From positions 667,501 to 731,500 of the forward strand of contig NZ_LT962687.1 of assembly GCF_900199635.1 (NCBI RefSeq): a stretch of 64,000 bases of DNA, read 5' to 3'. The translations under genes were made by a program, and so were the position numbers. This DNA is from Anaerotruncus massiliensis (ex Togo et al. 2026) (GTDB lineage: Bacteria; Bacillota; Clostridia; Oscillospirales; Ruminococcaceae). This document shows, one piece after another, positions 1-64,000 of the stretch. The notes beneath the pieces are model-generated. The model was not told the DNA's origin and did no database searches. It worked only from the letters and a program-made list of their open reading frames with translations. The first letter of the stretch is position 1, and each line of letters opens with the position of its first letter.

Positions 1-40
1 CACGCCGGTAACGCGGGTTCGATTCCCGCACGGGTCACCA
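1..40 (+). tRNA. tRNA-Glu, 3' part only (cut by window edge)
   Basis: The window opens inside a tRNA. Visible are the end of the anticodon loop (CAC), the 3' anticodon stem GCCGG, the variable loop TAAC, the T arm (GCGGG, TTCGATT, CCCGC) and the acceptor strand ACGGGTC followed by A and an encoded CCA. The anticodon therefore ends in C. The TAAC variable loop and ACGGGTCA end resemble Firmicutes tRNA-Glu (UUC) as I remember it. The isotype is inferred, because the rest of the anticodon lies outside the window. Confidence 0.75.
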
Positions 41-70
41 AAGATCTAAAGCGCGAGAGCGCTTGAGATA

Positions 71-256
71 GAGCTGTGCCGGGGGCACTCCTTATCCGGA
101 ATCTGGTCCGAGAGCCGAAAGCTCGAGGGCGAAGAGCCGGGCAGGCTGTGATGCCGAAGGCATTCCTTATTCAAAATCCGGTCCGAGGGCCGAAAGCTCA
201 AGGGCGAAGGGCCGGGCAGGCTAATGTGCCGCAAGGCACACCTTATTGAGAATCCG
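71..256 (+). repeat. 75-bp tandem repeat, about 2.5 units, tRNA-to-5S spacer
   Basis: Three units begin at about 71, 146 and 221, an exact 75-bp period. Each opens with a short hairpin: GTGCC-ggg-GGCAC at 76, ATGCC-gaa-GGCAT at 151, GTGCC-gcaa-GGCAC at 226. CCTTAT follows each hairpin. Units 1 and 2 continue with GGTCCGAG, CCGAAAGCTC, AGGGCGAAG and GCCGGGCAGG. Unit 3 diverges after about 256. The first stem pair changes from G-C to A-T and back while staying paired. A separate hairpin, AAGCGC-gaga-GCGCTT (49-64), sits just after the tRNA. Confidence 0.85.
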
Positions 257-373
257 ACGCCGAAGGCGGCGGGTCCGCGAAGCGGACACAACCAAGGATC
301 CAAAGGAGCCGGGCTCCTTTGAGCGAGCGTCGCCGCGAAGCGGCGCTCCGGCGAAGCCGGGCAGCGAGCCGTA
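257..373 (+). other. Hairpin-rich spacer before 5S rRNA
   Basis: No gene is visible. The stretch holds a run of short perfect hairpins, most with a GAA loop: GTCCGC-gaa-GCGGAC, CAAAGGAG-ccgg-GCTCCTTTG, GCCGC-gaa-GCGGC and CCGGC-gaa-GCCGG. They resemble the small palindromes scattered through other intergenic regions of this window. They could be rRNA-operon processing signals or repeat debris. Confidence 0.5.
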
Positions 374-374
374 T

Positions 375-492
375 GGCTGGTGTATATGACGCTGAGGTCC
401 CACCTGTTCCCATCCCGAACACAGAAGTTAAGCTCAGCGGTGCCGACAATACTTGGAGGGTGACTTCCCGGGAAGATAGGTCTATGCCAGCT
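375..492 (+). rRNA. rrf: 5S ribosomal RNA
   Basis: About 118 nt with the conserved 5S core: the CCCATCCCGAACACAGAAGTT block, followed by AAGCTC, the GGTGCCGA segment and the final GGGAAGATAGG. The ends GCTGG (376-380) and CCAGC (487-491) form the closing helix, which sets the approximate boundaries. It is flanked by tRNA genes. No 23S rRNA lies in the 375 bases upstream within the window. Confidence 0.95.
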
Positions 493-495
493 CCT

Positions 496-524
496 GCCAG
501 CGTACAATTGTTTTGTACGCTGGC
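496..524 (+). other. Perfect 10-bp hairpin after 5S rRNA
   Basis: The arms GCCAGCGTAC (496-505) and GTACGCTGGC (515-524) flank a 9-nt AT-rich loop. It lies 4 nt after the 5S 3' end and 18 nt before tRNA-Asn. There is no T run, so RNase processing of the 5S-tRNA transcript is more likely than termination. That role is inferred. Confidence 0.5.
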
Positions 525-542
525 ATCTCAAATTCTTCATAT

Positions 543-618
543 TCCTCCTTAGCTCAGTCGGTAGAGCATGCGGCTGTTAACCGCAGGGTCGTCTGTTCGA
601 GCCAGACAGGGGGAGCCA
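543..618 (+). tRNA. tRNA-Asn (GTT)
   Basis: The complete cloverleaf is present. The acceptor TCCTCCT pairs with AGGGGGA, the anticodon arm is TGCGG-CTGTTAA-CCGCA with anticodon GTT, and the T arm is GTCTG-TTCGAGC-CAGAC. Discriminator G is followed by an encoded CCA. It is the second tRNA of a co-oriented cluster with 5S rRNA. Confidence 0.97.
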
Positions 619-665
619 ACAAATGGTACCGCTACCAGAGCGGTAGCGGTACATCTTCTTTTTAC

Positions 666-742
666 GGGCCATTAGCTCAGTTGGTCAGAGCCACCGGCTC
701 ATAACCGGTTGGTCCGGGGTTCGAGTCCCTGATGGCCCACCA
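666..742 (+). tRNA. tRNA-Met (CAT)
   Basis: The acceptor GGGCCAT pairs with ATGGCCC, the anticodon arm is ACCGG-CTCATAA-CCGGT, and an encoded CCA ends the gene. The CAT anticodon could also belong to a lysidine-modified tRNA-Ile2. The body looks like an elongator tRNA and not an initiator, because its first acceptor pair G-C is intact. A perfect-looking hairpin with CTACCAGAG and CGGTAGCGGTA elements lies in the spacer upstream (about 626-652). Confidence 0.92.
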
Positions 743-792
743 CAGGGATCAAGGATTTCCCGTGTATGGGGATACATTCGGGTGGGCAATAT

Positions 793-868
793 AGGGGTAT
801 AGCTCAGCTGGTAGAGCAGTGGTCTCCAAAACCACGTGCCGAGGGTTCGAATCCTTCTGCCCCTGCCA
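793..868 (+). tRNA. tRNA-Trp (CCA)
   Basis: The acceptor AGGGGTA pairs with TGCCCCT (one T-G pair). The anticodon arm GTGGT-CTCCAAA-ACCAC carries anticodon CCA. Discriminator G and an encoded CCA follow. Confidence 0.96.
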
Positions 869-896
869 CTTTTTCGCAGGCGGGCAGCCTGTACAT

Positions 897-972
897 GCTG
901 ATATAGCTCAGTCGGCAGAGCACATCCTTGGTAAGGATGAGGTCATCAGTTCGAATCTGATTATCAGCTCCA
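897..972 (+). tRNA. tRNA-Thr (GGT)
   Basis: The acceptor GCTGATA pairs with TATCAGC. The anticodon arm CATCC-TTGGTAA-GGATG carries anticodon GGT. Discriminator T and an encoded CCA follow. This is the last gene of the 5S-tRNA cluster, and an intrinsic terminator follows immediately. Confidence 0.96.
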
Positions 973-974
973 AG

Positions 975-1009
975 AAAAGACCGTGGACAAGCCTGTCCAC
1001 GGTCTTTTT
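975..1009 (+). terminator. Intrinsic terminator of the tRNA cluster
   Basis: The arms AAAAGACCGTGGACA and TGTCCACGGTCTTTT flank the loop AGCC, and a T run follows. The flanking A run makes it potentially bidirectional, so it may also stop the convergent lysR gene at 1027. Confidence 0.93.
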
Positions 1010-1026
1010 CGCGTTTGCTTCCTGCG

Positions 1027-1920
1027 TTACCGCGGCTGGCGGGACGGCGCCTCCCGCGCCTTGAAATAGGCGAGGATGTGCTCCCTGAACTGCTCGGCCA
1101 GCGGGGTGAACGGCTTGTCGATCTGCCAGGAGAGGTTGTAGGAGCGGGAGCAGAGCGGATCGTCGAGGTGGAGCAGCTTCACCCCTTCGGGAAACGCCCC
1201 CCAGCTCTGGGCAGCCAGGAAGCCGACCCCCTCGCCCGCTGCGATAAGCTTGGCGACCATTTCGGTGCCGTCGCAGGTATAGACGACGTTCGGCTTGAAG
1301 CCCGCCTGGAAGCAGAAGCCGTTGGTCTCCTCGGTCCAGCTCGTGGAGCGGATGAGCCCGATGAACTCCTCGTTTCGCGCCATGCGCAGCGGAATGTGGT
1401 CGTAAGCGGCCAGAGGATGCCCGGCAGGAACCCCCAGCACCAGCTCCTCGGTGAAGAGGGGGAGGGAGGCGCACTTGTTGAGCGGGATGTTGACCGCGTG
1501 GATGTAGAGGTCGCAGTCGTAGAGGAACTTGGATTTGGTGTAGTTTTTGATGACCTCGAAGGTGGCGCCGGGGTGTGCGCGGCGGAAGCTCCGGATCAGC
1601 TCGATCAGGTAGAGTTCGCCGGTGATGTTCGTCTGCAGGCGGATGGGCGCGGTCGAAGGGTTCTCGATCTCGCGGACCGCGCTGACGCCGCGGTCGACTG
1701 CGTCGATCGCGAGCTCGGCGTATTTGAGAAACGCGTGTCCGTATTCGTTGAGCGCGATGCGGCGCCCGGACCGCTGGAACAGGGCCACCCCCACCTCGTC
1801 CTCGAGCAGGGAGATGGCCTTGCTCAGGGCCGGCTGGGAGATGAGCAGCTTTTCCGCCGCTTGGGAGATGTTTTCGGTCTGGGCCACGGCCCGGAAGTAT
1901 CGGAGCCGGAGTATATCCAT
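1027..1920 (-). CDS. LysR family transcriptional regulator
   Basis: A 297-aa protein of normal LysR length. The N-terminal winged helix-turn-helix (residues about 1-60) shows the family pattern: LRYFRAVAQTENISQAAEKL, then SQPALSKAISLLE and LFQRSGRRI. The rest is a periplasmic-binding-protein-like effector domain (about 90-290). The start ATG at 1920 is preceded by an AGGGGG ribosome site; a longer open frame upstream lacks one. It lies downstream of, and co-directional with, a fatty acid transporter and a peptidase. A terminator (2002-2037) separates it, so it probably has its own transcript. Regulation of the neighbouring pair is an inference from proximity, and the effector is unknown. Confidence 0.93.
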   Translation of the reverse strand: MDILRLRYFRAVAQTENISQAAEKLLISQPALSKAISLLEDEVGVALFQRSGRRIALNEYGHAFLKYAELAIDAVDRGVSAVREIENPSTAPIRLQTNITGELYLIELIRSFRRAHPGATFEVIKNYTKSKFLYDCDLYIHAVNIPLNKCASLPLFTEELVLGVPAGHPLAAYDHIPLRMARNEEFIGLIRSTSWTEETNGFCFQAGFKPNVVYTCDGTEMVAKLIAAGEGVGFLAAQSWGAFPEGVKLLHLDDPLCSRSYNLSWQIDKPFTPLAEQFREHILAYFKAREAPSRQPR

Positions 1921-2001
1921 GCAGAGTCCCCCTCTTCGCCGGTTGAAGGCGCTTTCTTTCATCTTACCACCCCTCCTTTCAAATCGCCAGCCAGAAAAAG
2001 G

Positions 2002-2035
2002 AAGCCGCCCCCATGCGCCTGCATGGGGGCGGCTT
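2002..2035 (-). terminator. Terminator between transporter and lysR
   Basis: A 15-bp perfect stem (arms AAGCCGCCCCCATGC and GCATGGGGGCGGCTT) with loop GCCT. On the minus strand the stem is followed by CCTTTTTC, and on the plus strand by TTTT. It lies 13 bp after the transporter stop codon. Confidence 0.88.
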
Positions 2036-2048
2036 TTTTGGCTTTTGT

Positions 2049-3452
2049 TCAGACAGGGAAGAAGAACACGGCCGCGGTGAAGAGCAGCCCGGCGCCCAGC
2101 ATGATGGCGGTGCTGTACCCCATGATGTCCTTGGCCTTGAGCCCGGTGAAGCCGAGCAGCGCGAGCGCCCAGAAGGGCTGGCACATGTTGGTCCACGAGT
2201 TGCCGTAGGCCACCGCCTGGCAGGCCTTGAGCACATTGCCACCCGCGATCATGCGGACCGACTCGACGGCGATGGGACCCTGCACGGCCCACTGGCCGCC
2301 GCCCGACGGGACGAACATGTTGACGATCGAGGCGCTCAGGAAGGTCCAGAAATAGAAGGTGAAGGGGGTGCTGATTGAGGCGATCGCGCCCGCCAGAATC
2401 GATACGAGGCCGGAATACTTGATGATGCCCATAATCCCGGCGTAGAGCGGGAACTGGAAGATGATGCCCGAGGCGCTCGAGGTGGAGCGCGCGAAGGCGG
2501 ACACGTAGTTTGCGACGGTGCCGTGGAGCAGCAGGCCGCCGAAGATCAGGATGGCGTTGAGGAGGTTGAGGTCGAACGCCGCGAAGCCCTTGGTGACGAA
2601 CGCGTAGACGACGTAGAGGATGCCCATGCCGCCGATGATCCAGCAGAAGGCATGACTGTTGTTGAGCAGCTCGCCCACCGACGCGTTCTTTTTTTCGGCC
2701 TTTTCGGAGAGGATTTCCCCGGCGGGCTCCTCCACAACCCGCAGCGCGTAGTCGGGGATGGGACGGACGTTGTCCCCCTTGGGGTGGAGCAGGTAGGCGA
2801 AGAGGGGCAGCAGGACGATGAAGCCCGCCGCCAGGAAGAGGTTCATCGGGTTGAAGATGTAGCTGTTGAGCGGGATGAGGCCGATCTCCGACTCAAGGAA
2901 GTGTCCGGGCGTCGCAATCGAAAGGCCCACCGAGTTGGAGAAGCCGACGCACCAGGTCATCTGTCCGAGGTAGGCGCAGGCGACCAGCAGGCCGTATTCG
3001 CAGGGGACGCCGCGGCGGCGGAAGTTGCGCGCGATGCTCTTGGCGAGCAGCGCGCCGCCCGCGAGCGAGAGGCCGAACTGCACATAGGAGAGCAGGATGG
3101 TGACGGCGGCCACGAGGAAGGCCGCCTGCGGGCCGTTTTGGGGCAGGGAGGCGACCCGGTTGATGGCGCGCTTGGCCACCGGCGCGTCGGCCACCACCGC
3201 GCCGCCGATGATGCAGATGGCCATCTGCATGGCGAAGGTCAGCAGCTCCCACAGCCCGGCGTACCAGTTGCCCAGCACGGCGGCGGGGGAGAGGCGCTTC
3301 ATGACCATGGCCAGCAGGAAGGCGAGGATGGTAAGCGCGATGGCGAAGATGGTGGGATCGGGCATGTACTTCTGGGAAACCCGCGTGAAGGAATTGCCCA
3401 TGCGGATGAGCAGGCTGTCCTTGGCTTCGGCGGCGGAATTCGGTTTACTCAA
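2049..3452 (-). CDS. Short-chain fatty acid transporter, AtoE family
   Basis: A 467-aa, very hydrophobic protein with about 11-12 predicted membrane segments, the usual length for the AtoE/TIGR00366 family of short-chain fatty acid (acetoacetate/butyrate-type) permeases. Family-like features include the early VSQKYMPDPTIFAIALTIL segment and the conserved VNMFVPSGGGQWAVQGP loop near residue 380. I chose the TTG start at 3452 because AAAGGGG lies 7 nt upstream; a GTG at 3461 overlaps that site. It follows the M42 peptidase gene by 47 bp on the same strand, so both are probably one transcript. The exact substrate is not visible from sequence. Confidence 0.88.
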   Translation of the reverse strand: MSKPNSAAEAKDSLLIRMGNSFTRVSQKYMPDPTIFAIALTILAFLLAMVMKRLSPAAVLGNWYAGLWELLTFAMQMAICIIGGAVVADAPVAKRAINRVASLPQNGPQAAFLVAAVTILLSYVQFGLSLAGGALLAKSIARNFRRRGVPCEYGLLVACAYLGQMTWCVGFSNSVGLSIATPGHFLESEIGLIPLNSYIFNPMNLFLAAGFIVLLPLFAYLLHPKGDNVRPIPDYALRVVEEPAGEILSEKAEKKNASVGELLNNSHAFCWIIGGMGILYVVYAFVTKGFAAFDLNLLNAILIFGGLLLHGTVANYVSAFARSTSSASGIIFQFPLYAGIMGIIKYSGLVSILAGAIASISTPFTFYFWTFLSASIVNMFVPSGGGQWAVQGPIAVESVRMIAGGNVLKACQAVAYGNSWTNMCQPFWALALLGFTGLKAKDIMGYSTAIMLGAGLLFTAAVFFFPV

Positions 3453-3499
3453 AACATTCACCCCTTTGTCAGCGTTCGGTTGTGCGTTCCGGCCGGCCG

Positions 3500-4624
3500 T
3501 CAGTCGGCGAGGAAGTCGAGGCTGATCGTCTCGTTCTCTTTTTCGACGATCCCCTGAAGCAGGCAGGCCATATCGACCAGGTCGTTCACGTTCAGCAGCT
3601 CGACCGGCGAGTGGGAGTAGCGGCGCGGGATCGTGAAGGAGGCCTGCGGGATGCCGTCCCCGGCGTAGGCATACTCGGCGGCGTCGGTGGTGGAGAGGAA
3701 GCCGACCAGCGAGAGCCACTGCACCGGCAGGCCCTGCGCCGCCGACTGGTTTTCGATCGCCCTGCGGATTGCGGGATGCACGCTGCTGAAGACGCCGTAC
3801 TGGTGGGAGCAGTCGCAGCCGTCCGCGAGCAGCACGGCCGGCCCCTTTCCGATCGAAATGGGGAGCAGGCCGCGGCGGGGCTGGTCGGGGGTGTCGCCCG
3901 AGGGGACGGTGTCGACGGCGATGACATAATCGGGATGCACGGCGTGGCCGAGCGCGCGCGCCCCCACCATGCCGACCTCCTCACGGCAGGTGGCGCCAAC
4001 CACGAGGGTGCCTGCGAAATCGCCGTCCGCGCAGAGCTTCATCAGTTCGCACACCACGGTGCAGCCGGCGCGGTTATCCATCGCGCGCCCGCAGAGAAAG
4101 TCGGGGTTGGCCATCTCGGAGACGGTGTCCGCGAAGACGGCGCGGTCGCCCTCCCGGATCCCCAGCGCCCGGACCTCGCCGGCGGAGGAGCAGGCCACGT
4201 CGATGTAGAGGTCCTTCGCGCCGCGCACGGTGCGGGCCTCCTCGGGGGTCATGAGGTGGCCGGGCTTCGCGCCGATCACGCCGGGTACCCGGTTCCTGCC
4301 GATCCACACCTTACGGCCGACCATCAGGTTTTCGGGCACGCCGCCGAGCTTGTCGAAGGCGAGAAAGCCGTCCTCGTAGATGTATTTGACGCAGAAGCCG
4401 ATCTCGTCCGAGTGGGAGGCGATCAGGACGGTGGGGCCGGGGCGGCTGCCCCGTTTGACGGCGGTGAGGTTGCCCAGCGTGCTCACCTTCACCTCGTCGG
4501 CATAGGGCTTGAGGCGGGCGGCCATCGCCCGGACGACGTCCTGCTCCTCGCCCGACACGCCGATGATCGAGGTGAAATCGCAAAGCATTTCTTTCATTTC
4601 CTGTTTGACAGCGGTGCGTTCCAT
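3500..4624 (-). CDS. M42 family metallopeptidase (aminopeptidase)
   Basis: A 374-aa cytosolic, probably Zn/Co-dependent aminopeptidase of the glutamyl/tetrahedral aminopeptidase family (often annotated FrvX or endoglucanase M). Visible metal and catalytic motifs are ASHSDEIGF (His ligand, about residue 71), CGRAMDNRAG (bridging Asp), CREEVGMVGAR (catalytic and ligand Glu), AVDTVPSGD (Asp ligand) and RRYSHSPVE (His ligand). The start ATG has AGGAGAAGGG upstream. It is the first gene of the minus-strand unit with the fatty acid transporter. Peptide breakdown beside fermentation-acid transport is plausible but inferred. Confidence 0.93.
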   Translation of the reverse strand: MERTAVKQEMKEMLCDFTSIIGVSGEEQDVVRAMAARLKPYADEVKVSTLGNLTAVKRGSRPGPTVLIASHSDEIGFCVKYIYEDGFLAFDKLGGVPENLMVGRKVWIGRNRVPGVIGAKPGHLMTPEEARTVRGAKDLYIDVACSSAGEVRALGIREGDRAVFADTVSEMANPDFLCGRAMDNRAGCTVVCELMKLCADGDFAGTLVVGATCREEVGMVGARALGHAVHPDYVIAVDTVPSGDTPDQPRRGLLPISIGKGPAVLLADGCDCSHQYGVFSSVHPAIRRAIENQSAAQGLPVQWLSLVGFLSTTDAAEYAYAGDGIPQASFTIPRRYSHSPVELLNVNDLVDMACLLQGIVEKENETISLDFLAD

Positions 4625-4687
4625 AGACCCTTCTCCTTTTCAAAATGAACTGATTTCTGGTGAATATGAACTATATTGATACTATCA

Positions 4688-4713
4688 CGGTATTTATTCT
4701 ATGAAAAATACCG
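4688..4713 (-). promoter_or_regulatory. Inverted repeat upstream of M42 peptidase gene (candidate operator)
   Basis: CGGTATTT (4688-4695) and AAATACCG (4706-4713) are perfect 8-bp arms separated by 10 bp, about 64 bp upstream of the peptidase start. An interrupted palindrome with this spacing resembles LysR-type binding sites, and a LysR gene lies in the same cluster. On the plus strand the same repeat is followed by ATTTTTC, but no plus-strand gene precedes it. The operator role is inferred. Confidence 0.4.
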
Positions 4714-4884
4714 ATTTTTCATATCGAGCAAACCGGATCGGTTATAAGCGGCGCGGAGGGACGGGGGAATCCGGGGCGGTTCGTCGCCCTCTTTCGCGCA
4801 GTTTTTCTCCCGGGCCGGGGTATACTGGGCAAGGAAATGTTGGAAGGACATTCCCCAACAGGTAAGATGAAGGAGGATTTCACA

Positions 4885-5970
4885 ATGAAAAAAGTACTGG
4901 CTTTGCTCCTTGCGCTCGCGTGCGCGCTCCCGCTCGGCGTGGCCGCCGCCGCGGCGACGGGCGACGCGATCCCCTACCCGAACATCGGCCTCGTGGTGGA
5001 GAGCGACCTCTGCGACGGGGACGGCGCCGTCTATTCCGCCGCCGATGTGATCGCGCCGGACACCACCGTCTACTTTCCGATCGAAGAGGCGGCGGTCAGC
5101 AAGCTCACCGACAAGGATTTCTTCAAGGTCAAGACTGACAAGGGCGACGACAACTCGAAGATGATCCAGAAGGTCAGCGTGACCGAAAAGAACTTCGGCA
5201 CGGGCGGCCGGATCAAGGGCCGCTGGGTCGCGGTGAAGATCGAGCTCAAGCAGGACATCACCGACAACGAATACAAGCTCACCCCCGAGGTGACCTTCAC
5301 GGCCAAGGAGAAGGTGACGATCGGCGGCCAGGAGTACGCCGAGGGCCAGAAGTTCTCCATCAAGTTCAAATTCTTCATGGGCAACACGACCGAGAACGCC
5401 GACCAGGATTATATGGCGGGCGACGGCGGCGTGGTCCTCGAGCCGAACAAGAACGAGGATAACGAGATCACCTGGGAGGACGAGAACCGGACGCTCGCGC
5501 GGCTCGCCTTTGAGAGCGACGACGACGCCAAAAAGCTCTTCCCCAAGATGACCACCAAGTGGGACGACCAGGATTACGCCGACTACTTTGCCGACCAGGA
5601 CGCCTTCCTTTTCGACTTCATCGGCGCCCCCCGCATCTCCTCCACCAGCCGCGCCACCTTTGAGATCTACAATCCCTACTACGATTCCGACGAGGACGCC
5701 CTGACGGTCGACCCGTCCGACGTGGTGATCTACCAGGTGATCGACGGCGAGCTGGTCGACGTGACGCCCGCCTTCTCGGCGGTCGAGACGGACGACGGGG
5801 ACTATGTCTTCCGCTCCAAGACCCGCCAGCTCGGCACCTATGTGGTCGCCGAGATGCCGATCGCGGCGGCGGCGCGCGCCGAGCGCCCCGCCGAAAAGCC
5901 CGTCAAGGAGGCCCCCGCCAGGCCCGCGCCGACCGAAAAGGCGATCCTGCCTTCCTTCGCGAAAAAATAA
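4885..5970 (+). CDS. Secreted acidic protein of unknown function
   Basis: A 361-aa protein with a classical signal peptide: MKK, a leucine/alanine-rich core and AAAAATG near residue 24. I recognise no domain. The body is rich in Asp, Glu and Lys, and several segments look like beta-sandwich strands (for example VTFTAKEKVTIGGQEY). The C-terminus (about 325-361) is Pro/Ala/Lys-rich, possibly a wall-spanning linker. There is no LPXTG anchor or lipobox. I chose the start ATG at 4885, with AAGGAGG 8 nt upstream, over an upstream in-frame ATG that would bury the signal peptide. The gene is monocistronic, with a terminator at 6015. Confidence 0.8.
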   Translation: MKKVLALLLALACALPLGVAAAAATGDAIPYPNIGLVVESDLCDGDGAVYSAADVIAPDTTVYFPIEEAAVSKLTDKDFFKVKTDKGDDNSKMIQKVSVTEKNFGTGGRIKGRWVAVKIELKQDITDNEYKLTPEVTFTAKEKVTIGGQEYAEGQKFSIKFKFFMGNTTENADQDYMAGDGGVVLEPNKNEDNEITWEDENRTLARLAFESDDDAKKLFPKMTTKWDDQDYADYFADQDAFLFDFIGAPRISSTSRATFEIYNPYYDSDEDALTVDPSDVVIYQVIDGELVDVTPAFSAVETDDGDYVFRSKTRQLGTYVVAEMPIAAAARAERPAEKPVKEAPARPAPTEKAILPSFAKK

Positions 5971-6014
5971 CGGCACCCCATTTTGTTCCCGTCCGATCCG
6001 GCGGGCGGAAACGG

Positions 6015-6052
6015 GAAAAGCAGCCGCGCTCCGCGCGGCTGCTTTTCTTTTT
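6015..6052 (+). terminator. Intrinsic terminator
   Basis: The 15-bp arms GAAAAGCAGCCGCGC and GCGCGGCTGCTTTTC flank a TCC loop, followed by TTTTTC. It ends the secreted-protein gene. Confidence 0.92.
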
Positions 6053-6071
6053 CGGCGGCGTCTGGATAAAA

Positions 6072-6151
6072 GTGACAAACCGGTTACAAACGAAATTCCA
6101 TAAAATGGAATAGTTACAATGTGGTTACATCGTGGTTACAAACTCGTTACA
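6072..6151 (+). promoter_or_regulatory. Array of GTTACA motifs at 11-bp steps (candidate response-regulator sites)
   Basis: GTTACA occurs at 6083, 6113, 6124, 6135 and 6146, with GTGACA at 6072. The last four are exactly 11 bp apart, and 6072 and 6083 are also 11 bp apart, so they lie on one DNA face. Direct hexamer repeats with 5-bp spacers are typical of OmpR/PhoB-family response regulators; the Bacillus PhoP box TT(A/T)ACA is a close match. The array sits 37 bp upstream of a good -35/-10 pair serving the 6305 gene. Binding is inferred. Confidence 0.65.
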
Positions 6152-6188
6152 ATTGTGAAAATAATTTTAACAAATTTGCATTTTCCTC

Positions 6189-6216
6189 TTGATTTTCGCA
6201 TAGAATGTGGTATATT
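6189..6216 (+). promoter_or_regulatory. Promoter of the 6305 gene
   Basis: TTGATT (-35) and TATATT (-10) are separated by 16 bp in AT-rich DNA; an overlapping TATTAT gives an 18-bp spacing. It lies downstream of the GTTACA array, which is consistent with an activated promoter. Confidence 0.6.
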
Positions 6217-6265
6217 ATAAGTAAGCAAAAATACAGAACGTAAAATGATCTGTAGAAATTATCCC

Positions 6266-6288
6266 AAAAGTTACAATCTGTAACTTTT
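6266..6288 (+). promoter_or_regulatory. 5' UTR hairpin carrying the GTTACA motif
   Basis: The perfect 10-bp arms AAAAGTTACA and TGTAACTTTT flank an ATC loop. AAAGGAGG follows directly (6289-6296). The same GTTACA word as the upstream array recurs here as an inverted pair, so this may be a further protein site or a translational hairpin next to the ribosome site. Confidence 0.55.
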
Positions 6289-6304
6289 AAAGGAGGCAAC
6301 AGCC

Positions 6305-6622
6305 GTGAAAAGAAAGAATCATCCGCTCCGAACCGGGGTCCTCGCGGCCGTTGCCGCGTTTATCGCCCTCTCCGTTTTCGCAGGCGGCTTCATCGAGATC
6401 TCCCGCGATGCAGGCCTCGCCCGCTGGTTTACCGATACCGCCGTCTACCTGGTCGTGAACAAGTTCGGCTCCAAGCTGTTCGCTTCGCTCGTGATCGGCT
6501 GCGGCGCGGCCTTTGCCAACAGCATGATCGCTTACGGCAGGGCCGTCAAATCCCAAAAGCGCGCGCGGGCGACCCGCGTGCGGTTCACTCCCGGCGACTC
6601 GGGCATGGAGCGTACCGCCTAA
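6305..6622 (+). CDS. Small membrane protein of unknown function
   Basis: A 105-aa basic protein, not recognised. Residues about 10-28 (VLAAVAAFIALSVFAGGFI) form one hydrophobic segment and about 55-75 a second weaker one; the C-terminal 30 residues are Lys/Arg-rich. The GTG start at 6305 is placed by AAAGGAGG 8 nt upstream. The upstream control region (motif array, promoter, hairpin) is unusually elaborate for so small a gene, which suggests a tightly regulated envelope function. That is inference only. Confidence 0.75.
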   Translation: MKRKNHPLRTGVLAAVAAFIALSVFAGGFIEISRDAGLARWFTDTAVYLVVNKFGSKLFASLVIGCGAAFANSMIAYGRAVKSQKRARATRVRFTPGDSGMERTA

Positions 6623-6655
6623 ACCGCTTTTCATTTTTTTCTCCTAATTCATAAA

Positions 6656-6691
6656 AAGAGCGCCGGCATTCGAAAGAATGCCGGCGCTCTT
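6656..6691. terminator. Bidirectional terminator between convergent small genes
   Basis: The 16-bp perfect arms AAGAGCGCCGGCATTC and GAATGCCGGCGCTCTT flank a GAAA tetraloop. The minus-strand exit has TTTTT; the plus side has only CTTCC. It separates the 6305 gene from the minus-strand peptide gene at 6719. Confidence 0.9.
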
Positions 6692-6718
6692 CTTCCGCCC
6701 TTTTGCGCCGGGCGGATG

Positions 6719-6832
6719 CTAAGCGAGGACGTAGGGCGCCAGGTGCCCGAGCAGGAGCAGCACCCCCAGCGAGAGCACGCAGTAGAGCAGGATTTTCCAG
6801 GTGGGCGGCGTGGGCCGCTTGAAGATAGACAT
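6719..6832 (-). CDS. 37-aa hydrophobic peptide (putative small membrane protein)
   Basis: A short frame reading [12 protein letters not shown], then a hydrophobic run (about residues 13-30, [15 protein letters not shown]), then GHLAPYVLA. It has a positively charged, Pro-rich N-terminus, a single membrane span and a short tail, which is a typical small membrane protein layout. The start ATG has GGGGG 8 nt upstream, and a strong terminator (6656-6691) lies 28 bp past the stop. I recognise no family. Its placement between its own ribosome site and terminator supports a real gene, but no homology evidence is available. Confidence 0.55.
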
Positions 6833-6911
6833 ACCAATGCCCCCAATGCACAAAATACCTCGTCCAGTTTAGCACAAGTTCGGCAAAAAGGGAAGGGCTC
6901 GCCGGAACCCC

Positions 6912-6941
6912 TTGTACGCCGCCGGGGATTTATGGTATACT
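6912..6941 (+). promoter_or_regulatory. glyA promoter
   Basis: TTGTAC (-35) and TATACT (-10) with 18-bp spacing, about 130 bp upstream of the glyA start. The intervening leader is GC-rich and contains no recognised riboswitch. Confidence 0.75.
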
Positions 6942-7074
6942 GGAACCACTCGTGAAAAGGGCGGCCGCCCGCGGCCGCCCGGGGGACGCGTCGGACGCCT
7001 GCCGGATTCCGCGCGGTGCAGGTTCGCGCCCTCCGCCTACTCAAAATATGTGCCGGAGCGCGGCGGCGGAATGG

Positions 7075-8337
7075 ATGATTGTGATGTATCAGGACATGAT
7101 GGACACGATTGGGTTCGTCTCCAAAACCGACCCCGAGGTCGGCGCGGCGATGGGACGGGAGCTGGCCAGGCAGCGCCGCAACATCGAGCTGATCGCTTCG
7201 GAGAACATCGTCAGCCCCGCGGTGCTCGCCGCGATGGGCTCGGTGCTCACCAACAAGTACGCCGAGGGCTACCCCGCCAAGCGGTATTACGGCGGCTGCC
7301 AGAACGTCGACGAGGTGGAAAACATCGCCATCGAGCGCGCCAAGAAGCTCTTCGGCGCGGAGCACGCGAACGTGCAGCCCCACGCTGGCGCGCAGGCGAA
7401 CCTCGCGGTCTATTTCGCGCTGCTCGAGCCGGGCGACACCGTGCTGGGCATGAGCCTTGCCGACGGCGGCCACCTGACCCACGGCTCCCCCGTGAACCTC
7501 TCGGGCAAGTACTATAAGTTCGTCTCCTACGGCGTCGACCCCGTCACCGAGGTCATCGACTACGACAAGGTGCGGGAGATCGCGCTCGAATGCAAGCCCA
7601 AGCTGCTCGTCGCGGGCGCGTCGGCCTATCCGCGCGTCATCGACTTCGAGCGCCTTTCGGCGATCGCCAGGGAGGCCGGCGCCTATTTCATGGTCGACAT
7701 GGCGCACATCGCGGGCCTGGTCGCCGCGGGCGAGCACCCCAGCCCGGTGCCCTACGCCGACATCGTGACCACCACCACCCACAAGACGCTGCGCGGCCCG
7801 CGCGGCGGCATGATCCTCTGCCGCGAGGAGCTCGGCAAGAAGATCGACAAGGCGATCTTCCCCGGCATGCAGGGCGGCCCGCTCGAGCACATCATCGCCG
7901 CCAAGGCGGTCTGCTTCGGCGAGGCGATGACCCCCGAATTCAAGGCCTACCAACACCAGATCGTCCTCAACTGCCGCGCGCTCTCCAAGGCGCTCACCGC
8001 GCGCGGCTTCCGCCTCATCTCGGGCGGCAGCGACAATCACCTCGTGCTGCTCGACCTGCGCAACTTCGGCATCACCGGCAAGGACTTCGAGAAGAAGCTC
8101 GACGAGGTCTACATCACCGTCAACAAAAACGCCATCCCCAACGACCCGCAGAGCCCCTTCATCACGAGCGGCGTGCGCGTCGGCACCCCTGCCGTCACCA
8201 GCCGCGGCTTCGTCGAGGCGGACATGGAAAAGATTGCCGAGTTCTTCTACCTCACCGCCACGGACTTTGATAACAAGGCCGACGAGATCCGTGCCGGCGT
8301 TGAAGCCCTCTGCGCCAAGTACCCGCTCTACGAATAG
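7075..8337 (+). CDS. glyA: Serine hydroxymethyltransferase
   Basis: About 420 aa, normal for SHMT. This cytosolic PLP enzyme interconverts serine and glycine while loading one-carbon units on tetrahydrofolate. Family signatures are [45 protein letters not shown] and the PLP-lysine motif [14 protein letters not shown] (Lys at about residue 234). The start is uncertain: in-frame ATGs at 7075, 7084 and 7096 all have weak ribosome sites. I give the first; the conserved region begins soon after the third. It has its own promoter and no clear intrinsic terminator. The fold-back repeat at 8352-8514 follows. Confidence 0.96.
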
Positions 8338-8351
8338 AGTTACGGACTTTT

Positions 8352-8514
8352 TTGTCGGCTTTCTTGTCGGCTTTCTTGAAAGAAAGCCTTGGCAAAGAAC
8401 GTTTGGTTCAGGCTGCGCGCCCTGCCCCGGGGCCGGCCGCCGCCCGTGCGGCGGAACCGCGCCGCACGGCGCGCGTCTGCGGCCGCGGGCGGCGTTTTGC
8501 CTGAACCAAACGGT
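8352..8514 (+). repeat. Fold-back (palindromic) intergenic element
   Basis: Two GTCGGCTTTCTT direct repeats lead into the hairpin GGCTTTCTT-ga-AAGAAAGCC, then CTTGGCAAAGAAC. A long palindrome follows, with outer arms GTTTGGTTCAGGC (8401-8413) and GCCTGAACCAAAC (8499-8511). Nested GC arms GCCGCCCG and CGGGCGGC lie inside. The 'CTTTCTT hairpin then CAAAGAA' layout recalls the first hairpin of repeat copy C (55159). No coding potential is seen. It may act as a terminator for glyA or be a non-autonomous repeat. Confidence 0.7.
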
Positions 8515-8600
8515 TTGCGCCGCTTATGAAGAAGCGGCCCTGCCGTCATCCCAGCCGCCGCCGGCAGGCGGCGGCTCGTTTTCTTTCGGAGGTGATTTTT

Positions 8601-9872
8601 ATGGCGGCTCCGCTGGCGGACCGCATCCGGCCGCAGACCCTCGACGACGTGGTGGGGCAGGAGCACCTGCTCGCGCCCGGGATGGTGCTGCGGCGGATGG
8701 TCGAGACGGGCAGCATCCCCAATTTGATCTTCTACGGACCGTCGGGGGTCGGCAAGACGACCGTTGCGTCGATCATCGCGAAAAAGGCGGGCAAAAAGCT
8801 CGTCCGCCTCAACGGCACCACCGCCTCGACGCAGGACATCCGCGACGCGGTGGCCGCGCGCGACACGATCGACGGGCTGGGCGGGGTGCTTCTCTACCTC
8901 GACGAGATCCAGTACCTCAACAAAAAGCAGCAGCAGTCGCTGCTTGAGTGCATCGAGGACGGTTCGGTCACGCTGATCGCCTCCACGACCGAGAACCCCT
9001 ATTTCTACGTCTACGGCGCGGTGCTCTCCCGCAGCACGGTGTTCGAGTTTAAGCCGGTCACCCCTGCGGATACGGCGCGCGCCGTCCGGCGCGCGTTCGA
9101 GGCCGCGGGGGAGGACGGCGGATACGTCCTCGCGGAGGGCGTGGTGGAATACATCGCGCAGGCGTGCGGCGGCGACGTGCGCAAGGCAGTCAACGCGGTC
9201 GAGCTGCTCGCGCTCGCGGCCGGCGGCCAGCGGGAGATCACCCTGGAGGACGCGAAGCAGGTCGCGCAGAAGAGCGCGATGCGCTACGACCGCGAGGGCG
9301 ACGAGCACTACGACCTGCTCTCCGCGCTGCAAAAATCCATCCGCGGCTCGGATGAAAACGCCGCCCTCCACTATCTCGCGCGACTGCTCGAGGCGGGCGA
9401 CCTGCTCTCCCCCTGCCGCCGCCTGCTCGTGATCGCCAGCGAGGACATCGGGCTGGCCTATCCGATGGCGATCGCCGTCACCAAGGCGTGCGTCGACGCG
9501 GCGGTGCAGATCGGCCTGCCCGAGGCGCAGATCCCGCTGGCCGAGGCGGTCGTGCTGCTCGCGACCGCGCCCAAGTCGAACGCCTCCTGCATGGCGATCG
9601 AGGAGGCGATGGCCGACGTGCGCGCCGGGAAGTCCGGCCCGCCGCCCCGCTGCCTCCAGAACAGGCACTTCGACGGCGCGGACGTCAAAAATCCCGGCCA
9701 GTTCTACCGCTATCCGCACGACTATCCCAACCACTACCTGCGCCAGCAGTACCTGCCCGACGCCCTGCGCGACCGGGTCTACTACCGGTTCGGGGACAAC
9801 AAGACGGAACAGGCGGCCAAAGCCTATCGTGAAAAGCTCCTGCGCGAGGCCGCTCCGGAGAAAGGGGAATGA
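8601..9872 (+). CDS. rarA: Replication-associated recombination protein A (AAA+ ATPase)
   Basis: A 423-aa MgsA/RarA/WRNIP1-family clamp-loader-like AAA+ ATPase acting at stalled replication forks. Walker A is GPSGVGKTT (about residue 46), Walker B is LLYLDEIQYLN (about 96), and sensor 1 is IASTTENPYF (about 128). The C-terminal RarA tetramerisation region follows, with RLLVIASEDIGLAYP and the family-typical YRYPHDYPNHYLRQQYLP block. The ATG start has GGAGGTG 6 nt upstream, and a longer upstream frame has no ribosome site. The stop is 4 bp before a lipoprotein gene, so the two probably share a transcript. Confidence 0.96.
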   Translation: MAAPLADRIRPQTLDDVVGQEHLLAPGMVLRRMVETGSIPNLIFYGPSGVGKTTVASIIAKKAGKKLVRLNGTTASTQDIRDAVAARDTIDGLGGVLLYLDEIQYLNKKQQQSLLECIEDGSVTLIASTTENPYFYVYGAVLSRSTVFEFKPVTPADTARAVRRAFEAAGEDGGYVLAEGVVEYIAQACGGDVRKAVNAVELLALAAGGQREITLEDAKQVAQKSAMRYDREGDEHYDLLSALQKSIRGSDENAALHYLARLLEAGDLLSPCRRLLVIASEDIGLAYPMAIAVTKACVDAAVQIGLPEAQIPLAEAVVLLATAPKSNASCMAIEEAMADVRAGKSGPPPRCLQNRHFDGADVKNPGQFYRYPHDYPNHYLRQQYLPDALRDRVYYRFGDNKTEQAAKAYREKLLREAAPEKGE

Positions 9873-9876
9873 CGCG

Positions 9877-10908
9877 ATGAAACGGCTGATTGCCATGCTC
9901 CTCTGCGCCTGCCTGCTCCTGGCGGGGTGCGGCATCCCCGATCCGCCCCGCCAGGAGCAGGCAGGCGCAGAGGAGCATGGTTCCGTGCCGGAGCAGACCG
10001 CCTCCTCGCATCCGGAGGCGTCCTCCGCGCCCGCCGAACAGCCGGGCATCGAGGCCGAGCCGCCGCCGGAGGAATCCCTTTCCCCGGCGCGGACGGCGGA
10101 GCTGCTGGCCGCCGCGCTTCGGGAGGGGGACGTCCCCGCGCTCGAGGCGCTGGCCAATCCCGCCTTCGGCGTGGAGGGCAAGCTCGACTACTGGAAGGCG
10201 GTTTCAATCGACAGCGTCTCGCATGGGGAACCGGAACAGGACGGCGAAGATTGGCTCTGCCGATTCACGCTGGAGGTGTCCGACCCGGGCGAAACGCCCC
10301 TCAAGACGGGTGAAAACGCCTGTGTCGCGCGGATCGGCTGTGCGCCCTACGGCATGTGGGACCGCTATTCGGTGCTGTCCTTCGCGCCCGCGGGCAAGGA
10401 GATACCCGGCACGGAGCTGTCGCGGAGCGCCGCCGCGCGGCAGGTCCGGTGGATGCGCGATTTCGCCTTTTTCGAGACGTTCGACGACCCGGCGGAGATC
10501 GACCGTGGGGCGCTGCTCGACTTCCTGCTCGGGACGGCCGCGCGGGACTATCCCGAGGAGGAGGCGACCCCGATCGGGATCGGCTCCGGCCTCGGCTATA
10601 CCCAGGCGCAGCTCGACGCGGTTGCTGAAACCTATTTTGGCCTGACCGGCTTCGTCATGACCGATTCGCCCCTCTACGACGCGGAGAGCGGCTGCTATGG
10701 GCTCAACGGGCACGGCGGCGGCTACCGCAACGAGCGGATTGTGCGGATCGACGAGGGCGCGGACCGGTGCGACGTCTGGATCGAACAGTACGGCGAGCCG
10801 TTCCAGCTCCTGCCGAACGGCGCCCTCCGGTATACCCTCGCGCCCAACGGCGACGGCAGCTTCCGGTACCTCTCGGTGAAGGCGTTCCCGGCTGTGCCGG
10901 AATCATAG
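9877..10908 (+). CDS. Lipoprotein of unknown function
   Basis: A 343-aa protein with a lipoprotein signal peptide: MKRLIAMLLCACLLLAGCG, with lipobox LLAGC and Cys about 18. A low-complexity Pro/Glu/Ala/Ser linker (about 20-65) precedes a globular extracellular domain. I recognise no family. The C-terminal part (about 245-340: AETYFG, YDAESGCYG, GHGGGY, then FRYLSVKAF) resembles the C-terminal half of the lipoprotein at 48089 (LAYFG, YDAQKNVYQ, RGGGLG, FQYRSVQVL), suggesting paralogues. The start ATG has GAAAGGGG upstream. It lies 4 bp after rarA. Confidence 0.85.
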   Translation: MKRLIAMLLCACLLLAGCGIPDPPRQEQAGAEEHGSVPEQTASSHPEASSAPAEQPGIEAEPPPEESLSPARTAELLAAALREGDVPALEALANPAFGVEGKLDYWKAVSIDSVSHGEPEQDGEDWLCRFTLEVSDPGETPLKTGENACVARIGCAPYGMWDRYSVLSFAPAGKEIPGTELSRSAAARQVRWMRDFAFFETFDDPAEIDRGALLDFLLGTAARDYPEEEATPIGIGSGLGYTQAQLDAVAETYFGLTGFVMTDSPLYDAESGCYGLNGHGGGYRNERIVRIDEGADRCDVWIEQYGEPFQLLPNGALRYTLAPNGDGSFRYLSVKAFPAVPES

Positions 10909-10954
10909 CGGAAAGAGGTGATCACGGGCAATCCGGCCCGTTCACATAACAAAA

Positions 10955-11042
10955 CGCGGGGATCAAAACACGGCCCGGTTGGTAGTCCGGGCGCGGCGGT
11001 AGCCGTCAGTAACCTGCCTCCTAAGGTTGTCCGTTCCCCGCG
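10955..11042 (+). ncRNA. yjdF riboswitch
   Basis: A structured leader directly upstream of a yjdF gene. The closing stem pairs CGCGGGG (10955-10961) with CCCCGCG (11036-11042). Inside lie GGTTGGTAGTCC, CGGCGGTAGCCG, TCAGTAACC and CCTAAGGTTG segments. The yjdF motif is a known Firmicutes riboswitch class found upstream of yjdF and reported to respond to azaaromatic compounds. I assign it from genomic position plus the stem-loop layout; a covariance-model match was not run. TTTTTTAGGAGG follows closely, so translational control is likely. Confidence 0.8.
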
Positions 11043-11070
11043 GCGAACACTTTTTTAGGAGGAACGGCAA

Positions 11071-11487
11071 ATGGACATTCGCGGCAGGACAACGGTTTAT
11101 TTCGAGGACCCGTTCTGGGTCGCGGTTTGCGAGGTTTCCGAGGGCGGAAAGCTGCGCGCCGCGCGGGTGGTGTTCGGCGCGGAGCCGAAGGACTACGAGG
11201 TTTACGGGTATTTCCTCGATCACTGGCGAAGGCTGCGGTTCAGTCCGCCCGTCCCCGATGGGGAAAGCGCCGCAAGGCAGATCAATCCAAAGCGGATGCA
11301 GCGGGAGATCGCGCGCGGGCTTGCCCGGACGGGAACGGGGACCAAGGCGCAGCAGGCGGTGAGCCTGATGCGCGAGGAAGCGGCGCGCGAGCGCAAGGTG
11401 AACGCAAAGGCGCGCGCCGAAGAGGAAAAGGCGCAGCGGTACGCGCTGCGCCAGCAGAAGAAAAAGGAAAAGCACCGGGGCCGCTAG
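11071..11487 (+). CDS. yjdF: YjdF family protein (DUF2992)
   Basis: A 138-aa protein with an N-terminal beta-rich part (TTVYFEDPFWVAVCEV) and the family's highly charged C-terminus (INPKRMQREIARG, GTKAQQAVSLMREE, and QQKKKEKHRGR at the end). The molecular function of the family is unknown; its genes are typically controlled by the yjdF RNA, as here. The ATG has TTAGGAGG 7 nt upstream. It is monocistronic, with a terminator at 11498. Confidence 0.92.
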   Translation: MDIRGRTTVYFEDPFWVAVCEVSEGGKLRAARVVFGAEPKDYEVYGYFLDHWRRLRFSPPVPDGESAARQINPKRMQREIARGLARTGTGTKAQQAVSLMREEAARERKVNAKARAEEEKAQRYALRQQKKKEKHRGR

Positions 11488-11497
11488 GCCCCAGAAG

Positions 11498-11537
11498 AGG
11501 GAAGGGGGCTTTGCGGATTTCTGCAAAGCCCCCTTCC
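11498..11537 (+). terminator. Intrinsic terminator of yjdF
   Basis: The 16-bp perfect arms GGGAAGGGGGCTTTGC and GCAAAGCCCCCTTCCC flank an 8-nt loop, followed by only a short T-containing tail (TTATCC). Confidence 0.85.
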
Positions 11538-11597
11538 CTTATCCAAAACGTTGCGACTGGTGACACATTTCGCCACAGGCTGATCAGATCCTGCTAT

Positions 11598-11633
11598 CCT
11601 TGTAAGGGCCACATGGCCCAAAAACTTACAAGG
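11598..11633 (+). promoter_or_regulatory. Inverted repeat over the xre leader and ribosome site
   Basis: CCTTGTAAG (11598-11606) and CTTACAAGG (11625-11633) are perfect 9-bp arms, with an inner GGCC-acat-GGCC hairpin. The right arm touches the GGAAGG ribosome site. It could be an operator for the XRE repressor encoded just downstream (autoregulation) or an RNA hairpin masking the ribosome site. A TATCCT hexamer overlaps the left arm. Confidence 0.6.
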
Positions 11634-11644
11634 AAGGTGAAGGG

Positions 11645-11881
11645 ATGCCGATTGACGGGGATATTCTCAAAGAACTGCGCAGGGACCAGGGCTATACTCA
11701 AGAAGAGATGGGGCGGATATTCGGGCTGTCTGTGAAAGCCTACTCGAGCCGGGAAACGGGACGGACGAAGACCAGCATCGAAATGCTGGAAAAGATGGCG
11801 GATCATCTGGGCACCTCAACCGATTATCTGTTGGGACGCACAGCGGTTGAAAAGCCCTACCCACCACGGCGGCGCAGGTAA
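11645..11881 (+). CDS. XRE-family helix-turn-helix regulator
   Basis: A 78-aa Cro/CI-type DNA-binding protein. The HTH spans residues about 7-62: ILKELRRDQGYTQEEMGRIFGLSVKAYSSRETGRTKTSIEMLEKMADHL in three linked stretches, followed by GTSTDYLLGR, a hallmark of this family. The C-terminus is a short basic tail (PPRRRR). The ATG has GGAAGGTGAAGGG upstream. An inverted repeat covers its leader, so autorepression is likely. No partner gene or phage context is seen. Confidence 0.9.
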   Translation: MPIDGDILKELRRDQGYTQEEMGRIFGLSVKAYSSRETGRTKTSIEMLEKMADHLGTSTDYLLGRTAVEKPYPPRRRR

Positions 11882-11922
11882 AAAGGAACCCCGGGACGGC
11901 GCGCCGTCCCGGGGTTCCTTTT
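11881..11922. terminator. Bidirectional terminator between convergent genes
   Basis: The 19-bp perfect arms AAAAGGAACCCCGGGACGG and CCGTCCCGGGGTTCCTTTT flank a CGCG loop. Its A and T ends serve both the xre gene (plus) and the S1-domain gene (minus). It starts at the last base of the xre stop codon. Confidence 0.93.
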
Positions 11923-11931
11923 ATGTATCGT

Positions 11932-12864
11932 TTAGTCTCCGTCGAACACTGTTTCGATCAGCCGGTCGGAGCAGTCGGGCGAATAACGCCACCGGTTCAG
12001 GTGCCCCTCCGTGAGAAAATAGCGGGTGGGCTGGGCGCGCCACGAGGCCTCAAAGGAATCGACGATGATGAGCTTTACCTTCATCTTTTCCGGGATGAGG
12101 CTTTTGATATAGACGCTCGCGTGCTGGCCGACGGCCACTCCCTCGCGCGGTTCCGCAAGCCCGGCGAGGTTGGGGGAAAGCTCGACGAACACGCCGTATT
12201 CCTCCACCGAACGCACGATGCCCGCCACCGTCTCGCCCGCCGAGAACATGGCGGCGTTTTCGCTCCAGGTGCCGAGCAGCTCCTTGTGGGAGAGGGAGAC
12301 GCGCCCGCCCGGTTCAAGCGCCTTGACGACCGCCCTGATGTCCTGCGCGGGGGAGAAGCGGTCGCGCGGGTGGGAGATTCGGCTGATGGAGATTGCGTCG
12401 ATCGGGATGAGGGAGGGGATGCCGCAGCCGATATCCACGAAACACCCGAACGATTCCAGATGGGTGACACGCGCGTCGATGATGTCGCCGGGGACGAGGG
12501 ACGCGATATAATTGTCCTGGCACTCCTGCTGGACCGCGCGGCGGGACAGCTGGGGGATGACGGTGCCGTCGGACGCTTTGACAAAGCCGGTGATGCGGTA
12601 GCAGACCGGCTTGTTGACTCTGGAGATGATGGCGATGTCGCGGGTGGTGCCCTCCGCGATCCCGAGCGCCGCTTCGTCGCGCGGGATGATTCCGCGCCAT
12701 GCGCCCATGTCCACAATCAGGTTGTGGTCGGGGTCGCAGACGACCGCGCGGCTTTCCAGGATGCGCCCCGAGGCGTGCGCCTCCTGAAGGGCGCTCAGCG
12801 AGTGGAACGCCTGCCGGTTCGCCGGGGTATCTATCAGCAGTCCTTCCGGTTTGTAGTTTGGCAT
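11932..12864 (-). CDS. S1 RNA-binding domain protein
   Basis: A 310-aa protein with two clear S1 (OB-fold) domains. One spans residues about 120-190 (VPGDIIDARVTHLESFGCFVDIG and PRDRFSPAQDIRAVV) and one about 205-270 (AGETVAGIVRSVEEYGVFVELSP and GLAEP). A degenerate N-terminal S1-like segment precedes them. Short S1-like proteins of this size are common in Clostridia and are often annotated as 30S ribosomal protein S1; a role in translation or RNA turnover is likely but not demonstrated. The start ATG has AAGAGGAGGG upstream. It stands alone on the minus strand, ended by the bidirectional terminator at 11881. Confidence 0.9.
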   Translation of the reverse strand: MPNYKPEGLLIDTPANRQAFHSLSALQEAHASGRILESRAVVCDPDHNLIVDMGAWRGIIPRDEAALGIAEGTTRDIAIISRVNKPVCYRITGFVKASDGTVIPQLSRRAVQQECQDNYIASLVPGDIIDARVTHLESFGCFVDIGCGIPSLIPIDAISISRISHPRDRFSPAQDIRAVVKALEPGGRVSLSHKELLGTWSENAAMFSAGETVAGIVRSVEEYGVFVELSPNLAGLAEPREGVAVGQHASVYIKSLIPEKMKVKLIIVDSFEASWRAQPTRYFLTEGHLNRWRYSPDCSDRLIETVFDGD

Positions 12865-12924
12865 TTTGTGAGCCCTCCTCTTTCAACATACCCCATTTAT
12901 ATGAGCGCGTGGGGCGGAATAGAA

Positions 12925-13437
12925 GATGGATTTGCCTTTGGATTGCCGCTCGGGGAGCGGCGAAGACCTCGTTGATTTGCCACGCTGCGCCCGGCGGGGC
13001 TTTAGATGCGCTCCTCGCCTGCGGCGAGCGCCGCAGAGCGGCGACGCGCATTCAAAGAGGGCCACAGGCGCCACTTGTCCCTACGGGACAAATGGTGTCC
13101 CCATTCGGGCTGTCGCTTCGCGACCCCTTTGGATTCCCCGTAGGGAGTCGCCATGCGACCCGGCCCTGCGGGCCGGAACCCTAAGCGGAGCCGCCTTCGG
13201 CGGCAAAAATCGCGAGCGCGTTCCGCCGCGCGGCGGTTTTGGGTTTTCCGCCCTGCGGACGGACGGCCTTTTTCGCGCCCCTCCGGGGCGTTCCAGATGT
13301 GCCGCCTGCGGCGGCGGAGATTGCCGGGTCCCGCCCCGGCGGTGGTTTTGGATTTGCCGCGCTGCGCACGGCGGGGCTTTCGCGGGAATTGCCGCCCGTG
13401 GGCGGCAAGAATCACGGGCGCGTTCCGCCGCGCACCA
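12925..13437 (+). repeat. Hairpin field, non-coding, next to repeat copy A
   Basis: No convincing gene. The 500 bp consist almost entirely of short GC-rich palindromes in series, for example GCCGCTC-gg-GGAGCGGC (12945), CTCGCC-tgc-GGCGAG, TTGTCC-ctac-GGGACAA, GTCGC-ttc-GCGAC, GCCGCC-tt-CGGCGGC and TTGCCGCCC-gt-GGGCGGCAA (13389-13408). Open frames here are long only because GC-rich DNA has few stop codons, and they lack ribosome sites. The last palindrome also precedes copy B, with a changed but still paired stem. Confidence 0.65.
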
Positions 13438-13941
13438 CGGGTTCCTTTTCGGACGGACGAAAAGGAACGAAAAGTCCGCCTAAGGGGGCTCCACCGCCCC
13501 CTTAGGGATCCCCTGGAGTACCTTGCCATAACCCGCAGACTACCGCCGCTCCCCACGGGTACACAAGCTGAGGGCTCAATTCAGGTTGCGGACGCACCCA
13601 ACAACGCACACCGGATGGCTCGCCGGGGACCCGCGGCGAAGCCGCGCAGTTTTCCGCCTCCGCGTGGGCGCTGCGCGCCACGCAAAAGCGGCCGTGCCTC
13701 CCCGAATGTATTTTCGGTACGGTTCCGGAGGCTCGCCGGCAGAAGCATTGCGCCCGCGGCGCGGCGGCGGGCGGGATGCTGTACACCCGTCCGCTGATCC
13801 GTGACAGGGCGCCGCCGACTTTGGCCGAAGGCCAACCGGAGGCGGCGCGGGGGTCAAGGGGTTCTCCCCTTGCGGTTTCTTTCCCCCATTTCTTGTCCGC
13901 ACAAGAAATGGGGCCGCCTGCCGGGGCGGAACCCGGCAGGC
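13438..13941 (+). repeat. Dispersed structured element, copy A
   Basis: A 504-bp non-coding copy of an element found again at 44395 and 55155, in the same orientation. The order of parts is: H1 hairpin GTTCCTTTTCG/CGAAAAGGAAC (13441-13468); H2 CCTAAGGGGGC/CGCCCCCTTAGG (13479-13506); a conserved unpaired-looking block (GGAGTACCTTGCCATAACCC, CTCCCCACGGGTACAC, TTCAGGTTGCGG); H3 GCCGCCG and GGCGGC with inner TTGGCC-gaa-GGCCAA; H4 AAGGGG-ttct-CCCCTT (13856-13871); H5 CCCCATTTCTTGT-ccgc-ACAAGAAATGGGG (13884-13913); H6 CCTGCCGGG/CCCGGCAGG. There are no transposase genes or terminal inverted repeats. It lies between divergent genes. Confidence 0.85.
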
Positions 13942-14070
13942 TACGCTGCTCCCTGAGCAGCAAGCCTAAAACCGCCGTCGGTCAACCACCGACAAACTGT
14001 GCCGCTCGCTGAGCGGCAAACCTGAAACAGCCGTCGGCCGGCCACCGACATACTCCTCCGCCCGTGGGCG
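13942..14070 (+). repeat. Small palindromes following copy A
   Basis: A series of short hairpins: GCTGCTC-cct-GAGCAGC, GTCGGT-caacc-ACCGAC, GCCGCTC-gct-GAGCGGC, GTCGG-ccggcca-CCGAC and TCCGCCC-gt-GGGCGGA. The GCCGCTC-NNN-GAGCGGCAAA unit recurs beside copies B and C. No gene is seen. The promoter of the following operon must lie within or just after this stretch (about 14070-14160), where the DNA becomes AT-richer. Confidence 0.65.
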
Positions 14071-14172
14071 GAAAAAAGGAAAATTCACAACTCGCGCCTT
14101 GCGTTAGAAATAGTTCTTCTGTATAATAATAGATTGTAGTATTCCAAGGAAACGTGTCGGGAGGCGGGTAGA

Positions 14173-14394
14173 ATGGATATCCAGATCGGCGATGTGCTCA
14201 TCATGAAAAAACCGCACCCCTGCGGGGAAAACCGCTTCACGGTGGGCCGTGTGGGGATGGATTTCCGCATCCGCTGCGTCGGCTGCGGGCGCGAGGTGAT
14301 GGTGCCGCGCGCCAAGGTGGAAAAGAACATCAAAAAGGTTTTGCGCGGCGAAACCGAGCTCGGGCGGGAAGAACTCAAAATCCGGCATTTGTAG
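14173..14394 (+). CDS. DUF951 family protein
   Basis: A 73-aa small basic protein of the conserved Firmicutes DUF951 family. Features are IGDVLIMKKPHPCG near the start, then RIRCVGCGREVMVPRAKVEKNIKKV. The His-Pro-Cys and Cys-x-x-Cys residues suggest a metal-binding or nucleic-acid-binding fold; the function is unknown. The ATG at 14173 has GGGAGGCGGG upstream. It is the first gene of an apparent operon with prfA 47 bp downstream. Confidence 0.88.
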   Translation: MDIQIGDVLIMKKPHPCGENRFTVGRVGMDFRIRCVGCGREVMVPRAKVEKNIKKVLRGETELGREELKIRHL

Positions 14395-14441
14395 CAGCCT
14401 TTCCCATCCGCTGAAAAGAGAAACACACAGGAGGGAACGGC

Positions 14442-15518
14442 ATGTTTGACAAACTGGATACGGTGGCGGCGCGCTTCGAGGAGCTCGGGATGCGCCTGAT
14501 GGAACCGAACGTGACAAGCGACCCGGCCAGATACACCGAGCTGATGAAGGAATACCGGCGGCTGGAGCCGATCGTTGAAAAATACCGCGAATACAAATCC
14601 GCCAAAGAGGCCTTTGACGAGGCGAAGGAGATGCTCGACGAGGGGGGCCTCGACCCCGAGATGCGCGCGCTCGCGCAGGAGCAGTACGACGAGAACCGCG
14701 AGGTGATCGAGTCCGCGTCGCAGGAGCTGAAAATCCTGCTGCTGCCGCGCGACCCGAACGACGACAAGAACGTCATAGTGGAGATCCGCGGCGGCGCGGG
14801 CGGCGAGGAGGCGGCCCTCTTCGCGGGGGTGCTCTACCGCATGTATACGATGTACGCGGAGTCGCGCGGCTGGCAGTGCGAGGTGCTCGGCGCCAACGAG
14901 ACCGAGCTGGGCGGCTTTAAGGAGATCAGTTTTTCGATCAGCGGCGAGGGCGCCTACTCCCGCCTCAAATATGAAAGCGGCGTCCACCGGGTGCAGCGGG
15001 TGCCCGAGACGGAGACGCAGGGGCGCATCCACACCTCGACGGTGACCGTCGCGGTGCTGCCCGAGGCGGAGGAGGTCGACTTCGAGCTCGACCCCAGGGA
15101 TTTGCAGATCGACGTGTTCCGTTCGTCGGGCGCGGGCGGCCAGCACGTCAACAAGACCTCCTCGGCCATCCGCGTGACCCACCTGCCCACCGGCATGGTG
15201 GTCGAGTGCCAGGACGAGCGCAGCCAGTATAAGAATAAGGACAAGGCGCTCAAGGTCCTGCGCTCCCGCCTGCTGGACCAGAAGGTGCGGGAGCAGAACG
15301 ACCAGATCGCCTCCGAGCGCCGCTCGCAGGTGGGCACGGGGGACCGTTCGGAGCGCATCCGCACCTACAACTATCCGCAGGGCCGGGTGACCGACCACCG
15401 CATCGGGCTGACCCTCTACAAGCTCGACGCGATCCTCGACGGCGCGCTCGACGAGCTGCTCGACGCGCTGATGACCCACGATCAGGCGCAGAAGCTGCAG
15501 GCCGCGCAGGAGGAATGA
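14442..15518 (+). CDS. prfA: Peptide chain release factor 1
   Basis: A 358-aa class I release factor that terminates translation at UAA and UAG. The anticodon-like tripeptide is P-x-T, here PET in [16 protein letters not shown]2 has SPF at this position. The catalytic motif is [15 protein letters not shown] (GGQ at about residue 232). The N-terminal coiled domain, full length and ending are normal. The ATG has GGAGGG upstream. In many bacteria prmC, which methylates the GGQ glutamine, follows prfA; here sua5 follows directly after 21 bp. Confidence 0.98.
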
Positions 15519-15539
15519 ACCGATTTTGGAGATGAAACC

Positions 15540-16568
15540 TTGCAGACAAAACTTCTGAAAATCACCGATATCAGCCGCGATTCCGCGGCGCTCGACGAGG
15601 CGGCCGCGCTGCTGAGGCAGGGGAAGCTCGTCGCCATCCCGACCGAGACGGTCTACGGGCTTGCGGCAAACGCCCTCGACCCCGCCGCCGCGAAGGCGAT
15701 CTACGCGGCCAAGGGCCGCCCGAGCGACAACCCGCTCATCGTGCACGTCTCCTCGCTGGAGGAGGTCGCGCCGCTCGTTCGCGAGCTGCCCGCCGCGCTC
15801 GAACGGCTCGCCGGGCAGTTCTGGCCAGGGCCGATGACGGTCATCCTGCCGAAATCCGGCCGCGTGCCAAAGGAGACGTCGGGCGGGCTCGACACGGTGG
15901 CGGTCCGCATGCCCGCCCACCCGGTCGCGCGGGAGCTCATCCGCCGCGCGGGGGTCCCGCTCGCGGCGCCGTCGGCGAACCTCTCCGGCTCGCCCAGCCC
16001 CACCTGCGCGCGGCACTGCGTCGACGATTTGACCGGCCGGGTGGACGCGATCGTCGACGGCGGGGAGTGCGACGTGGGGGTGGAATCGACCGTGCTCACG
16101 CTGTGCACCGACCCGCCGCGGGTGCTCCGCCCCGGCGCGGTGACGCTTGAAATGCTGCGGGAGGTGCTGCCGGACATCGAATACGACCCGGGCGTCTTCG
16201 AGCACCTGCCCGACGACCGAAAGGTCGCCTCGCCCGGCATGAAGTACAGGCACTATTCCCCCAAGGCGCGGGTCGTGCTCGTGCGCGGGAGCCTCGGGCA
16301 GTTCAAACGGTTCATCGCGGCGCAGAAGCACGCGTTCGGCATCCTCTGCTTCGAGGGGGAGGAAAAACACTTCACACAAAAATGTATTACCTACGGCGCG
16401 GAAAGCGACCCCGCATCCCAGGCGCACCGGCTGTTCGACGCGCTGCGGGAGGTCGACCGCGACGGGCTGACGCTCGTATACACCAGGGTATCTGACGACG
16501 AAGGAATTGGACAGGCTGTGTACAACCGGCTGCTGCGCGCGGCCGGGTTCGACGAGGTTCTACTATAG
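15540..16568 (+). CDS. Threonylcarbamoyl-AMP synthase (Sua5/TsaC)
   Basis: A 342-aa enzyme making threonylcarbamoyl-AMP from threonine, bicarbonate and ATP, the first step of tRNA t6A37 synthesis. The N-terminal YrdC domain (about 1-205) shows PTETVYGLAANAL, KGRPSDNPLIVH, WPGPMTVIL and PLAAPSANLSGSPSPT. The C-terminal Sua5 domain (about 235-340) marks the long Sua5 form, after the linker SPGMKYRHYSPKA. The TTG start at 15540 has TTTGGAGA upstream; no in-frame ATG fits the conserved N-terminus. It lies in the DUF951-prfA-sua5-coaE operon. Confidence 0.96.
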   Translation: MQTKLLKITDISRDSAALDEAAALLRQGKLVAIPTETVYGLAANALDPAAAKAIYAAKGRPSDNPLIVHVSSLEEVAPLVRELPAALERLAGQFWPGPMTVILPKSGRVPKETSGGLDTVAVRMPAHPVARELIRRAGVPLAAPSANLSGSPSPTCARHCVDDLTGRVDAIVDGGECDVGVESTVLTLCTDPPRVLRPGAVTLEMLREVLPDIEYDPGVFEHLPDDRKVASPGMKYRHYSPKARVVLVRGSLGQFKRFIAAQKHAFGILCFEGEEKHFTQKCITYGAESDPASQAHRLFDALREVDRDGLTLVYTRVSDDEGIGQAVYNRLLRAAGFDEVLL

Positions 16569-16585
16569 GGAAGGCGGGAAACGTT

Positions 16586-17338
16586 TTGAAAAGTCAGAAT
16601 ACCATGATCATCGGCCTGACGGGGCAGACGGGCGCGGGCAAATCCACTCTGAGCGGGATGTTCGCCGGACGCGGCGTGCCGGTCATCAACGCGGACGCGG
16701 TGGCGCGGGAGACGATGGAGCACAGCCGGGCGTGCCTGATGGACCTCGTGCTCGAGTTCTCCACCGAGGTCATCCACCCCGACGCGACCCTCAACCGGGA
16801 AAAGCTGGCGGAGATCTGCTTTTCCGACCGCGCCAAATTAAAACGCCTCAATGAGATCACCTATCCATACATTATCGCGGCGATCATGCGTAAAATAGAG
16901 GAGATCAGCGCGTCGGGCGCGCCGATGCTGCTGCTCGACGCGCCGACCCTTTTCGAGTCGGGGCTCGATAAAAAATGCGACTGGATCGTGGCGGTGACCG
17001 CCGACCGGGAGGTCCGCCTGCGCCGCATCATCGCGCGGGACGCGATGACCGAGGAGGCGGCCGAACGCCGCGTGAGCGCCCAGAACCGCGACGGGTTCTA
17101 TACCTCGCGCGCGGACGATATACTGACCAATGACGGGGACCAAGACGAGCTGCGCCTCGCCTTTTCGGAGCTCTATGCCCGCCTGGAAAGGCTGGCGGCG
17201 GACGGTGCGGGGCGCCGGGCGCGCGCCGCGGAACCGGAGGCCGTGCCCGCGGACGGATCCGGCGCGGAGACGGAGGCGGACGGCGGGGAGGACCCCGACG
17301 ACGGCGGCTTTGAGGAGCTGACCGGGACGGACGAATGA
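16586..17338 (+). CDS. coaE: Dephospho-CoA kinase
   Basis: A 250-aa kinase phosphorylating dephospho-CoA at the 3' hydroxyl, the last step of CoA synthesis. The P-loop is GLTGQTGAGKSTLS (about residue 10), the substrate region is VINADAVARE, and LLDAPTLFESGLD, RRIIARDAMTEEAAERR and ILTNDGDQDEL complete the fold. The kinase ends near residue 205. About 45 acidic, Gly-rich residues follow, which the family normally lacks (EAVPADGSGAETEADGG and on). The TTG start has AAGGCGGG upstream. It lies 17 bp after sua5. Confidence 0.95.
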   Translation: MKSQNTMIIGLTGQTGAGKSTLSGMFAGRGVPVINADAVARETMEHSRACLMDLVLEFSTEVIHPDATLNREKLAEICFSDRAKLKRLNEITYPYIIAAIMRKIEEISASGAPMLLLDAPTLFESGLDKKCDWIVAVTADREVRLRRIIARDAMTEEAAERRVSAQNRDGFYTSRADDILTNDGDQDELRLAFSELYARLERLAADGAGRRARAAEPEAVPADGSGAETEADGGEDPDDGGFEELTGTDE

Positions 17339-17354
17339 ACGGAGGGGAGCGGAC

Positions 17355-17927
17355 ATCAGACGCGCTGTCAAACTGGGCTTTGAACTGCTGCTGCTCCTGC
17401 TGGCGGTGTGGGGGGCGGCAGGTCTCGCGAAATACGGCTTCGACCGCTACTACCATGGCGCCTACCCGATGAAATACACCGAGCTGATCGACGCGGCCTG
17501 CGAGGAGAAGGGCCTTGACCGCGCGCTCGTCTACGCGGTGGTGCGCACCGAGAGCGGCTTCGACCCGCGGGCGCGGTCAAACGTGGGCGCGCAGGGGCTC
17601 ATGCAGCTCATGCCCGACGCGTTCGACTGGGTGCAGATGCGCAAGGGGGGCGGCGAAGCCCCGAAGGGGGAGGACTGCTTCGACCCGGCGACCAACATCG
17701 AATACGGCACGTCGATGCTGCGCATCCTGCTCGACGAGTTCGGCACGGTGGAAAACGTCCTCTGCGCCTACCACGCGGGCTGGGGCAGCGCCAAGCAGTG
17801 GCTGGGCGACCCCGCCCACGCGCCCGACGGCGAGCACATCACCGACATCCCCTTCGACGACACCCGCGCCTATGTGGCGAAGGTGAAAAAGACGATGGAG
17901 GTCTACCGGAGACTCTATGATCTGTAA
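17355..17927 (+). CDS. Lytic transglycosylase, SLT domain (apparent ATC start)
   Basis: A membrane-anchored murein lytic transglycosylase. The SLT domain covers residues about 40-185: catalytic Glu in VVRTESGFDPRA, then GAQGLMQLMPDAF, NIEYGTSMLRILL and AYHAGWG. In this frame the only ATG/GTG/TTG near the front is GTG at 17406, which would cut the N-terminal signal anchor in half. From ATC at 17355 the protein reads RRAVKLGFELLLLLLAVWG, a typical basic-plus-hydrophobic anchor. GGAGGGG lies exactly 7 nt before that ATC. I therefore give 17355, with 17406 as the conservative alternative. It lies 16 bp after coaE. Confidence 0.85.
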   Translation: MRRAVKLGFELLLLLLAVWGAAGLAKYGFDRYYHGAYPMKYTELIDAACEEKGLDRALVYAVVRTESGFDPRARSNVGAQGLMQLMPDAFDWVQMRKGGGEAPKGEDCFDPATNIEYGTSMLRILLDEFGTVENVLCAYHAGWGSAKQWLGDPAHAPDGEHITDIPFDDTRAYVAKVKKTMEVYRRLYDL

Positions 17928-18008
17928 GAACAGCCGCCGCGCGTTCCAGGCCCGGCGGCCGGTTTTTGCGGCGGCAATAGAAATCACACTACAGGAGGTT
18001 TTACAGCT

Positions 18009-19418
18009 ATGGATAAAGAGAACAGGACCGCGGGCGAGCTGCTGCAGGAGAAGCTCTGCATCAACCGCAGGAACATCGGGCTGACCGCGACCGACGGGGA
18101 GGAAGCGGCGGCGCAGGCGTTCTGCGAGCCCTACAAGCAGTTCCTCGACGCCTGCAAGACCGAGCGCGAGGCGGTCACCTACATCGTGGCCAGGGCGCAG
18201 GCGGCGGGCTACAAGCCCTTCGATCCCAAGGAGGTCTATCTGCCGGGCGACCGGGTCTACTACAACAACCGCGGCAAGGCGGTCATCCTCTCGACGATCG
18301 GCACCCGCCCGATGTCCGACGGGGTGCGCATCATGGCCAGCCACATCGATTCCCCCCGCCTCGACCTCAAGCCCAACCCGCTCTATGAGGAGGCGCAGCT
18401 CGCCCTCTTCAAGACCCACTACTACGGCGGCATCAAAAAGTACCAGTGGGGCGCGATCCCGCTGGCGCTGCACGGCGTCATCGTCAAGAAGAACGGCGAG
18501 ACGATCACCTGCGCGATCGGCGAGGCCGAGGACGACCCCGTCTTCACCGTGACCGACCTGCTGCCCCACCTCGCACAGGAGCAGATGAAGCGCACCCTCG
18601 CCGAGGGGCTCAAGGGGGAGGAGCTCAACGTGCTCGTCGGCTGCCGCCCCTTCAAGGACGACAAGGTGAGCGAGAAGGTGAAGCTCAACATCATCCGCCT
18701 GCTCAACGAGAAGTACGGCGTCGTCGAGGAGGACTTCCTCTCCGCCGAGCTGACCGCGGTGCCGCAGTTTAAGGCCCGCGACGTCGGGCTCGACCGCTCG
18801 ATGGTCGGCTCCTACGGCCACGACGACCGCGTCTGCGCCTACACCTCGCTGATGGCCGAGCTCGAGGCCGAAAACCCCGCGTATACGACCGTCACCGTCT
18901 TCACCGACAAGGAGGAGACCGGCTCGGACGGCAACACCGGCCTCAACTCCAACTACCTGAAATACTTCATCAAGGACCTCGCCGGGATGCACGGGCTCTC
19001 GGGCCGCGAGGTGCTCTCGAAATCCACCTGCCTGTCGGCGGACGTGAACGCTGCCTACGACCCGACCTTCGGCGACACGCTGGAAAAACGCAACTGCGCC
19101 TACCTCAACCAGGGCGTCGTCGTGACCCAGTACACCGGCGCGCGCGGCAAGAGCGGCACGAGCCAGGCGTCCGCCGAGTTCATGGCCGAGATCCGCAACC
19201 TGCTCGACGACGCGAAGGTCGTCTGGCAGACGGGCGAGCTCGGCAAGGTCGATCTGGGCGGCGGCGGCACCGTCGCGATGTATATCGCGGCGCTCAACGT
19301 CGACGTGGTCGACGTGGGCGTGCCGGTGCTCTCGATGCACGCCCCCTTCGAGGTCGTCTCCAAGCAGGACGTCTACCAGACCTACCGCGCCTTCCGGGCG
19401 TATATCGCCGCGAAATAG
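18009..19418 (+). CDS. apeB: M18 family aminopeptidase
   Basis: A 469-aa cytosolic zinc aminopeptidase of the M18 (aminopeptidase I / ApeB) family, the long clostridial form. Metal-binding and catalytic motifs are MASHIDSPRLDLK (His, about residue 112), VGSYGHDDRVCAYTS (bridging Asp), FTDKEETGSDG (Glu pair), LSADVNAAYDP (Asp) and VPVLSMHAPFEVVS (His, about 443). The ATG has ACAGGAGG upstream. It lies 81 bp after the transglycosylase gene, perhaps in the same transcript, and upstream of a lysine exporter. Confidence 0.95.
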   Translation: MDKENRTAGELLQEKLCINRRNIGLTATDGEEAAAQAFCEPYKQFLDACKTEREAVTYIVARAQAAGYKPFDPKEVYLPGDRVYYNNRGKAVILSTIGTRPMSDGVRIMASHIDSPRLDLKPNPLYEEAQLALFKTHYYGGIKKYQWGAIPLALHGVIVKKNGETITCAIGEAEDDPVFTVTDLLPHLAQEQMKRTLAEGLKGEELNVLVGCRPFKDDKVSEKVKLNIIRLLNEKYGVVEEDFLSAELTAVPQFKARDVGLDRSMVGSYGHDDRVCAYTSLMAELEAENPAYTTVTVFTDKEETGSDGNTGLNSNYLKYFIKDLAGMHGLSGREVLSKSTCLSADVNAAYDPTFGDTLEKRNCAYLNQGVVVTQYTGARGKSGTSQASAEFMAEIRNLLDDAKVVWQTGELGKVDLGGGGTVAMYIAALNVDVVDVGVPVLSMHAPFEVVSKQDVYQTYRAFRAYIAAK

Positions 19419-19498
19419 CGGGCCCCGTTCCCGCCGCCCGCAGCCGCGGGCGGCAGCCTCCCGGCCGCCGGAGAGCGGCAGATTTTCCAACAGTCAGG

Positions 19499-19819
19499 AT
19501 GGTTCGTTTGTTTGACTTCTTAGGTCCCTTTTCGCTGATCGTCTACTTCGCGGTCGGCATCATCATCGGCGTGACAATTTTCCCGCTCAGGTGGCTCCGG
19601 CTCAACGGATGGCTTCAGACGGTGGGCATCGCGCTCACCCTCTTTTCAATGGGCGCGTCGATGGCGGGCAGCCCCACCTTCCTCACCGACCTGCGCACGG
19701 CGGGCGTGCGCGCCTTTCTTTTCGCGGCGGTGACGATCGCGGGCTCGGTGCTGCTGGTCTACATACTCTCCCGGATCACCCTGCCGCGGCAGGTGCGGAA
19801 AAAGGAGGATGCGGAATGA
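19499..19819 (+). CDS. Lysine exporter LysO, N-terminal half as separate gene
   Basis: A 106-aa hydrophobic protein with three membrane segments (LIVYFAVGIIIGVTIF, LQTVGIALTLFSMGASM, AFLFAAVTIAGSVLLVYIL). It corresponds to the first part of LysO/YbjE (DUF340, about 300 aa in E. coli). The reading frame ends in ATGA, overlapping the start of the next gene, which carries the rest. The two together give 305 aa, so the protein appears to be made as two co-translated subunits. The ribosome site is weak (GTCAGG). Confidence 0.8.
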   Translation: MVRLFDFLGPFSLIVYFAVGIIIGVTIFPLRWLRLNGWLQTVGIALTLFSMGASMAGSPTFLTDLRTAGVRAFLFAAVTIAGSVLLVYILSRITLPRQVRKKEDAE

Positions 19820-20415
19820 TCCTCTTCGCGCTCGGCAGCCTTCTGCTCGGCATCCTGTGCGGGTACTTCCTCTTTCCGCCCGAGGCGGTCCCGGTGATGG
19901 ACAGGCTCATGTCCTACGCGCTCATGCTGCTGCTTCTCTCGGTCGGCATCGAGGTGGGCACCAACAAGACGGTCTTCCGCAAGATCCGCGAATACAACGT
20001 GCGCATCCTCGTCATCCCCTTCGGGGTGGCGGTCGGCTCGATCGCGGGCGGGCTGCTGCTCGGCTTTTTCCTCGGCATGCCGGTGAACGAGAGCGCGGCC
20101 GTCTCCTCCGGGTTCGGCTTCTACAGCGTGTCGGCGGTCATCCTGCGGGGGCTCGGCGGCGCGCAGCTCGGGACGGTCGCGTTCATGACCAACGTCCTGC
20201 GGGAGCTGATGGCCTTTCTGATGATCCCCTTCGTGGCGCGGCATTTCGGGCGCTACGCGGCGGTCGCGCCGTCGGGCGCGACCGCGATGGACACCACCCT
20301 GCCGGTGATCGCGCGGGCGACCGACGACGAGACGGCGCTGATCGCGGTGATTTCGGGCGTGGTGCTCACGGCGCTCGTGCCGGTGCTCGTGCCGCTCCTC
20401 TACAACCTGCTCTAA
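19816..20415 (+). CDS. lysO: Lysine exporter LysO family, C-terminal part
   Basis: A 199-aa membrane protein with about 5-6 spans. It contains the LysO core LMSYALMLLLLSVGIEVGTNK and SAAVSSGFGFYSVSAVI, and AFMTNVLRELMAFLMIPF. LysO exports lysine and toxic analogues in E. coli. The start ATG overlaps the previous stop (ATGA), with AAAGGAGG upstream, so translation is coupled. Lysine export after a peptidase gene would relieve lysine overload from peptide use; this link is inferred. Confidence 0.88.
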   Translation: MILFALGSLLLGILCGYFLFPPEAVPVMDRLMSYALMLLLLSVGIEVGTNKTVFRKIREYNVRILVIPFGVAVGSIAGGLLLGFFLGMPVNESAAVSSGFGFYSVSAVILRGLGGAQLGTVAFMTNVLRELMAFLMIPFVARHFGRYAAVAPSGATAMDTTLPVIARATDDETALIAVISGVVLTALVPVLVPLLYNLL

Positions 20416-20417
20416 TC

Positions 20418-20448
20418 GAAAACAGCCGCCCGGAGGGCGGCTGTTTTC
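20418..20448 (+). terminator. Terminator after lysO
   Basis: The 14-bp arms GAAAACAGCCGCCC and GGGCGGCTGTTTTC flank a GGA loop. The T run is within the stem. Confidence 0.82.
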
Positions 20449-20502
20449 AGTCATAAAACGGGGGAGGGTAAGCGTTTTTCCGGCCGCGGTGCCGGATCAT
20501 CA

Positions 20503-20532
20503 AAAAAACCGGCCCAATCGGGCCGGTTTTTT
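20503..20532 (+). terminator. Second terminator upstream of rpoB
   Basis: The arms AAAAAACCGGCCC and GGGCCGGTTTTTT flank an AATC loop. It insulates the rpoB promoter from upstream transcription. Confidence 0.9.
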
Positions 20533-20557
20533 GTCGGATTGGAGCATACGGTTTTTC

Positions 20558-20586
20558 TTGACAGGATTGACCGGATGTGGTAAACT
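20558..20586 (+). promoter_or_regulatory. rpoBC promoter
   Basis: TTGACA and TAAACT separated by 17 bp give a near-consensus sigma-A promoter. It leaves a 5' leader of about 230 nt before rpoB, long enough for attenuation, although I recognise no motif in it. The ribosomal protein genes rplJ and rplL, usual upstream neighbours of rpoB, are absent here. Confidence 0.88.
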
Positions 20587-20825
20587 AATATACTGTATCA
20601 AAATGGCTATTTCTGCGGAGATTTAAAAAAATTATAGCACGTTTCGACAGATTTGGCAATAGTGATCTGCAAAATTTACGGGAGATTCTTTAAAATCCTG
20701 TCTGTTTTGCACAACATTGTGGATAGATATCTCTGGCGCCGGTGCCGGGCGCGGCGGATCGTGCGTCCCGGGTCGCAAAAAAATTTTCCGGGGCGTAAAT
20801 CAGAAGAATGGAGTGAGCAAAGCCT

Positions 20826-24584
<3,759 letters not shown>

Positions 24585-24642
24585 GACGCGCATAACAGAA
24601 TCACCGGCGTGTCCACACTGATTAGAAGAGAGGGGTTCGCAT

Positions 24643-28227
<3,585 letters not shown>

Positions 28228-28274
28228 CCGGGCTTGTGAGTTCCTCTGAAATTTTCAAAAATCTTTCGTACGTA

Positions 28275-28304
28275 TTGACAAGATGCGAGCGGAAGAGCTA
28301 TAAT
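28275..28304 (+). promoter_or_regulatory. str operon promoter
   Basis: TTGACA and TATAAT with 18-bp spacing, just past rpoC. The gene for an L7Ae-like ribosomal protein that often sits between rpoC and rpsL is absent. Confidence 0.88.
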
Positions 28305-28342
28305 TAAAAACTGTGAGATTGACCCATTTACCAGATTTCACC

Positions 28343-28366
28343 GGGGCGGAGCGCCAGCTTCGCCCC
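28343..28366 (+). promoter_or_regulatory. Leader hairpin upstream of rpsL
   Basis: GGGGCGGAGC pairs with GCTTCGCCCC around a GCCA loop in the rpsL 5' UTR, without a T run. It could be a site for autogenous translational control by a str-operon ribosomal protein, but this is inference. Confidence 0.4.
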
Positions 28367-28404
28367 GTGGAAATAAAGTCTATTATTATGTAAGGAGGTG
28401 CAAT

Positions 28405-28830
28405 ATGCCAACCTTTAACCAGCTCGTTCGTAAGGGTAGAGAGGTTACCGCAAAGAAATCCACGGCTCCTGCGCTGCTGAAAGGATGGAACGCCAAGAAA
28501 CGCGTCGCCATCGATCAGACTTCTCCGCAGAAGCGCGGCGTCTGCACGGCGATCCGTACTTCGACCCCGAAAAAACCGAACTCTGCGCTGCGGAAAGTCG
28601 CCAGGGTCAGGCTGTCCAACGGATTTGAGGTTACGTCCTACATTCCGGGTATCGGCCACAACCTTCAGGAACACAGCGTGGTGCTGATCCGTGGCGGACG
28701 TGTCAGGGATCTGCCTGGCGTTCGTTACCACATCGTTCGTGGTACGCTCGACGCGCAAGGTGTCGCGAAGAGGATGCAGGCCCGTTCCAAGTACGGTGCG
28801 AAGCGTCCGAAGGCTGGTGCCAAGAAGTAA
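28405..28830 (+). CDS. rpsL: 30S ribosomal protein S12
   Basis: A 141-aa decoding-centre protein. It contains [31 protein letters not shown] with the streptomycin-target lysine present (sensitive type), and [15 protein letters not shown]. The ATG has TAAGGAGGTG upstream. First gene of the str operon. Confidence 0.99.
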
Positions 28831-28959
28831 TAAAACAACTGATAATCTGCCAGTTTCAGGCTAACATATAGATGTGTGCAGCCGGGATTGGCACGAACGG
28901 GAGTTTTGTCACTTTCGAGTACCAATGATTTCATACTAATTATGAAGGAGGGAAGCGAA

Positions 28960-29430
28960 GTGCCAAGAAGAGGTCAAATTGCAAAACGTGACGTTTTGCC
29001 TGACCCGCTGTACAATTCCAAGCTGGTGACACGCCTGATCAACAACATCATGTATGACGGCAAAAAGGGCGTGGCGCAGAAGATTGTATACGGTGCATTC
29101 GACATTGTCAAGGAAAAGACCGGCAAAGACCCGCTGGAGGCGTTCGAGCAGTCGATGGAAAACATCATGCCCGTGCTGGAGGTCAAGGCCCGCCGTGTCG
29201 GCGGCGCGACTTACCAGGTGCCTATGGAGGTCCGGCCGGAGCGCCGTCAGACCCTGGGCCTGCGGTGGCTCTGCACCTATTCGCGCAACCGCGGCGAGAA
29301 GACCATGAGAGAGCGCCTTGCCGGCGAGATCATGGATTCTCTCAACCAGCAGGGCGGCGCGGTCAAGAAACGCGAGGATACCCACAAGATGGCCGAAGCC
29401 AACAAGGCGTTCGCACATTATCGCTGGTAA
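28960..29430 (+). CDS. rpsG: 30S ribosomal protein S7
   Basis: A 156-aa primary 16S rRNA-binding protein of the small-subunit head: [37 protein letters not shown] and [20 protein letters not shown]. The start is GTG at 28960, placed by AAGGAGGG and by the standard N-terminus; the longer open frame upstream has no matching ribosome site. A 129-bp gap separates it from rpsL, and I see no clear promoter in it. Confidence 0.98.
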
Positions 29431-29543
29431 TCCGCTTTCTTTGCGCGGCCGCGTGAGCGGCGGCGCGGAGTATTTTATTTCGTTCCCCGGCGGCGTCAGC
29501 ATCAGCTGTTCCGGCGTCGGAAAGCAAATTAAGGGAGGACACT

Positions 29544-31628
29544 ATGCCTAGAGACGTATCTCTGGAATTAACCCGCAACATTGGCATAATGGCCCACATT
29601 GACGCCGGCAAGACGACGACCACCGAGCGTATCCTGTACTACACAGGCATCAACCACAAGATCGGTGAGACCCACGAGGGCACGGCGACAATGGACTGGA
29701 TGGCGCAGGAGCAGGAGCGTGGCATCACGATCACCTCCGCCGCGACCACCTGTTATTGGAAGGACCACCGCATCAACATCATCGACACCCCCGGACACGT
29801 GGACTTCACCGTCGAGGTCGAGCGCTCGCTGAAAGTGCTCGACGGCTCGGTGACCGTATTCTGCGCCAAGGGCGGCGTCGAGCCGCAGTCGGAGACGGTG
29901 TGGCGCCAGGCGAACAAATACCATGTCCCGCGCATGGGATATGTCAATAAGATGGACATCATGGGTGCGGATTTCTACCGCGTCATCGACATGATGCGCC
30001 AGCGCCTCAAATGCAACGCCGTCCCGATCCAGCTCCCGATCGGCGCGGAGACCTGGTTCAAGGGCATCATCGACCTTGTCGAGATGAGGGCCGACGTCTA
30101 TTACGACGACCTCGGAAAGGACATGCGTGTCGAGGAGATCCCCGAGGACATGCGCGAGAAGGCGGAGCAGTACCGCGAGGAGCTGCTCGAGCACCTCTCC
30201 GAGTGTGACGAGGCGTTCATGGAGAAATACCTCGCGGGCGAGGAGATCACCACCGACGAGATCAAGGCGGTGATCCGCAAGTCCACCATCGCCAATACGA
30301 TGGTCCCCGTCTGCTGCGGCACCTCCTATAAGAACAAGGGCGTCCAGAAGCTGCTCGACGCGATCGTCGACTACATGCCGGCTCCGACCGACATCGAGAA
30401 CGTGAAGGGCACCAACCCGGAGACCGACCAGGAGGAGGAGCGCAAGGTCAGCGACAACGAGCCGTTCTCCGCGCTCGCTTTCAAGATCGCGACCGACCCC
30501 TATGTCGGCAAGCTCTGTTTCTTCCGCGTCTATTCCGGCACGCTGGCGGCCGGCTCGGGCGTCTACAACCCGAACAAGGACGCCACCGAGCGCATTGGGC
30601 GCATCCTGCAGATGCACGCCAACCACCGGAAGGACCTTGAGGTCTGCTACTGCGGCGACATCGCCGCGGCGGTCGGGCTCAAGAACACCACCACGGGCGA
30701 CACGCTCTGCGATCCCAAGCACCCGATCATCCTCGAGTCGATGGAGTTCCCCGAGCCGGTCATCAACCTGGCGATCGAGCCGAAGACCAAGGCCGGCCAG
30801 GAGAAGATGGCGATCGGCCTGGGCAAATTGGCCGAGGAGGACCCCACCTTCCGCACCTACACCGACCAGGAGACCGGCCAGACGATCATCGCGGGCATGG
30901 GCGAGCTCCATCTGGAGATCATCGTCGACCGCCTGCTGAGGGAATTCAAGGTCGAGGCGAACGTCGGCAAGCCGCAGGTCGCCTACAAGGAGACCATCCG
31001 CAAGATGGCCGACGTCGACCACAAATATGCGCGCCAGTCGGGCGGTAAGGGCCAGTACGGCCACGTCAAGATCCGCATCGAACCCAACGAGAGCGGCAAG
31101 GGCTACGAGTTCGTCAACGCGATCGTGGGCGGCGCCATCCCGAAGGAATACATCGGTCCGATCGACCAGGGTATTCAGGGCGCGATGCAGGCGGGCGTGC
31201 TCGCCGGCTATCCGGTCGTCGACGTGAAGGTCACGCTGTACGACGGCTCCTACCACGAGGTCGACTCCTCCGAAATGGCGTTTAAGATCGCCGCTTCGAT
31301 GGCGTTCAAGATGGCCATGCAGAAGGCCGACCCGGTCCTGCTCGAACCGATCATGAAGGTCTCTGTCACCACGCCGGAGGACTACATGGGCGACGTCATC
31401 GGCGACCTGAACAGCCGCCGCGGACAGATCCAGGGCATGGACGCCGTCTTCGGCGCGCAGGAGATCCGGGCGTTCGTCCCGCTCTCCGAGATGTCCGGCT
31501 ACTCCAACGACCTGCGTTCCAAGACGCAGGGCCGCGGCAACTATGTCATGGAGCCCAGCCACTACATCGAGGTTCCGAAGTCGATCGCGGAAGGAATTAT
31601 GTCCTCCAGGGGCAAAAAAGCCGAATAA
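29544..31628 (+). CDS. fusA: Elongation factor G
   Basis: A 694-aa translocation GTPase. G1 is [14 protein letters not shown]2 lies in the [18 protein letters not shown] region, and G3 is DTPGHVDF. Domain IV-V signatures include [14 protein letters not shown] and the C-terminal [20 protein letters not shown]. The ATG has AAGGGAGG upstream. Standard length, third gene of the str operon. Confidence 0.99.
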
Positions 31629-31631
31629 GAC

Positions 31632-31660
31632 TTGCTTTTTCCCCTGCGAATTGGTAGAAT
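31632..31660 (+). promoter_or_regulatory. Internal promoter upstream of tuf
   Basis: TTGCTT and TAGAAT with 17-bp spacing, in the 119-bp fusA-tuf gap, would allow extra tuf expression independent of the str promoter. Confidence 0.7.
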
Positions 31661-31747
31661 ACAAGCATCAGGCCCGGCGGACTACCAGCGCCGGCACAGG
31701 AATATCCCCGTGAATAAAATTCTTGATCATAAGGGAGGAAATTTTCG

Positions 31748-32950
<1,203 letters not shown>

Positions 32951-32958
32951 GATCCCAT

Positions 32959-32993
32959 AAAAAAGCGGCCGCCCGGACGGGCGGCCGCTTTTT
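32959..32993 (+). terminator. str operon terminator
   Basis: The arms AAAAAGCGGCCGCCC and GGGCGGCCGCTTTTT flank a GGAC loop with a T5 run. Confidence 0.93.
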
Positions 32994-33012
32994 GTCCTTT
33001 GGCGTAAAAGGG

Positions 33013-33054
33013 AAAAGGCCCCGCGCCTGCAAAACGCAGGCGCGGGGCCTTTTT
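33013..33054. terminator. Second hairpin, convergent with yjjW
   Basis: The 18-bp arms AAAAGGCCCCGCGCCTGC and GCAGGCGCGGGGCCTTTT flank an AAAAC loop. It works as a plus-strand terminator with TTTTT, and on the minus strand (TTTTCCCTTTT) for yjjW, which ends at 33063. Confidence 0.88.
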
Positions 33055-33062
33055 GATCTGAT

Positions 33063-33902
33063 TCAGATGAGCCGGATCTCCCGGAAGCCGGCCCCGCGGG
33101 CAAGTTCGCCCAGCCGCTCGATCGTCTCCCGGCTGGGGGAGGGGTGGTTTTCCAGCCGCCCGCGCACCCCCTGGGGGCGGAAGGTGATGAGCTTGAGACG
33201 GGTTTCGGCGGCACGCGGCCCGAGCGTCTCTGCGGCGCCCGCGATGACCGCCTCTGCGTCCACAAGGCCGTCGACGACCACGAGGCGCAGTTCTTCCAGC
33301 TTGCCTGTCTCGGAGAGGAAGGCGAGGTTCTTTTTGACGGCGGCGTTGTCCGCGCCGGTAAGCGCCCGGTGGACGGCGGGGTCCCAGCTTTTCACGTCCA
33401 GCATGACGCCGTCGCAGACCTCCATGAGCGCGGGGTGCCGCGCGAGGTCCGCCGTGCCGTTGCTGTCCATGAGGCAGGTGAGCCCCCGCTCCTTCGCAAG
33501 GGTGAAGAGCCCGGTCAAAAAGCCGGGGTAGAGGGAGCATTCCCCGCCCGAGACGGTGATGCCCCGGATGAAGGGGATGTTCCGGGAGACGCGCTCCATC
33601 GCGGCCTCCGGCGTCATCCAGAGGACGCGCGGGGAGGCATGGTGGGAGCAGGTGCGGATGCAGTCGTCGCACCAGGCGCAGAGCGCCTCGTCCCAGACGA
33701 CATGCCCGTCGACCATCGAGAGCGCGCCCGCCGGGCAGCCCGGCACGCAGTCGCCGCAGTGGACGCACATCCGCTGCGTCTCAGGATTGTGGCAGTAGGC
33801 GCAGGCGATGTTGCAGCCCTGCACGAAGATGGAGGTCCGGCTGCCCGGGCCGTCCACCGTGCTGAAGGGGATGATTCGGTTGACCGGAGCGGCGTTTTTC
33901 AT
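33063..33902 (-). CDS. yjjW: YjjW family glycyl-radical enzyme activase (radical SAM)
   Basis: A 279-aa radical SAM activase that installs the glycyl radical on its partner YjjI. The SAM cluster motif CxxxCxxC appears as GCNIACAYCHNP (Cys at about 29, 33, 36). A ferredoxin-like insert follows with two 4Fe-4S-type Cys sets (CVHCGDCVPGC and CAWCDDCIRTC), then TVSGGECSLYP (the GGE motif) and LMDSNGTAD. The ATG overlaps the yjjI stop (ATGA), so translation is coupled. It works only under anoxic conditions by family chemistry. Confidence 0.94.
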   Translation of the reverse strand: MKNAAPVNRIIPFSTVDGPGSRTSIFVQGCNIACAYCHNPETQRMCVHCGDCVPGCPAGALSMVDGHVVWDEALCAWCDDCIRTCSHHASPRVLWMTPEAAMERVSRNIPFIRGITVSGGECSLYPGFLTGLFTLAKERGLTCLMDSNGTADLARHPALMEVCDGVMLDVKSWDPAVHRALTGADNAAVKKNLAFLSETGKLEELRLVVVDGLVDAEAVIAGAAETLGPRAAETRLKLITFRPQGVRGRLENHPSPSRETIERLGELARGAGFREIRLI

Positions 33903-35401
33903 GCCATCCGCACCTTGCGTTCCGCCAGCCGGTTCACGTCGTAGTTGGGCGCGCCCAGCTGGGTCGTGTTCTTGAGGACGACCTCGTGGTTGCGGTATTT
34001 CTCCATCTCGCTGCGCTTGACCAGGTAGCCGGTGATGCGCACGAGGTCGGTGTCGGCCGAATAGAAGCTCATGTACTGCACGCCGGTCTGGAAGGCGCCC
34101 TTGACCACGTCGAGCAGCGCGGCCGGGTTCTGGGTCACGTTGGAGGCGATGGGGAAGATGTCGCCCACGCCGGTGGGGAAGTACTTGTGGAAGCGGGCGC
34201 AGTGGCGCAGATGGTCGGAGAAGGAATCCGGTTCGCCGCCCACGGGGATGCGCACGCCCGACGTGATGCCGAGGTCGGAATCGAGGCCCACCTGCGCATG
34301 CAGCATGAATTTGTTGCCGGAGATGGGGGAGTAGGCCGCCGTGAAGGTGGGGACGATGCGCGCGATGGCGTCCATGATCCGCTGCCCGAGATCATCCGCC
34401 TCGGGATCGCGGCCGTAGACCTTCCCCTGGTCGGCCATCAGCGCGTTGACGCACTCGGCCAGACCGGTCACGCCGAACATGGGCAGGAAGCGGTCGGGGG
34501 AAAGCAGGCCCTCCTTCACGAGGAAGTTGGACTCGAAGAAGCCGGACTGCTCGACGATGAAGCGGATGCGCTCGTTCATGTAATCGGCGATGAGGCCAAG
34601 GCATTCGGGCAGAAGCTCCCCGATAAACTGCTCCTCGTTCACCGCCTCCTTGACCAGCTCGGTCAGGGTGACGCGGGTGAGGGTGTAGGCCCCGCCGCAG
34701 ATCGGCAGGATGTTGTAGCAGCTGGCCACGCCGTAACGGTCGAAGGGGGCGCGGTTGGCCACGTCGTTGCAGATGGCCGGGTTGGAGCAGGCGAGCGAGC
34801 ACTCAATGGCCTCCTCCATGAAGCCGTCGGGCGTGACGGCCGGATCGTATTTGATGGTCATGTTCGGCACCGTGTTGGCGAGCTCCTTCTCCACCTTGAG
34901 GATCAGCCGTCCGGCCCTCGTGTCCCTGGGGCCGAGGTTGGCGTGGCAGAAGGAGTCGGTGATGGTGCGGTCGAGGTAGTTGAGGAAGAGGCGCAGCTTC
35001 TTGCAGATCTCCTCGTCGGAGAGCCCGTCGAGGAAGGGGTCGATGAGCGTGTCGAGGCTGCCCAGGTAGACCGGGAAGTTGGTGATCGACGGCACGTGGC
35101 GGTAGAGGATCATCAGGGCGTTGAGCAGCTCGTCGAGGTCCTTGGGCGGGTCCACGCGCAAAAACGCGCTGCCGTTTTTGACGAATTTTTCATAGTCGGG
35201 CAGGATGTAGCGCGGACGGTAGGGCGCGCCGCCCTCAAAGAGGTCGTTGATGGCGCCCGTCTCGAAGAAATGCCTGGTGCGCGGCGGGATATTCAGCACG
35301 TCCAGCGAGTTTTCCGCCGCCTTCGCAAGCTGCATGAGCTTCTGCTCATGGGTGAGTTCGCGGGATGTTACGATTTTGCGGATATTTTCCAGATCAACCA
35401 T
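33899..35401 (-). CDS. yjjI: YjjI family glycyl-radical enzyme
   Basis: A 500-aa protein of the YjjI (DUF3029) family of glycyl-radical enzymes, shorter than pyruvate formate-lyase. The C-terminal radical loop is LVRITGYLVKR (Gly at about residue 455). Cysteines in the middle (ASCYNILPICGGAYTLTR, about 226-243) are candidates for the catalytic thiyl site. The natural substrate is not known to me. The start ATG at 35401 has GGAGG upstream; an in-frame ATG five codons earlier overlaps that site. It is encoded between a Crp/Fnr regulator (53 bp upstream) and its activase. Confidence 0.93.
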   Translation of the reverse strand: MVDLENIRKIVTSRELTHEQKLMQLAKAAENSLDVLNIPPRTRHFFETGAINDLFEGGAPYRPRYILPDYEKFVKNGSAFLRVDPPKDLDELLNALMILYRHVPSITNFPVYLGSLDTLIDPFLDGLSDEEICKKLRLFLNYLDRTITDSFCHANLGPRDTRAGRLILKVEKELANTVPNMTIKYDPAVTPDGFMEEAIECSLACSNPAICNDVANRAPFDRYGVASCYNILPICGGAYTLTRVTLTELVKEAVNEEQFIGELLPECLGLIADYMNERIRFIVEQSGFFESNFLVKEGLLSPDRFLPMFGVTGLAECVNALMADQGKVYGRDPEADDLGQRIMDAIARIVPTFTAAYSPISGNKFMLHAQVGLDSDLGITSGVRIPVGGEPDSFSDHLRHCARFHKYFPTGVGDIFPIASNVTQNPAALLDVVKGAFQTGVQYMSFYSADTDLVRITGYLVKRSEMEKYRNHEVVLKNTTQLGAPNYDVNRLAERKVRMA

Positions 35402-35454
35402 AATCAAATCCTCCATTCATCCACTGTCGATATGTGAATTGTTTTGTTACAGCA

Positions 35455-36162
35455 TTATCGCCCGATCCGCAGGGCCAGCTCCCTGCGCATCCGCTGCTCC
35501 TGCTGCGGCGAGACGGTAATCTTGCCGCGCCGCACGGTCAGGAACCCGTCCTGCTCGAGGCGGCGGATGCTGCGGTTGATGGTGCGCACGCAGAAGCCGG
35601 TTTCCTCACAGATGGCGGAACGGGTCATCTCCACGACGACCGGCTCCCCGTCCTCCGCGGGATTTCGCGTGCAAAAGCCGGTCAAAAACTGCAGCAGCCG
35701 GCTTTCGCTGTCCAGGAAGAGAAAGCTGCGCTCCCGGTCCGCCTGAAGCAGCAGGCTCTGCATGACCGCCCGCACCCGGGAAAGCATGATGCCGCTGTCC
35801 GACAGGATCCACTGCATATAGCTGGAGGCGGGCAGCCGCAGCAGGCGGCAGCGGGTCTTCGCCTGCACCTGCGCGAAGAAGCGGTCGGCGCCGGAAAGCG
35901 CCTCGTATTCCCCGAAAAACTCGATCGCGTCGAAATCGGAGAAGGTGTAGGTGGCGTAGCCGGGCTGGATGCCCGAGACGGTGACGCGCCCCTCGAGCAG
36001 CACGCAGACGGAGCCGCAGGGGTCGTCCTGGCGGATGATGTGCTCGCCCGCGCGGGCCTCAGCCGTCAGCACGGGGGCGTCGGACGGAAAGCCCGCGAAG
36101 AGCTTGCGCAGACGGGCCGCCAGCGGCATGGGTTCTGATTGTAGCCAGTCGGCAAACTGCAT
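35455..36162 (-). CDS. Crp/Fnr family transcriptional regulator
   Basis: A 235-aa protein. The N-terminal cyclic-nucleotide-binding-like barrel (about 25-140) includes AGEHIIRQDDPCGSVCVLLEGRV. The C-terminal Crp-type HTH (about 165-225) includes MTRSAICEETGFCVRTINRSI and LEQDGFLTVRRGKITV. No N-terminal Fnr-type Cys cluster is seen, so oxygen sensing through Fe-S is not indicated. The ATG has GAGAGGAGCGG upstream. It sits directly upstream of yjjI on the same strand and probably controls that module. Confidence 0.92.
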   Translation of the reverse strand: MQFADWLQSEPMPLAARLRKLFAGFPSDAPVLTAEARAGEHIIRQDDPCGSVCVLLEGRVTVSGIQPGYATYTFSDFDAIEFFGEYEALSGADRFFAQVQAKTRCRLLRLPASSYMQWILSDSGIMLSRVRAVMQSLLLQADRERSFLFLDSESRLLQFLTGFCTRNPAEDGEPVVVEMTRSAICEETGFCVRTINRSIRRLEQDGFLTVRRGKITVSPQQEQRMRRELALRIGR

Positions 36163-36239
36163 CCGTTTTCCGCTCCTCTCAACGCGCGGCCATTCGGGCC
36201 GGGGAGGCCGCGTTTTGTGCTTTTCGTTCCTCCATGTTT

Positions 36240-36268
36240 ATTATAGCAACGCTGAAAACGGAAAAAAA
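36240..36268 (-). promoter_or_regulatory. Promoter of the Crp/Fnr-yjjI-yjjW unit
   Basis: Read on the minus strand, TATAAT (36245-36240) lies 17 bp from TTTTTT. The -10 is perfect and the -35 is poor, which would suit an activator-dependent or autoregulated promoter. Confidence 0.5.
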
Positions 36269-36459
36269 GGACACGAGTCCCTTTCTGGATTCTTTGTAGG
36301 CATGCACAGCGAACAAGCGGTATGACTGTACGTTTTGCCCAAGCGGAATGGAAAGTTCCGGATTGAAAAAGTGCAATTTGTCCTAAGCAGAAGTTTTGTA
36401 GCCTGTGCCAAAAAAGAAAGCCAATATCTGCAATTTCTGAAAAATTTAGAAAGATAGCC

Positions 36460-36487
36460 TTTACATTTCGAGCGGCTGTGTTATACT
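36460..36487 (+). promoter_or_regulatory. cdd promoter
   Basis: TTTACA and TATACT with 16-bp spacing, about 145 bp upstream of cdd. It probably starts the nucleoside salvage transcript. Confidence 0.7.
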
Positions 36488-36635
36488 GAAACCGTAATCG
36501 GTGGGACAAACTGCCCACTTGGAACCGGTGTTTTCCATCTTCGGCGCGTAGGCGCGGCGAGCGGAAAAGCCGGATTTTTTGTAAGCGGAGCGGAGGCGGA
36601 AAGCCGCCTCCCATGCGGGAAAGGACGCTGCTGAA

Positions 36636-37058
36636 ATGGATAAGAAAGAATTGGTGCGCCTGGCGATCGAAGCGCGGGAGAGCAGTTATTCCCCCTATTC
36701 GAATTTCCGCGTCGGCGCGGCGCTGCTCACTTCAGGCGGCAAGGTCTACCAGGGCTGCAATGTGGAAAACGCCTCCTACGGCGCGGGCATCTGCGCCGAG
36801 CGCAACGCCGCCCTGCGGGCGGTCTTCGAGGGGGAGAAGCGTTTTTCGGAGATCGCGGTCGTCGGCTGGCACCGCGACGCGAAGCCGGAGGAGCGGGGCT
36901 ACGCCTTCCCCTGCGGCATCTGCCGCCAGTTCCTGCGGGAATTCGCCGTGCCGGGCATGAAGGTCTATGTGGCCGTGAGCGAAAAGGAAGCGGATATCCG
37001 GGAGTATACGCTGGAGCAGTTGCTGCCCGAATCCTTCGGTCCCGAGGACCTGCTTTGA
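36636..37058 (+). CDS. cdd: Cytidine deaminase
   Basis: A 140-aa zinc enzyme converting (deoxy)cytidine to (deoxy)uridine. The short tetrameric form carries the catalytic motif GAGICAERNAAL (Cys ligand and Glu) and the second zinc motif PCGICRQFL (two Cys). SPYSNFRVGAALL is the usual N-terminal block. The ribosome site is weak (GAAAGGAC). It is the first gene of a nucleoside uptake and degradation cluster. Confidence 0.97.
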   Translation: MDKKELVRLAIEARESSYSPYSNFRVGAALLTSGGKVYQGCNVENASYGAGICAERNAALRAVFEGEKRFSEIAVVGWHRDAKPEERGYAFPCGICRQFLREFAVPGMKVYVAVSEKEADIREYTLEQLLPESFGPEDLL

Positions 37059-37122
37059 TATCGGTTTGATCCTGCCGGTTTCCGCCGGCAGATTCATTCA
37101 AAATGCAATAAAGGAGAAAATT

Positions 37123-38238
37123 ATGAAAAAGACGAAATTACTGAGCACGATTCTGGCAATGGTTCTCGTCGCCGGCATGCTCGCCGCGTGCGGCGGAACC
37201 CCCGAGACCCCGTCCTCCACGGCGCCCGCCGAGACGGCTCCCTCCGCCGAGCCCGCTGAGGAGCCCGCGGACGACGCCGCTCCGGCCGACGGAGCATTTT
37301 CCGCCGCGCTCGTCACCGACGTCGGCGGAATTAACGACCAGTCCTTTAACCAGTCCGCCTGGGAGGGCATGCAGCGCCTCGAGAGCGACAAGGGCGTCAA
37401 GGTCAGCTTCCTCGAGTCCAAGAAGGACGCCGACTACGCGCCCAACCTGGCCAAGGTCACCGACGACGCGCCGGACATCGTCTGGGGCATCGGCTTCCTG
37501 ATGAAGGACGCCCTGGCCGCGGCCGCCGAGAGCAACCCCGACCAGCGCTACGCGCTCGTCGACGACGTCTTTGAGGACGGCCAGTACCCGAACGCCATCG
37601 GCGTGCAGTTCCAGGCGGAGCAGTCCTCCTTCCTGGTCGGCTACATCGCCGCCCACAAGACCGAGACGAACCATGTCGGCTTCCTGCTCGGCATGGAGAG
37701 CCCCGTCATGGACCGCTTCAAATACGGCTATGAGGCCGGCGTGCGCTACGGCGCCAAGGAGCTCGGCAAGGAGATCCAGTATGACTTCGCGCTGGCCGAG
37801 AGCTTCAGCGACACCGCCAAGGGCAAGGCCATGGCGCAGAAGATGTACACCGACGGCGCCGACGTGATCTTCCACGCGGCCGGCCAGACGGGCAGCGGCG
37901 CCATCGAGGCCGCCAAAGAGATGAACAAGATGGTCATCGGCGTCGACCTTGACCAGAACTTCCTGGCTCCCGACAACGTCATCACCTCCGCGCTGAAGAA
38001 CGTCGGCAACGCTGTTTACGACATCACCGGGCGCATCATGGACGGCGAAGAGCTGGGCGGCACCAACGTCACCATGGGCCTGGCGGAAGGCGGCGTGGGC
38101 ATCGCCCCCTCCTCCGACAAGCACCTGTCCGCCGAGCTGCTCGCCCAGGTGGACGAACTGCAGCAGAAGATCATCGACGGCGAGATCGTTGTCCCCTACA
38201 CCCAGGAGGACTTCGACGCCTTCGTGGCCAACCTGTAA
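37123..38238 (+). CDS. BMP family nucleoside-binding lipoprotein
   Basis: A 371-aa substrate-binding lipoprotein of the basic membrane protein (BmpA/PnrA/Med) family, which captures nucleosides for an ABC importer. The signal peptide has lipobox LAAC (Cys about 23), followed by a Pro/Ala/Glu linker. The domain begins with SAALVTDVGGINDQSFNQSAW, the family hallmark, and includes GVQFQAEQSSFLVGYIA and HAAGQTGSGAIEAA. The ATG has AAAGGAG upstream. A CTGCCGG/CCGGCAG hairpin (37073-37092) lies between it and cdd. Two strong hairpins follow the stop, so much transcription probably ends here, giving excess binding protein. Confidence 0.95.
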   Translation: MKKTKLLSTILAMVLVAGMLAACGGTPETPSSTAPAETAPSAEPAEEPADDAAPADGAFSAALVTDVGGINDQSFNQSAWEGMQRLESDKGVKVSFLESKKDADYAPNLAKVTDDAPDIVWGIGFLMKDALAAAAESNPDQRYALVDDVFEDGQYPNAIGVQFQAEQSSFLVGYIAAHKTETNHVGFLLGMESPVMDRFKYGYEAGVRYGAKELGKEIQYDFALAESFSDTAKGKAMAQKMYTDGADVIFHAAGQTGSGAIEAAKEMNKMVIGVDLDQNFLAPDNVITSALKNVGNAVYDITGRIMDGEELGGTNVTMGLAEGGVGIAPSSDKHLSAELLAQVDELQQKIIDGEIVVPYTQEDFDAFVANL

Positions 38239-38261
38239 GATTCGCCTGTAGAGCGTTATTT

Positions 38262-38289
38262 GCCCGCGGGGGCTTTTGCCCCCGCGGGC
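38262..38289 (+). terminator. GC hairpin after the BMP gene
   Basis: The arms GCCCGCGGGGGC and GCCCCCGCGGGC flank a TTTT loop, with no T tail. It probably stabilises the upstream mRNA or acts together with the next hairpin. Confidence 0.7.
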
Positions 38290-38291
38290 CC

Positions 38292-38349
38292 AAAAGGGCT
38301 GTTATGGCAGATGGAACCCCTTGCGGGTTTCCTGCGGCAGCCCTTTTTT
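38292..38349 (+). terminator. Intercistronic terminator, BMP to ABC genes
   Basis: The outer arms AAAAGGGCTG and CAGCCCTTTTTT enclose an inner GGAACCC/GGGTTTCC stem and end in T6. It lies 80 bp before the ABC ATPase gene. Partial read-through would lower ABC expression relative to the binding protein. Confidence 0.8.
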
Positions 38350-38429
38350 AGCCAGGGGGCGCGGACGCGCTTCCCGGCCCGCCGCGGCCGGGACCCTGAT
38401 GCAGATTGTTGTTGGCGAGGAGGCAGGTT

Positions 38430-39965
38430 ATGGAAGCGGGAACCCCCCAATACGCGGTCCAGATGAAGCAGATCTGCAAGTATTTCGGCAGCTTCTGCGC
38501 GTTGGATCATGTGGATTTGAATGTCAGAAAAGGTACGATCCACGCGCTGCTCGGTGAGAACGGCGCGGGGAAATCCACGCTCATGAACATCCTGTACGGC
38601 TTCTACCGGGCGGACGAGGGGGAGATCCTCCTCAACGGGGAGCCGGTGGAGGTCAAGAACCCGAGCGTGGCGATCAAACACGGCATCGGCATGGTCCACC
38701 AGCACTTCATGCTGGTGGAGAATTTCACCGTCACACAGAATATCATGCTCGGCGCGGAGACCACGAAGGGTTTCGACGTGCTGGACCTCGAGTCGGTCAA
38801 GGCGCAGATCCGGGAGCTCTCCGAACGGTACGGCCTCTATGTGGACCCCGACGCCAAGATCCAAGACGTCTCGGTCGGCATGCAGCAGAGGGTGGAGATC
38901 CTGAAAGCCCTCTACCGCGGCGTGGATATCCTGATCCTCGACGAGCCCACGGCGGTTCTGACCCCGCAGGAGATCGAGGAACTGATCGAAATCATGCACC
39001 GCCTGGTCGGAGACGGCAAGACGGTCATCATTATCACCCACAAGCTGCGCGAGATCAAGCAGTCCTCCGACTACTGCACCATCATCCGCCGTGGCCACTA
39101 TGTGGACACGGTGTCGGTCGCGGAGGAGAGCGAGGAGGACCTGGCCACGAAGATGGTCGGGCGCGAGGTCACGCTGCACATCGAAAAAAAGCCCGCCACA
39201 CCCGGCGACGTGGTGTTTTCCATCGAGGACCTCACCGTCAGGGACAACCGCGGCATCGAAAAGCTGCGCGGCCTCTCCCTGAACGTGCACAAGGGCGAGA
39301 TCCTCGGTATTGCCGGCATCGACGGCAACGGCCAGAAGGAGCTCGTCGAGGCGATCACCTGCCTGACCCGCTGCGACGGGGGCAGGATCGTGATCAACGG
39401 CGCCGAAATCCAGAACACGACGACGCGCAACGTGCTCGACCATGGCATCTGCACCATCCATGAGGACCGCCACAAGCGCGGGCTGGTGCTGAGCTTTTCG
39501 GTGGCGGAGAACATGGTGATCGAAAACTACCGCAAACCCCCTTTTTCCAAGGGCATCGTGCTGAATTTCCCCAAGATTCAGGAGAACGCCCAGAAGCTCA
39601 TCGGGGAGTTTGACGTGCGGCCCGCCGACTGCGCGCGGACCGAGGCGCGCGCCCTGTCGGGCGGCAACCAGCAGAAGGTGATCATCGCGCGAGAGGTCAC
39701 CAACGACCCCGACCTGCTGATCGCGGTCCAGCCCACGCGCGGACTGGACGTGGGCGCCATTGAATTTGTACATAAGTCGCTGGTGGAGCAGCGGGACCAC
39801 GGCAAAGCGGTGCTGCTCATCAGCCTGGAGCTTGACGAGGTCATGGACCTGTCCGACCGCATCAATGTGCTCTATAACGGCAGGATCGTCGGCGAAATGG
39901 ACGCCGCGGGCGCCGATGAAAAGGAAATCGGCCTGCTGATGGCGGGAGGGGGGAACCAGACATGA
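38430..39965 (+). CDS. Nucleoside ABC transporter ATP-binding protein
   Basis: A 511-aa double-ATPase of the NupA/RbsA type. The first domain has an intact Walker A (GENGAGKSTLM, about residue 43), VGMQQRVEILKAL and ILDEPTAVLTP. The second has a degenerate Walker A (GIAGIDGNGQKELVEA) but an intact signature (LSGGNQQKVIIAREV) and QPTRGLDVGA, the usual asymmetry of this family. The ATG has AGGAGG upstream. It overlaps the first permease gene by 4 bp (ATGA). Confidence 0.95.
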   Translation: MEAGTPQYAVQMKQICKYFGSFCALDHVDLNVRKGTIHALLGENGAGKSTLMNILYGFYRADEGEILLNGEPVEVKNPSVAIKHGIGMVHQHFMLVENFTVTQNIMLGAETTKGFDVLDLESVKAQIRELSERYGLYVDPDAKIQDVSVGMQQRVEILKALYRGVDILILDEPTAVLTPQEIEELIEIMHRLVGDGKTVIIITHKLREIKQSSDYCTIIRRGHYVDTVSVAEESEEDLATKMVGREVTLHIEKKPATPGDVVFSIEDLTVRDNRGIEKLRGLSLNVHKGEILGIAGIDGNGQKELVEAITCLTRCDGGRIVINGAEIQNTTTRNVLDHGICTIHEDRHKRGLVLSFSVAENMVIENYRKPPFSKGIVLNFPKIQENAQKLIGEFDVRPADCARTEARALSGGNQQKVIIAREVTNDPDLLIAVQPTRGLDVGAIEFVHKSLVEQRDHGKAVLLISLELDEVMDLSDRINVLYNGRIVGEMDAAGADEKEIGLLMAGGGNQT

Positions 39966-41089
39966 GGGATCGACTCATCAAGCTGCTCAAAAAACCGATG
40001 ACCGGGATCCTCATTTCGGTGCTGATCGGCTTCATTGTCGGCGCGGTGGTGCTGGCGGTGGCCGGCTACAACCCGCTGGAGGCCTACGGCGCGATGTTCG
40101 CCGGCATGTTCCGGAAGCCGAAATACGTCTCCCAGATCGTCATCAACGCCGTGCCGATCATCCTGACCGGCCTTTCGGTCTCCTTCGCCTACAAGAGCGG
40201 GCTCTTCAACATCGGCGCGGAGGGGCAGTACATGATCGGCACCGTGACCGCAGCGCTGGTGGGCCGCTACTTCCTGCTGCCGATGGGCGTCCATCCGGCG
40301 GCGGTCCTGCTGCTGGCCTTCCTCTTCGGCGGGCTGTTCGGCGGGCTGGCCGGGTGGCTCAAGGCCCGGTTCGGCGTGCATGAGGTCATCTCCACCATCA
40401 TGCTCAACTGGATCGCCCTCTACTTCAACAACTTCATCCTCACGCTGCCCGGTGTGAAGAAGCCCGGCTCCCAGGCCTCCTACGAGGTCGCGGACACCGC
40501 GAAGCTGCTTTTCCTGGGGGACTGGAAGAAGTCGGAAGCGGGCAAGGAGTTCATCAAGTCGAACGCCTTCTGGGGCGATTTCCTGCGCACCGACCTGCAC
40601 TGGGGCATTCTGCTCGCGCTTGTGGTCGTGCTGCTCGCCTGGTACTACCTCAACCGGACGACCAAGGGCTTTGAGCTGCGCGCGGTCGGCGCCAACAAGG
40701 ACGCCGCCGAATTCGCCGGCATCGGCGTCAAGAAGAACATGGTCATGGCCATGTTCATTTCCGGCGGTATCGCGGCGCTGGCGGGCGCCATCCAGATTCT
40801 CGGCACCAATCCCTTCCGCATCAGCGTGTTGCCGGTCACCGAGGGCTACGGCTGGGACGGCATCTCCGTCTCGCTGATCGCAAACAACAATCCGCTCGGC
40901 TGCGTGCTCTCCGGCCTGCTGTTCAGCGGGCTCAAGTACGGGGGCGGCTCCATCCAGTCGGAAATCGGCGCGCCGAGCGAGATCATCAACATTATGATCG
41001 GCTCCATCGTCTTCTGTGTGGCGCTGGTCTCCATCTACCCGATGATCGCCGAACGGCTCAAGAGAAGGGGTGGTTCACATGTTGAATAA
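39962..41089 (+). CDS. Nucleoside ABC transporter permease 1
   Basis: A 375-aa membrane protein of the BPD_transp_2 (RbsC-like) family with about 8-10 spans. Recognisable segments are FAYKSGLFNIGAEGQYMIG, LKARFGVHEVISTIMLNWIA and RAVGANKDAAEFAGIGVKK, the cytoplasmic coupling loop. It heads the permease pair and is translationally coupled to the ATPase gene. Its frame runs about 10 bp into the next start. Confidence 0.94.
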   Translation: MRDRLIKLLKKPMTGILISVLIGFIVGAVVLAVAGYNPLEAYGAMFAGMFRKPKYVSQIVINAVPIILTGLSVSFAYKSGLFNIGAEGQYMIGTVTAALVGRYFLLPMGVHPAAVLLLAFLFGGLFGGLAGWLKARFGVHEVISTIMLNWIALYFNNFILTLPGVKKPGSQASYEVADTAKLLFLGDWKKSEAGKEFIKSNAFWGDFLRTDLHWGILLALVVVLLAWYYLNRTTKGFELRAVGANKDAAEFAGIGVKKNMVMAMFISGGIAALAGAIQILGTNPFRISVLPVTEGYGWDGISVSLIANNNPLGCVLSGLLFSGLKYGGGSIQSEIGAPSEIINIMIGSIVFCVALVSIYPMIAERLKRRGGSHVE

Positions 41090-42005
41090 CATCCTGCTTG
41101 CCATCAATATCACCCTGATGTATTCGGCGCCCCTCATCTTCGCGGCGCTCGGCGGGGTCATCACCCAGCGTTCCGGTGTGGACAACATCGGCATCGAGGG
41201 CATGATGACGATCGGCGCGTTTGTCGCCACCGCGGTGGGGTACTTCACCGGGAGCCCGTGGCTCGGATTTTTGATCGGCGGGCTGGCGGGGGCCGCCATG
41301 GCGGTGCTCCATGCGGTGGCTTCCATCCACCTGCAGGGCAACCAGACCATCTCCGGCGTCGCCATCAACTTCATCGGCCTGGGGCTGGCGCTCTTCCTGT
41401 CGCGGCTCTTCTTCGACGGCGCGACCCAGACCCAGCCGGTGCCCAAAAAGCTGCCGAAGATCCTGTCGCTGCTCGGGATGGACACCTCCAACCTGACCAT
41501 CAACGCCATCAACATCGACATCACGGTGCCGCTGGCCATCCTGCTGACCGTCGCCATGTGGTTCTTCCTCTACAAGACCAAATGGGGCCTGCGGGTGCTG
41601 GCCTGCGGCGAGCATCCCGCGGCGGCCGATTCGCTCGGCGTCAACATCTATGTGATCCGCTACGTCTGCTGCATCCTCTCGGGCCTTCTCGCCGGCTTCG
41701 GCGGCGCGGCCATGACGCTGGCGGTCGTCTCCAACTTCAGCCCGACGGTCATCTCCGGCCACGGCTTCATCGCGCTGGCCGCCGTGATCTTCGGCAAGTG
41801 GACCCCGCAGGGGGCGCTGCGCGCCTGCCTGCTCTTCGGCTTCGCCCAAGCGATGGTGGTCATGCTCGGCGGGATGGAGTACATCCCCTCCCAGCTGCTG
41901 GCCATGCTGCCCTATGTGCTCACAATGGTGGTGCTCGTGCTCTTCGTCGGCCGTTCGGAGGCCCCGAAGGCCAACGGCACGCCCTACCGCAAGGGCGAAC
42001 GGTAA
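41079..42005 (+). CDS. Nucleoside ABC transporter permease 2
   Basis: A 308-aa second permease, about 8-9 spans. Typical motifs are GGVITQRSGVDNIGIEGMM, GNQTISGVAINFIGLGLALF and LRVLACGEHPAAADSLGV. I chose ATG 41079 with AAGGGG 8 nt upstream over an in-frame GTG at 41070. It overlaps the previous gene by 11 bp and is followed by a strong terminator. Confidence 0.94.
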   Translation: MLNNILLAINITLMYSAPLIFAALGGVITQRSGVDNIGIEGMMTIGAFVATAVGYFTGSPWLGFLIGGLAGAAMAVLHAVASIHLQGNQTISGVAINFIGLGLALFLSRLFFDGATQTQPVPKKLPKILSLLGMDTSNLTINAINIDITVPLAILLTVAMWFFLYKTKWGLRVLACGEHPAAADSLGVNIYVIRYVCCILSGLLAGFGGAAMTLAVVSNFSPTVISGHGFIALAAVIFGKWTPQGALRACLLFGFAQAMVVMLGGMEYIPSQLLAMLPYVLTMVVLVLFVGRSEAPKANGTPYRKGER

Positions 42006-42018
42006 CCCCCGATTGTTT

Positions 42019-42052
42019 AAAAACGCCCCCGCGAAAGCGGGGGCGTTTTTTT
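42019..42052 (+). terminator. Terminator of the nucleoside transporter operon
   Basis: The 14-bp arms AAAAACGCCCCCGC and GCGGGGGCGTTTTT flank a GAAA tetraloop with T-rich tails. Confidence 0.94.
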
Positions 42053-42063
42053 CTTTTTTTGTC

Positions 42064-42092
42064 TTGACAAAGCGCGGTTGGCCTGCTAGAAT
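42064..42092 (+). promoter_or_regulatory. psuK-psuG promoter
   Basis: TTGACA and TAGAAT with 17-bp spacing, right after the transporter terminator. Pseudouridine genes can therefore be expressed separately from the transporter. Confidence 0.85.
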
Positions 42093-42114
42093 ATAAGCAT
42101 AAGATTAATCAAAT

Positions 42115-42126
42115 AAACATATGTTT
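42115..42126 (+). promoter_or_regulatory. 12-bp palindrome just downstream of psuK promoter
   Basis: AAACATATGTTT is a perfect palindrome about 15-25 bp past the expected transcription start and 15 bp before the psuK ATG. Its position suits a repressor site. The kinase itself carries an N-terminal HTH, so autoregulation is possible (inferred). Confidence 0.45.
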
Positions 42127-42140
42127 AAGGAGCGAGGAGC

Positions 42141-43244
42141 ATGATCACTGAACGCGAGCGGCAGATTCTGCGCTGGATAGAGGATAACCCGCTGATTTCT
42201 CAGCAGGAGCTGGCTTCGCGGGCCGGGATCGCCCGTTCGTCGGTCGCGGTGCACATCTCCAACCTGATGAAGAAGGGCTTCATTCAGGGTAAGGGCTACC
42301 TGCTGCAGAAAAATCCCTATATCGTGGTGGTGGGCGGCGCCAATATGGACATCAGCGGCCGTCCGGACGCCCCGCTCGTGGCGCAGGATTCCAACCCCGG
42401 CAAGGTGCGGCTGTCGCCGGGCGGCGTGGCGCGCAACATCGCCCACAACCTGGCGCTGCTGGGGGAGGACGTCAAGCTCATCACGGCCTTCGGGGACGAC
42501 CCCCACGCCAACCAGCTCGCCGAGGGCTGCCGCCGTCTGGGGATCGATGTGAACGACACCCTGACCGTGCCGGGCGGGACGACCTCCACCTACCTGTTCA
42601 TCGCCGACCACACCGGCGAGATGCAGCTCGCGATCAACGAGATGGACATCTACGAGGAGCTCACGCCGCGCTTTTTCGAGAGCAAGATGGACCTGATCAA
42701 CCGCGCGAGCCTGTGCATCATGGACACCAATCTGCCGGAGGAGAGCCTGCGGTTCCTGGCGGAAAACTGCCGTTGCCCGCTCTTCGCCGACACCGTCTCC
42801 ACCGTCAAGGCGAAAAAGCTGGCCGGGCTCTTCTACAAGATCCACACGATCAAGCCCAACCTCCTTGAGGCGCAGCTTTTGACCGGTATCGAGATCCGCG
42901 ACGAGGATTCGCTCCGCCGCGCCGCCCGCCGCTTTCTGGACATGGGGGTCGAGCAGGTGTTCCTCTCCCTCGGCTCCAAGGGCGTTTTCTGCGCCGACCA
43001 CCATGAGCAGTTCCACCTGCCCGCCTATCCCTCCCACATGGTCAACAGCACCGGCGCCGGCGACAGCTTCATGGCAGCGCTCGCCTGGGGCTGGCGGCAG
43101 GGCTTTTCGCTGCGGGACTGCGCCAAGGCCGGGCTGGCCGCGGCCGACATCTGCATCGAAAGCGCCGAGACGATCAGTCCGCGCATCAGCGCGGAATCCA
43201 TCCTGGCAATCACGGGGGCGCCCACACCGACCCCCGATGAATAA
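42141..43244 (+). CDS. psuK: Pseudouridine kinase, PfkB family with N-terminal winged HTH
   Basis: A 367-aa protein. Residues about 1-55 form a winged helix (ITERERQILRWIEDNPLISQ, then ELASRAGIARSSVAVHISNL). Residues about 58-355 are a PfkB sugar/nucleoside kinase (VVVGGANMDISGRP, LSPGGVARNIAHNLALLG, and the ATP/anion-hole motif NSTGAGDSFMAAL with catalytic Asp). It phosphorylates pseudouridine to pseudouridine 5'-phosphate; the assignment rests on adjacent psuG. The ATG has AAGGAGCGAGG upstream. Confidence 0.93.
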   Translation: MITERERQILRWIEDNPLISQQELASRAGIARSSVAVHISNLMKKGFIQGKGYLLQKNPYIVVVGGANMDISGRPDAPLVAQDSNPGKVRLSPGGVARNIAHNLALLGEDVKLITAFGDDPHANQLAEGCRRLGIDVNDTLTVPGGTTSTYLFIADHTGEMQLAINEMDIYEELTPRFFESKMDLINRASLCIMDTNLPEESLRFLAENCRCPLFADTVSTVKAKKLAGLFYKIHTIKPNLLEAQLLTGIEIRDEDSLRRAARRFLDMGVEQVFLSLGSKGVFCADHHEQFHLPAYPSHMVNSTGAGDSFMAALAWGWRQGFSLRDCAKAGLAAADICIESAETISPRISAESILAITGAPTPTPDE

Positions 43245-43274
43245 ATCAAATTGACGAGAAGGAGTGTCCGTATC

Positions 43275-44198
43275 ATGAACCGTCTTGAAAAATACCTCGA
43301 AGTTTCCCCCCGTATCCGGGAGGCCCTCGACAACAACCGTCCGGTGGTCACGCTGGAATCCACCATCATCTCTCACGGCATGCCCTATCCGCGCAACGTC
43401 GAAACCGCCCTCAAGGTGGAGGAGGTCGTCCGGAGCTGCGGCGCCGAACCCGCGACGGTGGCCGTCATCGGCGGCAAGCTGAAGGTGGGCATCTCGGAAG
43501 AGGAGATCACTCATCTGGGCAAGAAGGGGCTCGGCGTCATCAAGGCCAGCCGCCGCGATCTGCCGGTGCTCTGCGCCCGCGGCGAGGACGGCGCCACCAC
43601 GGTGGCCGCCACGATGATCCTCTCCGCGCTGGCCGGGGTCCAGGTCTTCGCCACCGGCGGCGTGGGCGGCGTGCACCGCGGCGCCGAGACGACGATGGAC
43701 ATCTCCGCCGACCTGGAGGAGCTGGCCGAAACCCCCGTCATGGTGGTCTGCGCCGGCGCCAAGTCGATCCTTGACCTCGGGCTCACGCTCGAATACCTGG
43801 AGACGAAGGGCGTCACCGTGCTGGGCTACCAGACGGAGGAGCTTCCCGCCTTCTATACGCGCAAGAGCGGCTTCAAGGTCGATTACCGCATGGATACCCC
43901 CGAGGAGATCGCGGCGGCGTTTTCTGCCAAGGAGGACCTGGGACTCCGTGGCGGCATGCTGGTCACCAACCCCATCCCCGAGCAGTACGCCATGGACCAT
44001 GACTACATCTCCCGCACCATCGAGGACGCCTGCGCCGAGGCCGCGCAGAAGGGCGTCAAGGGCAAGGAGCTGACTCCCTTCCTGCTCGACCGGATCCAGC
44101 AGATCACCGCCGGCAAGAGCCTCGAAGCCAACATCGAGCTTGTGTATAACAACGCGCGGCTGGCCTCGCGGATCGCGGTTGAGCTCTGCAAAAAATAA
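43275..44198 (+). CDS. psuG: Pseudouridine-5'-phosphate glycosidase
   Basis: A 307-aa Mn-dependent enzyme that splits pseudouridine 5'-phosphate into uracil and ribose 5-phosphate. Signatures are VVTLESTIISHGMPYPRN, the catalytic-lysine region KASRRDLP (about 93), TVAATMILSALAGVQVFATGGVGGVHRG in two joined blocks, and LGYQTEELPAFYTRKSG. The ATG has GAAGGAG upstream. It lies 30 bp after psuK and completes the pathway fed by the upstream ABC importer. Confidence 0.97.
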   Translation: MNRLEKYLEVSPRIREALDNNRPVVTLESTIISHGMPYPRNVETALKVEEVVRSCGAEPATVAVIGGKLKVGISEEEITHLGKKGLGVIKASRRDLPVLCARGEDGATTVAATMILSALAGVQVFATGGVGGVHRGAETTMDISADLEELAETPVMVVCAGAKSILDLGLTLEYLETKGVTVLGYQTEELPAFYTRKSGFKVDYRMDTPEEIAAAFSAKEDLGLRGGMLVTNPIPEQYAMDHDYISRTIEDACAEAAQKGVKGKELTPFLLDRIQQITAGKSLEANIELVYNNARLASRIAVELCKK

Positions 44199-44394
44199 AG
44201 GCGGCATTTGCTGCCCGTGAGCGGCGGAGGTTGCCGCGCTGCGACGGCCCGCAGGCCTAGTGCCGGAGGCGTGTCCCGCCGACGGCCGCCCGGCGGAATC
44301 CTCTTGAGTTTACCTCGCTGCGCCCGGCGGGGCGTAGACGGGAATTGCCGCTTTCCAAGCGGCAAGAAATACGAGCGCGTTCCGCCGCGCGGCA
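44199..44394 (+). repeat. Palindrome-rich lead-in to copy B
   Basis: No gene. It contains short hairpins, among them GCTGCCCGTGAGCGGC-like pairs near 44210 and TTGCCGCTT-tcc-AAGCGGCAA (44345-44365). The latter occupies the same position as TTGCCGCCC-gt-GGGCGGCAA before copy A, with different but still complementary arms. No clear terminator for psuG is visible. Confidence 0.6.
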
Positions 44395-45067
44395 CGGGTT
44401 CCTTTTCGGACGGACGAAAAGGAACCAAAAGTCCGCCTAAGAACCCTCCGCCGGGTTCTTAGGGATCTCCGGGAGTACCTTGCCATAACCCGCGGACTAC
44501 CGTCACTCCCCACGGGTACACCAGCTGAAGGCTCAATTCAGGTTGCGGGCGCTCCCAACGATGAAAACAACGGCGCGGCGAGCTTGTCAGGCAGGGGTAC
44601 ACGCATCGGCTTGACCGATCGCGGGGTCGGTTGCGGGCAGGGGCCGCAACTGACGTGCGCCCTGCGCTCCCAACGACCGAAGCCGGATGGCTCGCCGGGG
44701 ACACCCGACGGAAAACAACGCCCGTTCCGGGCGTTCGCGCGCCCTGCGCGCGTGCGCGGCGTAGCCGCGCAGTTTTCCGCCTCCCCGTGGGAGATGCGCG
44801 CCACGCAAAAGCGGCCGTGTCTCCCCGGGCGCACTTTCGATTCGGTACCGGAGGCTCTCGGGCAGTGGCATTGCGCCCGCGGCGCGGCGGCTGGCGGGAT
44901 GCTGTAGGCTCGCTCGCTCATCCGTGACAGGGTGCCGCCGACTTTGGCCGAAGGCCAACCGGAGGCGGCGCTGGGGGTCAAGGGGGCGCAGCCCCCTGCG
45001 GCTTCTTTCCCCCATTTCTTGTCCGTACAAGAAATGGGGCCGCCCGCCGGGGCGGGACCCGGCAAGC
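44395..45067 (+). repeat. Dispersed structured element, copy B
   Basis: A 673-bp non-coding copy. H1 GTTCCTTTTCG/CGAAAAGGAAC (44398-44425) matches copy A. H2 is CCTAAGAACC/GGTTCTTAGG (44436-44463), a different stem in the same place. The conserved block (GGAGTACCTTGCCATAACCC, CTCCCCACGGGTACAC, TTCAGGTTGCGGGCGCTCCC) follows. About 130 bp present here and absent from A and C (roughly 44560-44690) repeats GGTTGCGGGC and GCGCTCCCAACGA, so it looks like a partial internal duplication. H4 is GGGGGC-gca-GCCCCC (44982-44996); H5 CCCCATTTCTTGT/ACAAGAAATGGGG follows. Confidence 0.85.
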
Positions 45068-45195
45068 TCCGCCGCTTCATGAGCGGCAAATCGGTGGGCC
45101 ACCGGCAAGCTCCGCCGCTTCCCGAGCGGCATATCTAAAGCGCCGCCACCCGCCGGGGCGAGAGCGGAAAGCTCCGCCGCTCCTCGAGCGGCAAA
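45068..45195 (+). repeat. Small GCCGCTC palindromes following copy B
   Basis: Three near-identical units, each with an AGCTCCGCCGCT left part and an AGCGGC right part: about 45064-45087 (loop TCATG), 45110-45132 (loop CCCG) and 45172-45193 (loop CTC). CGGTG-gg-CCACCG lies between them. They stop just before the ribU promoter. No gene. Confidence 0.7.
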
Positions 45196-45217
45196 CAAAA
45201 GGCCCACGGCAACCCCC

Positions 45218-45245
45218 TTGACAAAACGGTCACATGCGCTATAAT
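45218..45245 (+). promoter_or_regulatory. ribU promoter
   Basis: TTGACA and TATAAT with 16-bp spacing, 16 bp upstream of the FMN riboswitch. Confidence 0.88.
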
Positions 45246-45260
45246 AAAACCACAAAGTCT

Positions 45261-45370
45261 GTTTCAGGGCGGGGTGAAAGTCCCCACTGGCGGTACAGTC
45301 CGCGAACCGGCGCAAGTCGGCCGAATGGGTGCGATTCCCATACCAACGGTATAGTCCGGATGAAAGAAAC
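45261..45370 (+). ncRNA. FMN riboswitch (RFN element)
   Basis: The closing stem pairs GTTTC (45261) with GAAAC (45366). Conserved RFN parts are present in order: AGGGCGGGGTGAAAGTCCCC, ACTGGCGGTA, AGTCCGCGA, CCGAATGGGTGCGATTCCCA-type arm and TAGTCCGGATGAAAGAAAC. It senses FMN and controls the riboflavin transporter downstream through the terminator at 45406. Confidence 0.97.
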
Positions 45371-45405
45371 GGCGTATATTCGCGGATTTTCCGCCGATAT
45401 GCCCG

Positions 45406-45436
45406 CGCCCTTGAACCTTGGTTCAAGGGCGTTTTC
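45406..45436 (+). terminator. FMN-riboswitch expression-platform terminator
   Basis: CGCCCTTGAACC pairs with GGTTCAAGGGCG around TT, followed by TTTTC. It lies 35 nt after the aptamer and 42 nt before ribU. FMN binding is expected to favour this terminator. Confidence 0.88.
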
Positions 45437-45477
45437 AGTTCCCCGGCAGGCTCCAAACATTTTTGGAGGTATGACAC

Positions 45478-46038
45478 ATGAAAGCATCCCAGACCACCCG
45501 CAAGCTCACCACCATCGCCATGCTGGCCGCCGTATCGATCGTGCTGGTCGCGCTCATCCGCATTCCGTTTCCGCCCGCGCCCTTCCTCGAGTACGACCCT
45601 GCCGACATCCCAATCTTTATCTGTACCTTCCTCTACGGGCCGGTGGCGGGGCTCGGGCTTACGCTCGTCGTGTCGGTCATCCAGGGCACGACGGTCAGCG
45701 CGGGCAGCGGCATCATCGGCATCGTGATGCATTTTCTGGCGACGGGCGCGTTCGCGCTGCTCGCGGGCAATCTCTACCGCCTCCGCCATAACCGCGTTGG
45801 CGCGGTGGTCGCGCTGGGGGCGGGCGTCGCGGCGATGACCGTGGTGATGGTGTTCTGCAACCTCATCTTTACGCCGATCTTCATGGGTACCCCGATCGAG
45901 GCGGTCATCCCGATGCTGCTGCCGGTCATCATCCCTTTCAACCTGCTCAAGGCGGGGGTCAATGGGATCGTCACCTATTTCGTCTACAAGCCGATCGCGC
46001 GGCTGGTGAAGCATGAGCATTCCGAACAGCCCGCGTAA
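45478..46038 (+). CDS. ribU: Riboflavin ECF transporter substrate-binding subunit
   Basis: A 186-aa S-component with about 5-6 membrane helices (AMLAAVSIVLVALI, IFICTFLYGPVAGLGLTLVV, IVMHFLATGAFALLAG, VIIPFNLLKAGVNGIVTYFV). It captures riboflavin for the shared ECF ATPase module, which is not encoded here. Control by an FMN riboswitch supports the riboflavin assignment. The ATG has TTTGGAGG upstream. Confidence 0.95.
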   Translation: MKASQTTRKLTTIAMLAAVSIVLVALIRIPFPPAPFLEYDPADIPIFICTFLYGPVAGLGLTLVVSVIQGTTVSAGSGIIGIVMHFLATGAFALLAGNLYRLRHNRVGAVVALGAGVAAMTVVMVFCNLIFTPIFMGTPIEAVIPMLLPVIIPFNLLKAGVNGIVTYFVYKPIARLVKHEHSEQPA

Positions 46039-46041
46039 TGC

Positions 46042-46070
46042 TTGACATTTTCTGGCGCATCCTGTAGAAT
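46042..46070 (+). promoter_or_regulatory. Promoter of the SAM-riboswitch transcript
   Basis: TTGACA and TAGAAT with 17-bp spacing, starting 3 bp after the ribU stop codon and 20 bp before the S-box. Confidence 0.87.
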
Positions 46071-46090
46071 AACAAAGACAACTGAATAGC

Positions 46091-46190
46091 TTTACCTTAT
46101 AAAGAGCGGCGGAGGGACTGGCCCTGTGAAGCCCGGCAACCTGCATTGCAAGGTGCCAAATCCAGCGGTATGACCGAGAGATGAGGAAAT
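46091..46190 (+). ncRNA. SAM-I riboswitch (S-box leader)
   Basis: P1 pairs TTTxCCTTAT (46091-46100) with ATGAGGxAAT (46181-46190). The canonical core follows: AGCGGCGGAGGGACTGGCCC, TGAAGCCCGGCAACC, the AAGGTGCCAAATCC arm and the P4 segment GTATGACCGAGAG. A terminator follows at once, so SAM excess should stop transcription. The first gene downstream is an amidase; metK is third. Confidence 0.96.
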
Positions 46191-46193
46191 GAT

Positions 46194-46223
46194 AGCGTCC
46201 GGCATATCGCCGGGCGCTTTTTG
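46194..46223 (+). terminator. SAM-riboswitch terminator
   Basis: AGCGTCCGGC pairs with GCCGGGCGCT around ATATC (one G-T pair), followed by TTTTG. It lies 3 nt after the aptamer. Confidence 0.92.
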
Positions 46224-46307
46224 TTTTGATTTGACAGGAATTGGCCGCAGGAAAACGCGGCCGAGTCCCCACTGTATAAGAAATATTGCGTAACAGGGGG
46301 TAAACAG

Positions 46308-48092
46308 GTGAAAATAGACGGAATGTGCAGAAAACTCATTTCCACGGTGCTGGCGGCGGCGCTCTGCGCGGGGGTGGCGGCGCCCTCCCTCGCGGCGGGC
46401 GGCTACAACGACTTCGACGCGATCACCAGCCATGTGAATCTCAAGGTGCCCGCCCGGCTGACCCTGACCCGCCCGGAGAAGGACGTCTCCACCTCGGGGG
46501 CCGCTTACTTCATCACGGGCGGCTCCGACCCCGACGAGAAGCTGACGATGAACGGCGAGGCGGTTTCGGGCCGGGGGGCGCGCGGCAGCTTCGGCGTGCT
46601 CGTGGCGCTCCAGAAGGGGGTCAACACCTTCGTCTTCCGCAACGGCGGCCGTTCGGAGGAGATCAACATCACGCGCGGGGCGGACACCCCCGTTACGATC
46701 ACCAACATCCGCGGCGCGGCGCCCTCCTTTGACTGCGCGACCTATTCGGGCGAGACGATCAGCCTGCAGTGCACCGCGCCGTCGGGCGCGCAGGTGACCG
46801 CGACGGTCGGCGGGCGGCAGGTGGCGCTCAAGCAGGCGGCGGCGACCGCCGTGGCGGGCGTGCCCGCGACCTTCTCCGCCAAGACGACGGCGGGCGAGGT
46901 GGACGGCACCCGCAACCTCGGCCCCGTCACCTACACGATGACCTACAAGGGCAAGACCAGCTCGGTCAAATCGGCGGGCAGCGTCTACCTGACCGGCAGC
47001 GGCAGCCGCCTGTACGTCGAGGTGAAGAACGTGGCGGCAAGCGTCTACAAGGACGCGGCGGCGAGCGCCTTCATCGAGACGGCCAAGGGGGGCGCGGTCG
47101 ACTATGTGACCGAGGTGGGGAACATGTACCGCCTGTCGACGGGCGGCTGGATCCCCAAGGAGTCGGTGCAGCCGCTGGAGGAGCAGGTGAACATCCGCAA
47201 CAGGGTGTCCGGCGTCTCCTTCGAGCAGGCGGGCAGCGGCGAATACTACACCTTCCACGGCACCGCAAACACGATGTTCCGGGCCTATATGGACGGGGAA
47301 AAACTCTATGTGAAGCTCTTCAACACGACCGGCATCGCGGACTATGAGGACGGCATGGCGGACGGCAGCGACCTGTTCGACGCGGTCGACGTGACGGAGG
47401 AGGACGGCGACACGGTCATGCAGTTCCTGCGGTCGGGGTCCCGGCAGCTGTGGGGCTACGACATCAGCTACGACGACGGCGACGTCATCCTCTACGCGAA
47501 ATACGCGCCCCGGGTCTCGGGCGGCAGCCAGCCGCTCTCCGGCGTGACGATCGCGGTGGACGCGGGCCACGGCGGCGCCGATCCCGGCGCGATCGGCATC
47601 CCCGGCACGGGCGGCGCGATGGAGAAGGACATCACCCTCGCATCGGCGGTCGCGGTGCAAAAGCGGCTGGAGTCTCTCGGCGCGAAGGTCGTGCTCTGCC
47701 GCACGGGGGACGACGACGTGGACATGAACAAGCGGATGCAGATCACGCTCGACAACCGCGCCGACCTCTTCATCTCCCTTCACTGCAACAGCCTCGCCTA
47801 CACCAAGGATATGAACACGATCGGTGGAACCGAGGTCTACTACTTCGAGCCGATCTCCAAGAGCCTCGCCTCAACCCTCTCGGCGAACGTGGCGGGCTAT
47901 ACCGGGCGCACCAACCGGGGCGCGAAGCAGTCCAACTACCGCGTGACCCTCAACGCCTTCGCGCCGTCGGTGCTTGTGGAGATGGGCTTTGTCACCAATC
48001 CCACGGAGTATGACAGCATGACCAGCCGCAACGGCATCTACCAGACCGCGAACGCGATCGGGGACGGCGTGCTGGCGGTGCTGGGCGTATGA
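46308..48092 (+). CDS. N-acetylmuramoyl-L-alanine amidase, Amidase_3, secreted
   Basis: A 594-aa exported cell-wall hydrolase. The signal peptide covers residues about 1-29. Residues 30-400 hold repeated beta-type segments without a domain I recognise, perhaps wall binding. The C-terminal Amidase_3 domain (about 408-594) has zinc ligands in VDAGHGGADPGA (His), EKDITLASA (Glu) and ISLHCNS (His), plus the catalytic Glu in VEMGFVTNP. It cuts the amide bond between MurNAc and the stem peptide. The GTG start has AGGGGG upstream. It lies between a SAM-I riboswitch and metK, and overlaps the next gene by ATGA. Confidence 0.93.
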   Translation: MKIDGMCRKLISTVLAAALCAGVAAPSLAAGGYNDFDAITSHVNLKVPARLTLTRPEKDVSTSGAAYFITGGSDPDEKLTMNGEAVSGRGARGSFGVLVALQKGVNTFVFRNGGRSEEINITRGADTPVTITNIRGAAPSFDCATYSGETISLQCTAPSGAQVTATVGGRQVALKQAAATAVAGVPATFSAKTTAGEVDGTRNLGPVTYTMTYKGKTSSVKSAGSVYLTGSGSRLYVEVKNVAASVYKDAAASAFIETAKGGAVDYVTEVGNMYRLSTGGWIPKESVQPLEEQVNIRNRVSGVSFEQAGSGEYYTFHGTANTMFRAYMDGEKLYVKLFNTTGIADYEDGMADGSDLFDAVDVTEEDGDTVMQFLRSGSRQLWGYDISYDDGDVILYAKYAPRVSGGSQPLSGVTIAVDAGHGGADPGAIGIPGTGGAMEKDITLASAVAVQKRLESLGAKVVLCRTGDDDVDMNKRMQITLDNRADLFISLHCNSLAYTKDMNTIGGTEVYYFEPISKSLASTLSANVAGYTGRTNRGAKQSNYRVTLNAFAPSVLVEMGFVTNPTEYDSMTSRNGIYQTANAIGDGVLAVLGV

Positions 48093-48835
48093 CGCGCGCA
48101 AGGGTTCTGGCCGGCCTGCTCGCGCTGCTGCTGGCGCTGGCCGGCTGCGCGGCGCGCGGCGGGGAGGCCCCGCCCGCGGACGCGGGACCGGCGGCGCCGG
48201 GTCCGGCGGAACCCGCCGCGCCCGGGAGCGCGCCGGAGCCGGAATCCCCTGCGGAGCCCGACTACGCCGACCCGGCGGTCTGTCAGGAGATTTTTTTCGC
48301 GCCCTACGGCAACCTGATCTACGCCGAGGGGTGGGAGCGCTATGAGGACCTCGGCCCGGACTCCCTCTTCCAGTTCACGGTGCAGCAAAATTACCACATC
48401 TACATGTCCAAGATCGACTACGCCGAGCGGTACGGCCCCGAATGGGCGCGCGTCGACCCGCCGGTGGACGGGGAGGGCTTTGCGGCCTATCCCGCCGAGG
48501 AGGTCGAGGCCACGGCGCTCGCCTATTTCGGCGCGCCTGCCGACTACCTGCGCACCGCCTATTCCTACGACGCGCAGAAGAACGTCTACCAGATGCGGGG
48601 CGGCGGCCTGGGCGAGGAGTGGTGGCCGCGGGTGCTCTCCGCCGAACGGGAGGGGGACCTGCTGCGCATCTCCTACGAGGTGTGGACGGAGGGCTACGCC
48701 GTCCGGGACAGCGAGGGAAACGCGTCCGAGGCTTCCGGACAGAAGGTCTATTCCGCCGTCATGACGGTGGAGCTTTTGGACGGGGGCGGCTTCCAATACC
48801 GGTCGGTGCAGGTCCTGCCGGAGGAAGCGGCGTAA
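48089..48835 (+). CDS. Lipoprotein of unknown function
   Basis: A 248-aa protein with signal and lipobox LAGC (Cys about 20), a Pro/Ala/Glu/Gly linker (about 21-58) and a globular domain. The globular part shows LAYFGAPADYLRTAYSYDAQ, RGGGLGEEWWPRVL and GGFQYRSVQVLPE, resembling the C-terminal domain of the lipoprotein at 9877. I recognise no function. The ATG overlaps the amidase stop (ATGA), so translation is coupled, and it is 52 bp upstream of metK. Confidence 0.85.
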   Translation: MTRARVLAGLLALLLALAGCAARGGEAPPADAGPAAPGPAEPAAPGSAPEPESPAEPDYADPAVCQEIFFAPYGNLIYAEGWERYEDLGPDSLFQFTVQQNYHIYMSKIDYAERYGPEWARVDPPVDGEGFAAYPAEEVEATALAYFGAPADYLRTAYSYDAQKNVYQMRGGGLGEEWWPRVLSAEREGDLLRISYEVWTEGYAVRDSEGNASEASGQKVYSAVMTVELLDGGGFQYRSVQVLPEEAA

Positions 48836-48887
48836 AATTTGTATATTGAAGCCCGGAGGGGCTGGACGAAAGGAAGTTCGATAGAAG

Positions 48888-50072
48888 ATGGCCAAGTACC
48901 TTTTTACCTCGGAGTCAGTAACCGAGGGACATCCCGACAAGATCTGCGACCAAATTTCCGACGCGGTGCTCGACGCGATCATCGCGAAGGACCCGCAGGC
49001 GCGCGTGGCGTGCGAGACGGCGGTGACCACCGGCATGGTGCTCATCATGGGGGAGATCTCCACCAACTGCTATGTGGATATCCCCGCCGTGGCGCGCGAC
49101 GTGATCAGGGGGATCGGCTACGACCGCGCGAAATTCGGCTTTGACTATGCGACCTGCGCAGTGCTGACGAGCATCGACGAGCAGTCGGGCGACATCGCGC
49201 TCGGCGTCGACGAGGCGCTCGAGCAGAAGCAGGGCGCGGGCGACGAGGCGGATTCGACCGGCGCGGGCGACCAGGGCATGATGTTCGGCTACGCGTCGGA
49301 CGACACCCCCGAATTGATGCCGATGCCGATCTCGCTGGCCCACCGGCTGGCCAAGCGGCTCTCGGAGGTGCGCCACGACGGGACGCTCCCCTACCTGCGG
49401 CCGGACGGCAAGACGCAGGTGACGGTCGAATACGAGGACGACGCGCCGGTGCGCGTCGACGCGGTGGTCATCTCCAACCAGCATTCGCCCGACGTCTCCC
49501 TCGAGCAGATCCGGGCGGACGTGATCGCGGAGGTCATCGACAAGGTGATCCCCTCCGAGCTGATGGACGACCGCACAAAGATCTACGTGAACCCCACCGG
49601 CCGGTTCGTGATCGGCGGGCCGCAGGGCGATTCGGGGCTCACCGGCCGCAAGATCATCGTCGACACCTACGGCGGCTTCGGCCGGCACGGCGGCGGCGCC
49701 TTCTCGGGCAAGGACCCGACCAAGGTGGACCGCTCGGCGGCCTACGCCGCGCGCTGGGTGGCGAAGAACATTGTCGCCGCCAAGCTCGCCCGCCGCTGCG
49801 AGGTGCAGGTGGCCTACGCGATCGGCGTGGCGAACCCCGTGTCGGTCAACGTCAACACCTTCGGCACCGGCGCGGTGCCTGACGACCGGCTCGCCGAGGC
49901 GGTGACCAGGGTCTTCGACCTGCGCCCGGCGGCGATCATCCGCACTCTCGGCCTGCGCCGCCCGATCTACCGGCAGCTCGCCGCCTACGGCCACATGGGC
50001 CGCGAGGATTTGGGCGTCAGCTGGGAAAAAACCGACAAAACCGACGCGCTTTTGGCCGCCGTGAAGGAATAG
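48888..50072 (+). CDS. metK: S-adenosylmethionine synthetase
   Basis: A 394-aa enzyme making SAM from methionine and ATP. Signatures are [32 protein letters not shown] (family hexapeptide region), [35 protein letters not shown] and [20 protein letters not shown]. The ATG has GGAAGTTCGATAGAAG upstream, a weak site. No good promoter lies in the 52-bp gap, so metK is probably reached from the SAM-I-controlled promoter at 46042, more than 2.8 kb upstream, or by an unseen internal promoter. Confidence 0.98.
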
Positions 50073-50091
50073 GGCCCAAAACGCCTCACAC

Positions 50092-50131
50092 AAAATCACC
50101 TCGGAACATAGGATGTTCCGAGGTGATTTTT
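50092..50131 (+). terminator. metK terminator overlapping next gene's ribosome site
   Basis: The 17-bp arms AAAATCACCTCGGAACA and TGTTCCGAGGTGATTTT flank a TAGGA loop with a T run. The right arm contains GAGGTGA, the ribosome site of the gene starting at 50133, so read-through transcripts would have this site masked. Confidence 0.85.
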
Positions 50132-50132
50132 C

Positions 50133-50462
50133 ATGCTGCACATCCTGGGAATCGGCCTGCTGTCGGTCTTCGCCTGCATCGGGTTCATCCACGCGGCCGC
50201 GTGGCTCGCGGTGCGCCTGAGCCGGAAAGGCAACGGGGTTTACAAGGTCGTGCCGGTCGGCGGAGAAGGGAAAAATTCGGGCGACCAGATGTCCCTCTTC
50301 TACGCCTGCCTCCAGTGGGAATCCAACCCGAGCGGTCAAGTGCTTCTGCTTTACGACGCGGGCCTCGACGAGCGGGCGGCGCGCGACTGCGAGGAGCTCG
50401 CGCGCGGCGCGGGGGTGCGTTTCGTCCGCTCCCCGGAGGAGCTGGCGGGGCTCCTGCGCTAG
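50133..50462 (+). CDS. Small membrane-anchored protein of unknown function
   Basis: A 109-aa protein. Residues about 2-27 form one membrane anchor (LHILGIGLLSVFACIGFIHA). A cytosolic domain follows (VYKVVPVGGEGKNSGDQMS, LLLYDAGLDERAARDCEELA) that looks like a small alpha/beta fold. I recognise no family. The ATG is 2 nt after the metK terminator, with the only ribosome site (GAGGTGA) inside the terminator stem. Expression therefore probably depends on read-through with ribosome-assisted opening. Confidence 0.75.
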   Translation: MLHILGIGLLSVFACIGFIHAAAWLAVRLSRKGNGVYKVVPVGGEGKNSGDQMSLFYACLQWESNPSGQVLLLYDAGLDERAARDCEELARGAGVRFVRSPEELAGLLR

Positions 50463-50484
50463 GGGCCGCAGGCTCCCGGCGCGC

Positions 50485-50513
50485 TTGCGCTTTCCCGCGC
50501 GGACGGCTATAAT
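50485..50513 (+). promoter_or_regulatory. recD2-comF promoter
   Basis: TTGCGC and TATAAT with 17-bp spacing, 36 bp upstream of the recD2 start. Confidence 0.8.
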
Positions 50514-50549
50514 GATAGCTGTAAATCTTCGCGCGGGGAGGGAAGGAAC

Positions 50550-52772
50550 ATGGAGCTTGGCGAACGCTACCGGCTGGAGGGCGGGGTGGAGACGGTCATC
50601 TTCCACAGCGAGCAGACGGGCTTTACGGTGCTCGAGCTTTCGGCTGACGGCGAGCTGGTCACCGTGGTCGGGGAGTTCGTGGGCATCGCCGTCGGCGAGA
50701 CGCTCATCGTGGAGGGGGTGTACGCCACCCACCCGAAATACGGCCTCCAGCTCAAGGCGGACAAGTATGAGCGGCTGCTCCCGGCGACCGCCGCCGCCAT
50801 CGCCTCCTATCTCTCCTCCGGCGCGATCAAGGGGATCGGCCCCAAGACCGCCGGGCGGCTGGTCGCGCGGTTTGGGGACGAGACGCTCACCGTGATCGAA
50901 CAGAATCCGGCAAGGCTCACTGAGGTTTCCGGAATTTCGCCAAAAAAAGCGGAACAAATTTCCAATGAGTATCGAAAATTGTTTGGTATACGAACTGTAA
51001 TGCTATATCTGGCGAAAATCGGCGTTCCCGCGCCCTTCGCGATCAAGGCGTGGAAGAAGTTCGGCCCCCAGGCGCAGGAGATCGTGTCGCAGAACCCCTA
51101 TGTGCTCTGCTGCGAGGAGATCGGCGTGCCCTTCGAGACGGCGGACGCCGCGGCCGACGCGGCGGGGCTCGCGCCCGACAGCTTCGAGCGGATCGCCGCG
51201 GGCATTCTGCACGTGCTGCGCCACAACAGCATGAACAACGGCCACACCTGTCTGCCCGAGCCGAAGCTGCTCGAGACGGCGGCGCGGCTCGTCCAGACGG
51301 ACAGCTACCACGCCGCCGACGTGCTCGAGGAGCTCGTGGCGCGCGGGGAGCTGGTGCGGCTCGATGTAAAGGGGGAGCCCTTCCTCTACGTCCCCCGCTA
51401 CTACGAGGCGGAGTGCTACATCGCCTCCAAGCTCGCCCTCATGCGCGACCAGCGGGGGGAGGGCCTCACCCCCGATCTCGAGGCTGCGATCTCCGCGCTC
51501 GAGCAAAAGCAGGGGATCACCTACGCGGCGCTCCAGCGGGAGGCGATCGTCACGGCGGTCACCTCCCCCCTCATGATCCTCACCGGCGGCCCCGGCACCG
51601 GCAAGACGACGGCGATCTCGGCGATCATCCGCCTGCTCGGGCAGATGGGGGAGAAGGTGGCGCTCGCCGCGCCGACCGGGCGCGCCGCCAAGCGGATGAC
51701 CGAGCTGACCGGCGTGGAGGCCAGGACGGTCCACCGGCTGCTCGAGGTCGACTTCGACGACGGCTCGGGGGTCACCAAATTCAAGCGCGGGGAGAAGAAC
51801 CCGCTGCCCTGCGAGGCGGTCATCATCGACGAGACCTCGATGATGGACACGCTCCTCTTCGAGTCGCTGCTGCGCGCCGTCAAGTTCTCCTGCCGGCTCA
51901 TCCTCGTCGGCGACCCCGACCAGCTGCCGTCGGTCGGCGCGGGCAACATTCTGAGCGACCTCATCGCGAGCGGCAAGCTCCCCGTCGTGCACCTGTCGGA
52001 GATCTTCCGGCAGGCGGCCAAAAGCCTCATCGTCACCAACGCGCACGCGATCGTCTCGGGGGAGGACCCTCGGCTTGACGCGCGGGACAACGACTTCTTC
52101 TTCCTGCCCGAGCAGCAGTCGGCGCGCATCTGCGCGACCGCCGCCGATCTCTGCGCGCGGCGGCTGCCCAAGAGCTACGGCTTTTCGCCGATGTGGGACA
52201 TCCAGGTGATCGCGCCGACAAGGGTGGGCGCGGCGGGCACCGGGGAGCTCAACCGGGTGCTCCAGCAGGCGCTCAACCCGCCCGACGAGCGCAAAAAGGA
52301 ATTTTCCTCCGGCCCCCAGACGCTGCGCGAGGGGGACAAGGTCATGCAGGTGAAGAACAACTACGACCTCCTGTGGGAAAAGGAGGACGGCGAGGAGGGA
52401 CTCGGCATCTTCAACGGCGACATCGGCGTGATCGAGCTCATCAACCGCCCCTCCTCGTCGATCATCGTGCGGTTCGACGAGGGCCGCCGCGCGGAGTACT
52501 CCTTCGACATGGCGGGCGAGCTCGAGCTCGCCTACGCGATCACCGTGCACAAGAGCCAGGGCAACGAGTACGACGCGGTCATCCTGCCGCTCGCGGAGGG
52601 ACGCAGCCGCATGTATTACCGGAGCCTGCTCTACACGGCGGTCACCCGCGCAAAAAAGCTGCTCATCATCCTCGGTTCGGCCTCGGCGGTGCGCACGATG
52701 GTGCAGAGCCACAAGCGGACCCGCCGCTACGCCAACCTGCGGTTTTTGCTGGGGGAGGTGTGCGATGGCTAG
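50550..52772 (+). CDS. recD2: ATP-dependent RecD2-type DNA helicase
   Basis: A 740-aa SF1B 5'-3' helicase of the RecB/C-independent RecD2 family. The N-terminal OB-like and helix-hairpin-helix regions (about 70-200: GAIKGIGPKTAGRLVARFG, EVSGISPKKAEQI) mark RecD2. Motor motifs are GGPGTGKTTAIS (about 345), APTGRAAKRM, VIIDETSMMD, LVGDPDQLPSVGAG and YAITVHKSQGNEYDAVILP. Residues about 130-155 are encoded by an AT-rich stretch (50941-51000 has 19 G/C of 60) unlike the rest of the gene. The ATG has GGGAGGGAAGG upstream. It overlaps comF by 8 bp. Confidence 0.97.
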   Translation: MELGERYRLEGGVETVIFHSEQTGFTVLELSADGELVTVVGEFVGIAVGETLIVEGVYATHPKYGLQLKADKYERLLPATAAAIASYLSSGAIKGIGPKTAGRLVARFGDETLTVIEQNPARLTEVSGISPKKAEQISNEYRKLFGIRTVMLYLAKIGVPAPFAIKAWKKFGPQAQEIVSQNPYVLCCEEIGVPFETADAAADAAGLAPDSFERIAAGILHVLRHNSMNNGHTCLPEPKLLETAARLVQTDSYHAADVLEELVARGELVRLDVKGEPFLYVPRYYEAECYIASKLALMRDQRGEGLTPDLEAAISALEQKQGITYAALQREAIVTAVTSPLMILTGGPGTGKTTAISAIIRLLGQMGEKVALAAPTGRAAKRMTELTGVEARTVHRLLEVDFDDGSGVTKFKRGEKNPLPCEAVIIDETSMMDTLLFESLLRAVKFSCRLILVGDPDQLPSVGAGNILSDLIASGKLPVVHLSEIFRQAAKSLIVTNAHAIVSGEDPRLDARDNDFFFLPEQQSARICATAADLCARRLPKSYGFSPMWDIQVIAPTRVGAAGTGELNRVLQQALNPPDERKKEFSSGPQTLREGDKVMQVKNNYDLLWEKEDGEEGLGIFNGDIGVIELINRPSSSIIVRFDEGRRAEYSFDMAGELELAYAITVHKSQGNEYDAVILPLAEGRSRMYYRSLLYTAVTRAKKLLIILGSASAVRTMVQSHKRTRRYANLRFLLGEVCDG

Positions 52773-53493
52773 CCTGTGGGAGCGCGCGCTCACCCTGCTC
52801 TTCCCGCACAAATGCTTCCTCTGCGGGCGGGTGCTCGCGGGGGAGGGGTGGCTCTGCGGGGAGTGCGGTCTGCCCGAGACGGCGGGGGAGGCCTGCCCCG
52901 GCTGCGGCAAGCGGCTGGACCGGTGCGTCTGCGAGGCGTCCGGCCCGGTCTGTGACGGCGTGTCCGCGGCGCTCTGGTATGAGGGCGGCGTGCGCCGGGG
53001 CATCCACCGGTACAAATACAGCGGGCGCAGCTATTACGCGCCCTTCCTCGCGGCGCTGATGGCAAAGCGGGTGCGCGGCGACTTTGGGGACGGGGCGTTC
53101 GACCTCGTCACCTGGGTGCCGCTGCACCGCAAAAAGCTCCGCCGGCGCGGGTTCTGCCAGACCGAGCTGCTGGCGCGGGAGCTTTCCCGGCGGCTGGGCG
53201 CGCCCGCCAAAGGCGGGCTCCTGGCCCATACGGGAAAGGGCGGCGCGCAGGCGCGGCAGGAGGGCGCCGCGGCGAGGGAACAGAACGCGCGGGAGGCATT
53301 CTCCCTCTGCCGGGGCGCGGCGCTCAGGGGGGAGCGGGTGCTGCTCGTGGACGACGTGCTCACGACGGGCGCGACGGCCCGCCGGTGCGCGGAGCTTCTC
53401 AAAAAGGCGGGCGCGGGGGAGGTCCGCCTCACCGTGGCGGCCACGACGCCCGCCGGGCAGAGGAAAATGGCGGCAAATGGCGGGCGGCGTTGA
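52765..53493 (+). CDS. comF: ComF family protein (phosphoribosyltransferase-like)
   Basis: A 242-aa protein. N-terminal Cys pairs (CFLCGRVL, CGECG, CPGCGKRLDRC) form a zinc-ribbon-like region. The C-terminal phosphoribosyltransferase fold has LVTWVPLHRKKLRRRGFCQ and the PRPP loop VLLVDDVLTTGATARR. In Bacillus, ComFC supports DNA uptake; elsewhere the role is less clear. The overlap with recD2 and the shared promoter suggest DNA handling. The usual comFA helicase partner is absent. Confidence 0.93.
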   Translation: MASLWERALTLLFPHKCFLCGRVLAGEGWLCGECGLPETAGEACPGCGKRLDRCVCEASGPVCDGVSAALWYEGGVRRGIHRYKYSGRSYYAPFLAALMAKRVRGDFGDGAFDLVTWVPLHRKKLRRRGFCQTELLARELSRRLGAPAKGGLLAHTGKGGAQARQEGAAAREQNAREAFSLCRGAALRGERVLLVDDVLTTGATARRCAELLKKAGAGEVRLTVAATTPAGQRKMAANGGRR

Positions 53494-53518
53494 ATTCTGC
53501 TGTAAATTGTTGTATAAT
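53490..53518 (+). promoter_or_regulatory. Promoter of the mreB homologue
   Basis: TTGAAT and TATAAT with 17-bp spacing. The -35 overlaps the comF stop codon. Confidence 0.8.
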
Positions 53519-53564
53519 GGTGCGGTAATGAATCGGGCGGGGCCCGTCAGGGGGACAAAATCGT

Positions 53565-54581
53565 ATGAATTCAATCGACATCGGGATCGACCTGGGAACG
53601 GCGACGGTACTCGTCTATAACGGCGCGCACGGCATCGTGCTGCGGGAGCCCTCGGTCGTGGCGATCAACACCCGCACCGGGGACGTGCTCAGCGTGGGGG
53701 ACGAGGCGCACGACATGCTGGGCAAGACGCCCGCGAAGATCACCGCCATCCGCCCGCTGGAGGACGGGGTCATCTCCGACTACAAGATGACCGAGGCGAT
53801 GATCAAATACTTCATGAAAAAGGCCTGTCCCAACAATATGATGAAACCGCGGGTGGCGCTCTGCGTGCCCTCGCTCATCACTGGCGTGGAGGCGCAGGCG
53901 GCGGTCGACGCCGCCGTGCAGGCGGGCGCGCGCAGCGTCTACCTGATCGAGGAGCCGGTCGCGGCGGCGATCGGCGCGGGTATCGACATCTCGCGGCCGA
54001 ACGGCAACCTCATCCTCGACATCGGCGGCGGTACGAGCGACATCGCGGTGCTCTCCCTCAACGGCATCGTCTGCAAAACGTCGATCAAGCTGGCGGGGGA
54101 CAAGTTCAACGCCGCGATCATCAAATACATGCGTTCCCGCTACAACGTCCTGCTCGGCGAGCGGATGGCCGAGCGGGTCAAGATCGCGATCGCGAGCGTC
54201 GACCGCGACGCGGAGGACGCGTCCTATGAAGTGAAGGGCCGCCACCTTGCGACCGGACTGCCGACCAAGGTGCTGCTCACCCGGAAGGAACTCTATCCGG
54301 TGATGGTCGAGCTGGTGGACGAGATCCGCGCGGCGGTCCATTCGGTCGTCGAACGCACGCCGCCCGAGCTTGTCGGGGACATCTTCACCAACGGCATGGT
54401 CATGACCGGCGGCGGCGCGATGCTCCACGGCATGGATGTCTATATGTCCCGCGAGCTCAAGATGCCGGTGCGCCTCGCGGAAAACCCCGTCGAATGCGTC
54501 GCGGTCGGCACCGGGCTTTCCTTCCAGTATATCGACCAGCTCGTGGACGGGTTTGTAGCTTCCTCCACCCACCGCCACTGA
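53565..54581 (+). CDS. Rod shape-determining protein, MreB/Mbl family
   Basis: A 338-aa bacterial actin. ATP-binding motifs are IGIDLGTATVLVYNG (phosphate 1), GNLILDIGGGTSDIAVLS (phosphate 2) and GMVMTGGGAMLHGMD (adenosine). EEPVAAAIGAGIDI completes the fold. It organises cell-wall synthesis on the inner membrane. No mreC/mreD follow, so this is likely an Mbl/MreBH-like stand-alone paralogue. The ATG has GGGGGACAAAATCGT upstream, a weak site. Confidence 0.95.
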   Translation: MNSIDIGIDLGTATVLVYNGAHGIVLREPSVVAINTRTGDVLSVGDEAHDMLGKTPAKITAIRPLEDGVISDYKMTEAMIKYFMKKACPNNMMKPRVALCVPSLITGVEAQAAVDAAVQAGARSVYLIEEPVAAAIGAGIDISRPNGNLILDIGGGTSDIAVLSLNGIVCKTSIKLAGDKFNAAIIKYMRSRYNVLLGERMAERVKIAIASVDRDAEDASYEVKGRHLATGLPTKVLLTRKELYPVMVELVDEIRAAVHSVVERTPPELVGDIFTNGMVMTGGGAMLHGMDVYMSRELKMPVRLAENPVECVAVGTGLSFQYIDQLVDGFVASSTHRH

Positions 54582-54600
54582 GCGGCCAATCGTATATTTG

Positions 54601-54643
54601 CCTCCTTTGGTTGGAATACTTTAGGTATCCCAATTGAAGGAGG
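54601..54643 (+). promoter_or_regulatory. Ribosome-site-sequestering hairpin of the coat gene
   Basis: CCTCCTTTGGTTGG (54601-54614) pairs with CCAATTGAAGGAGG (54630-54643), 14 positions with three G-T pairs. An inner AATAC/GGTAT stem lies around TTTA. The whole AAGGAGG ribosome site of the gene at 54653 is in the right arm, so translation should be off unless the hairpin is opened. The trigger is unknown. Confidence 0.7.
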
Positions 54644-54652
54644 TTGTTTTTT

Positions 54653-54835
54653 ATGCCTTTGACGTCCAAAGAGCTTTCCGCCATCGAGGACCAGCTCGGC
54701 GTGGAACAGACGCTCGTCAAAAAGTTCGCGCTTTATGCCCAGATGACCACCGACCCGCAGCTCAAGACCCAGTTTGAACAGAACTCCGCGAAACACCAAA
54801 ACCATTATGACCGGCTGCTCCAGCAGCTGGGGTAG
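54653..54835 (+). CDS. Small CotF-like spore coat protein
   Basis: A 60-aa helical protein (PLTSKELSAIEDQLGVEQTL, VKKFALYAQMT, HYDRLLQQLG). It resembles the helix-rich first part of CotF-family proteins and is followed 8 bp later by a gene with the rest of that pattern. The ATG at 54653 lies 9 nt after AAGGAGG; an in-frame TTG three codons earlier is too close to it. Expression during sporulation is inferred from the family. Confidence 0.75.
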   Translation: MPLTSKELSAIEDQLGVEQTLVKKFALYAQMTTDPQLKTQFEQNSAKHQNHYDRLLQQLG

Positions 54836-54843
54836 GAGGGCGT

Positions 54844-55107
54844 ATGAACCAGCAGAAACTGTTCGGCGACCGTGAAATGATGGAGGACGTGCTTTCGAGC
54901 CAGAAATTCGTCACCGAGGGCTACAACACCTTCGCGAACGAATGCGCGTCGCCAGCCGTCATGAGCGAGCTTATGAACATCCTCAATGAGGAACACCAGA
55001 TTCAGCACGAGGTCTTCGACGAGATGGTCAAGCGCGGCTGGTACCAGACCGAGCCCGCCCCGCAGAAGAAGATCGACCAGTGTAAGCAGCAGCACGCGCA
55101 GGGCTAA
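54844..55107 (+). CDS. Spore coat protein CotF family
   Basis: An 87-aa protein with the coat F domain pattern: FGDREMMEDVLSSQKFVTEG, YNTFANECASPAV, LNEEHQIQHEVFDEMVKRGWY, ending in the typical Gln-rich tail. These are small helical-bundle proteins of the spore coat in Firmicutes and indicate a spore-former. The ATG has GGTAGGAGGG upstream. Second gene of the two-gene coat unit. Confidence 0.88.
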   Translation: MNQQKLFGDREMMEDVLSSQKFVTEGYNTFANECASPAVMSELMNILNEEHQIQHEVFDEMVKRGWYQTEPAPQKKIDQCKQQHAQG

Positions 55108-55154
55108 ATCTTGCCGCTCGGGGAGCGGTGTAGCTTGCCGGTAGTCGACCGGCG
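55108..55154 (+). repeat. Small palindromes leading into copy C
   Basis: TTGCCGCTC-ggg-GAGCGG (about 55113-55129) and GCCGGT-agtcg-ACCGGC (about 55136-55153). The first corresponds to the TTGCC-initiated hairpin before copies A and B. Confidence 0.6.
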
Positions 55155-55715
55155 GCGAGTGACTTTCTTTACGTCAAAGAAAGTCACCAAAGAAGGACGC
55201 CAAAGGACCCTCCGCCGGGTCCTTTGGAATCCCCGGGAGTACCTTGCCAAGACCCGCGAACTACCGCCACTCCCCACGGGTACACCAGCTGTGGGCACAA
55301 TTCTGGTTGCGGGCGCTCCCAACAACGGCTGTCGGAAGGCTCGTCGGGGACATACGGCGGAAAACAACGCCCCGTTCCGGGCGTTCGCGCGCCTTGCGCG
55401 CGTGCGCGGCAAAGCCGCGCAGTTTTCCGCCTCCCCGTGGGCGTTGCGCGCCACGCAAAAGCGGTCGTGCCTCCCCGGGCGCACTTCCGGTACGGTTCCG
55501 GAGACTCTCGGGCAGAGGCATTGCGCCCGCGGCGCGGCGGCAGGCGGGATGCTGTAGGCTCGTCCGCTGATCCGTGGCAGGGCGCCGCCGACTTTGGCCG
55601 AAGGACAACCGGAGGCGGCGTGGGGGTCAAGGGGGCGCAGCCCCCTGCGGCTTCTTTCCCCCATTTCTTGTCCGTACAAGAAATGGGGCCGCCCGCCGGG
55701 GCGGGACCCGGCAAC
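55155..55715 (+). repeat. Dispersed structured element, copy C
   Basis: A 561-bp non-coding copy. H1 here is GTGACTTTCTTT/AAAGAAAGTCAC (55159-55187), completely different bases from A and B but fully paired. H2 is CCAAAGGACC/GGTCCTTTGG (55200-55227), again changed on both arms. The conserved block GGGAGTACCTTGCC, CTCCCCACGGGTACACCAGC and GGTTGCGGGCGCTCCCAACAA follows. GGCGGAAAAC/GTTTTCCGCC encloses inner hairpins AACGCCCC/GGGGCGTT-like and TGCGCGGC/GCCGCGCA. H4 is GGGGGC-gca-GCCCCC (55631-55645); H5 as in the others. Confidence 0.85.
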
Positions 55716-55783
55716 TGCACCGCTCAATGAGCGGCAAATCCAAGCCCGCCGCCGGAGCGCGGTATGCCACAAACCATAACGAA

Positions 55784-55812
55784 AAGGGAGCGGGGATATT
55801 CCCCGCTCCCTT
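55784..55812 (-). terminator. Terminator of the RHH gene
   Basis: The arms AAGGGAGCGGGG and CCCCGCTCCCTT flank ATATT. On the minus strand it ends in TTTTC. It overlaps the stop codon of the gene at 55811. The short stretch 55716-55783 before it holds one GCTC-aat-GAGC palindrome and no gene. Confidence 0.85.
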
Positions 55813-55993
55813 ATTCAACCTCATCGGTGTCTGCTTTGAGATGAGCCAACCCGTACTCAAAAAACTGCACAACAAGCGCATTGAGTGAAATATTTTTAGC
55901 CTGAGCAATTTGTTCCATCCGGTCAACCAGACTTTTGGGCAAACGGAAAGTTTTGTTTACTTTCTCGGGATCCTGCTTTTTTATTTCGAGCAT
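55811..55993 (-). CDS. Ribbon-helix-helix-like small protein
   Basis: A 60-aa protein: short N-terminus, then KVNKTFRLPKSLVDRMEQIA (beta strand and helix A) and KNISLNALVVQFFEYGLAHL (helix B), an Arc/MetJ-type ribbon-helix-helix pattern. An acidic tail follows. ATG 55993 has AGGTGATG upstream; ATG 55999 and GTG 56002 are alternatives. No toxin-like partner is adjacent. Codon use is more AT-rich than its neighbours, which may signal transfer. The DNA-binding role is inferred. Confidence 0.75.
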   Translation of the reverse strand: MLEIKKQDPEKVNKTFRLPKSLVDRMEQIAQAKNISLNALVVQFFEYGLAHLKADTDEVE

Positions 55994-56137
55994 CTGCATC
56001 ACCTGATTATTATTGTAGATGCAAATTGCACGAATATATACACCTTATTTTGCAAGATATTAATATTGTAAACATGGGGATTATTAATTATAATGGAGTT
56101 ACAGCTTCTACATAGGGAAACGGTTTCGGAAGCTGAC

Positions 56138-56171
56138 AAAAACGCCTCGCGGCCTGGCCGCGAGGCGTTTT
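56138..56171 (-). terminator. mscS terminator
   Basis: The arms AAAAACGCCTCGCGGC and GCCGCGAGGCGTTTT flank a CTG-containing loop. The minus-strand exit has TTTTTG. It follows the mscS stop directly. Confidence 0.92.
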
Positions 56172-56172
56172 A

Positions 56173-57054
56173 TCATTTGCCGTGCAGATGAACGTCCATC
56201 TGGTTGTAGGGGATCGAGATGCCTTCCGCGTCAAACCGGCGCTTGACCTCCTCGAGCAGGTCAAAGTTGAGCGTCCAGTAGTCGGGTGTGTCCACCCATA
56301 CGCGGCAGGCGATCTTGATCGCGGAGTCGCCGTGCTCGGACATGCGGACGACCGGCTCGGGATCCCGGTGCGCAAGGGGGTTGTCGCCGAGCGCGCCGCG
56401 GATGATCCGCTTGGCCTTCTCAAAATCGTCGCCGTAGCCGATCGAAAAGACGAGGTCGAGGCGGCGGGTCGGCTCATAGGTGAAGTTGACGATCTCCGCC
56501 TTGGCCACGTCGCCGTTGGGGATGTGCACGACCTTGTTGTCGAAGGTCTTCAGGATCGTGTAGTTGAGGCGGATCTCCTGGATGGTGCCCTCGTTGCCGT
56601 TGATGCGGACATAGTCGCCGAGCGCGAAGGGCTTGGTAAAGAGCACCGACATGCCGCCCGCGAGGTTCGCGAGGGAGTCCTTGACGGCCAGCGAGACCGC
56701 CAGGCCGAAGACGCCGAAGAGGGCGATGAGCGACCCGGCGGCGGAGGGGGCGAGCACGGTGACGACGATGATGCCGAGCACGATATAGAGCACCGCGCAG
56801 ATGATTGAAACGATGAAATTATGCAGGGTGGGGTCGAGCTTGGAGCGCTTAAGCATTTTGCGGGAGAAGGAGCAGATCCAGCGCACAAGCAGGATGCCGG
56901 CCGCGAGGATGATGAGCGCCGTCAGCAGGCGGGGGGCGAAGTCGAGAAATTTGTGCCACAGGTAGTTCCACCGGGTGTCGGAGGGCATGCTGGTGAGGGC
57001 GTTCACCACCTCCTGGATTTCGGAGGCGGCGGAGGAGGTGTCGATGGTTTCCAT
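56173..57054 (-). CDS. mscS: Small-conductance mechanosensitive channel, MscS family
   Basis: A 293-aa membrane channel protecting against hypo-osmotic shock. It has three N-terminal membrane helices (about 35-140). The pore helix TM3 is Gly/Ala-rich: GLAVSLAVKDSLANLAGGMS. The beta domain begins GDYVRINGNEGTIQEI, and the family motif IPNGDV appears in VVHIPNGDVAKAEI. ATG 57054 has AAAGGAG at 5 nt; an ATG five codons upstream overlaps that site. It is co-directional with the upstream AraC gene, 12 bp away, so they may share a transcript. Confidence 0.95.
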   Translation of the reverse strand: METIDTSSAASEIQEVVNALTSMPSDTRWNYLWHKFLDFAPRLLTALIILAAGILLVRWICSFSRKMLKRSKLDPTLHNFIVSIICAVLYIVLGIIVVTVLAPSAAGSLIALFGVFGLAVSLAVKDSLANLAGGMSVLFTKPFALGDYVRINGNEGTIQEIRLNYTILKTFDNKVVHIPNGDVAKAEIVNFTYEPTRRLDLVFSIGYGDDFEKAKRIIRGALGDNPLAHRDPEPVVRMSEHGDSAIKIACRVWVDTPDYWTLNFDLLEEVKRRFDAEGISIPYNQMDVHLHGK

Positions 57055-57065
57055 GAGGGCTCCTT

Positions 57066-57917
57066 TCAATCCGCCTTCCCGGCGTGGGAGGCGGATTTTT
57101 TGATATACGAGGAGGGGGATACGCCGGTGATCTTTTTAAACACGCGGGAGAAGTAGAGGGAGTCGTCATAGCCGACCGACGCGGCGACCGCCGAGACGGG
57201 CAGGGAGGAACGCTCGATCAGTTCCACCGCCTGGGAGATGCGGAACTTGGTCAGGTATTCGTTGGGGGAGGTGCCGATATGCCGCATGAACACCCGGTAG
57301 AGGTGGCTTCGGCTGATGCCGACCGAGGCGGCGATGTCGCTGACGTCGATCGAGCCTGAGTAGTTGTGCGCGATGAACCGGATGGCGCTCTCGACATATT
57401 CGAGCGAAAGTCCGGCGGCGGGCGCGGGCGCGCCCGGCTGCTCGGTGAGCAGCGCGAGGAAGAGGTAGAGCAGGCCGATGGCGCGCAGCTCGCTGGCAGG
57501 GGTGGTGCCGGAGGCGCGGTAGATGCCGGTGATGGCGCTCTCGATGGCGGCCGGGTCCTCAAAGCGGACGACCGGCTTTTCGCGGGTAAAGGGGGTCTGG
57601 GCCATCAGCAGCTTGGCCTCCGCGCCGTTGAAACCCACCCAGCAGTATTCCCACGGGTCTGCGTCGTCCGCGCGGTAGGTCACGATGACCGAGGGGTAGA
57701 CGATGAAGGTGTCGCCCGCGCCCACCTCATGGGTGACGCCGCCGGCGGTGTAGCTGCCGCGCCCGGAGATGACGTGGTGCACGAGAAAGTGGTCCCGCAG
57801 GCCGGGCCCCCAGGTGTGGGAGGGCTCGCACTGCTGCACGCCGGCGTTATAGATGGCGATGGGCAGGCTTTCGCGCGTTTTGGTCTTATAGGAGTGTTTG
57901 AAGATACCGTCTGCCAT
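57066..57917 (-). CDS. AraC family transcriptional regulator
   Basis: A 283-aa protein. The N-terminal cupin-type sugar-sensing domain (about 10-150) shows RDHFLVHHVISGRGSYT and VGAGDTFIVYPSV. The C-terminal double HTH (about 175-275) shows DVSDIAASVGISRSHLYRVF and the AraC signature VAASVGYDDSLYFSRVFKKITG. It is divergent from galK, with 210 bp between, so it is a likely regulator of galactose genes, which is inferred from position. The ATG has AAAGGGGG upstream. Confidence 0.93.
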   Translation of the reverse strand: MADGIFKHSYKTKTRESLPIAIYNAGVQQCEPSHTWGPGLRDHFLVHHVISGRGSYTAGGVTHEVGAGDTFIVYPSVIVTYRADDADPWEYCWVGFNGAEAKLLMAQTPFTREKPVVRFEDPAAIESAITGIYRASGTTPASELRAIGLLYLFLALLTEQPGAPAPAAGLSLEYVESAIRFIAHNYSGSIDVSDIAASVGISRSHLYRVFMRHIGTSPNEYLTKFRISQAVELIERSSLPVSAVAASVGYDDSLYFSRVFKKITGVSPSSYIKKSASHAGKAD

Positions 57918-57951
57918 TGGAAGGCCCCCTTTATTTTGCGTCTCCTAATTA

Positions 57952-57979
57952 GTATAATCAAAAAGGCGATTTACTGCAA
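57952..57979 (-). promoter_or_regulatory. araC-type gene promoter
   Basis: On the minus strand TTGCAG (57979-57974) and TATACT (57957-57952) are 16 bp apart. On the plus strand, TTGAAA at 58011 with TAAGCT at 58034 (17 bp) is a weaker candidate for galK. The 210-bp gap probably holds AraC sites, but I could not define one. Confidence 0.65.
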
Positions 57980-58058
57980 CAATCGTCCATAAAAATGGGA
58001 CTTTTTTGTGTTGAAATTCCGTACAATTTGCGTTAAGCTAAAATTACAGATATTGAGA

Positions 58059-58082
58059 GGGCCCCGCGCGCGGCGGGGCCCC
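58059..58082 (+). promoter_or_regulatory. GC hairpin in the galK leader
   Basis: GGGCCCCGC and GCGGGGCCC arms flank a GCGC-type loop, 45 nt before the galK start and without a T run. It may stabilise the mRNA or attenuate it. Confidence 0.4.
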
Positions 58083-58127
58083 ATCGGAAACGGACCGGCG
58101 ACACGACAAAACGATGGAGGAAATGGT

Positions 58128-59408
58128 ATGAAGACACAGGAGATGCGATCCAGGATCACTTCCGGCGGGCTGGACCGGGCGTTCGACTATCTCTACAGCG
58201 AAAAGGCGCCGCTACAGCGGGAACGCTATGAGGCCGCGGTGGGGGAGTTTGAAAAGCTCTTCGGCGCGGGCCGGGAGGTCGGGCTCTTCAGCGCCCCGGG
58301 GCGCACCGAGGTGGGCGGCAACCACACCGACCACCAGCAGGGACGGGTGCTGGCCGCGGGCGTCAACCTCGACGTGATCGCGGTGGCCGGCAGGAACGAC
58401 GACAACGTCATCCGCATTCAGTCGGCGGGCTTCCCGATGGACACCATCGACCTCTCCGACGTGTCGGTGCGGGAGTGTGAAAAGAACACCGCCGCCTCCC
58501 TCATCCGCGGCGTGGCCGCCAAGTTTGTCGCCCTCGGCTACCGCATCGGCGGCTTCGACGCCTACACCACCTCCAGCGTGCTCAAGGGCTCCGGCCTCTC
58601 CTCGTCAGCCGCGTTCGAGACGATCGTCGGCACGATGCTCAACTGCCTCTACGCGGGCGGCGCGGCGACCCCGGTGCAGATCGCCCAGATCGGCCAGTAC
58701 GCCGAAAACGCCTATTTCGGCAAGCCGAGCGGCCTCATGGACCAGATGGGCTGCTCGGTGGGCGGCTTCATCACGATCGACTTTCAAAACCCGGAGAAGC
58801 CCGTCGTTGAAAAGGTGGACTTCGACTTCGCCCATTCGGGCTACAAGCTCTGCGTCGTCGACACGGGCGGCAACCACGCCGACCTCACCGGCGACTACGC
58901 CGCCGCGCCGGTCGAGATGCGCGCGGTGGCGGAGGCGCTCGGCGGGAAGGTGCTGCGCGACGTCGCGCCGGAGACCTTCTACGCGGCGCTGCCCGCGCTG
59001 CGCGGCAAGTGCACCGACCGCGCCCTGCTGCGCGCCTTCCACTTCTACGCGGACAACGACCGGGTGCCCAGGCAGGTCGCCGCGCTCAGGGCGGGCGACT
59101 TTGAGGAATTCAAGCGCCTTGTGATCGAGAGCGGGCGCTCCTCCTACATGTACCTGCAAAACGTCTACACCTGCAAGAACCCCGACGAGCAGGGCCTCTC
59201 CCTCGCGCTCGCGATGAGCGAGCACCTGCTGGCCGGCCGCGGCGCGTGGCGCGTCCACGGCGGCGGCTTCGCCGGGACCATCCAGGCGTTCGTCCCCGAG
59301 GACCTGCTCGACGGCTACAAGGCCGCGATGGAGGCGGTGTTCGGCGCGAACCACTGCCACGTGCTCTCCATCCGCCCGGTCGGCGGAGTGGACCTCTGCG
59401 CCCTGTAA
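58128..59408 (+). CDS. galK: Galactokinase
   Basis: A 426-aa GHMP kinase phosphorylating galactose at C1, the first step of the Leloir pathway. The galactokinase signature GRTEVGGNHTDHQQG lies at about 62. The GHMP ATP loop VLKGSGLSSSAAFE lies at about 152. GKPSGLMDQMGC and the C-terminal WRVHGGGFAGTIQAFV complete the fold. The ATG has GATGGAGG upstream. It lies 58 bp before galT; galE is not in the window. Confidence 0.96.
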   Translation: MKTQEMRSRITSGGLDRAFDYLYSEKAPLQRERYEAAVGEFEKLFGAGREVGLFSAPGRTEVGGNHTDHQQGRVLAAGVNLDVIAVAGRNDDNVIRIQSAGFPMDTIDLSDVSVRECEKNTAASLIRGVAAKFVALGYRIGGFDAYTTSSVLKGSGLSSSAAFETIVGTMLNCLYAGGAATPVQIAQIGQYAENAYFGKPSGLMDQMGCSVGGFITIDFQNPEKPVVEKVDFDFAHSGYKLCVVDTGGNHADLTGDYAAAPVEMRAVAEALGGKVLRDVAPETFYAALPALRGKCTDRALLRAFHFYADNDRVPRQVAALRAGDFEEFKRLVIESGRSSYMYLQNVYTCKNPDEQGLSLALAMSEHLLAGRGAWRVHGGGFAGTIQAFVPEDLLDGYKAAMEAVFGANHCHVLSIRPVGGVDLCAL

Positions 59409-59466
59409 GGCGCGCCCGGTTAACAGGAAACGACACACCGATCAGATACATACAGGAGGAATCAGA

Positions 59467-60441
59467 ATGGCTGAATTAAGATGGCATCCCCTGACACAGG
59501 ACTGGGTCATGATCGCTTCCCACCGGCAGGCGCGCCCGCAGATGCCCAAGGACTGGTGCCCCTTCTGCCCGGGCTCGGGCAAGGTGCCGGACCACTACGA
59601 CGTGCTCGAATACGACAACGACTTCCCGGCGCTGAGCCAGACGCCCCCCGAGCCGGACGACGTGGCGAACGACTTCTTCAAAACCGCGCCCGCCTACGGC
59701 AAATGCGAGGTCATCCTCTATTCGCCCGGGCACACGACCACGGTCCCCGAACTGTCGGACGACCATATGGCGAAGCTGGTCGACCTGTGGTGCGAGCGGT
59801 TCGAAAAGCTCTCGCAGGACGAAAAGATCAAATACGTCTTCATCTTTGAAAACCGCGGTGAGGCGGTGGGCGTCACGATGCCCCATCCGCACGGCCAGAT
59901 CTACGGCTACTCCTTCGTGCCCAAGAAGCTCCAGCTCGAGCTCAAATCTTCGGGCGAATACTACGCCGAAAAGGGCAGATGCCTCTTCTGCGACATGCTC
60001 GCCGAGGAGCAAAAGTTCGGCCAGCGGGTGATCTTCCAGAACGAGCACTTTACCGTCTTCCTGCCCTTCTTCACCGAGTACCCCTACGGCGTGTACATCT
60101 TCGCCAACTCCCACAAGTCGAACCTCCTCGAGTTCACCCCCGGGGAGCGCCGTTCGCTTGCCGTCACCATCAAGCACACGGTCGGCATGCTCGACAGCCT
60201 CTTCGGCTACAAGTTCCCCTATATGATGTGTATGCACAACGCCCCGGTGAACGGCCCGGATGTGAAGGACAGCTACCACTTCCACATCGAGTTTTTCCCG
60301 CCGATGCGCAGCGCGGACAAGGTCAAATTCAACGCCTCGAGCGAAACGGGCGCGTGGGCGCACTGCAACCCGACCCGTCCCGAGGAGACCGCCGCCGAGC
60401 TTCGCGAGGCGTACGGGCGGTATATGGACACCCTCAAATAA
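59467..60441 (+). CDS. galT: Galactose-1-phosphate uridylyltransferase
   Basis: A 324-aa HIT-superfamily enzyme exchanging UMP between UDP-glucose and galactose 1-phosphate. Zinc-type Cys pair is WCPFCPGSG (about 31-34). The nucleophile motif is MPHPHGQIYGY (HPH, about 140). A second CLFCDM pair and HNAPVNG, then HFHIEFFPP, complete the C-terminal half. The ATG has ACAGGAGG upstream. It ends the galactose operon. Confidence 0.95.
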   Translation: MAELRWHPLTQDWVMIASHRQARPQMPKDWCPFCPGSGKVPDHYDVLEYDNDFPALSQTPPEPDDVANDFFKTAPAYGKCEVILYSPGHTTTVPELSDDHMAKLVDLWCERFEKLSQDEKIKYVFIFENRGEAVGVTMPHPHGQIYGYSFVPKKLQLELKSSGEYYAEKGRCLFCDMLAEEQKFGQRVIFQNEHFTVFLPFFTEYPYGVYIFANSHKSNLLEFTPGERRSLAVTIKHTVGMLDSLFGYKFPYMMCMHNAPVNGPDVKDSYHFHIEFFPPMRSADKVKFNASSETGAWAHCNPTRPEETAAELREAYGRYMDTLK

Positions 60442-60458
60442 GCGCTTGTGGAGCTCCC

Positions 60459-60498
60459 ACAAAGCGGCCGCCCGGGAGGACGGCCGCTTTGTCTTTTT
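60459..60498 (+). terminator. Terminator of the galKT operon
   Basis: ACAAAGCGGCCG pairs with CGGCCGCTTTGT around a 10-nt loop, followed by CTTTTT. Confidence 0.9.
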
Positions 60499-60565
60499 GG
60501 GCGGGGGAGATGGATTTTTCATGAAATGTTTGTTAAAATTTTTTCAAAATTGCGGCGTAAAGGCG

Positions 60566-60594
60566 TTGCAAATACCCGCAAGATATAGTATACT
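60566..60594 (+). promoter_or_regulatory. Promoter of the decarboxylase subunit genes
   Basis: TTGCAA and TATACT with 17-bp spacing. A TGGTTTC/GAAACCA inverted repeat (about 60601-60625) lies over the start of the transcript and could be an operator. Confidence 0.82.
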
Positions 60595-60669
60595 TAGTTC
60601 TGGTTTCGATTTTTTGTAGAAACCAATTTCCTGTATCATTTTACCAAATATATAGCAAGGAGAATGGGC

Positions 60670-61137
60670 ATGAATATTGATTTTACCCTTGCGGGCGCAG
60701 TCATCATCACGGGTCTGGTGGTCGTCTTTGTGGCGCTGATCGGTCTTTCGCTGATCGTCTGGCTGATCGGAAAGCTCTTCGTCTCCACCGGCCTGGGCTC
60801 GCCGAAGAAACCGGCGCAGCCCGCCGCGGCCCCCAAGCCCGCCGCACCGGCGGCACCCAAGGCGGCCCCGCAGCAGGCGGCGGCCCCGGCTCCGGCGCCC
60901 GCCGCGCCGGCGGCTCCGGCTCCGGCCTCCACCATGGTGATCCAGCCGATCGTCGAGGAGGGTATCGGAGACGATATCATCGCGGTGATTTCGGCGGCGG
61001 TCGCCTCGATGTTCGGCGGCGGCGAAAGCGGCCAGCCCGCGGCTGAGGGCGGCTTTGTCCTGCGCAGCATCCGCCGCGCACGGGAGCGCACCTCCTGGGC
61101 GCAGGCCGGCATGATGCAGAACACCCAACCTTTTTGA
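60670..61137 (+). CDS. Na+-pumping decarboxylase gamma subunit (OadG family)
   Basis: A 155-aa protein. One N-terminal membrane helix (about 8-37, VIITGLVVVFVALIGLSLIV), an Ala/Pro-rich flexible linker (about 48-88) and a C-terminal part with EEGIGDDIIAVISAAVASMF, the usual OadG/OAD_gamma ending. It links the membrane beta subunit with a cytosolic carboxyltransferase. No biotin motif (MKM) is present. I chose ATG 60670 with AAGGAG 8 nt upstream; ATG 60664 is too close to that site. It lies 19 bp before the beta subunit gene. Confidence 0.88.
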   Translation: MNIDFTLAGAVIITGLVVVFVALIGLSLIVWLIGKLFVSTGLGSPKKPAQPAAAPKPAAPAAPKAAPQQAAAPAPAPAAPAAPAPASTMVIQPIVEEGIGDDIIAVISAAVASMFGGGESGQPAAEGGFVLRSIRRARERTSWAQAGMMQNTQPF

Positions 61138-61156
61138 TTGACGGAGGGCAGAGACA

Positions 61157-62335
61157 ATGTTTGAAATTTTTGCGGACTCGGTCCAGACGATCGTGTCCAA
61201 GTCGGGCTTCCTGAACCTGACCGGCGGGCAGGCCCTGATGATCCTGGTTTCCTTCGTGCTCATGTACCTTGCGATCCGCAAGGGCTTCGAGCCGCTGCTG
61301 CTGCTGCCGATCGCGTTCGGCATGCTGCTGACCAACCTGCCGATGGCGGGAATGTACCACCCTGAAATCTTCATCAACGACACCGGGCATATCGCGTGGG
61401 AGATGCTCGCCAACGGCGGCGGCCTGCTCGACTACCTCTACCTCGGCGTCAAGCTCGGCATCTACCCGCCGCTGATCTTCCTCGGCGTCGGCTGCATGAC
61501 CGACTTCGGTCCGCTGATCGCGAACCCGAAGAGCTTCCTCATGGGCGCGGCCGCCCAGCTCGGCATCTTCCTCGCCTTCTTCGGCGCGCTGGCGCTCGGC
61601 TTTACTCCCGCCGAGGCCGGCTCGATCGGCATCATCGGCGGCGCGGACGGCCCGACGGCGATCTTTACGACGACCCAGCTGGCTCCGCACCTGCTCGGCT
61701 CGGTGGCCATCGCGGCCTACTCCTATATGGCGCTGGTCCCGATCATCCAGCCGCCCATTATGAAGCTGCTCACCACCAAGAAGGCGCGCGCCGTCCGGAT
61801 GGAGCAGCTGCGCCCCGTCTCCAAGCTCGAGAAGATCGTCTTCCCGATCCTCGTTGCAATCCTGGTATCCTTCCTCGTTCCCGACACCGCCCCGCTGATC
61901 GGCATGCTCATGCTCGGAAACCTCTTCCGTGAGTCGGGCGTGGTCGACCGCCTCAACAAGACGGCGCAGAACGAGCTGATGAACATCGTCACCATCTTCC
62001 TCGGCGTCACCGTCGGCGCGACGGCGAGCGCGGAGCGGTTCCTCACCCCGCAGACCCTCGGCATCATCGTCCTCGGCCTCATCGCGTTCGCGTTCGGTAC
62101 CGCGGGCGGCGTGCTGCTCGGCGACCTGATGTACGTCCTCTCGGGCGGCAAGATCAACCCGCTGATCGGTTCCGCCGGCGTGTCGGCCGTCCCGATGGCG
62201 GCGCGCGTCTCGCAGAAGGTCGGCCAGAAGGAGAACCCGACCAACTTCCTGCTCATGCATGCGATGGGTCCGAACGTCGCCGGCGTTATCGGCTCCGCCG
62301 TGGCCGCGGGCGTCCTGCTCTCCATCCTCAAGTAA
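61157..62335 (+). CDS. Na+-translocating decarboxylase beta subunit
   Basis: A 392-aa integral membrane protein of the OadB/GcdB/MmdB family with about 11 segments. It couples decarboxylation of a carboxybiotin to Na+ export. Family blocks are [46 protein letters not shown] (conserved Asp in the ion path) and [19 protein letters not shown], ending with [19 protein letters not shown]. The alpha (carboxyltransferase) and biotin carrier genes are not adjacent, so the substrate (oxaloacetate, methylmalonyl-CoA or glutaconyl-CoA) cannot be told. Confidence 0.95.
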
Positions 62336-62349
62336 TGTTCGATATCGAT

Positions 62350-62381
62350 AAAAAGGCGGCCCATGCGGGCCGCCTTTTTTT
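62350..62381 (+). terminator. Terminator of the decarboxylase genes
   Basis: AAAAAGGCGGCCC pairs with GGGCCGCCTTTTT around ATGC, with a T7 run. Confidence 0.94.
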
Positions 62382-62384
62382 ACG

Positions 62385-62413
62385 TTCCCACGGGTCGGGA
62401 AATGTGGTATACT
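62385..62413 (+). promoter_or_regulatory. pcrA promoter
   Basis: TTCCCA and TATACT with 17-bp spacing. The -35 is weak and the -10 strong, with the same GTGGTATACTG context as upstream of glyA. Confidence 0.6.
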
Positions 62414-62472
62414 GTAGTTGCCGCGGGCGCGGGACGCGCCCGGCCAAACAACGGAATGTGTGGGGAAACGCA

Positions 62473-64000
62473 ATGGATTTATCGCTGAAAGACCGTTACA
62501 CAGCGGCGCGGCGCCGCATCATCGACGACTTCTTTTCCCGGATGAACCCGATGCAGAAGCAGGCGGTCTACACGCTGAACGGCCCGGTGCTGATCCTGGC
62601 GGGCGCGGGCAGCGGGAAGACGACGGTCATCATCAACCGCATCGCGAACATGGTGCTCTTCGGGGACGCCTATCACAGCACCTGGATGCCCGAGCAGGTC
62701 ACGGCGGAGGACGTCGCCTTCCTCGAGGAGTACGCCGACGGGGAGAGCTGGGACTCTGACCGCGCCTTTACGCTCATCCGCAGCCACACCGTCATGCCCT
62801 GGAACATCCTCGCGATCACCTTTACCAACAAGGCCGCCGGGGAGCTGCGGGAGCGGCTTTCGGCGATGCTCGGGCGGACGGCGGACGACGTGGGCGCCTC
62901 GACCTTCCATTCGGCGTGCGTGCGCATCCTGCGGCGCGAGATCGAGCGGCTCGGTTACGGGCGCAGCTTTGCGATTTACGACACCGACGACTCGCTGCGG
63001 GTGATCAAGGGCGCGCTCAAGGAGCTCAACATCGACGACAAGCGGTTCGCCCCCAAGGGGGTGCTCTCCGCGATCGGCCGCGCGAAGGACGAGCTCCTGA
63101 CCCCCGGCGGCTACGAGGCCGGCGTGGGGGACGACTACTACAAGCAGGTCGTCGCCAAGGTGTACGCGATCTACCAGAAGCAGCTCCAGGACGCCAACGC
63201 GGTCGACTTCGACGACATCATCATGCTGACGGTGCGGCTCTTCAAGGAGTTCCCCGAGGCGCTCGACTACTACCGCAACCGCTTCCGCTACATCATGGTG
63301 GACGAGTACCAGGATACCAACCGCGCGCAGTTCGAGCTTGTGCGGCTGCTCGCCTCCGAGAGCGGGAACCTCTGCGTCGTCGGCGACGACGACCAGAGCA
63401 TCTATAAATTCCGCGGCGCGACGATCGAAAACATCCTCCAGTTCGAGGACAACTTCCCCGGCGCGAAGGTCTTCCGGCTGGAACAGAACTACCGCAGCAC
63501 CGAAACGATCCTCGACGCGGCCAACGCGGTCATCTCGAACAACACCGAGCGCAAGGGCAAGACCCTCTGGACCCAGAACGGGGAGGGGGTCAAGGTGCGG
63601 GTGCACCGCGCCGCCGACGAAAACGGGGAGGCGCAGTTCATCTGCGACACGATCCAGGCCAACGTGCAGGCGGGCGCGAAGTATTCCGACCATGTGGTGC
63701 TCTACCGCATGAACGCCCAGTCGCAGATGCTCGAGCGCGGCATGGTCAAGGCGGGCATCCCCTACCGTATCATCGGCGGGCTGCGCTTTTACGAGCGCAA
63801 GGAGATCAAGGATATCGTCTCCTATCTGAGCGTGCTGAGCAACCGGTCGGATTCGCTGCGGCTGCGGCGGATCATCAACGAGCCCAAGCGGAAGATCGGA
63901 GACAGCACGGTCAACGCGGTGGCGGAGATCGCCGCCGGGACGGGCGCGGCGATGTTCGACGTGCTCGAGCACGCGGACGAATACGCCTCCCTCGGGCGCA
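62473..64000 (+). CDS. pcrA: UvrD/PcrA family DNA helicase, N-terminal part (runs off window)
   Basis: An SF1A 3'-5' helicase, open to the window end (509 codons visible of an expected 750 or so). MDLSLKDRYTAARRRIIDDF starts it, with GGGGAAA upstream. Motifs are GPVLILAGAGSGKTTVII (Walker A, about residue 43), NILAITFTNKAAGELRERL, STFHSACVRILRRE, NAVDFDDIIM, YIMVDEYQDTN (Walker B), VVGDDDQSIYKFRGA and LEQNYRSTETIL. Between Walker A and motif Ia about 45 extra residues (DAYHSTWMPEQVTAEDVAFL and on) form an insertion relative to Bacillus PcrA. Confidence 0.96.
   Translation, partial: MDLSLKDRYTAARRRIIDDFFSRMNPMQKQAVYTLNGPVLILAGAGSGKTTVIINRIANMVLFGDAYHSTWMPEQVTAEDVAFLEEYADGESWDSDRAFTLIRSHTVMPWNILAITFTNKAAGELRERLSAMLGRTADDVGASTFHSACVRILRREIERLGYGRSFAIYDTDDSLRVIKGALKELNIDDKRFAPKGVLSAIGRAKDELLTPGGYEAGVGDDYYKQVVAKVYAIYQKQLQDANAVDFDDIIMLTVRLFKEFPEALDYYRNRFRYIMVDEYQDTNRAQFELVRLLASESGNLCVVGDDDQSIYKFRGATIENILQFEDNFPGAKVFRLEQNYRSTETILDAANAVISNNTERKGKTLWTQNGEGVKVRVHRAADENGEAQFICDTIQANVQAGAKYSDHVVLYRMNAQSQMLERGMVKAGIPYRIIGGLRFYERKEIKDIVSYLSVLSNRSDSLRLRRIINEPKRKIGDSTVNAVAEIAAGTGAAMFDVLEHADEYASLGR

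What the first reader, a model, noticed from the sequence alone, without database searches (positions are those of the whole stretch)
13438..55715. Three-copy structured non-coding element with compensatory stem changes
Copies at 13438-13941, 44395-45067 and 55155-55715 share a conserved block and the same order of hairpins, all in one orientation. H2 reads CCTAAGGGGGC/..CCCCCTTAGG in A, CCTAAGAACC/GGTTCTTAGG in B and CCAAAGGACC/GGTCCTTTGG in C. H1 is GTTCCTTTTCG/CGAAAAGGAAC in A and B but GTGACTTTCTTT/AAAGAAAGTCAC in C. H4 is AAGGGG/CCCCTT in A and GGGGGC/GCCCCC in B and C. The sequence differs while pairing is kept, which is the signature of selected secondary structure. There is no transposase, coding signal or terminal repeat. 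It may be an undescribed large RNA family, or a mobile element whose spread depends on structure.
Basis: partly seen in the sequence, partly recalled or inferred. Interest (0 to 1): 0.85.

Follow-up and report, generated by a model that had tools for sequence, protein, structure and literature searches.

The report
Hairpin-ended, probably mobile DNA repeat
The three sequences are copies of a DNA repeat present about fifty times in this bacterium's genome; its two ends carry matching hairpins in mirror orientation, a few copies carry small DNA-binding protein genes, and elements with the same kind of ends but other interiors occur here and there in the bacterial order, so it looks like a mobile DNA element rather than a new RNA gene.

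Summary
The three copies belong to a family of about 50 in this genome, on both strands, between genes. The statement that there is no terminal repeat is wrong: the ends are imperfect inverted repeats built of hairpins (H1, linker AAAGAAG, H2). Pairing-preserving changes are strongly supported in the end hairpins (214 of 295 flank positions Watson-Crick over 59 variants; shuffled 88, maximum 117), hardly in the core (4 of 94 pairs). G-T pairs are not favoured over A-C, and mirror-image ends argue for recognition as DNA. Eleven loci hold a small, mostly helix-turn-helix or ribbon-helix-helix gene at the ends, in stretches of lower GC. No Rfam match; no Y1/RAYT transposase. The core was found only here; the end architecture recurs sporadically in the order with other interiors. 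Best reading: MITE-like mobile elements without their own transposase, with structured ends, some acting as small gene cassettes. The enzyme that moves them, and movement itself, remain to be shown.

The parts
12904..13417 (+). 5' flank of copy A: array of short hairpins (REP-like); limits set by eye
   Evidence: sequence; flanks of other copies aligned
13418..13484 (+). copy A, left end E5a (outer hairpin H1 and linker)
   Evidence: module mapping, (C7:680918-680984)
13505..13602 (+). copy A, left subterminal module P
13632..13691 (+). copy A, partial Q hairpin cargo
13685..13850 (+). copy A, right subterminal module T (model R1)
13866..13918 (+). copy A, right end E3a (H4, linker, outer hairpin H5)
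44199..44374 (+). 5' flank hairpin array of copy B; limits set by eye
44375..44441 (+). copy B, left end E5a
44462..44559 (+). copy B, module P
44560..44705 (+). copy B, stretch between P and Q, about 115 nt longer than in copy C
44706..44814 (+). copy B, Q triple-hairpin cargo
44808..44970 (+). copy B, module T
44990..45044 (+). copy B, right end E3a
45045..45210 (+). 3' flank hairpin array of copy B; limits set by eye
55108..55161 (+). copy C, short 5' flank hairpins; limits set by eye
55162..55200 (+). copy C, left end E5c (H1 GTGACTTTCTTT/AAAGAAAGTCAC and AAAGAAG linker)
55226..55323 (+). copy C, module P
55355..55464 (+). copy C, Q triple-hairpin cargo
55458..55623 (+). copy C, module T
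55639..55693 (+). copy C, right end E3a

Best explanation
Copies A, B and C are gene-free (MITE-like) members of a dispersed mobile element. A full unit has two structured ends in mirror orientation: from outside inwards a hairpin H1 (in many ends with core TTTCTT/AAGAAA), a linker (AAAGAAG or variant), a second hairpin H2, and a subterminal module (P or R on the left, T on the right; P-P, R-R and T-T pairs also occur). Between the ends lies cargo: in most copies only a triple hairpin Q, in some a small helix-turn-helix or ribbon-helix-helix gene, often with a divergent small partner gene. Shown: copy number, mirror ends, pairing-preserving changes in the end hairpins, cargo genes, the core found in this genome only, the end architecture found elsewhere. 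Inferred: that an enzyme supplied in trans recognises the end hairpins as DNA and moves or copies the unit, and that the cargo regulators bind the ends or control the process.
For: About 50 copies, both strands, between genes. Ends are imperfect inverted repeats. H1 flanks: 214 of 295 positions Watson-Crick over 59 distinct variants, shuffled mean 88.2, maximum 117 of 5000. A second hairpin of arm >= 6 follows the linker in 24 of 36 own and 50 of 95 other distinct ends against 55 of 393 control windows; of arm >= 8 in 4, 30 and 16. Same ends with other interiors in other genera and families. Seven units hold a small gene with an end on both sides (L148, L150, L152, L153, L154, L160, L161) and four with an end on one side (L147, L149, L156, L157). 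9 of 52 HTH_3 matches of the genome lie within 400 nt of a P, R or T module (8 as cargo, 1 outside a left end); uniform random placement gives 1.02, maximum 5 of 2000. Cargo GC 0.44-0.56 against 0.63-0.65 in binned genome stretches. The core is absent by DNA search from 60 relatives, by model from the same 60 except one weak match in G039, E = 9.1e-4, and from 395 other genomes of the family.
Against: No transposase was seen in any unit, and the Y1 family is absent from the genome; other transposase families were not searched. No target-site duplication and no true empty site were shown: at the one sister locus compared the next gene differs. Copies differ from copy C by 6-22%, so recent activity is not shown. 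Module swapping could come from recombination alone. Four single ends lie beside genes that are not small regulators (L146, L151, L159, L162). In other genomes a second mirror end was found for only 8 of 32 ends examined, and a small HTH gene beside the end for 1 of 32. G063, with 52 pattern matches, shows no second hairpin at the loci fetched. The relative searches scored few candidates per genome (11, 47 and 7 at most).
Confidence: 0.62

Rival explanations
1. A large structured non-coding RNA family, transcribed from the plus strand, with many paralogues in one genome.
For: Strong predicted structure; module T folds better on the plus strand (-54.6 against -35.6 kcal/mol), though the whole core does not (-117.0 against -116.3); the last stem of T, read by eye, is kept with quite different arms in diverged copies L082, L083, L084 and L090; paired columns vary little (0.012 against 0.189 in A2).
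Against: Only 4 of 94 predicted core pairs ever change on both sides, 1 of 38 in T. In stems predicted on both strands G-T and A-C changes are about equal (8 and 7 in A2, 1 and 1 in A3); in H1 flanks G-T 9, A-C 18. No Rfam match. The end motif is inverted at the two ends. Terminator-like hairpins, seen by eye, stand between some cargo genes and the ends.
Confidence: 0.12
2. Passive palindromic repeats (REP/BIME-like) spread and homogenised by recombination and template switching, with roles, if any, as terminators or topology sites.
For: Mosaic exchange of hairpin modules; all 35 of 35 flank positions Watson-Crick over 7 variants in own ends; hairpin arrays on the flanks; few copies between divergent genes (3 of 49 with both neighbours called, against 12 convergent).
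Against: Recombination alone does not easily bring a unit of 500-1400 bp with two mirror ends, at times with genes, to about 50 sites (inference); HTH genes are enriched at the end modules.
Confidence: 0.16
3. The real unit is a horizontally acquired regulator cassette (HTH or RHH plus small partner, perhaps an addiction module), and the structured ends are its own 3' regulatory regions.
For: Of the 11 loci, 9 have a DNA-binding protein above the Pfam cut-off, 1 below it (L147) and 1 only by eye (L160); the ends lie downstream of the genes in the units read; cargo GC is low.
Against: 43 of the 50 mapped core loci have no recognised cargo gene; terminator-like hairpins separate some genes from the ends; 4 partner proteins have no match in NCBIfam, and 1 of 7 partners matches Pfam (DUF6809).
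Confidence: 0.1

Closest known systems
REPIN / RAYT systems (PMC3116915, passages seen)
   Same: Non-autonomous repeats made of two palindromic units in inverted order, many copies, hairpins thought to be recognised by a transposase in trans.
   Different: Much longer (about 500-1400 bp), two hairpins per end with a linker, some carry genes, no Y1/RAYT gene in this genome.
Bacterial MITEs (definition recalled; a passage of PMC3116915 likens REPINs to them)
   Same: Short, mostly non-coding, inverted terminal repeats, many copies, no own transposase.
   Different: Ends are themselves chains of hairpins; no parent transposon and no target duplication shown; some units carry regulator genes.
GTAG- and CGTC-tagged REPs (PMC3733652, abstract and outline seen)
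   Same: Palindromes often in opposite orientation, located mainly between co-directional or convergent genes; the CGTC type lacks a dedicated transposase.
   Different: Unit is composite and long; no GTAG or CGTC tag was noticed beside H1 by eye, not searched.
Large structured RNAs ROOL, GOLLD, OLE, HEARO (Rfam)
   Same: Long structured non-coding sequence.
   Different: No match to any of these at gathering threshold in the window or in 20 loci.

Membership tests
REPIN/RAYT | RAYT (Y1 transposase) gene in the genome | tested here: not met
   PF01797: 0 matches in G000, control rings in 5 of 14 genomes; genome 98.75% complete
REPIN/RAYT | two palindromic units in inverted order | tested here: met
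IS200/IS605 derivative | Y1 transposase in the genome as a source | tested here: not met
   no PF01797; that IS200/IS605 subterminal hairpins are not mirror-image is recalled, here they are
MITE | terminal inverted repeats, many short copies | tested here: met
MITE | target-site duplication | tested here: inconclusive
   outer boundary blurred by hairpin arrays; three G632 copies read by eye show no obvious duplication
MITE | related autonomous transposon | tested here: inconclusive
   no transposase recognised: frames listed in 8 loci, gene finder over 50 loci finds one small gene inside, L156, L157, L159-L162 read by eye; transposase families other than Y1 not searched
Known Rfam RNA family | covariance-model match at gathering score | tested here: not met
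   (copy C, E <= 10) gives only matches far below gathering
New structured RNA family | covariation across the molecule | tested here: inconclusive
   strong only in end hairpins and, by eye, the last stem of T; core 4 of 94 pairs
New structured RNA family | transcript | not testable with these tools
   no RNA-seq available

The most novel reading that the evidence does not exclude
An undescribed class of mobile elements without their own transposase, spread over at least several families of the order: mirror ends made of a double hairpin with an AAAGAAG linker, interiors that turn over completely between species, and small horizontally acquired DNA-binding genes as cargo, moved by an enzyme not yet known that reads hairpin DNA.
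Probability: 0.35. Interest if true: 0.75.

Novelty: new variant of a known kind. Interest (0 to 1): 0.56.

Why it matters
If right, repeats that a reader would take for a giant RNA are mobile DNA with structured ends, in many copies in several families of one bacterial order, and able to carry small regulator genes. It also warns that compensatory changes in palindromes are not by themselves proof of RNA: here Watson-Crick pairing is kept without a G-U excess and in mirror-image ends. It leaves a concrete search problem: which enzyme recognises these ends.

Tried and rejected
Large RNA: built a covariance model of module T and searched 60 relatives, 395 further family genomes and the own genome; outside this genome only a weak match in G039 (22.2 bits). 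One search scored 7 candidates per genome and up to 47, so weak relatives may be missed.

REPIN/RAYT or IS200: rejected for lack of PF01797.

Phage or plasmid origin: blastn of copy C finds nothing in 50,697 phage and 72,556 plasmid records; one exact pattern from module T finds nothing in viral contigs. In genome contigs the pattern has 9 single hits in unrelated taxa, read as chance: the T model gives those loci at most 15.9 bits, and that one away from the pattern.

Coding: my codon-usage gene finder calls no gene inside A, B or C, and inside only one of 50 mapped loci, a cargo gene; it misses most small cargo genes, so this is a weak test for short genes.

Empty site: the protein upstream of copy B was found in 2 sister genomes, where only a terminator-like hairpin follows, but the next gene differs.

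Defence or addiction cargo: PADLOC, 6 proteins, matches only HTH-type models for the two HTH proteins and nothing for the other four.

Literature: eight listings (titles and abstract starts, several lists capped at 6-20 rows) show no paper on such elements; the library holds open-licence papers only, so absence there is not proof.
Full report
What is there. The window is C7:667501-731500 of a 3.15-Mb genome. BLAST with copy C gives 96 matching pieces in that genome, the long ones at 78-94% identity; 41 copies of the right-hand module T were aligned (A3) and a model from them (R1) finds 50 places at E <= 0.001, on both strands. Of 51 groups of modules mapped by BLAST in fetched loci, 50 contain a core module. 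Relative to the element's direction (taken as plus for three groups of mixed direction) both neighbouring genes point against it in 22, with it in 12, towards it in 12, away from it in 3, and one neighbour was not called in 1. At 2 of the 50 loci a called frame overlaps the element; I take these for chance frames.

Anatomy. From left to right a unit is: flanking arrays of short hairpins; left end E5 (hairpin H1, linker, hairpin H2); module P (or its diverged form R); cargo; module T; right end E3 (hairpin H4, linker, hairpin H5); flanking arrays in mirror orientation. The linker reads AAAGAAG in several left ends and CTTCTTT in the commonest right end; another common left end (E5a, 24 places) has a variant. 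So the ends are imperfect inverted repeats; ten pieces of BLAST of copy C show its right end matching the opposite strand near left ends of other copies at 79-89%. Most copies have the triple hairpin Q between P and T; two have P directly joined to T (L082, L084). A further multi-hairpin module N sits in H2 in some copies and, reversed, in H4 in others.

Cargo genes. In seven loci with an end on each side (L148, L150, L152, L153, L154, L160, L161) and four with an end on one side (L147, L149, L156, L157) the space next to P, R or T holds a small gene for a DNA-binding protein, often beside a divergent small gene. Pfam finds HTH_3 or HTH_26 above the cut-off in seven loci (L148, L150, L152, L153, L154, L156, L157), RHH_3 in L161 and Arc in L149; the L147 protein matches HTH profiles only below the cut-off and the L160 protein none, so its RHH label is my reading by eye. 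One of 7 partner proteins scanned matches Pfam (DUF6809, L149). Four further single ends lie beside genes that are not small regulators (L146, L151, L159, L162). P-P (L160), R-R (L154) and T-T (L148) pairs occur. Nine of 52 HTH_3 matches of the genome lie within 400 nt of a P, R or T module, 8 as cargo and 1 just outside a left end; uniform random placement along C7 gives 1.02 on average and at most 5 in 2000 trials. The cargo stretches have GC 0.44-0.56, the binned genome stretches 0.63-0.65.

Is structure selected, and as what? The five base pairs below the fixed TTTCTT/AAGAAA part of H1 vary widely but stay paired: over 59 distinct variants from all loci held, 214 of 295 positions are Watson-Crick, against 88.2 (SD 8.1, maximum 117) when right flanks are shuffled among variants 5000 times; for the 35 variants followed by a second hairpin 147 of 175 against 59.2 (maximum 86) (an earlier, smaller run is). 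These sets include chance matches of the pattern. A second hairpin with arm of at least 6 follows the linker in 24 of 36 own and 50 of 95 other distinct ends, against 55 of 393 control windows; with arm of at least 8 in 4, 30 and 16. In the core, by contrast, only 4 of 94 predicted pairs (26 copies) and 1 of 38 pairs of T (41 copies) ever change on both sides. Diverged T copies keep the last stem with different arms (by eye), a real but single case; the model itself marks several of these pairs as broken in L084 and L090. If RNA were selected, G-T pairs should be better tolerated than A-C on the transcribed strand: in stems predicted on both strands the counts are 8 and 7 (A2) and 1 and 1 (A3), and in H1 flanks 9 and 18. 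Against this, T alone folds better on the plus strand. So pairing is conserved, but little points to RNA; the mirror orientation of an asymmetric end motif is what one expects of DNA ends. This last step is inference.

Distribution. DNA search with the core finds nothing in 60 relatives. R1 finds no copy in 10 same-genus and 26 same-family genomes and a weak match in one of 24 of the order (G039), and none in 395 other genomes of the family; these searches scored at most 11, 47 and 7 candidates per genome. The end motif TTTCTTN{3,10}AAGAAAN{2,10}AAAGAAG occurs 49 times here with 0 in the backward control. It matches in 43 of 396 family genomes and 29 of 394 order genomes, this genome counted in both. 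Five or more matches are found in 9 genomes of the family sample and 11 of the order sample, this one counted in both, in seven families; backward controls reach at most 2 in any genome. G063 (52 matches) shows no second hairpin at the loci I fetched and may be something else. In G011, G679 and G632 mirror pairs bound units with quite different interiors. Of 32 ends examined in other genomes a second mirror end was found for 8, and a small HTH gene beside the end for one (L228, G276; a second HTH hit, L217, is a larger protein). G276 thus repeats the cargo arrangement once; its far end was not found.

Mechanism. Best supported: a non-autonomous mobile element with structured ends, moved or copied in trans. 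No transposase was recognised in any unit, and Y1/RAYT is absent. Which enzyme acts, whether it reads the hairpins, and what the regulators do are open. I put 0.62 on the mobile reading.

Known relatives. It works like a REPIN or MITE but is not filed as either: the RAYT test failed, and target duplication and a parent transposon are not shown. For REPIN I saw passages of PMC3116915, for tagged REPs the abstract and outline of PMC3733652. Searches for a description of these elements listed none; lists were capped and cover open-licence papers only.

Noticed in passing
G000 C7 (whole contig): Only 1 of 45 T-module copies on C7 lies between 0.90 and 1.90 Mb, the side that GC skew of fetched stretches marks as the terminus.
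   Followed up: partly
L206:7349-7381 (G632:C121): A genome of another family (73% complete) carries an end motif of 33 bases identical to this genome's commonest right end, but its interior differs; transfer or contamination.
   Followed up: partly
L213, L214 (G626), L130, L131 (G011), L135 (G057): H2 loops read TTTCGATTC, TTCCGATTC or similar, which resembles a tRNA T-arm (resemblance recalled, not tested).
   Followed up: no
many loci, e.g. L003, L009, L152: Multi-hairpin module N appears in H2 and, in reverse, in H4 of different copies, and in H2 seems to replace loop and part of an arm rather than simply insert.
   Followed up: partly
window 10952-11050, 45256-45375, 46094-46187: Azaaromatic, FMN and SAM riboswitches; the FMN riboswitch begins about 50 nt after the 3' hairpin array of copy B.
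   Followed up: no
window 43251-44198: The protein upstream of copy B has five matches in the genome, itself included, one with an in-frame TGA.
   Followed up: no
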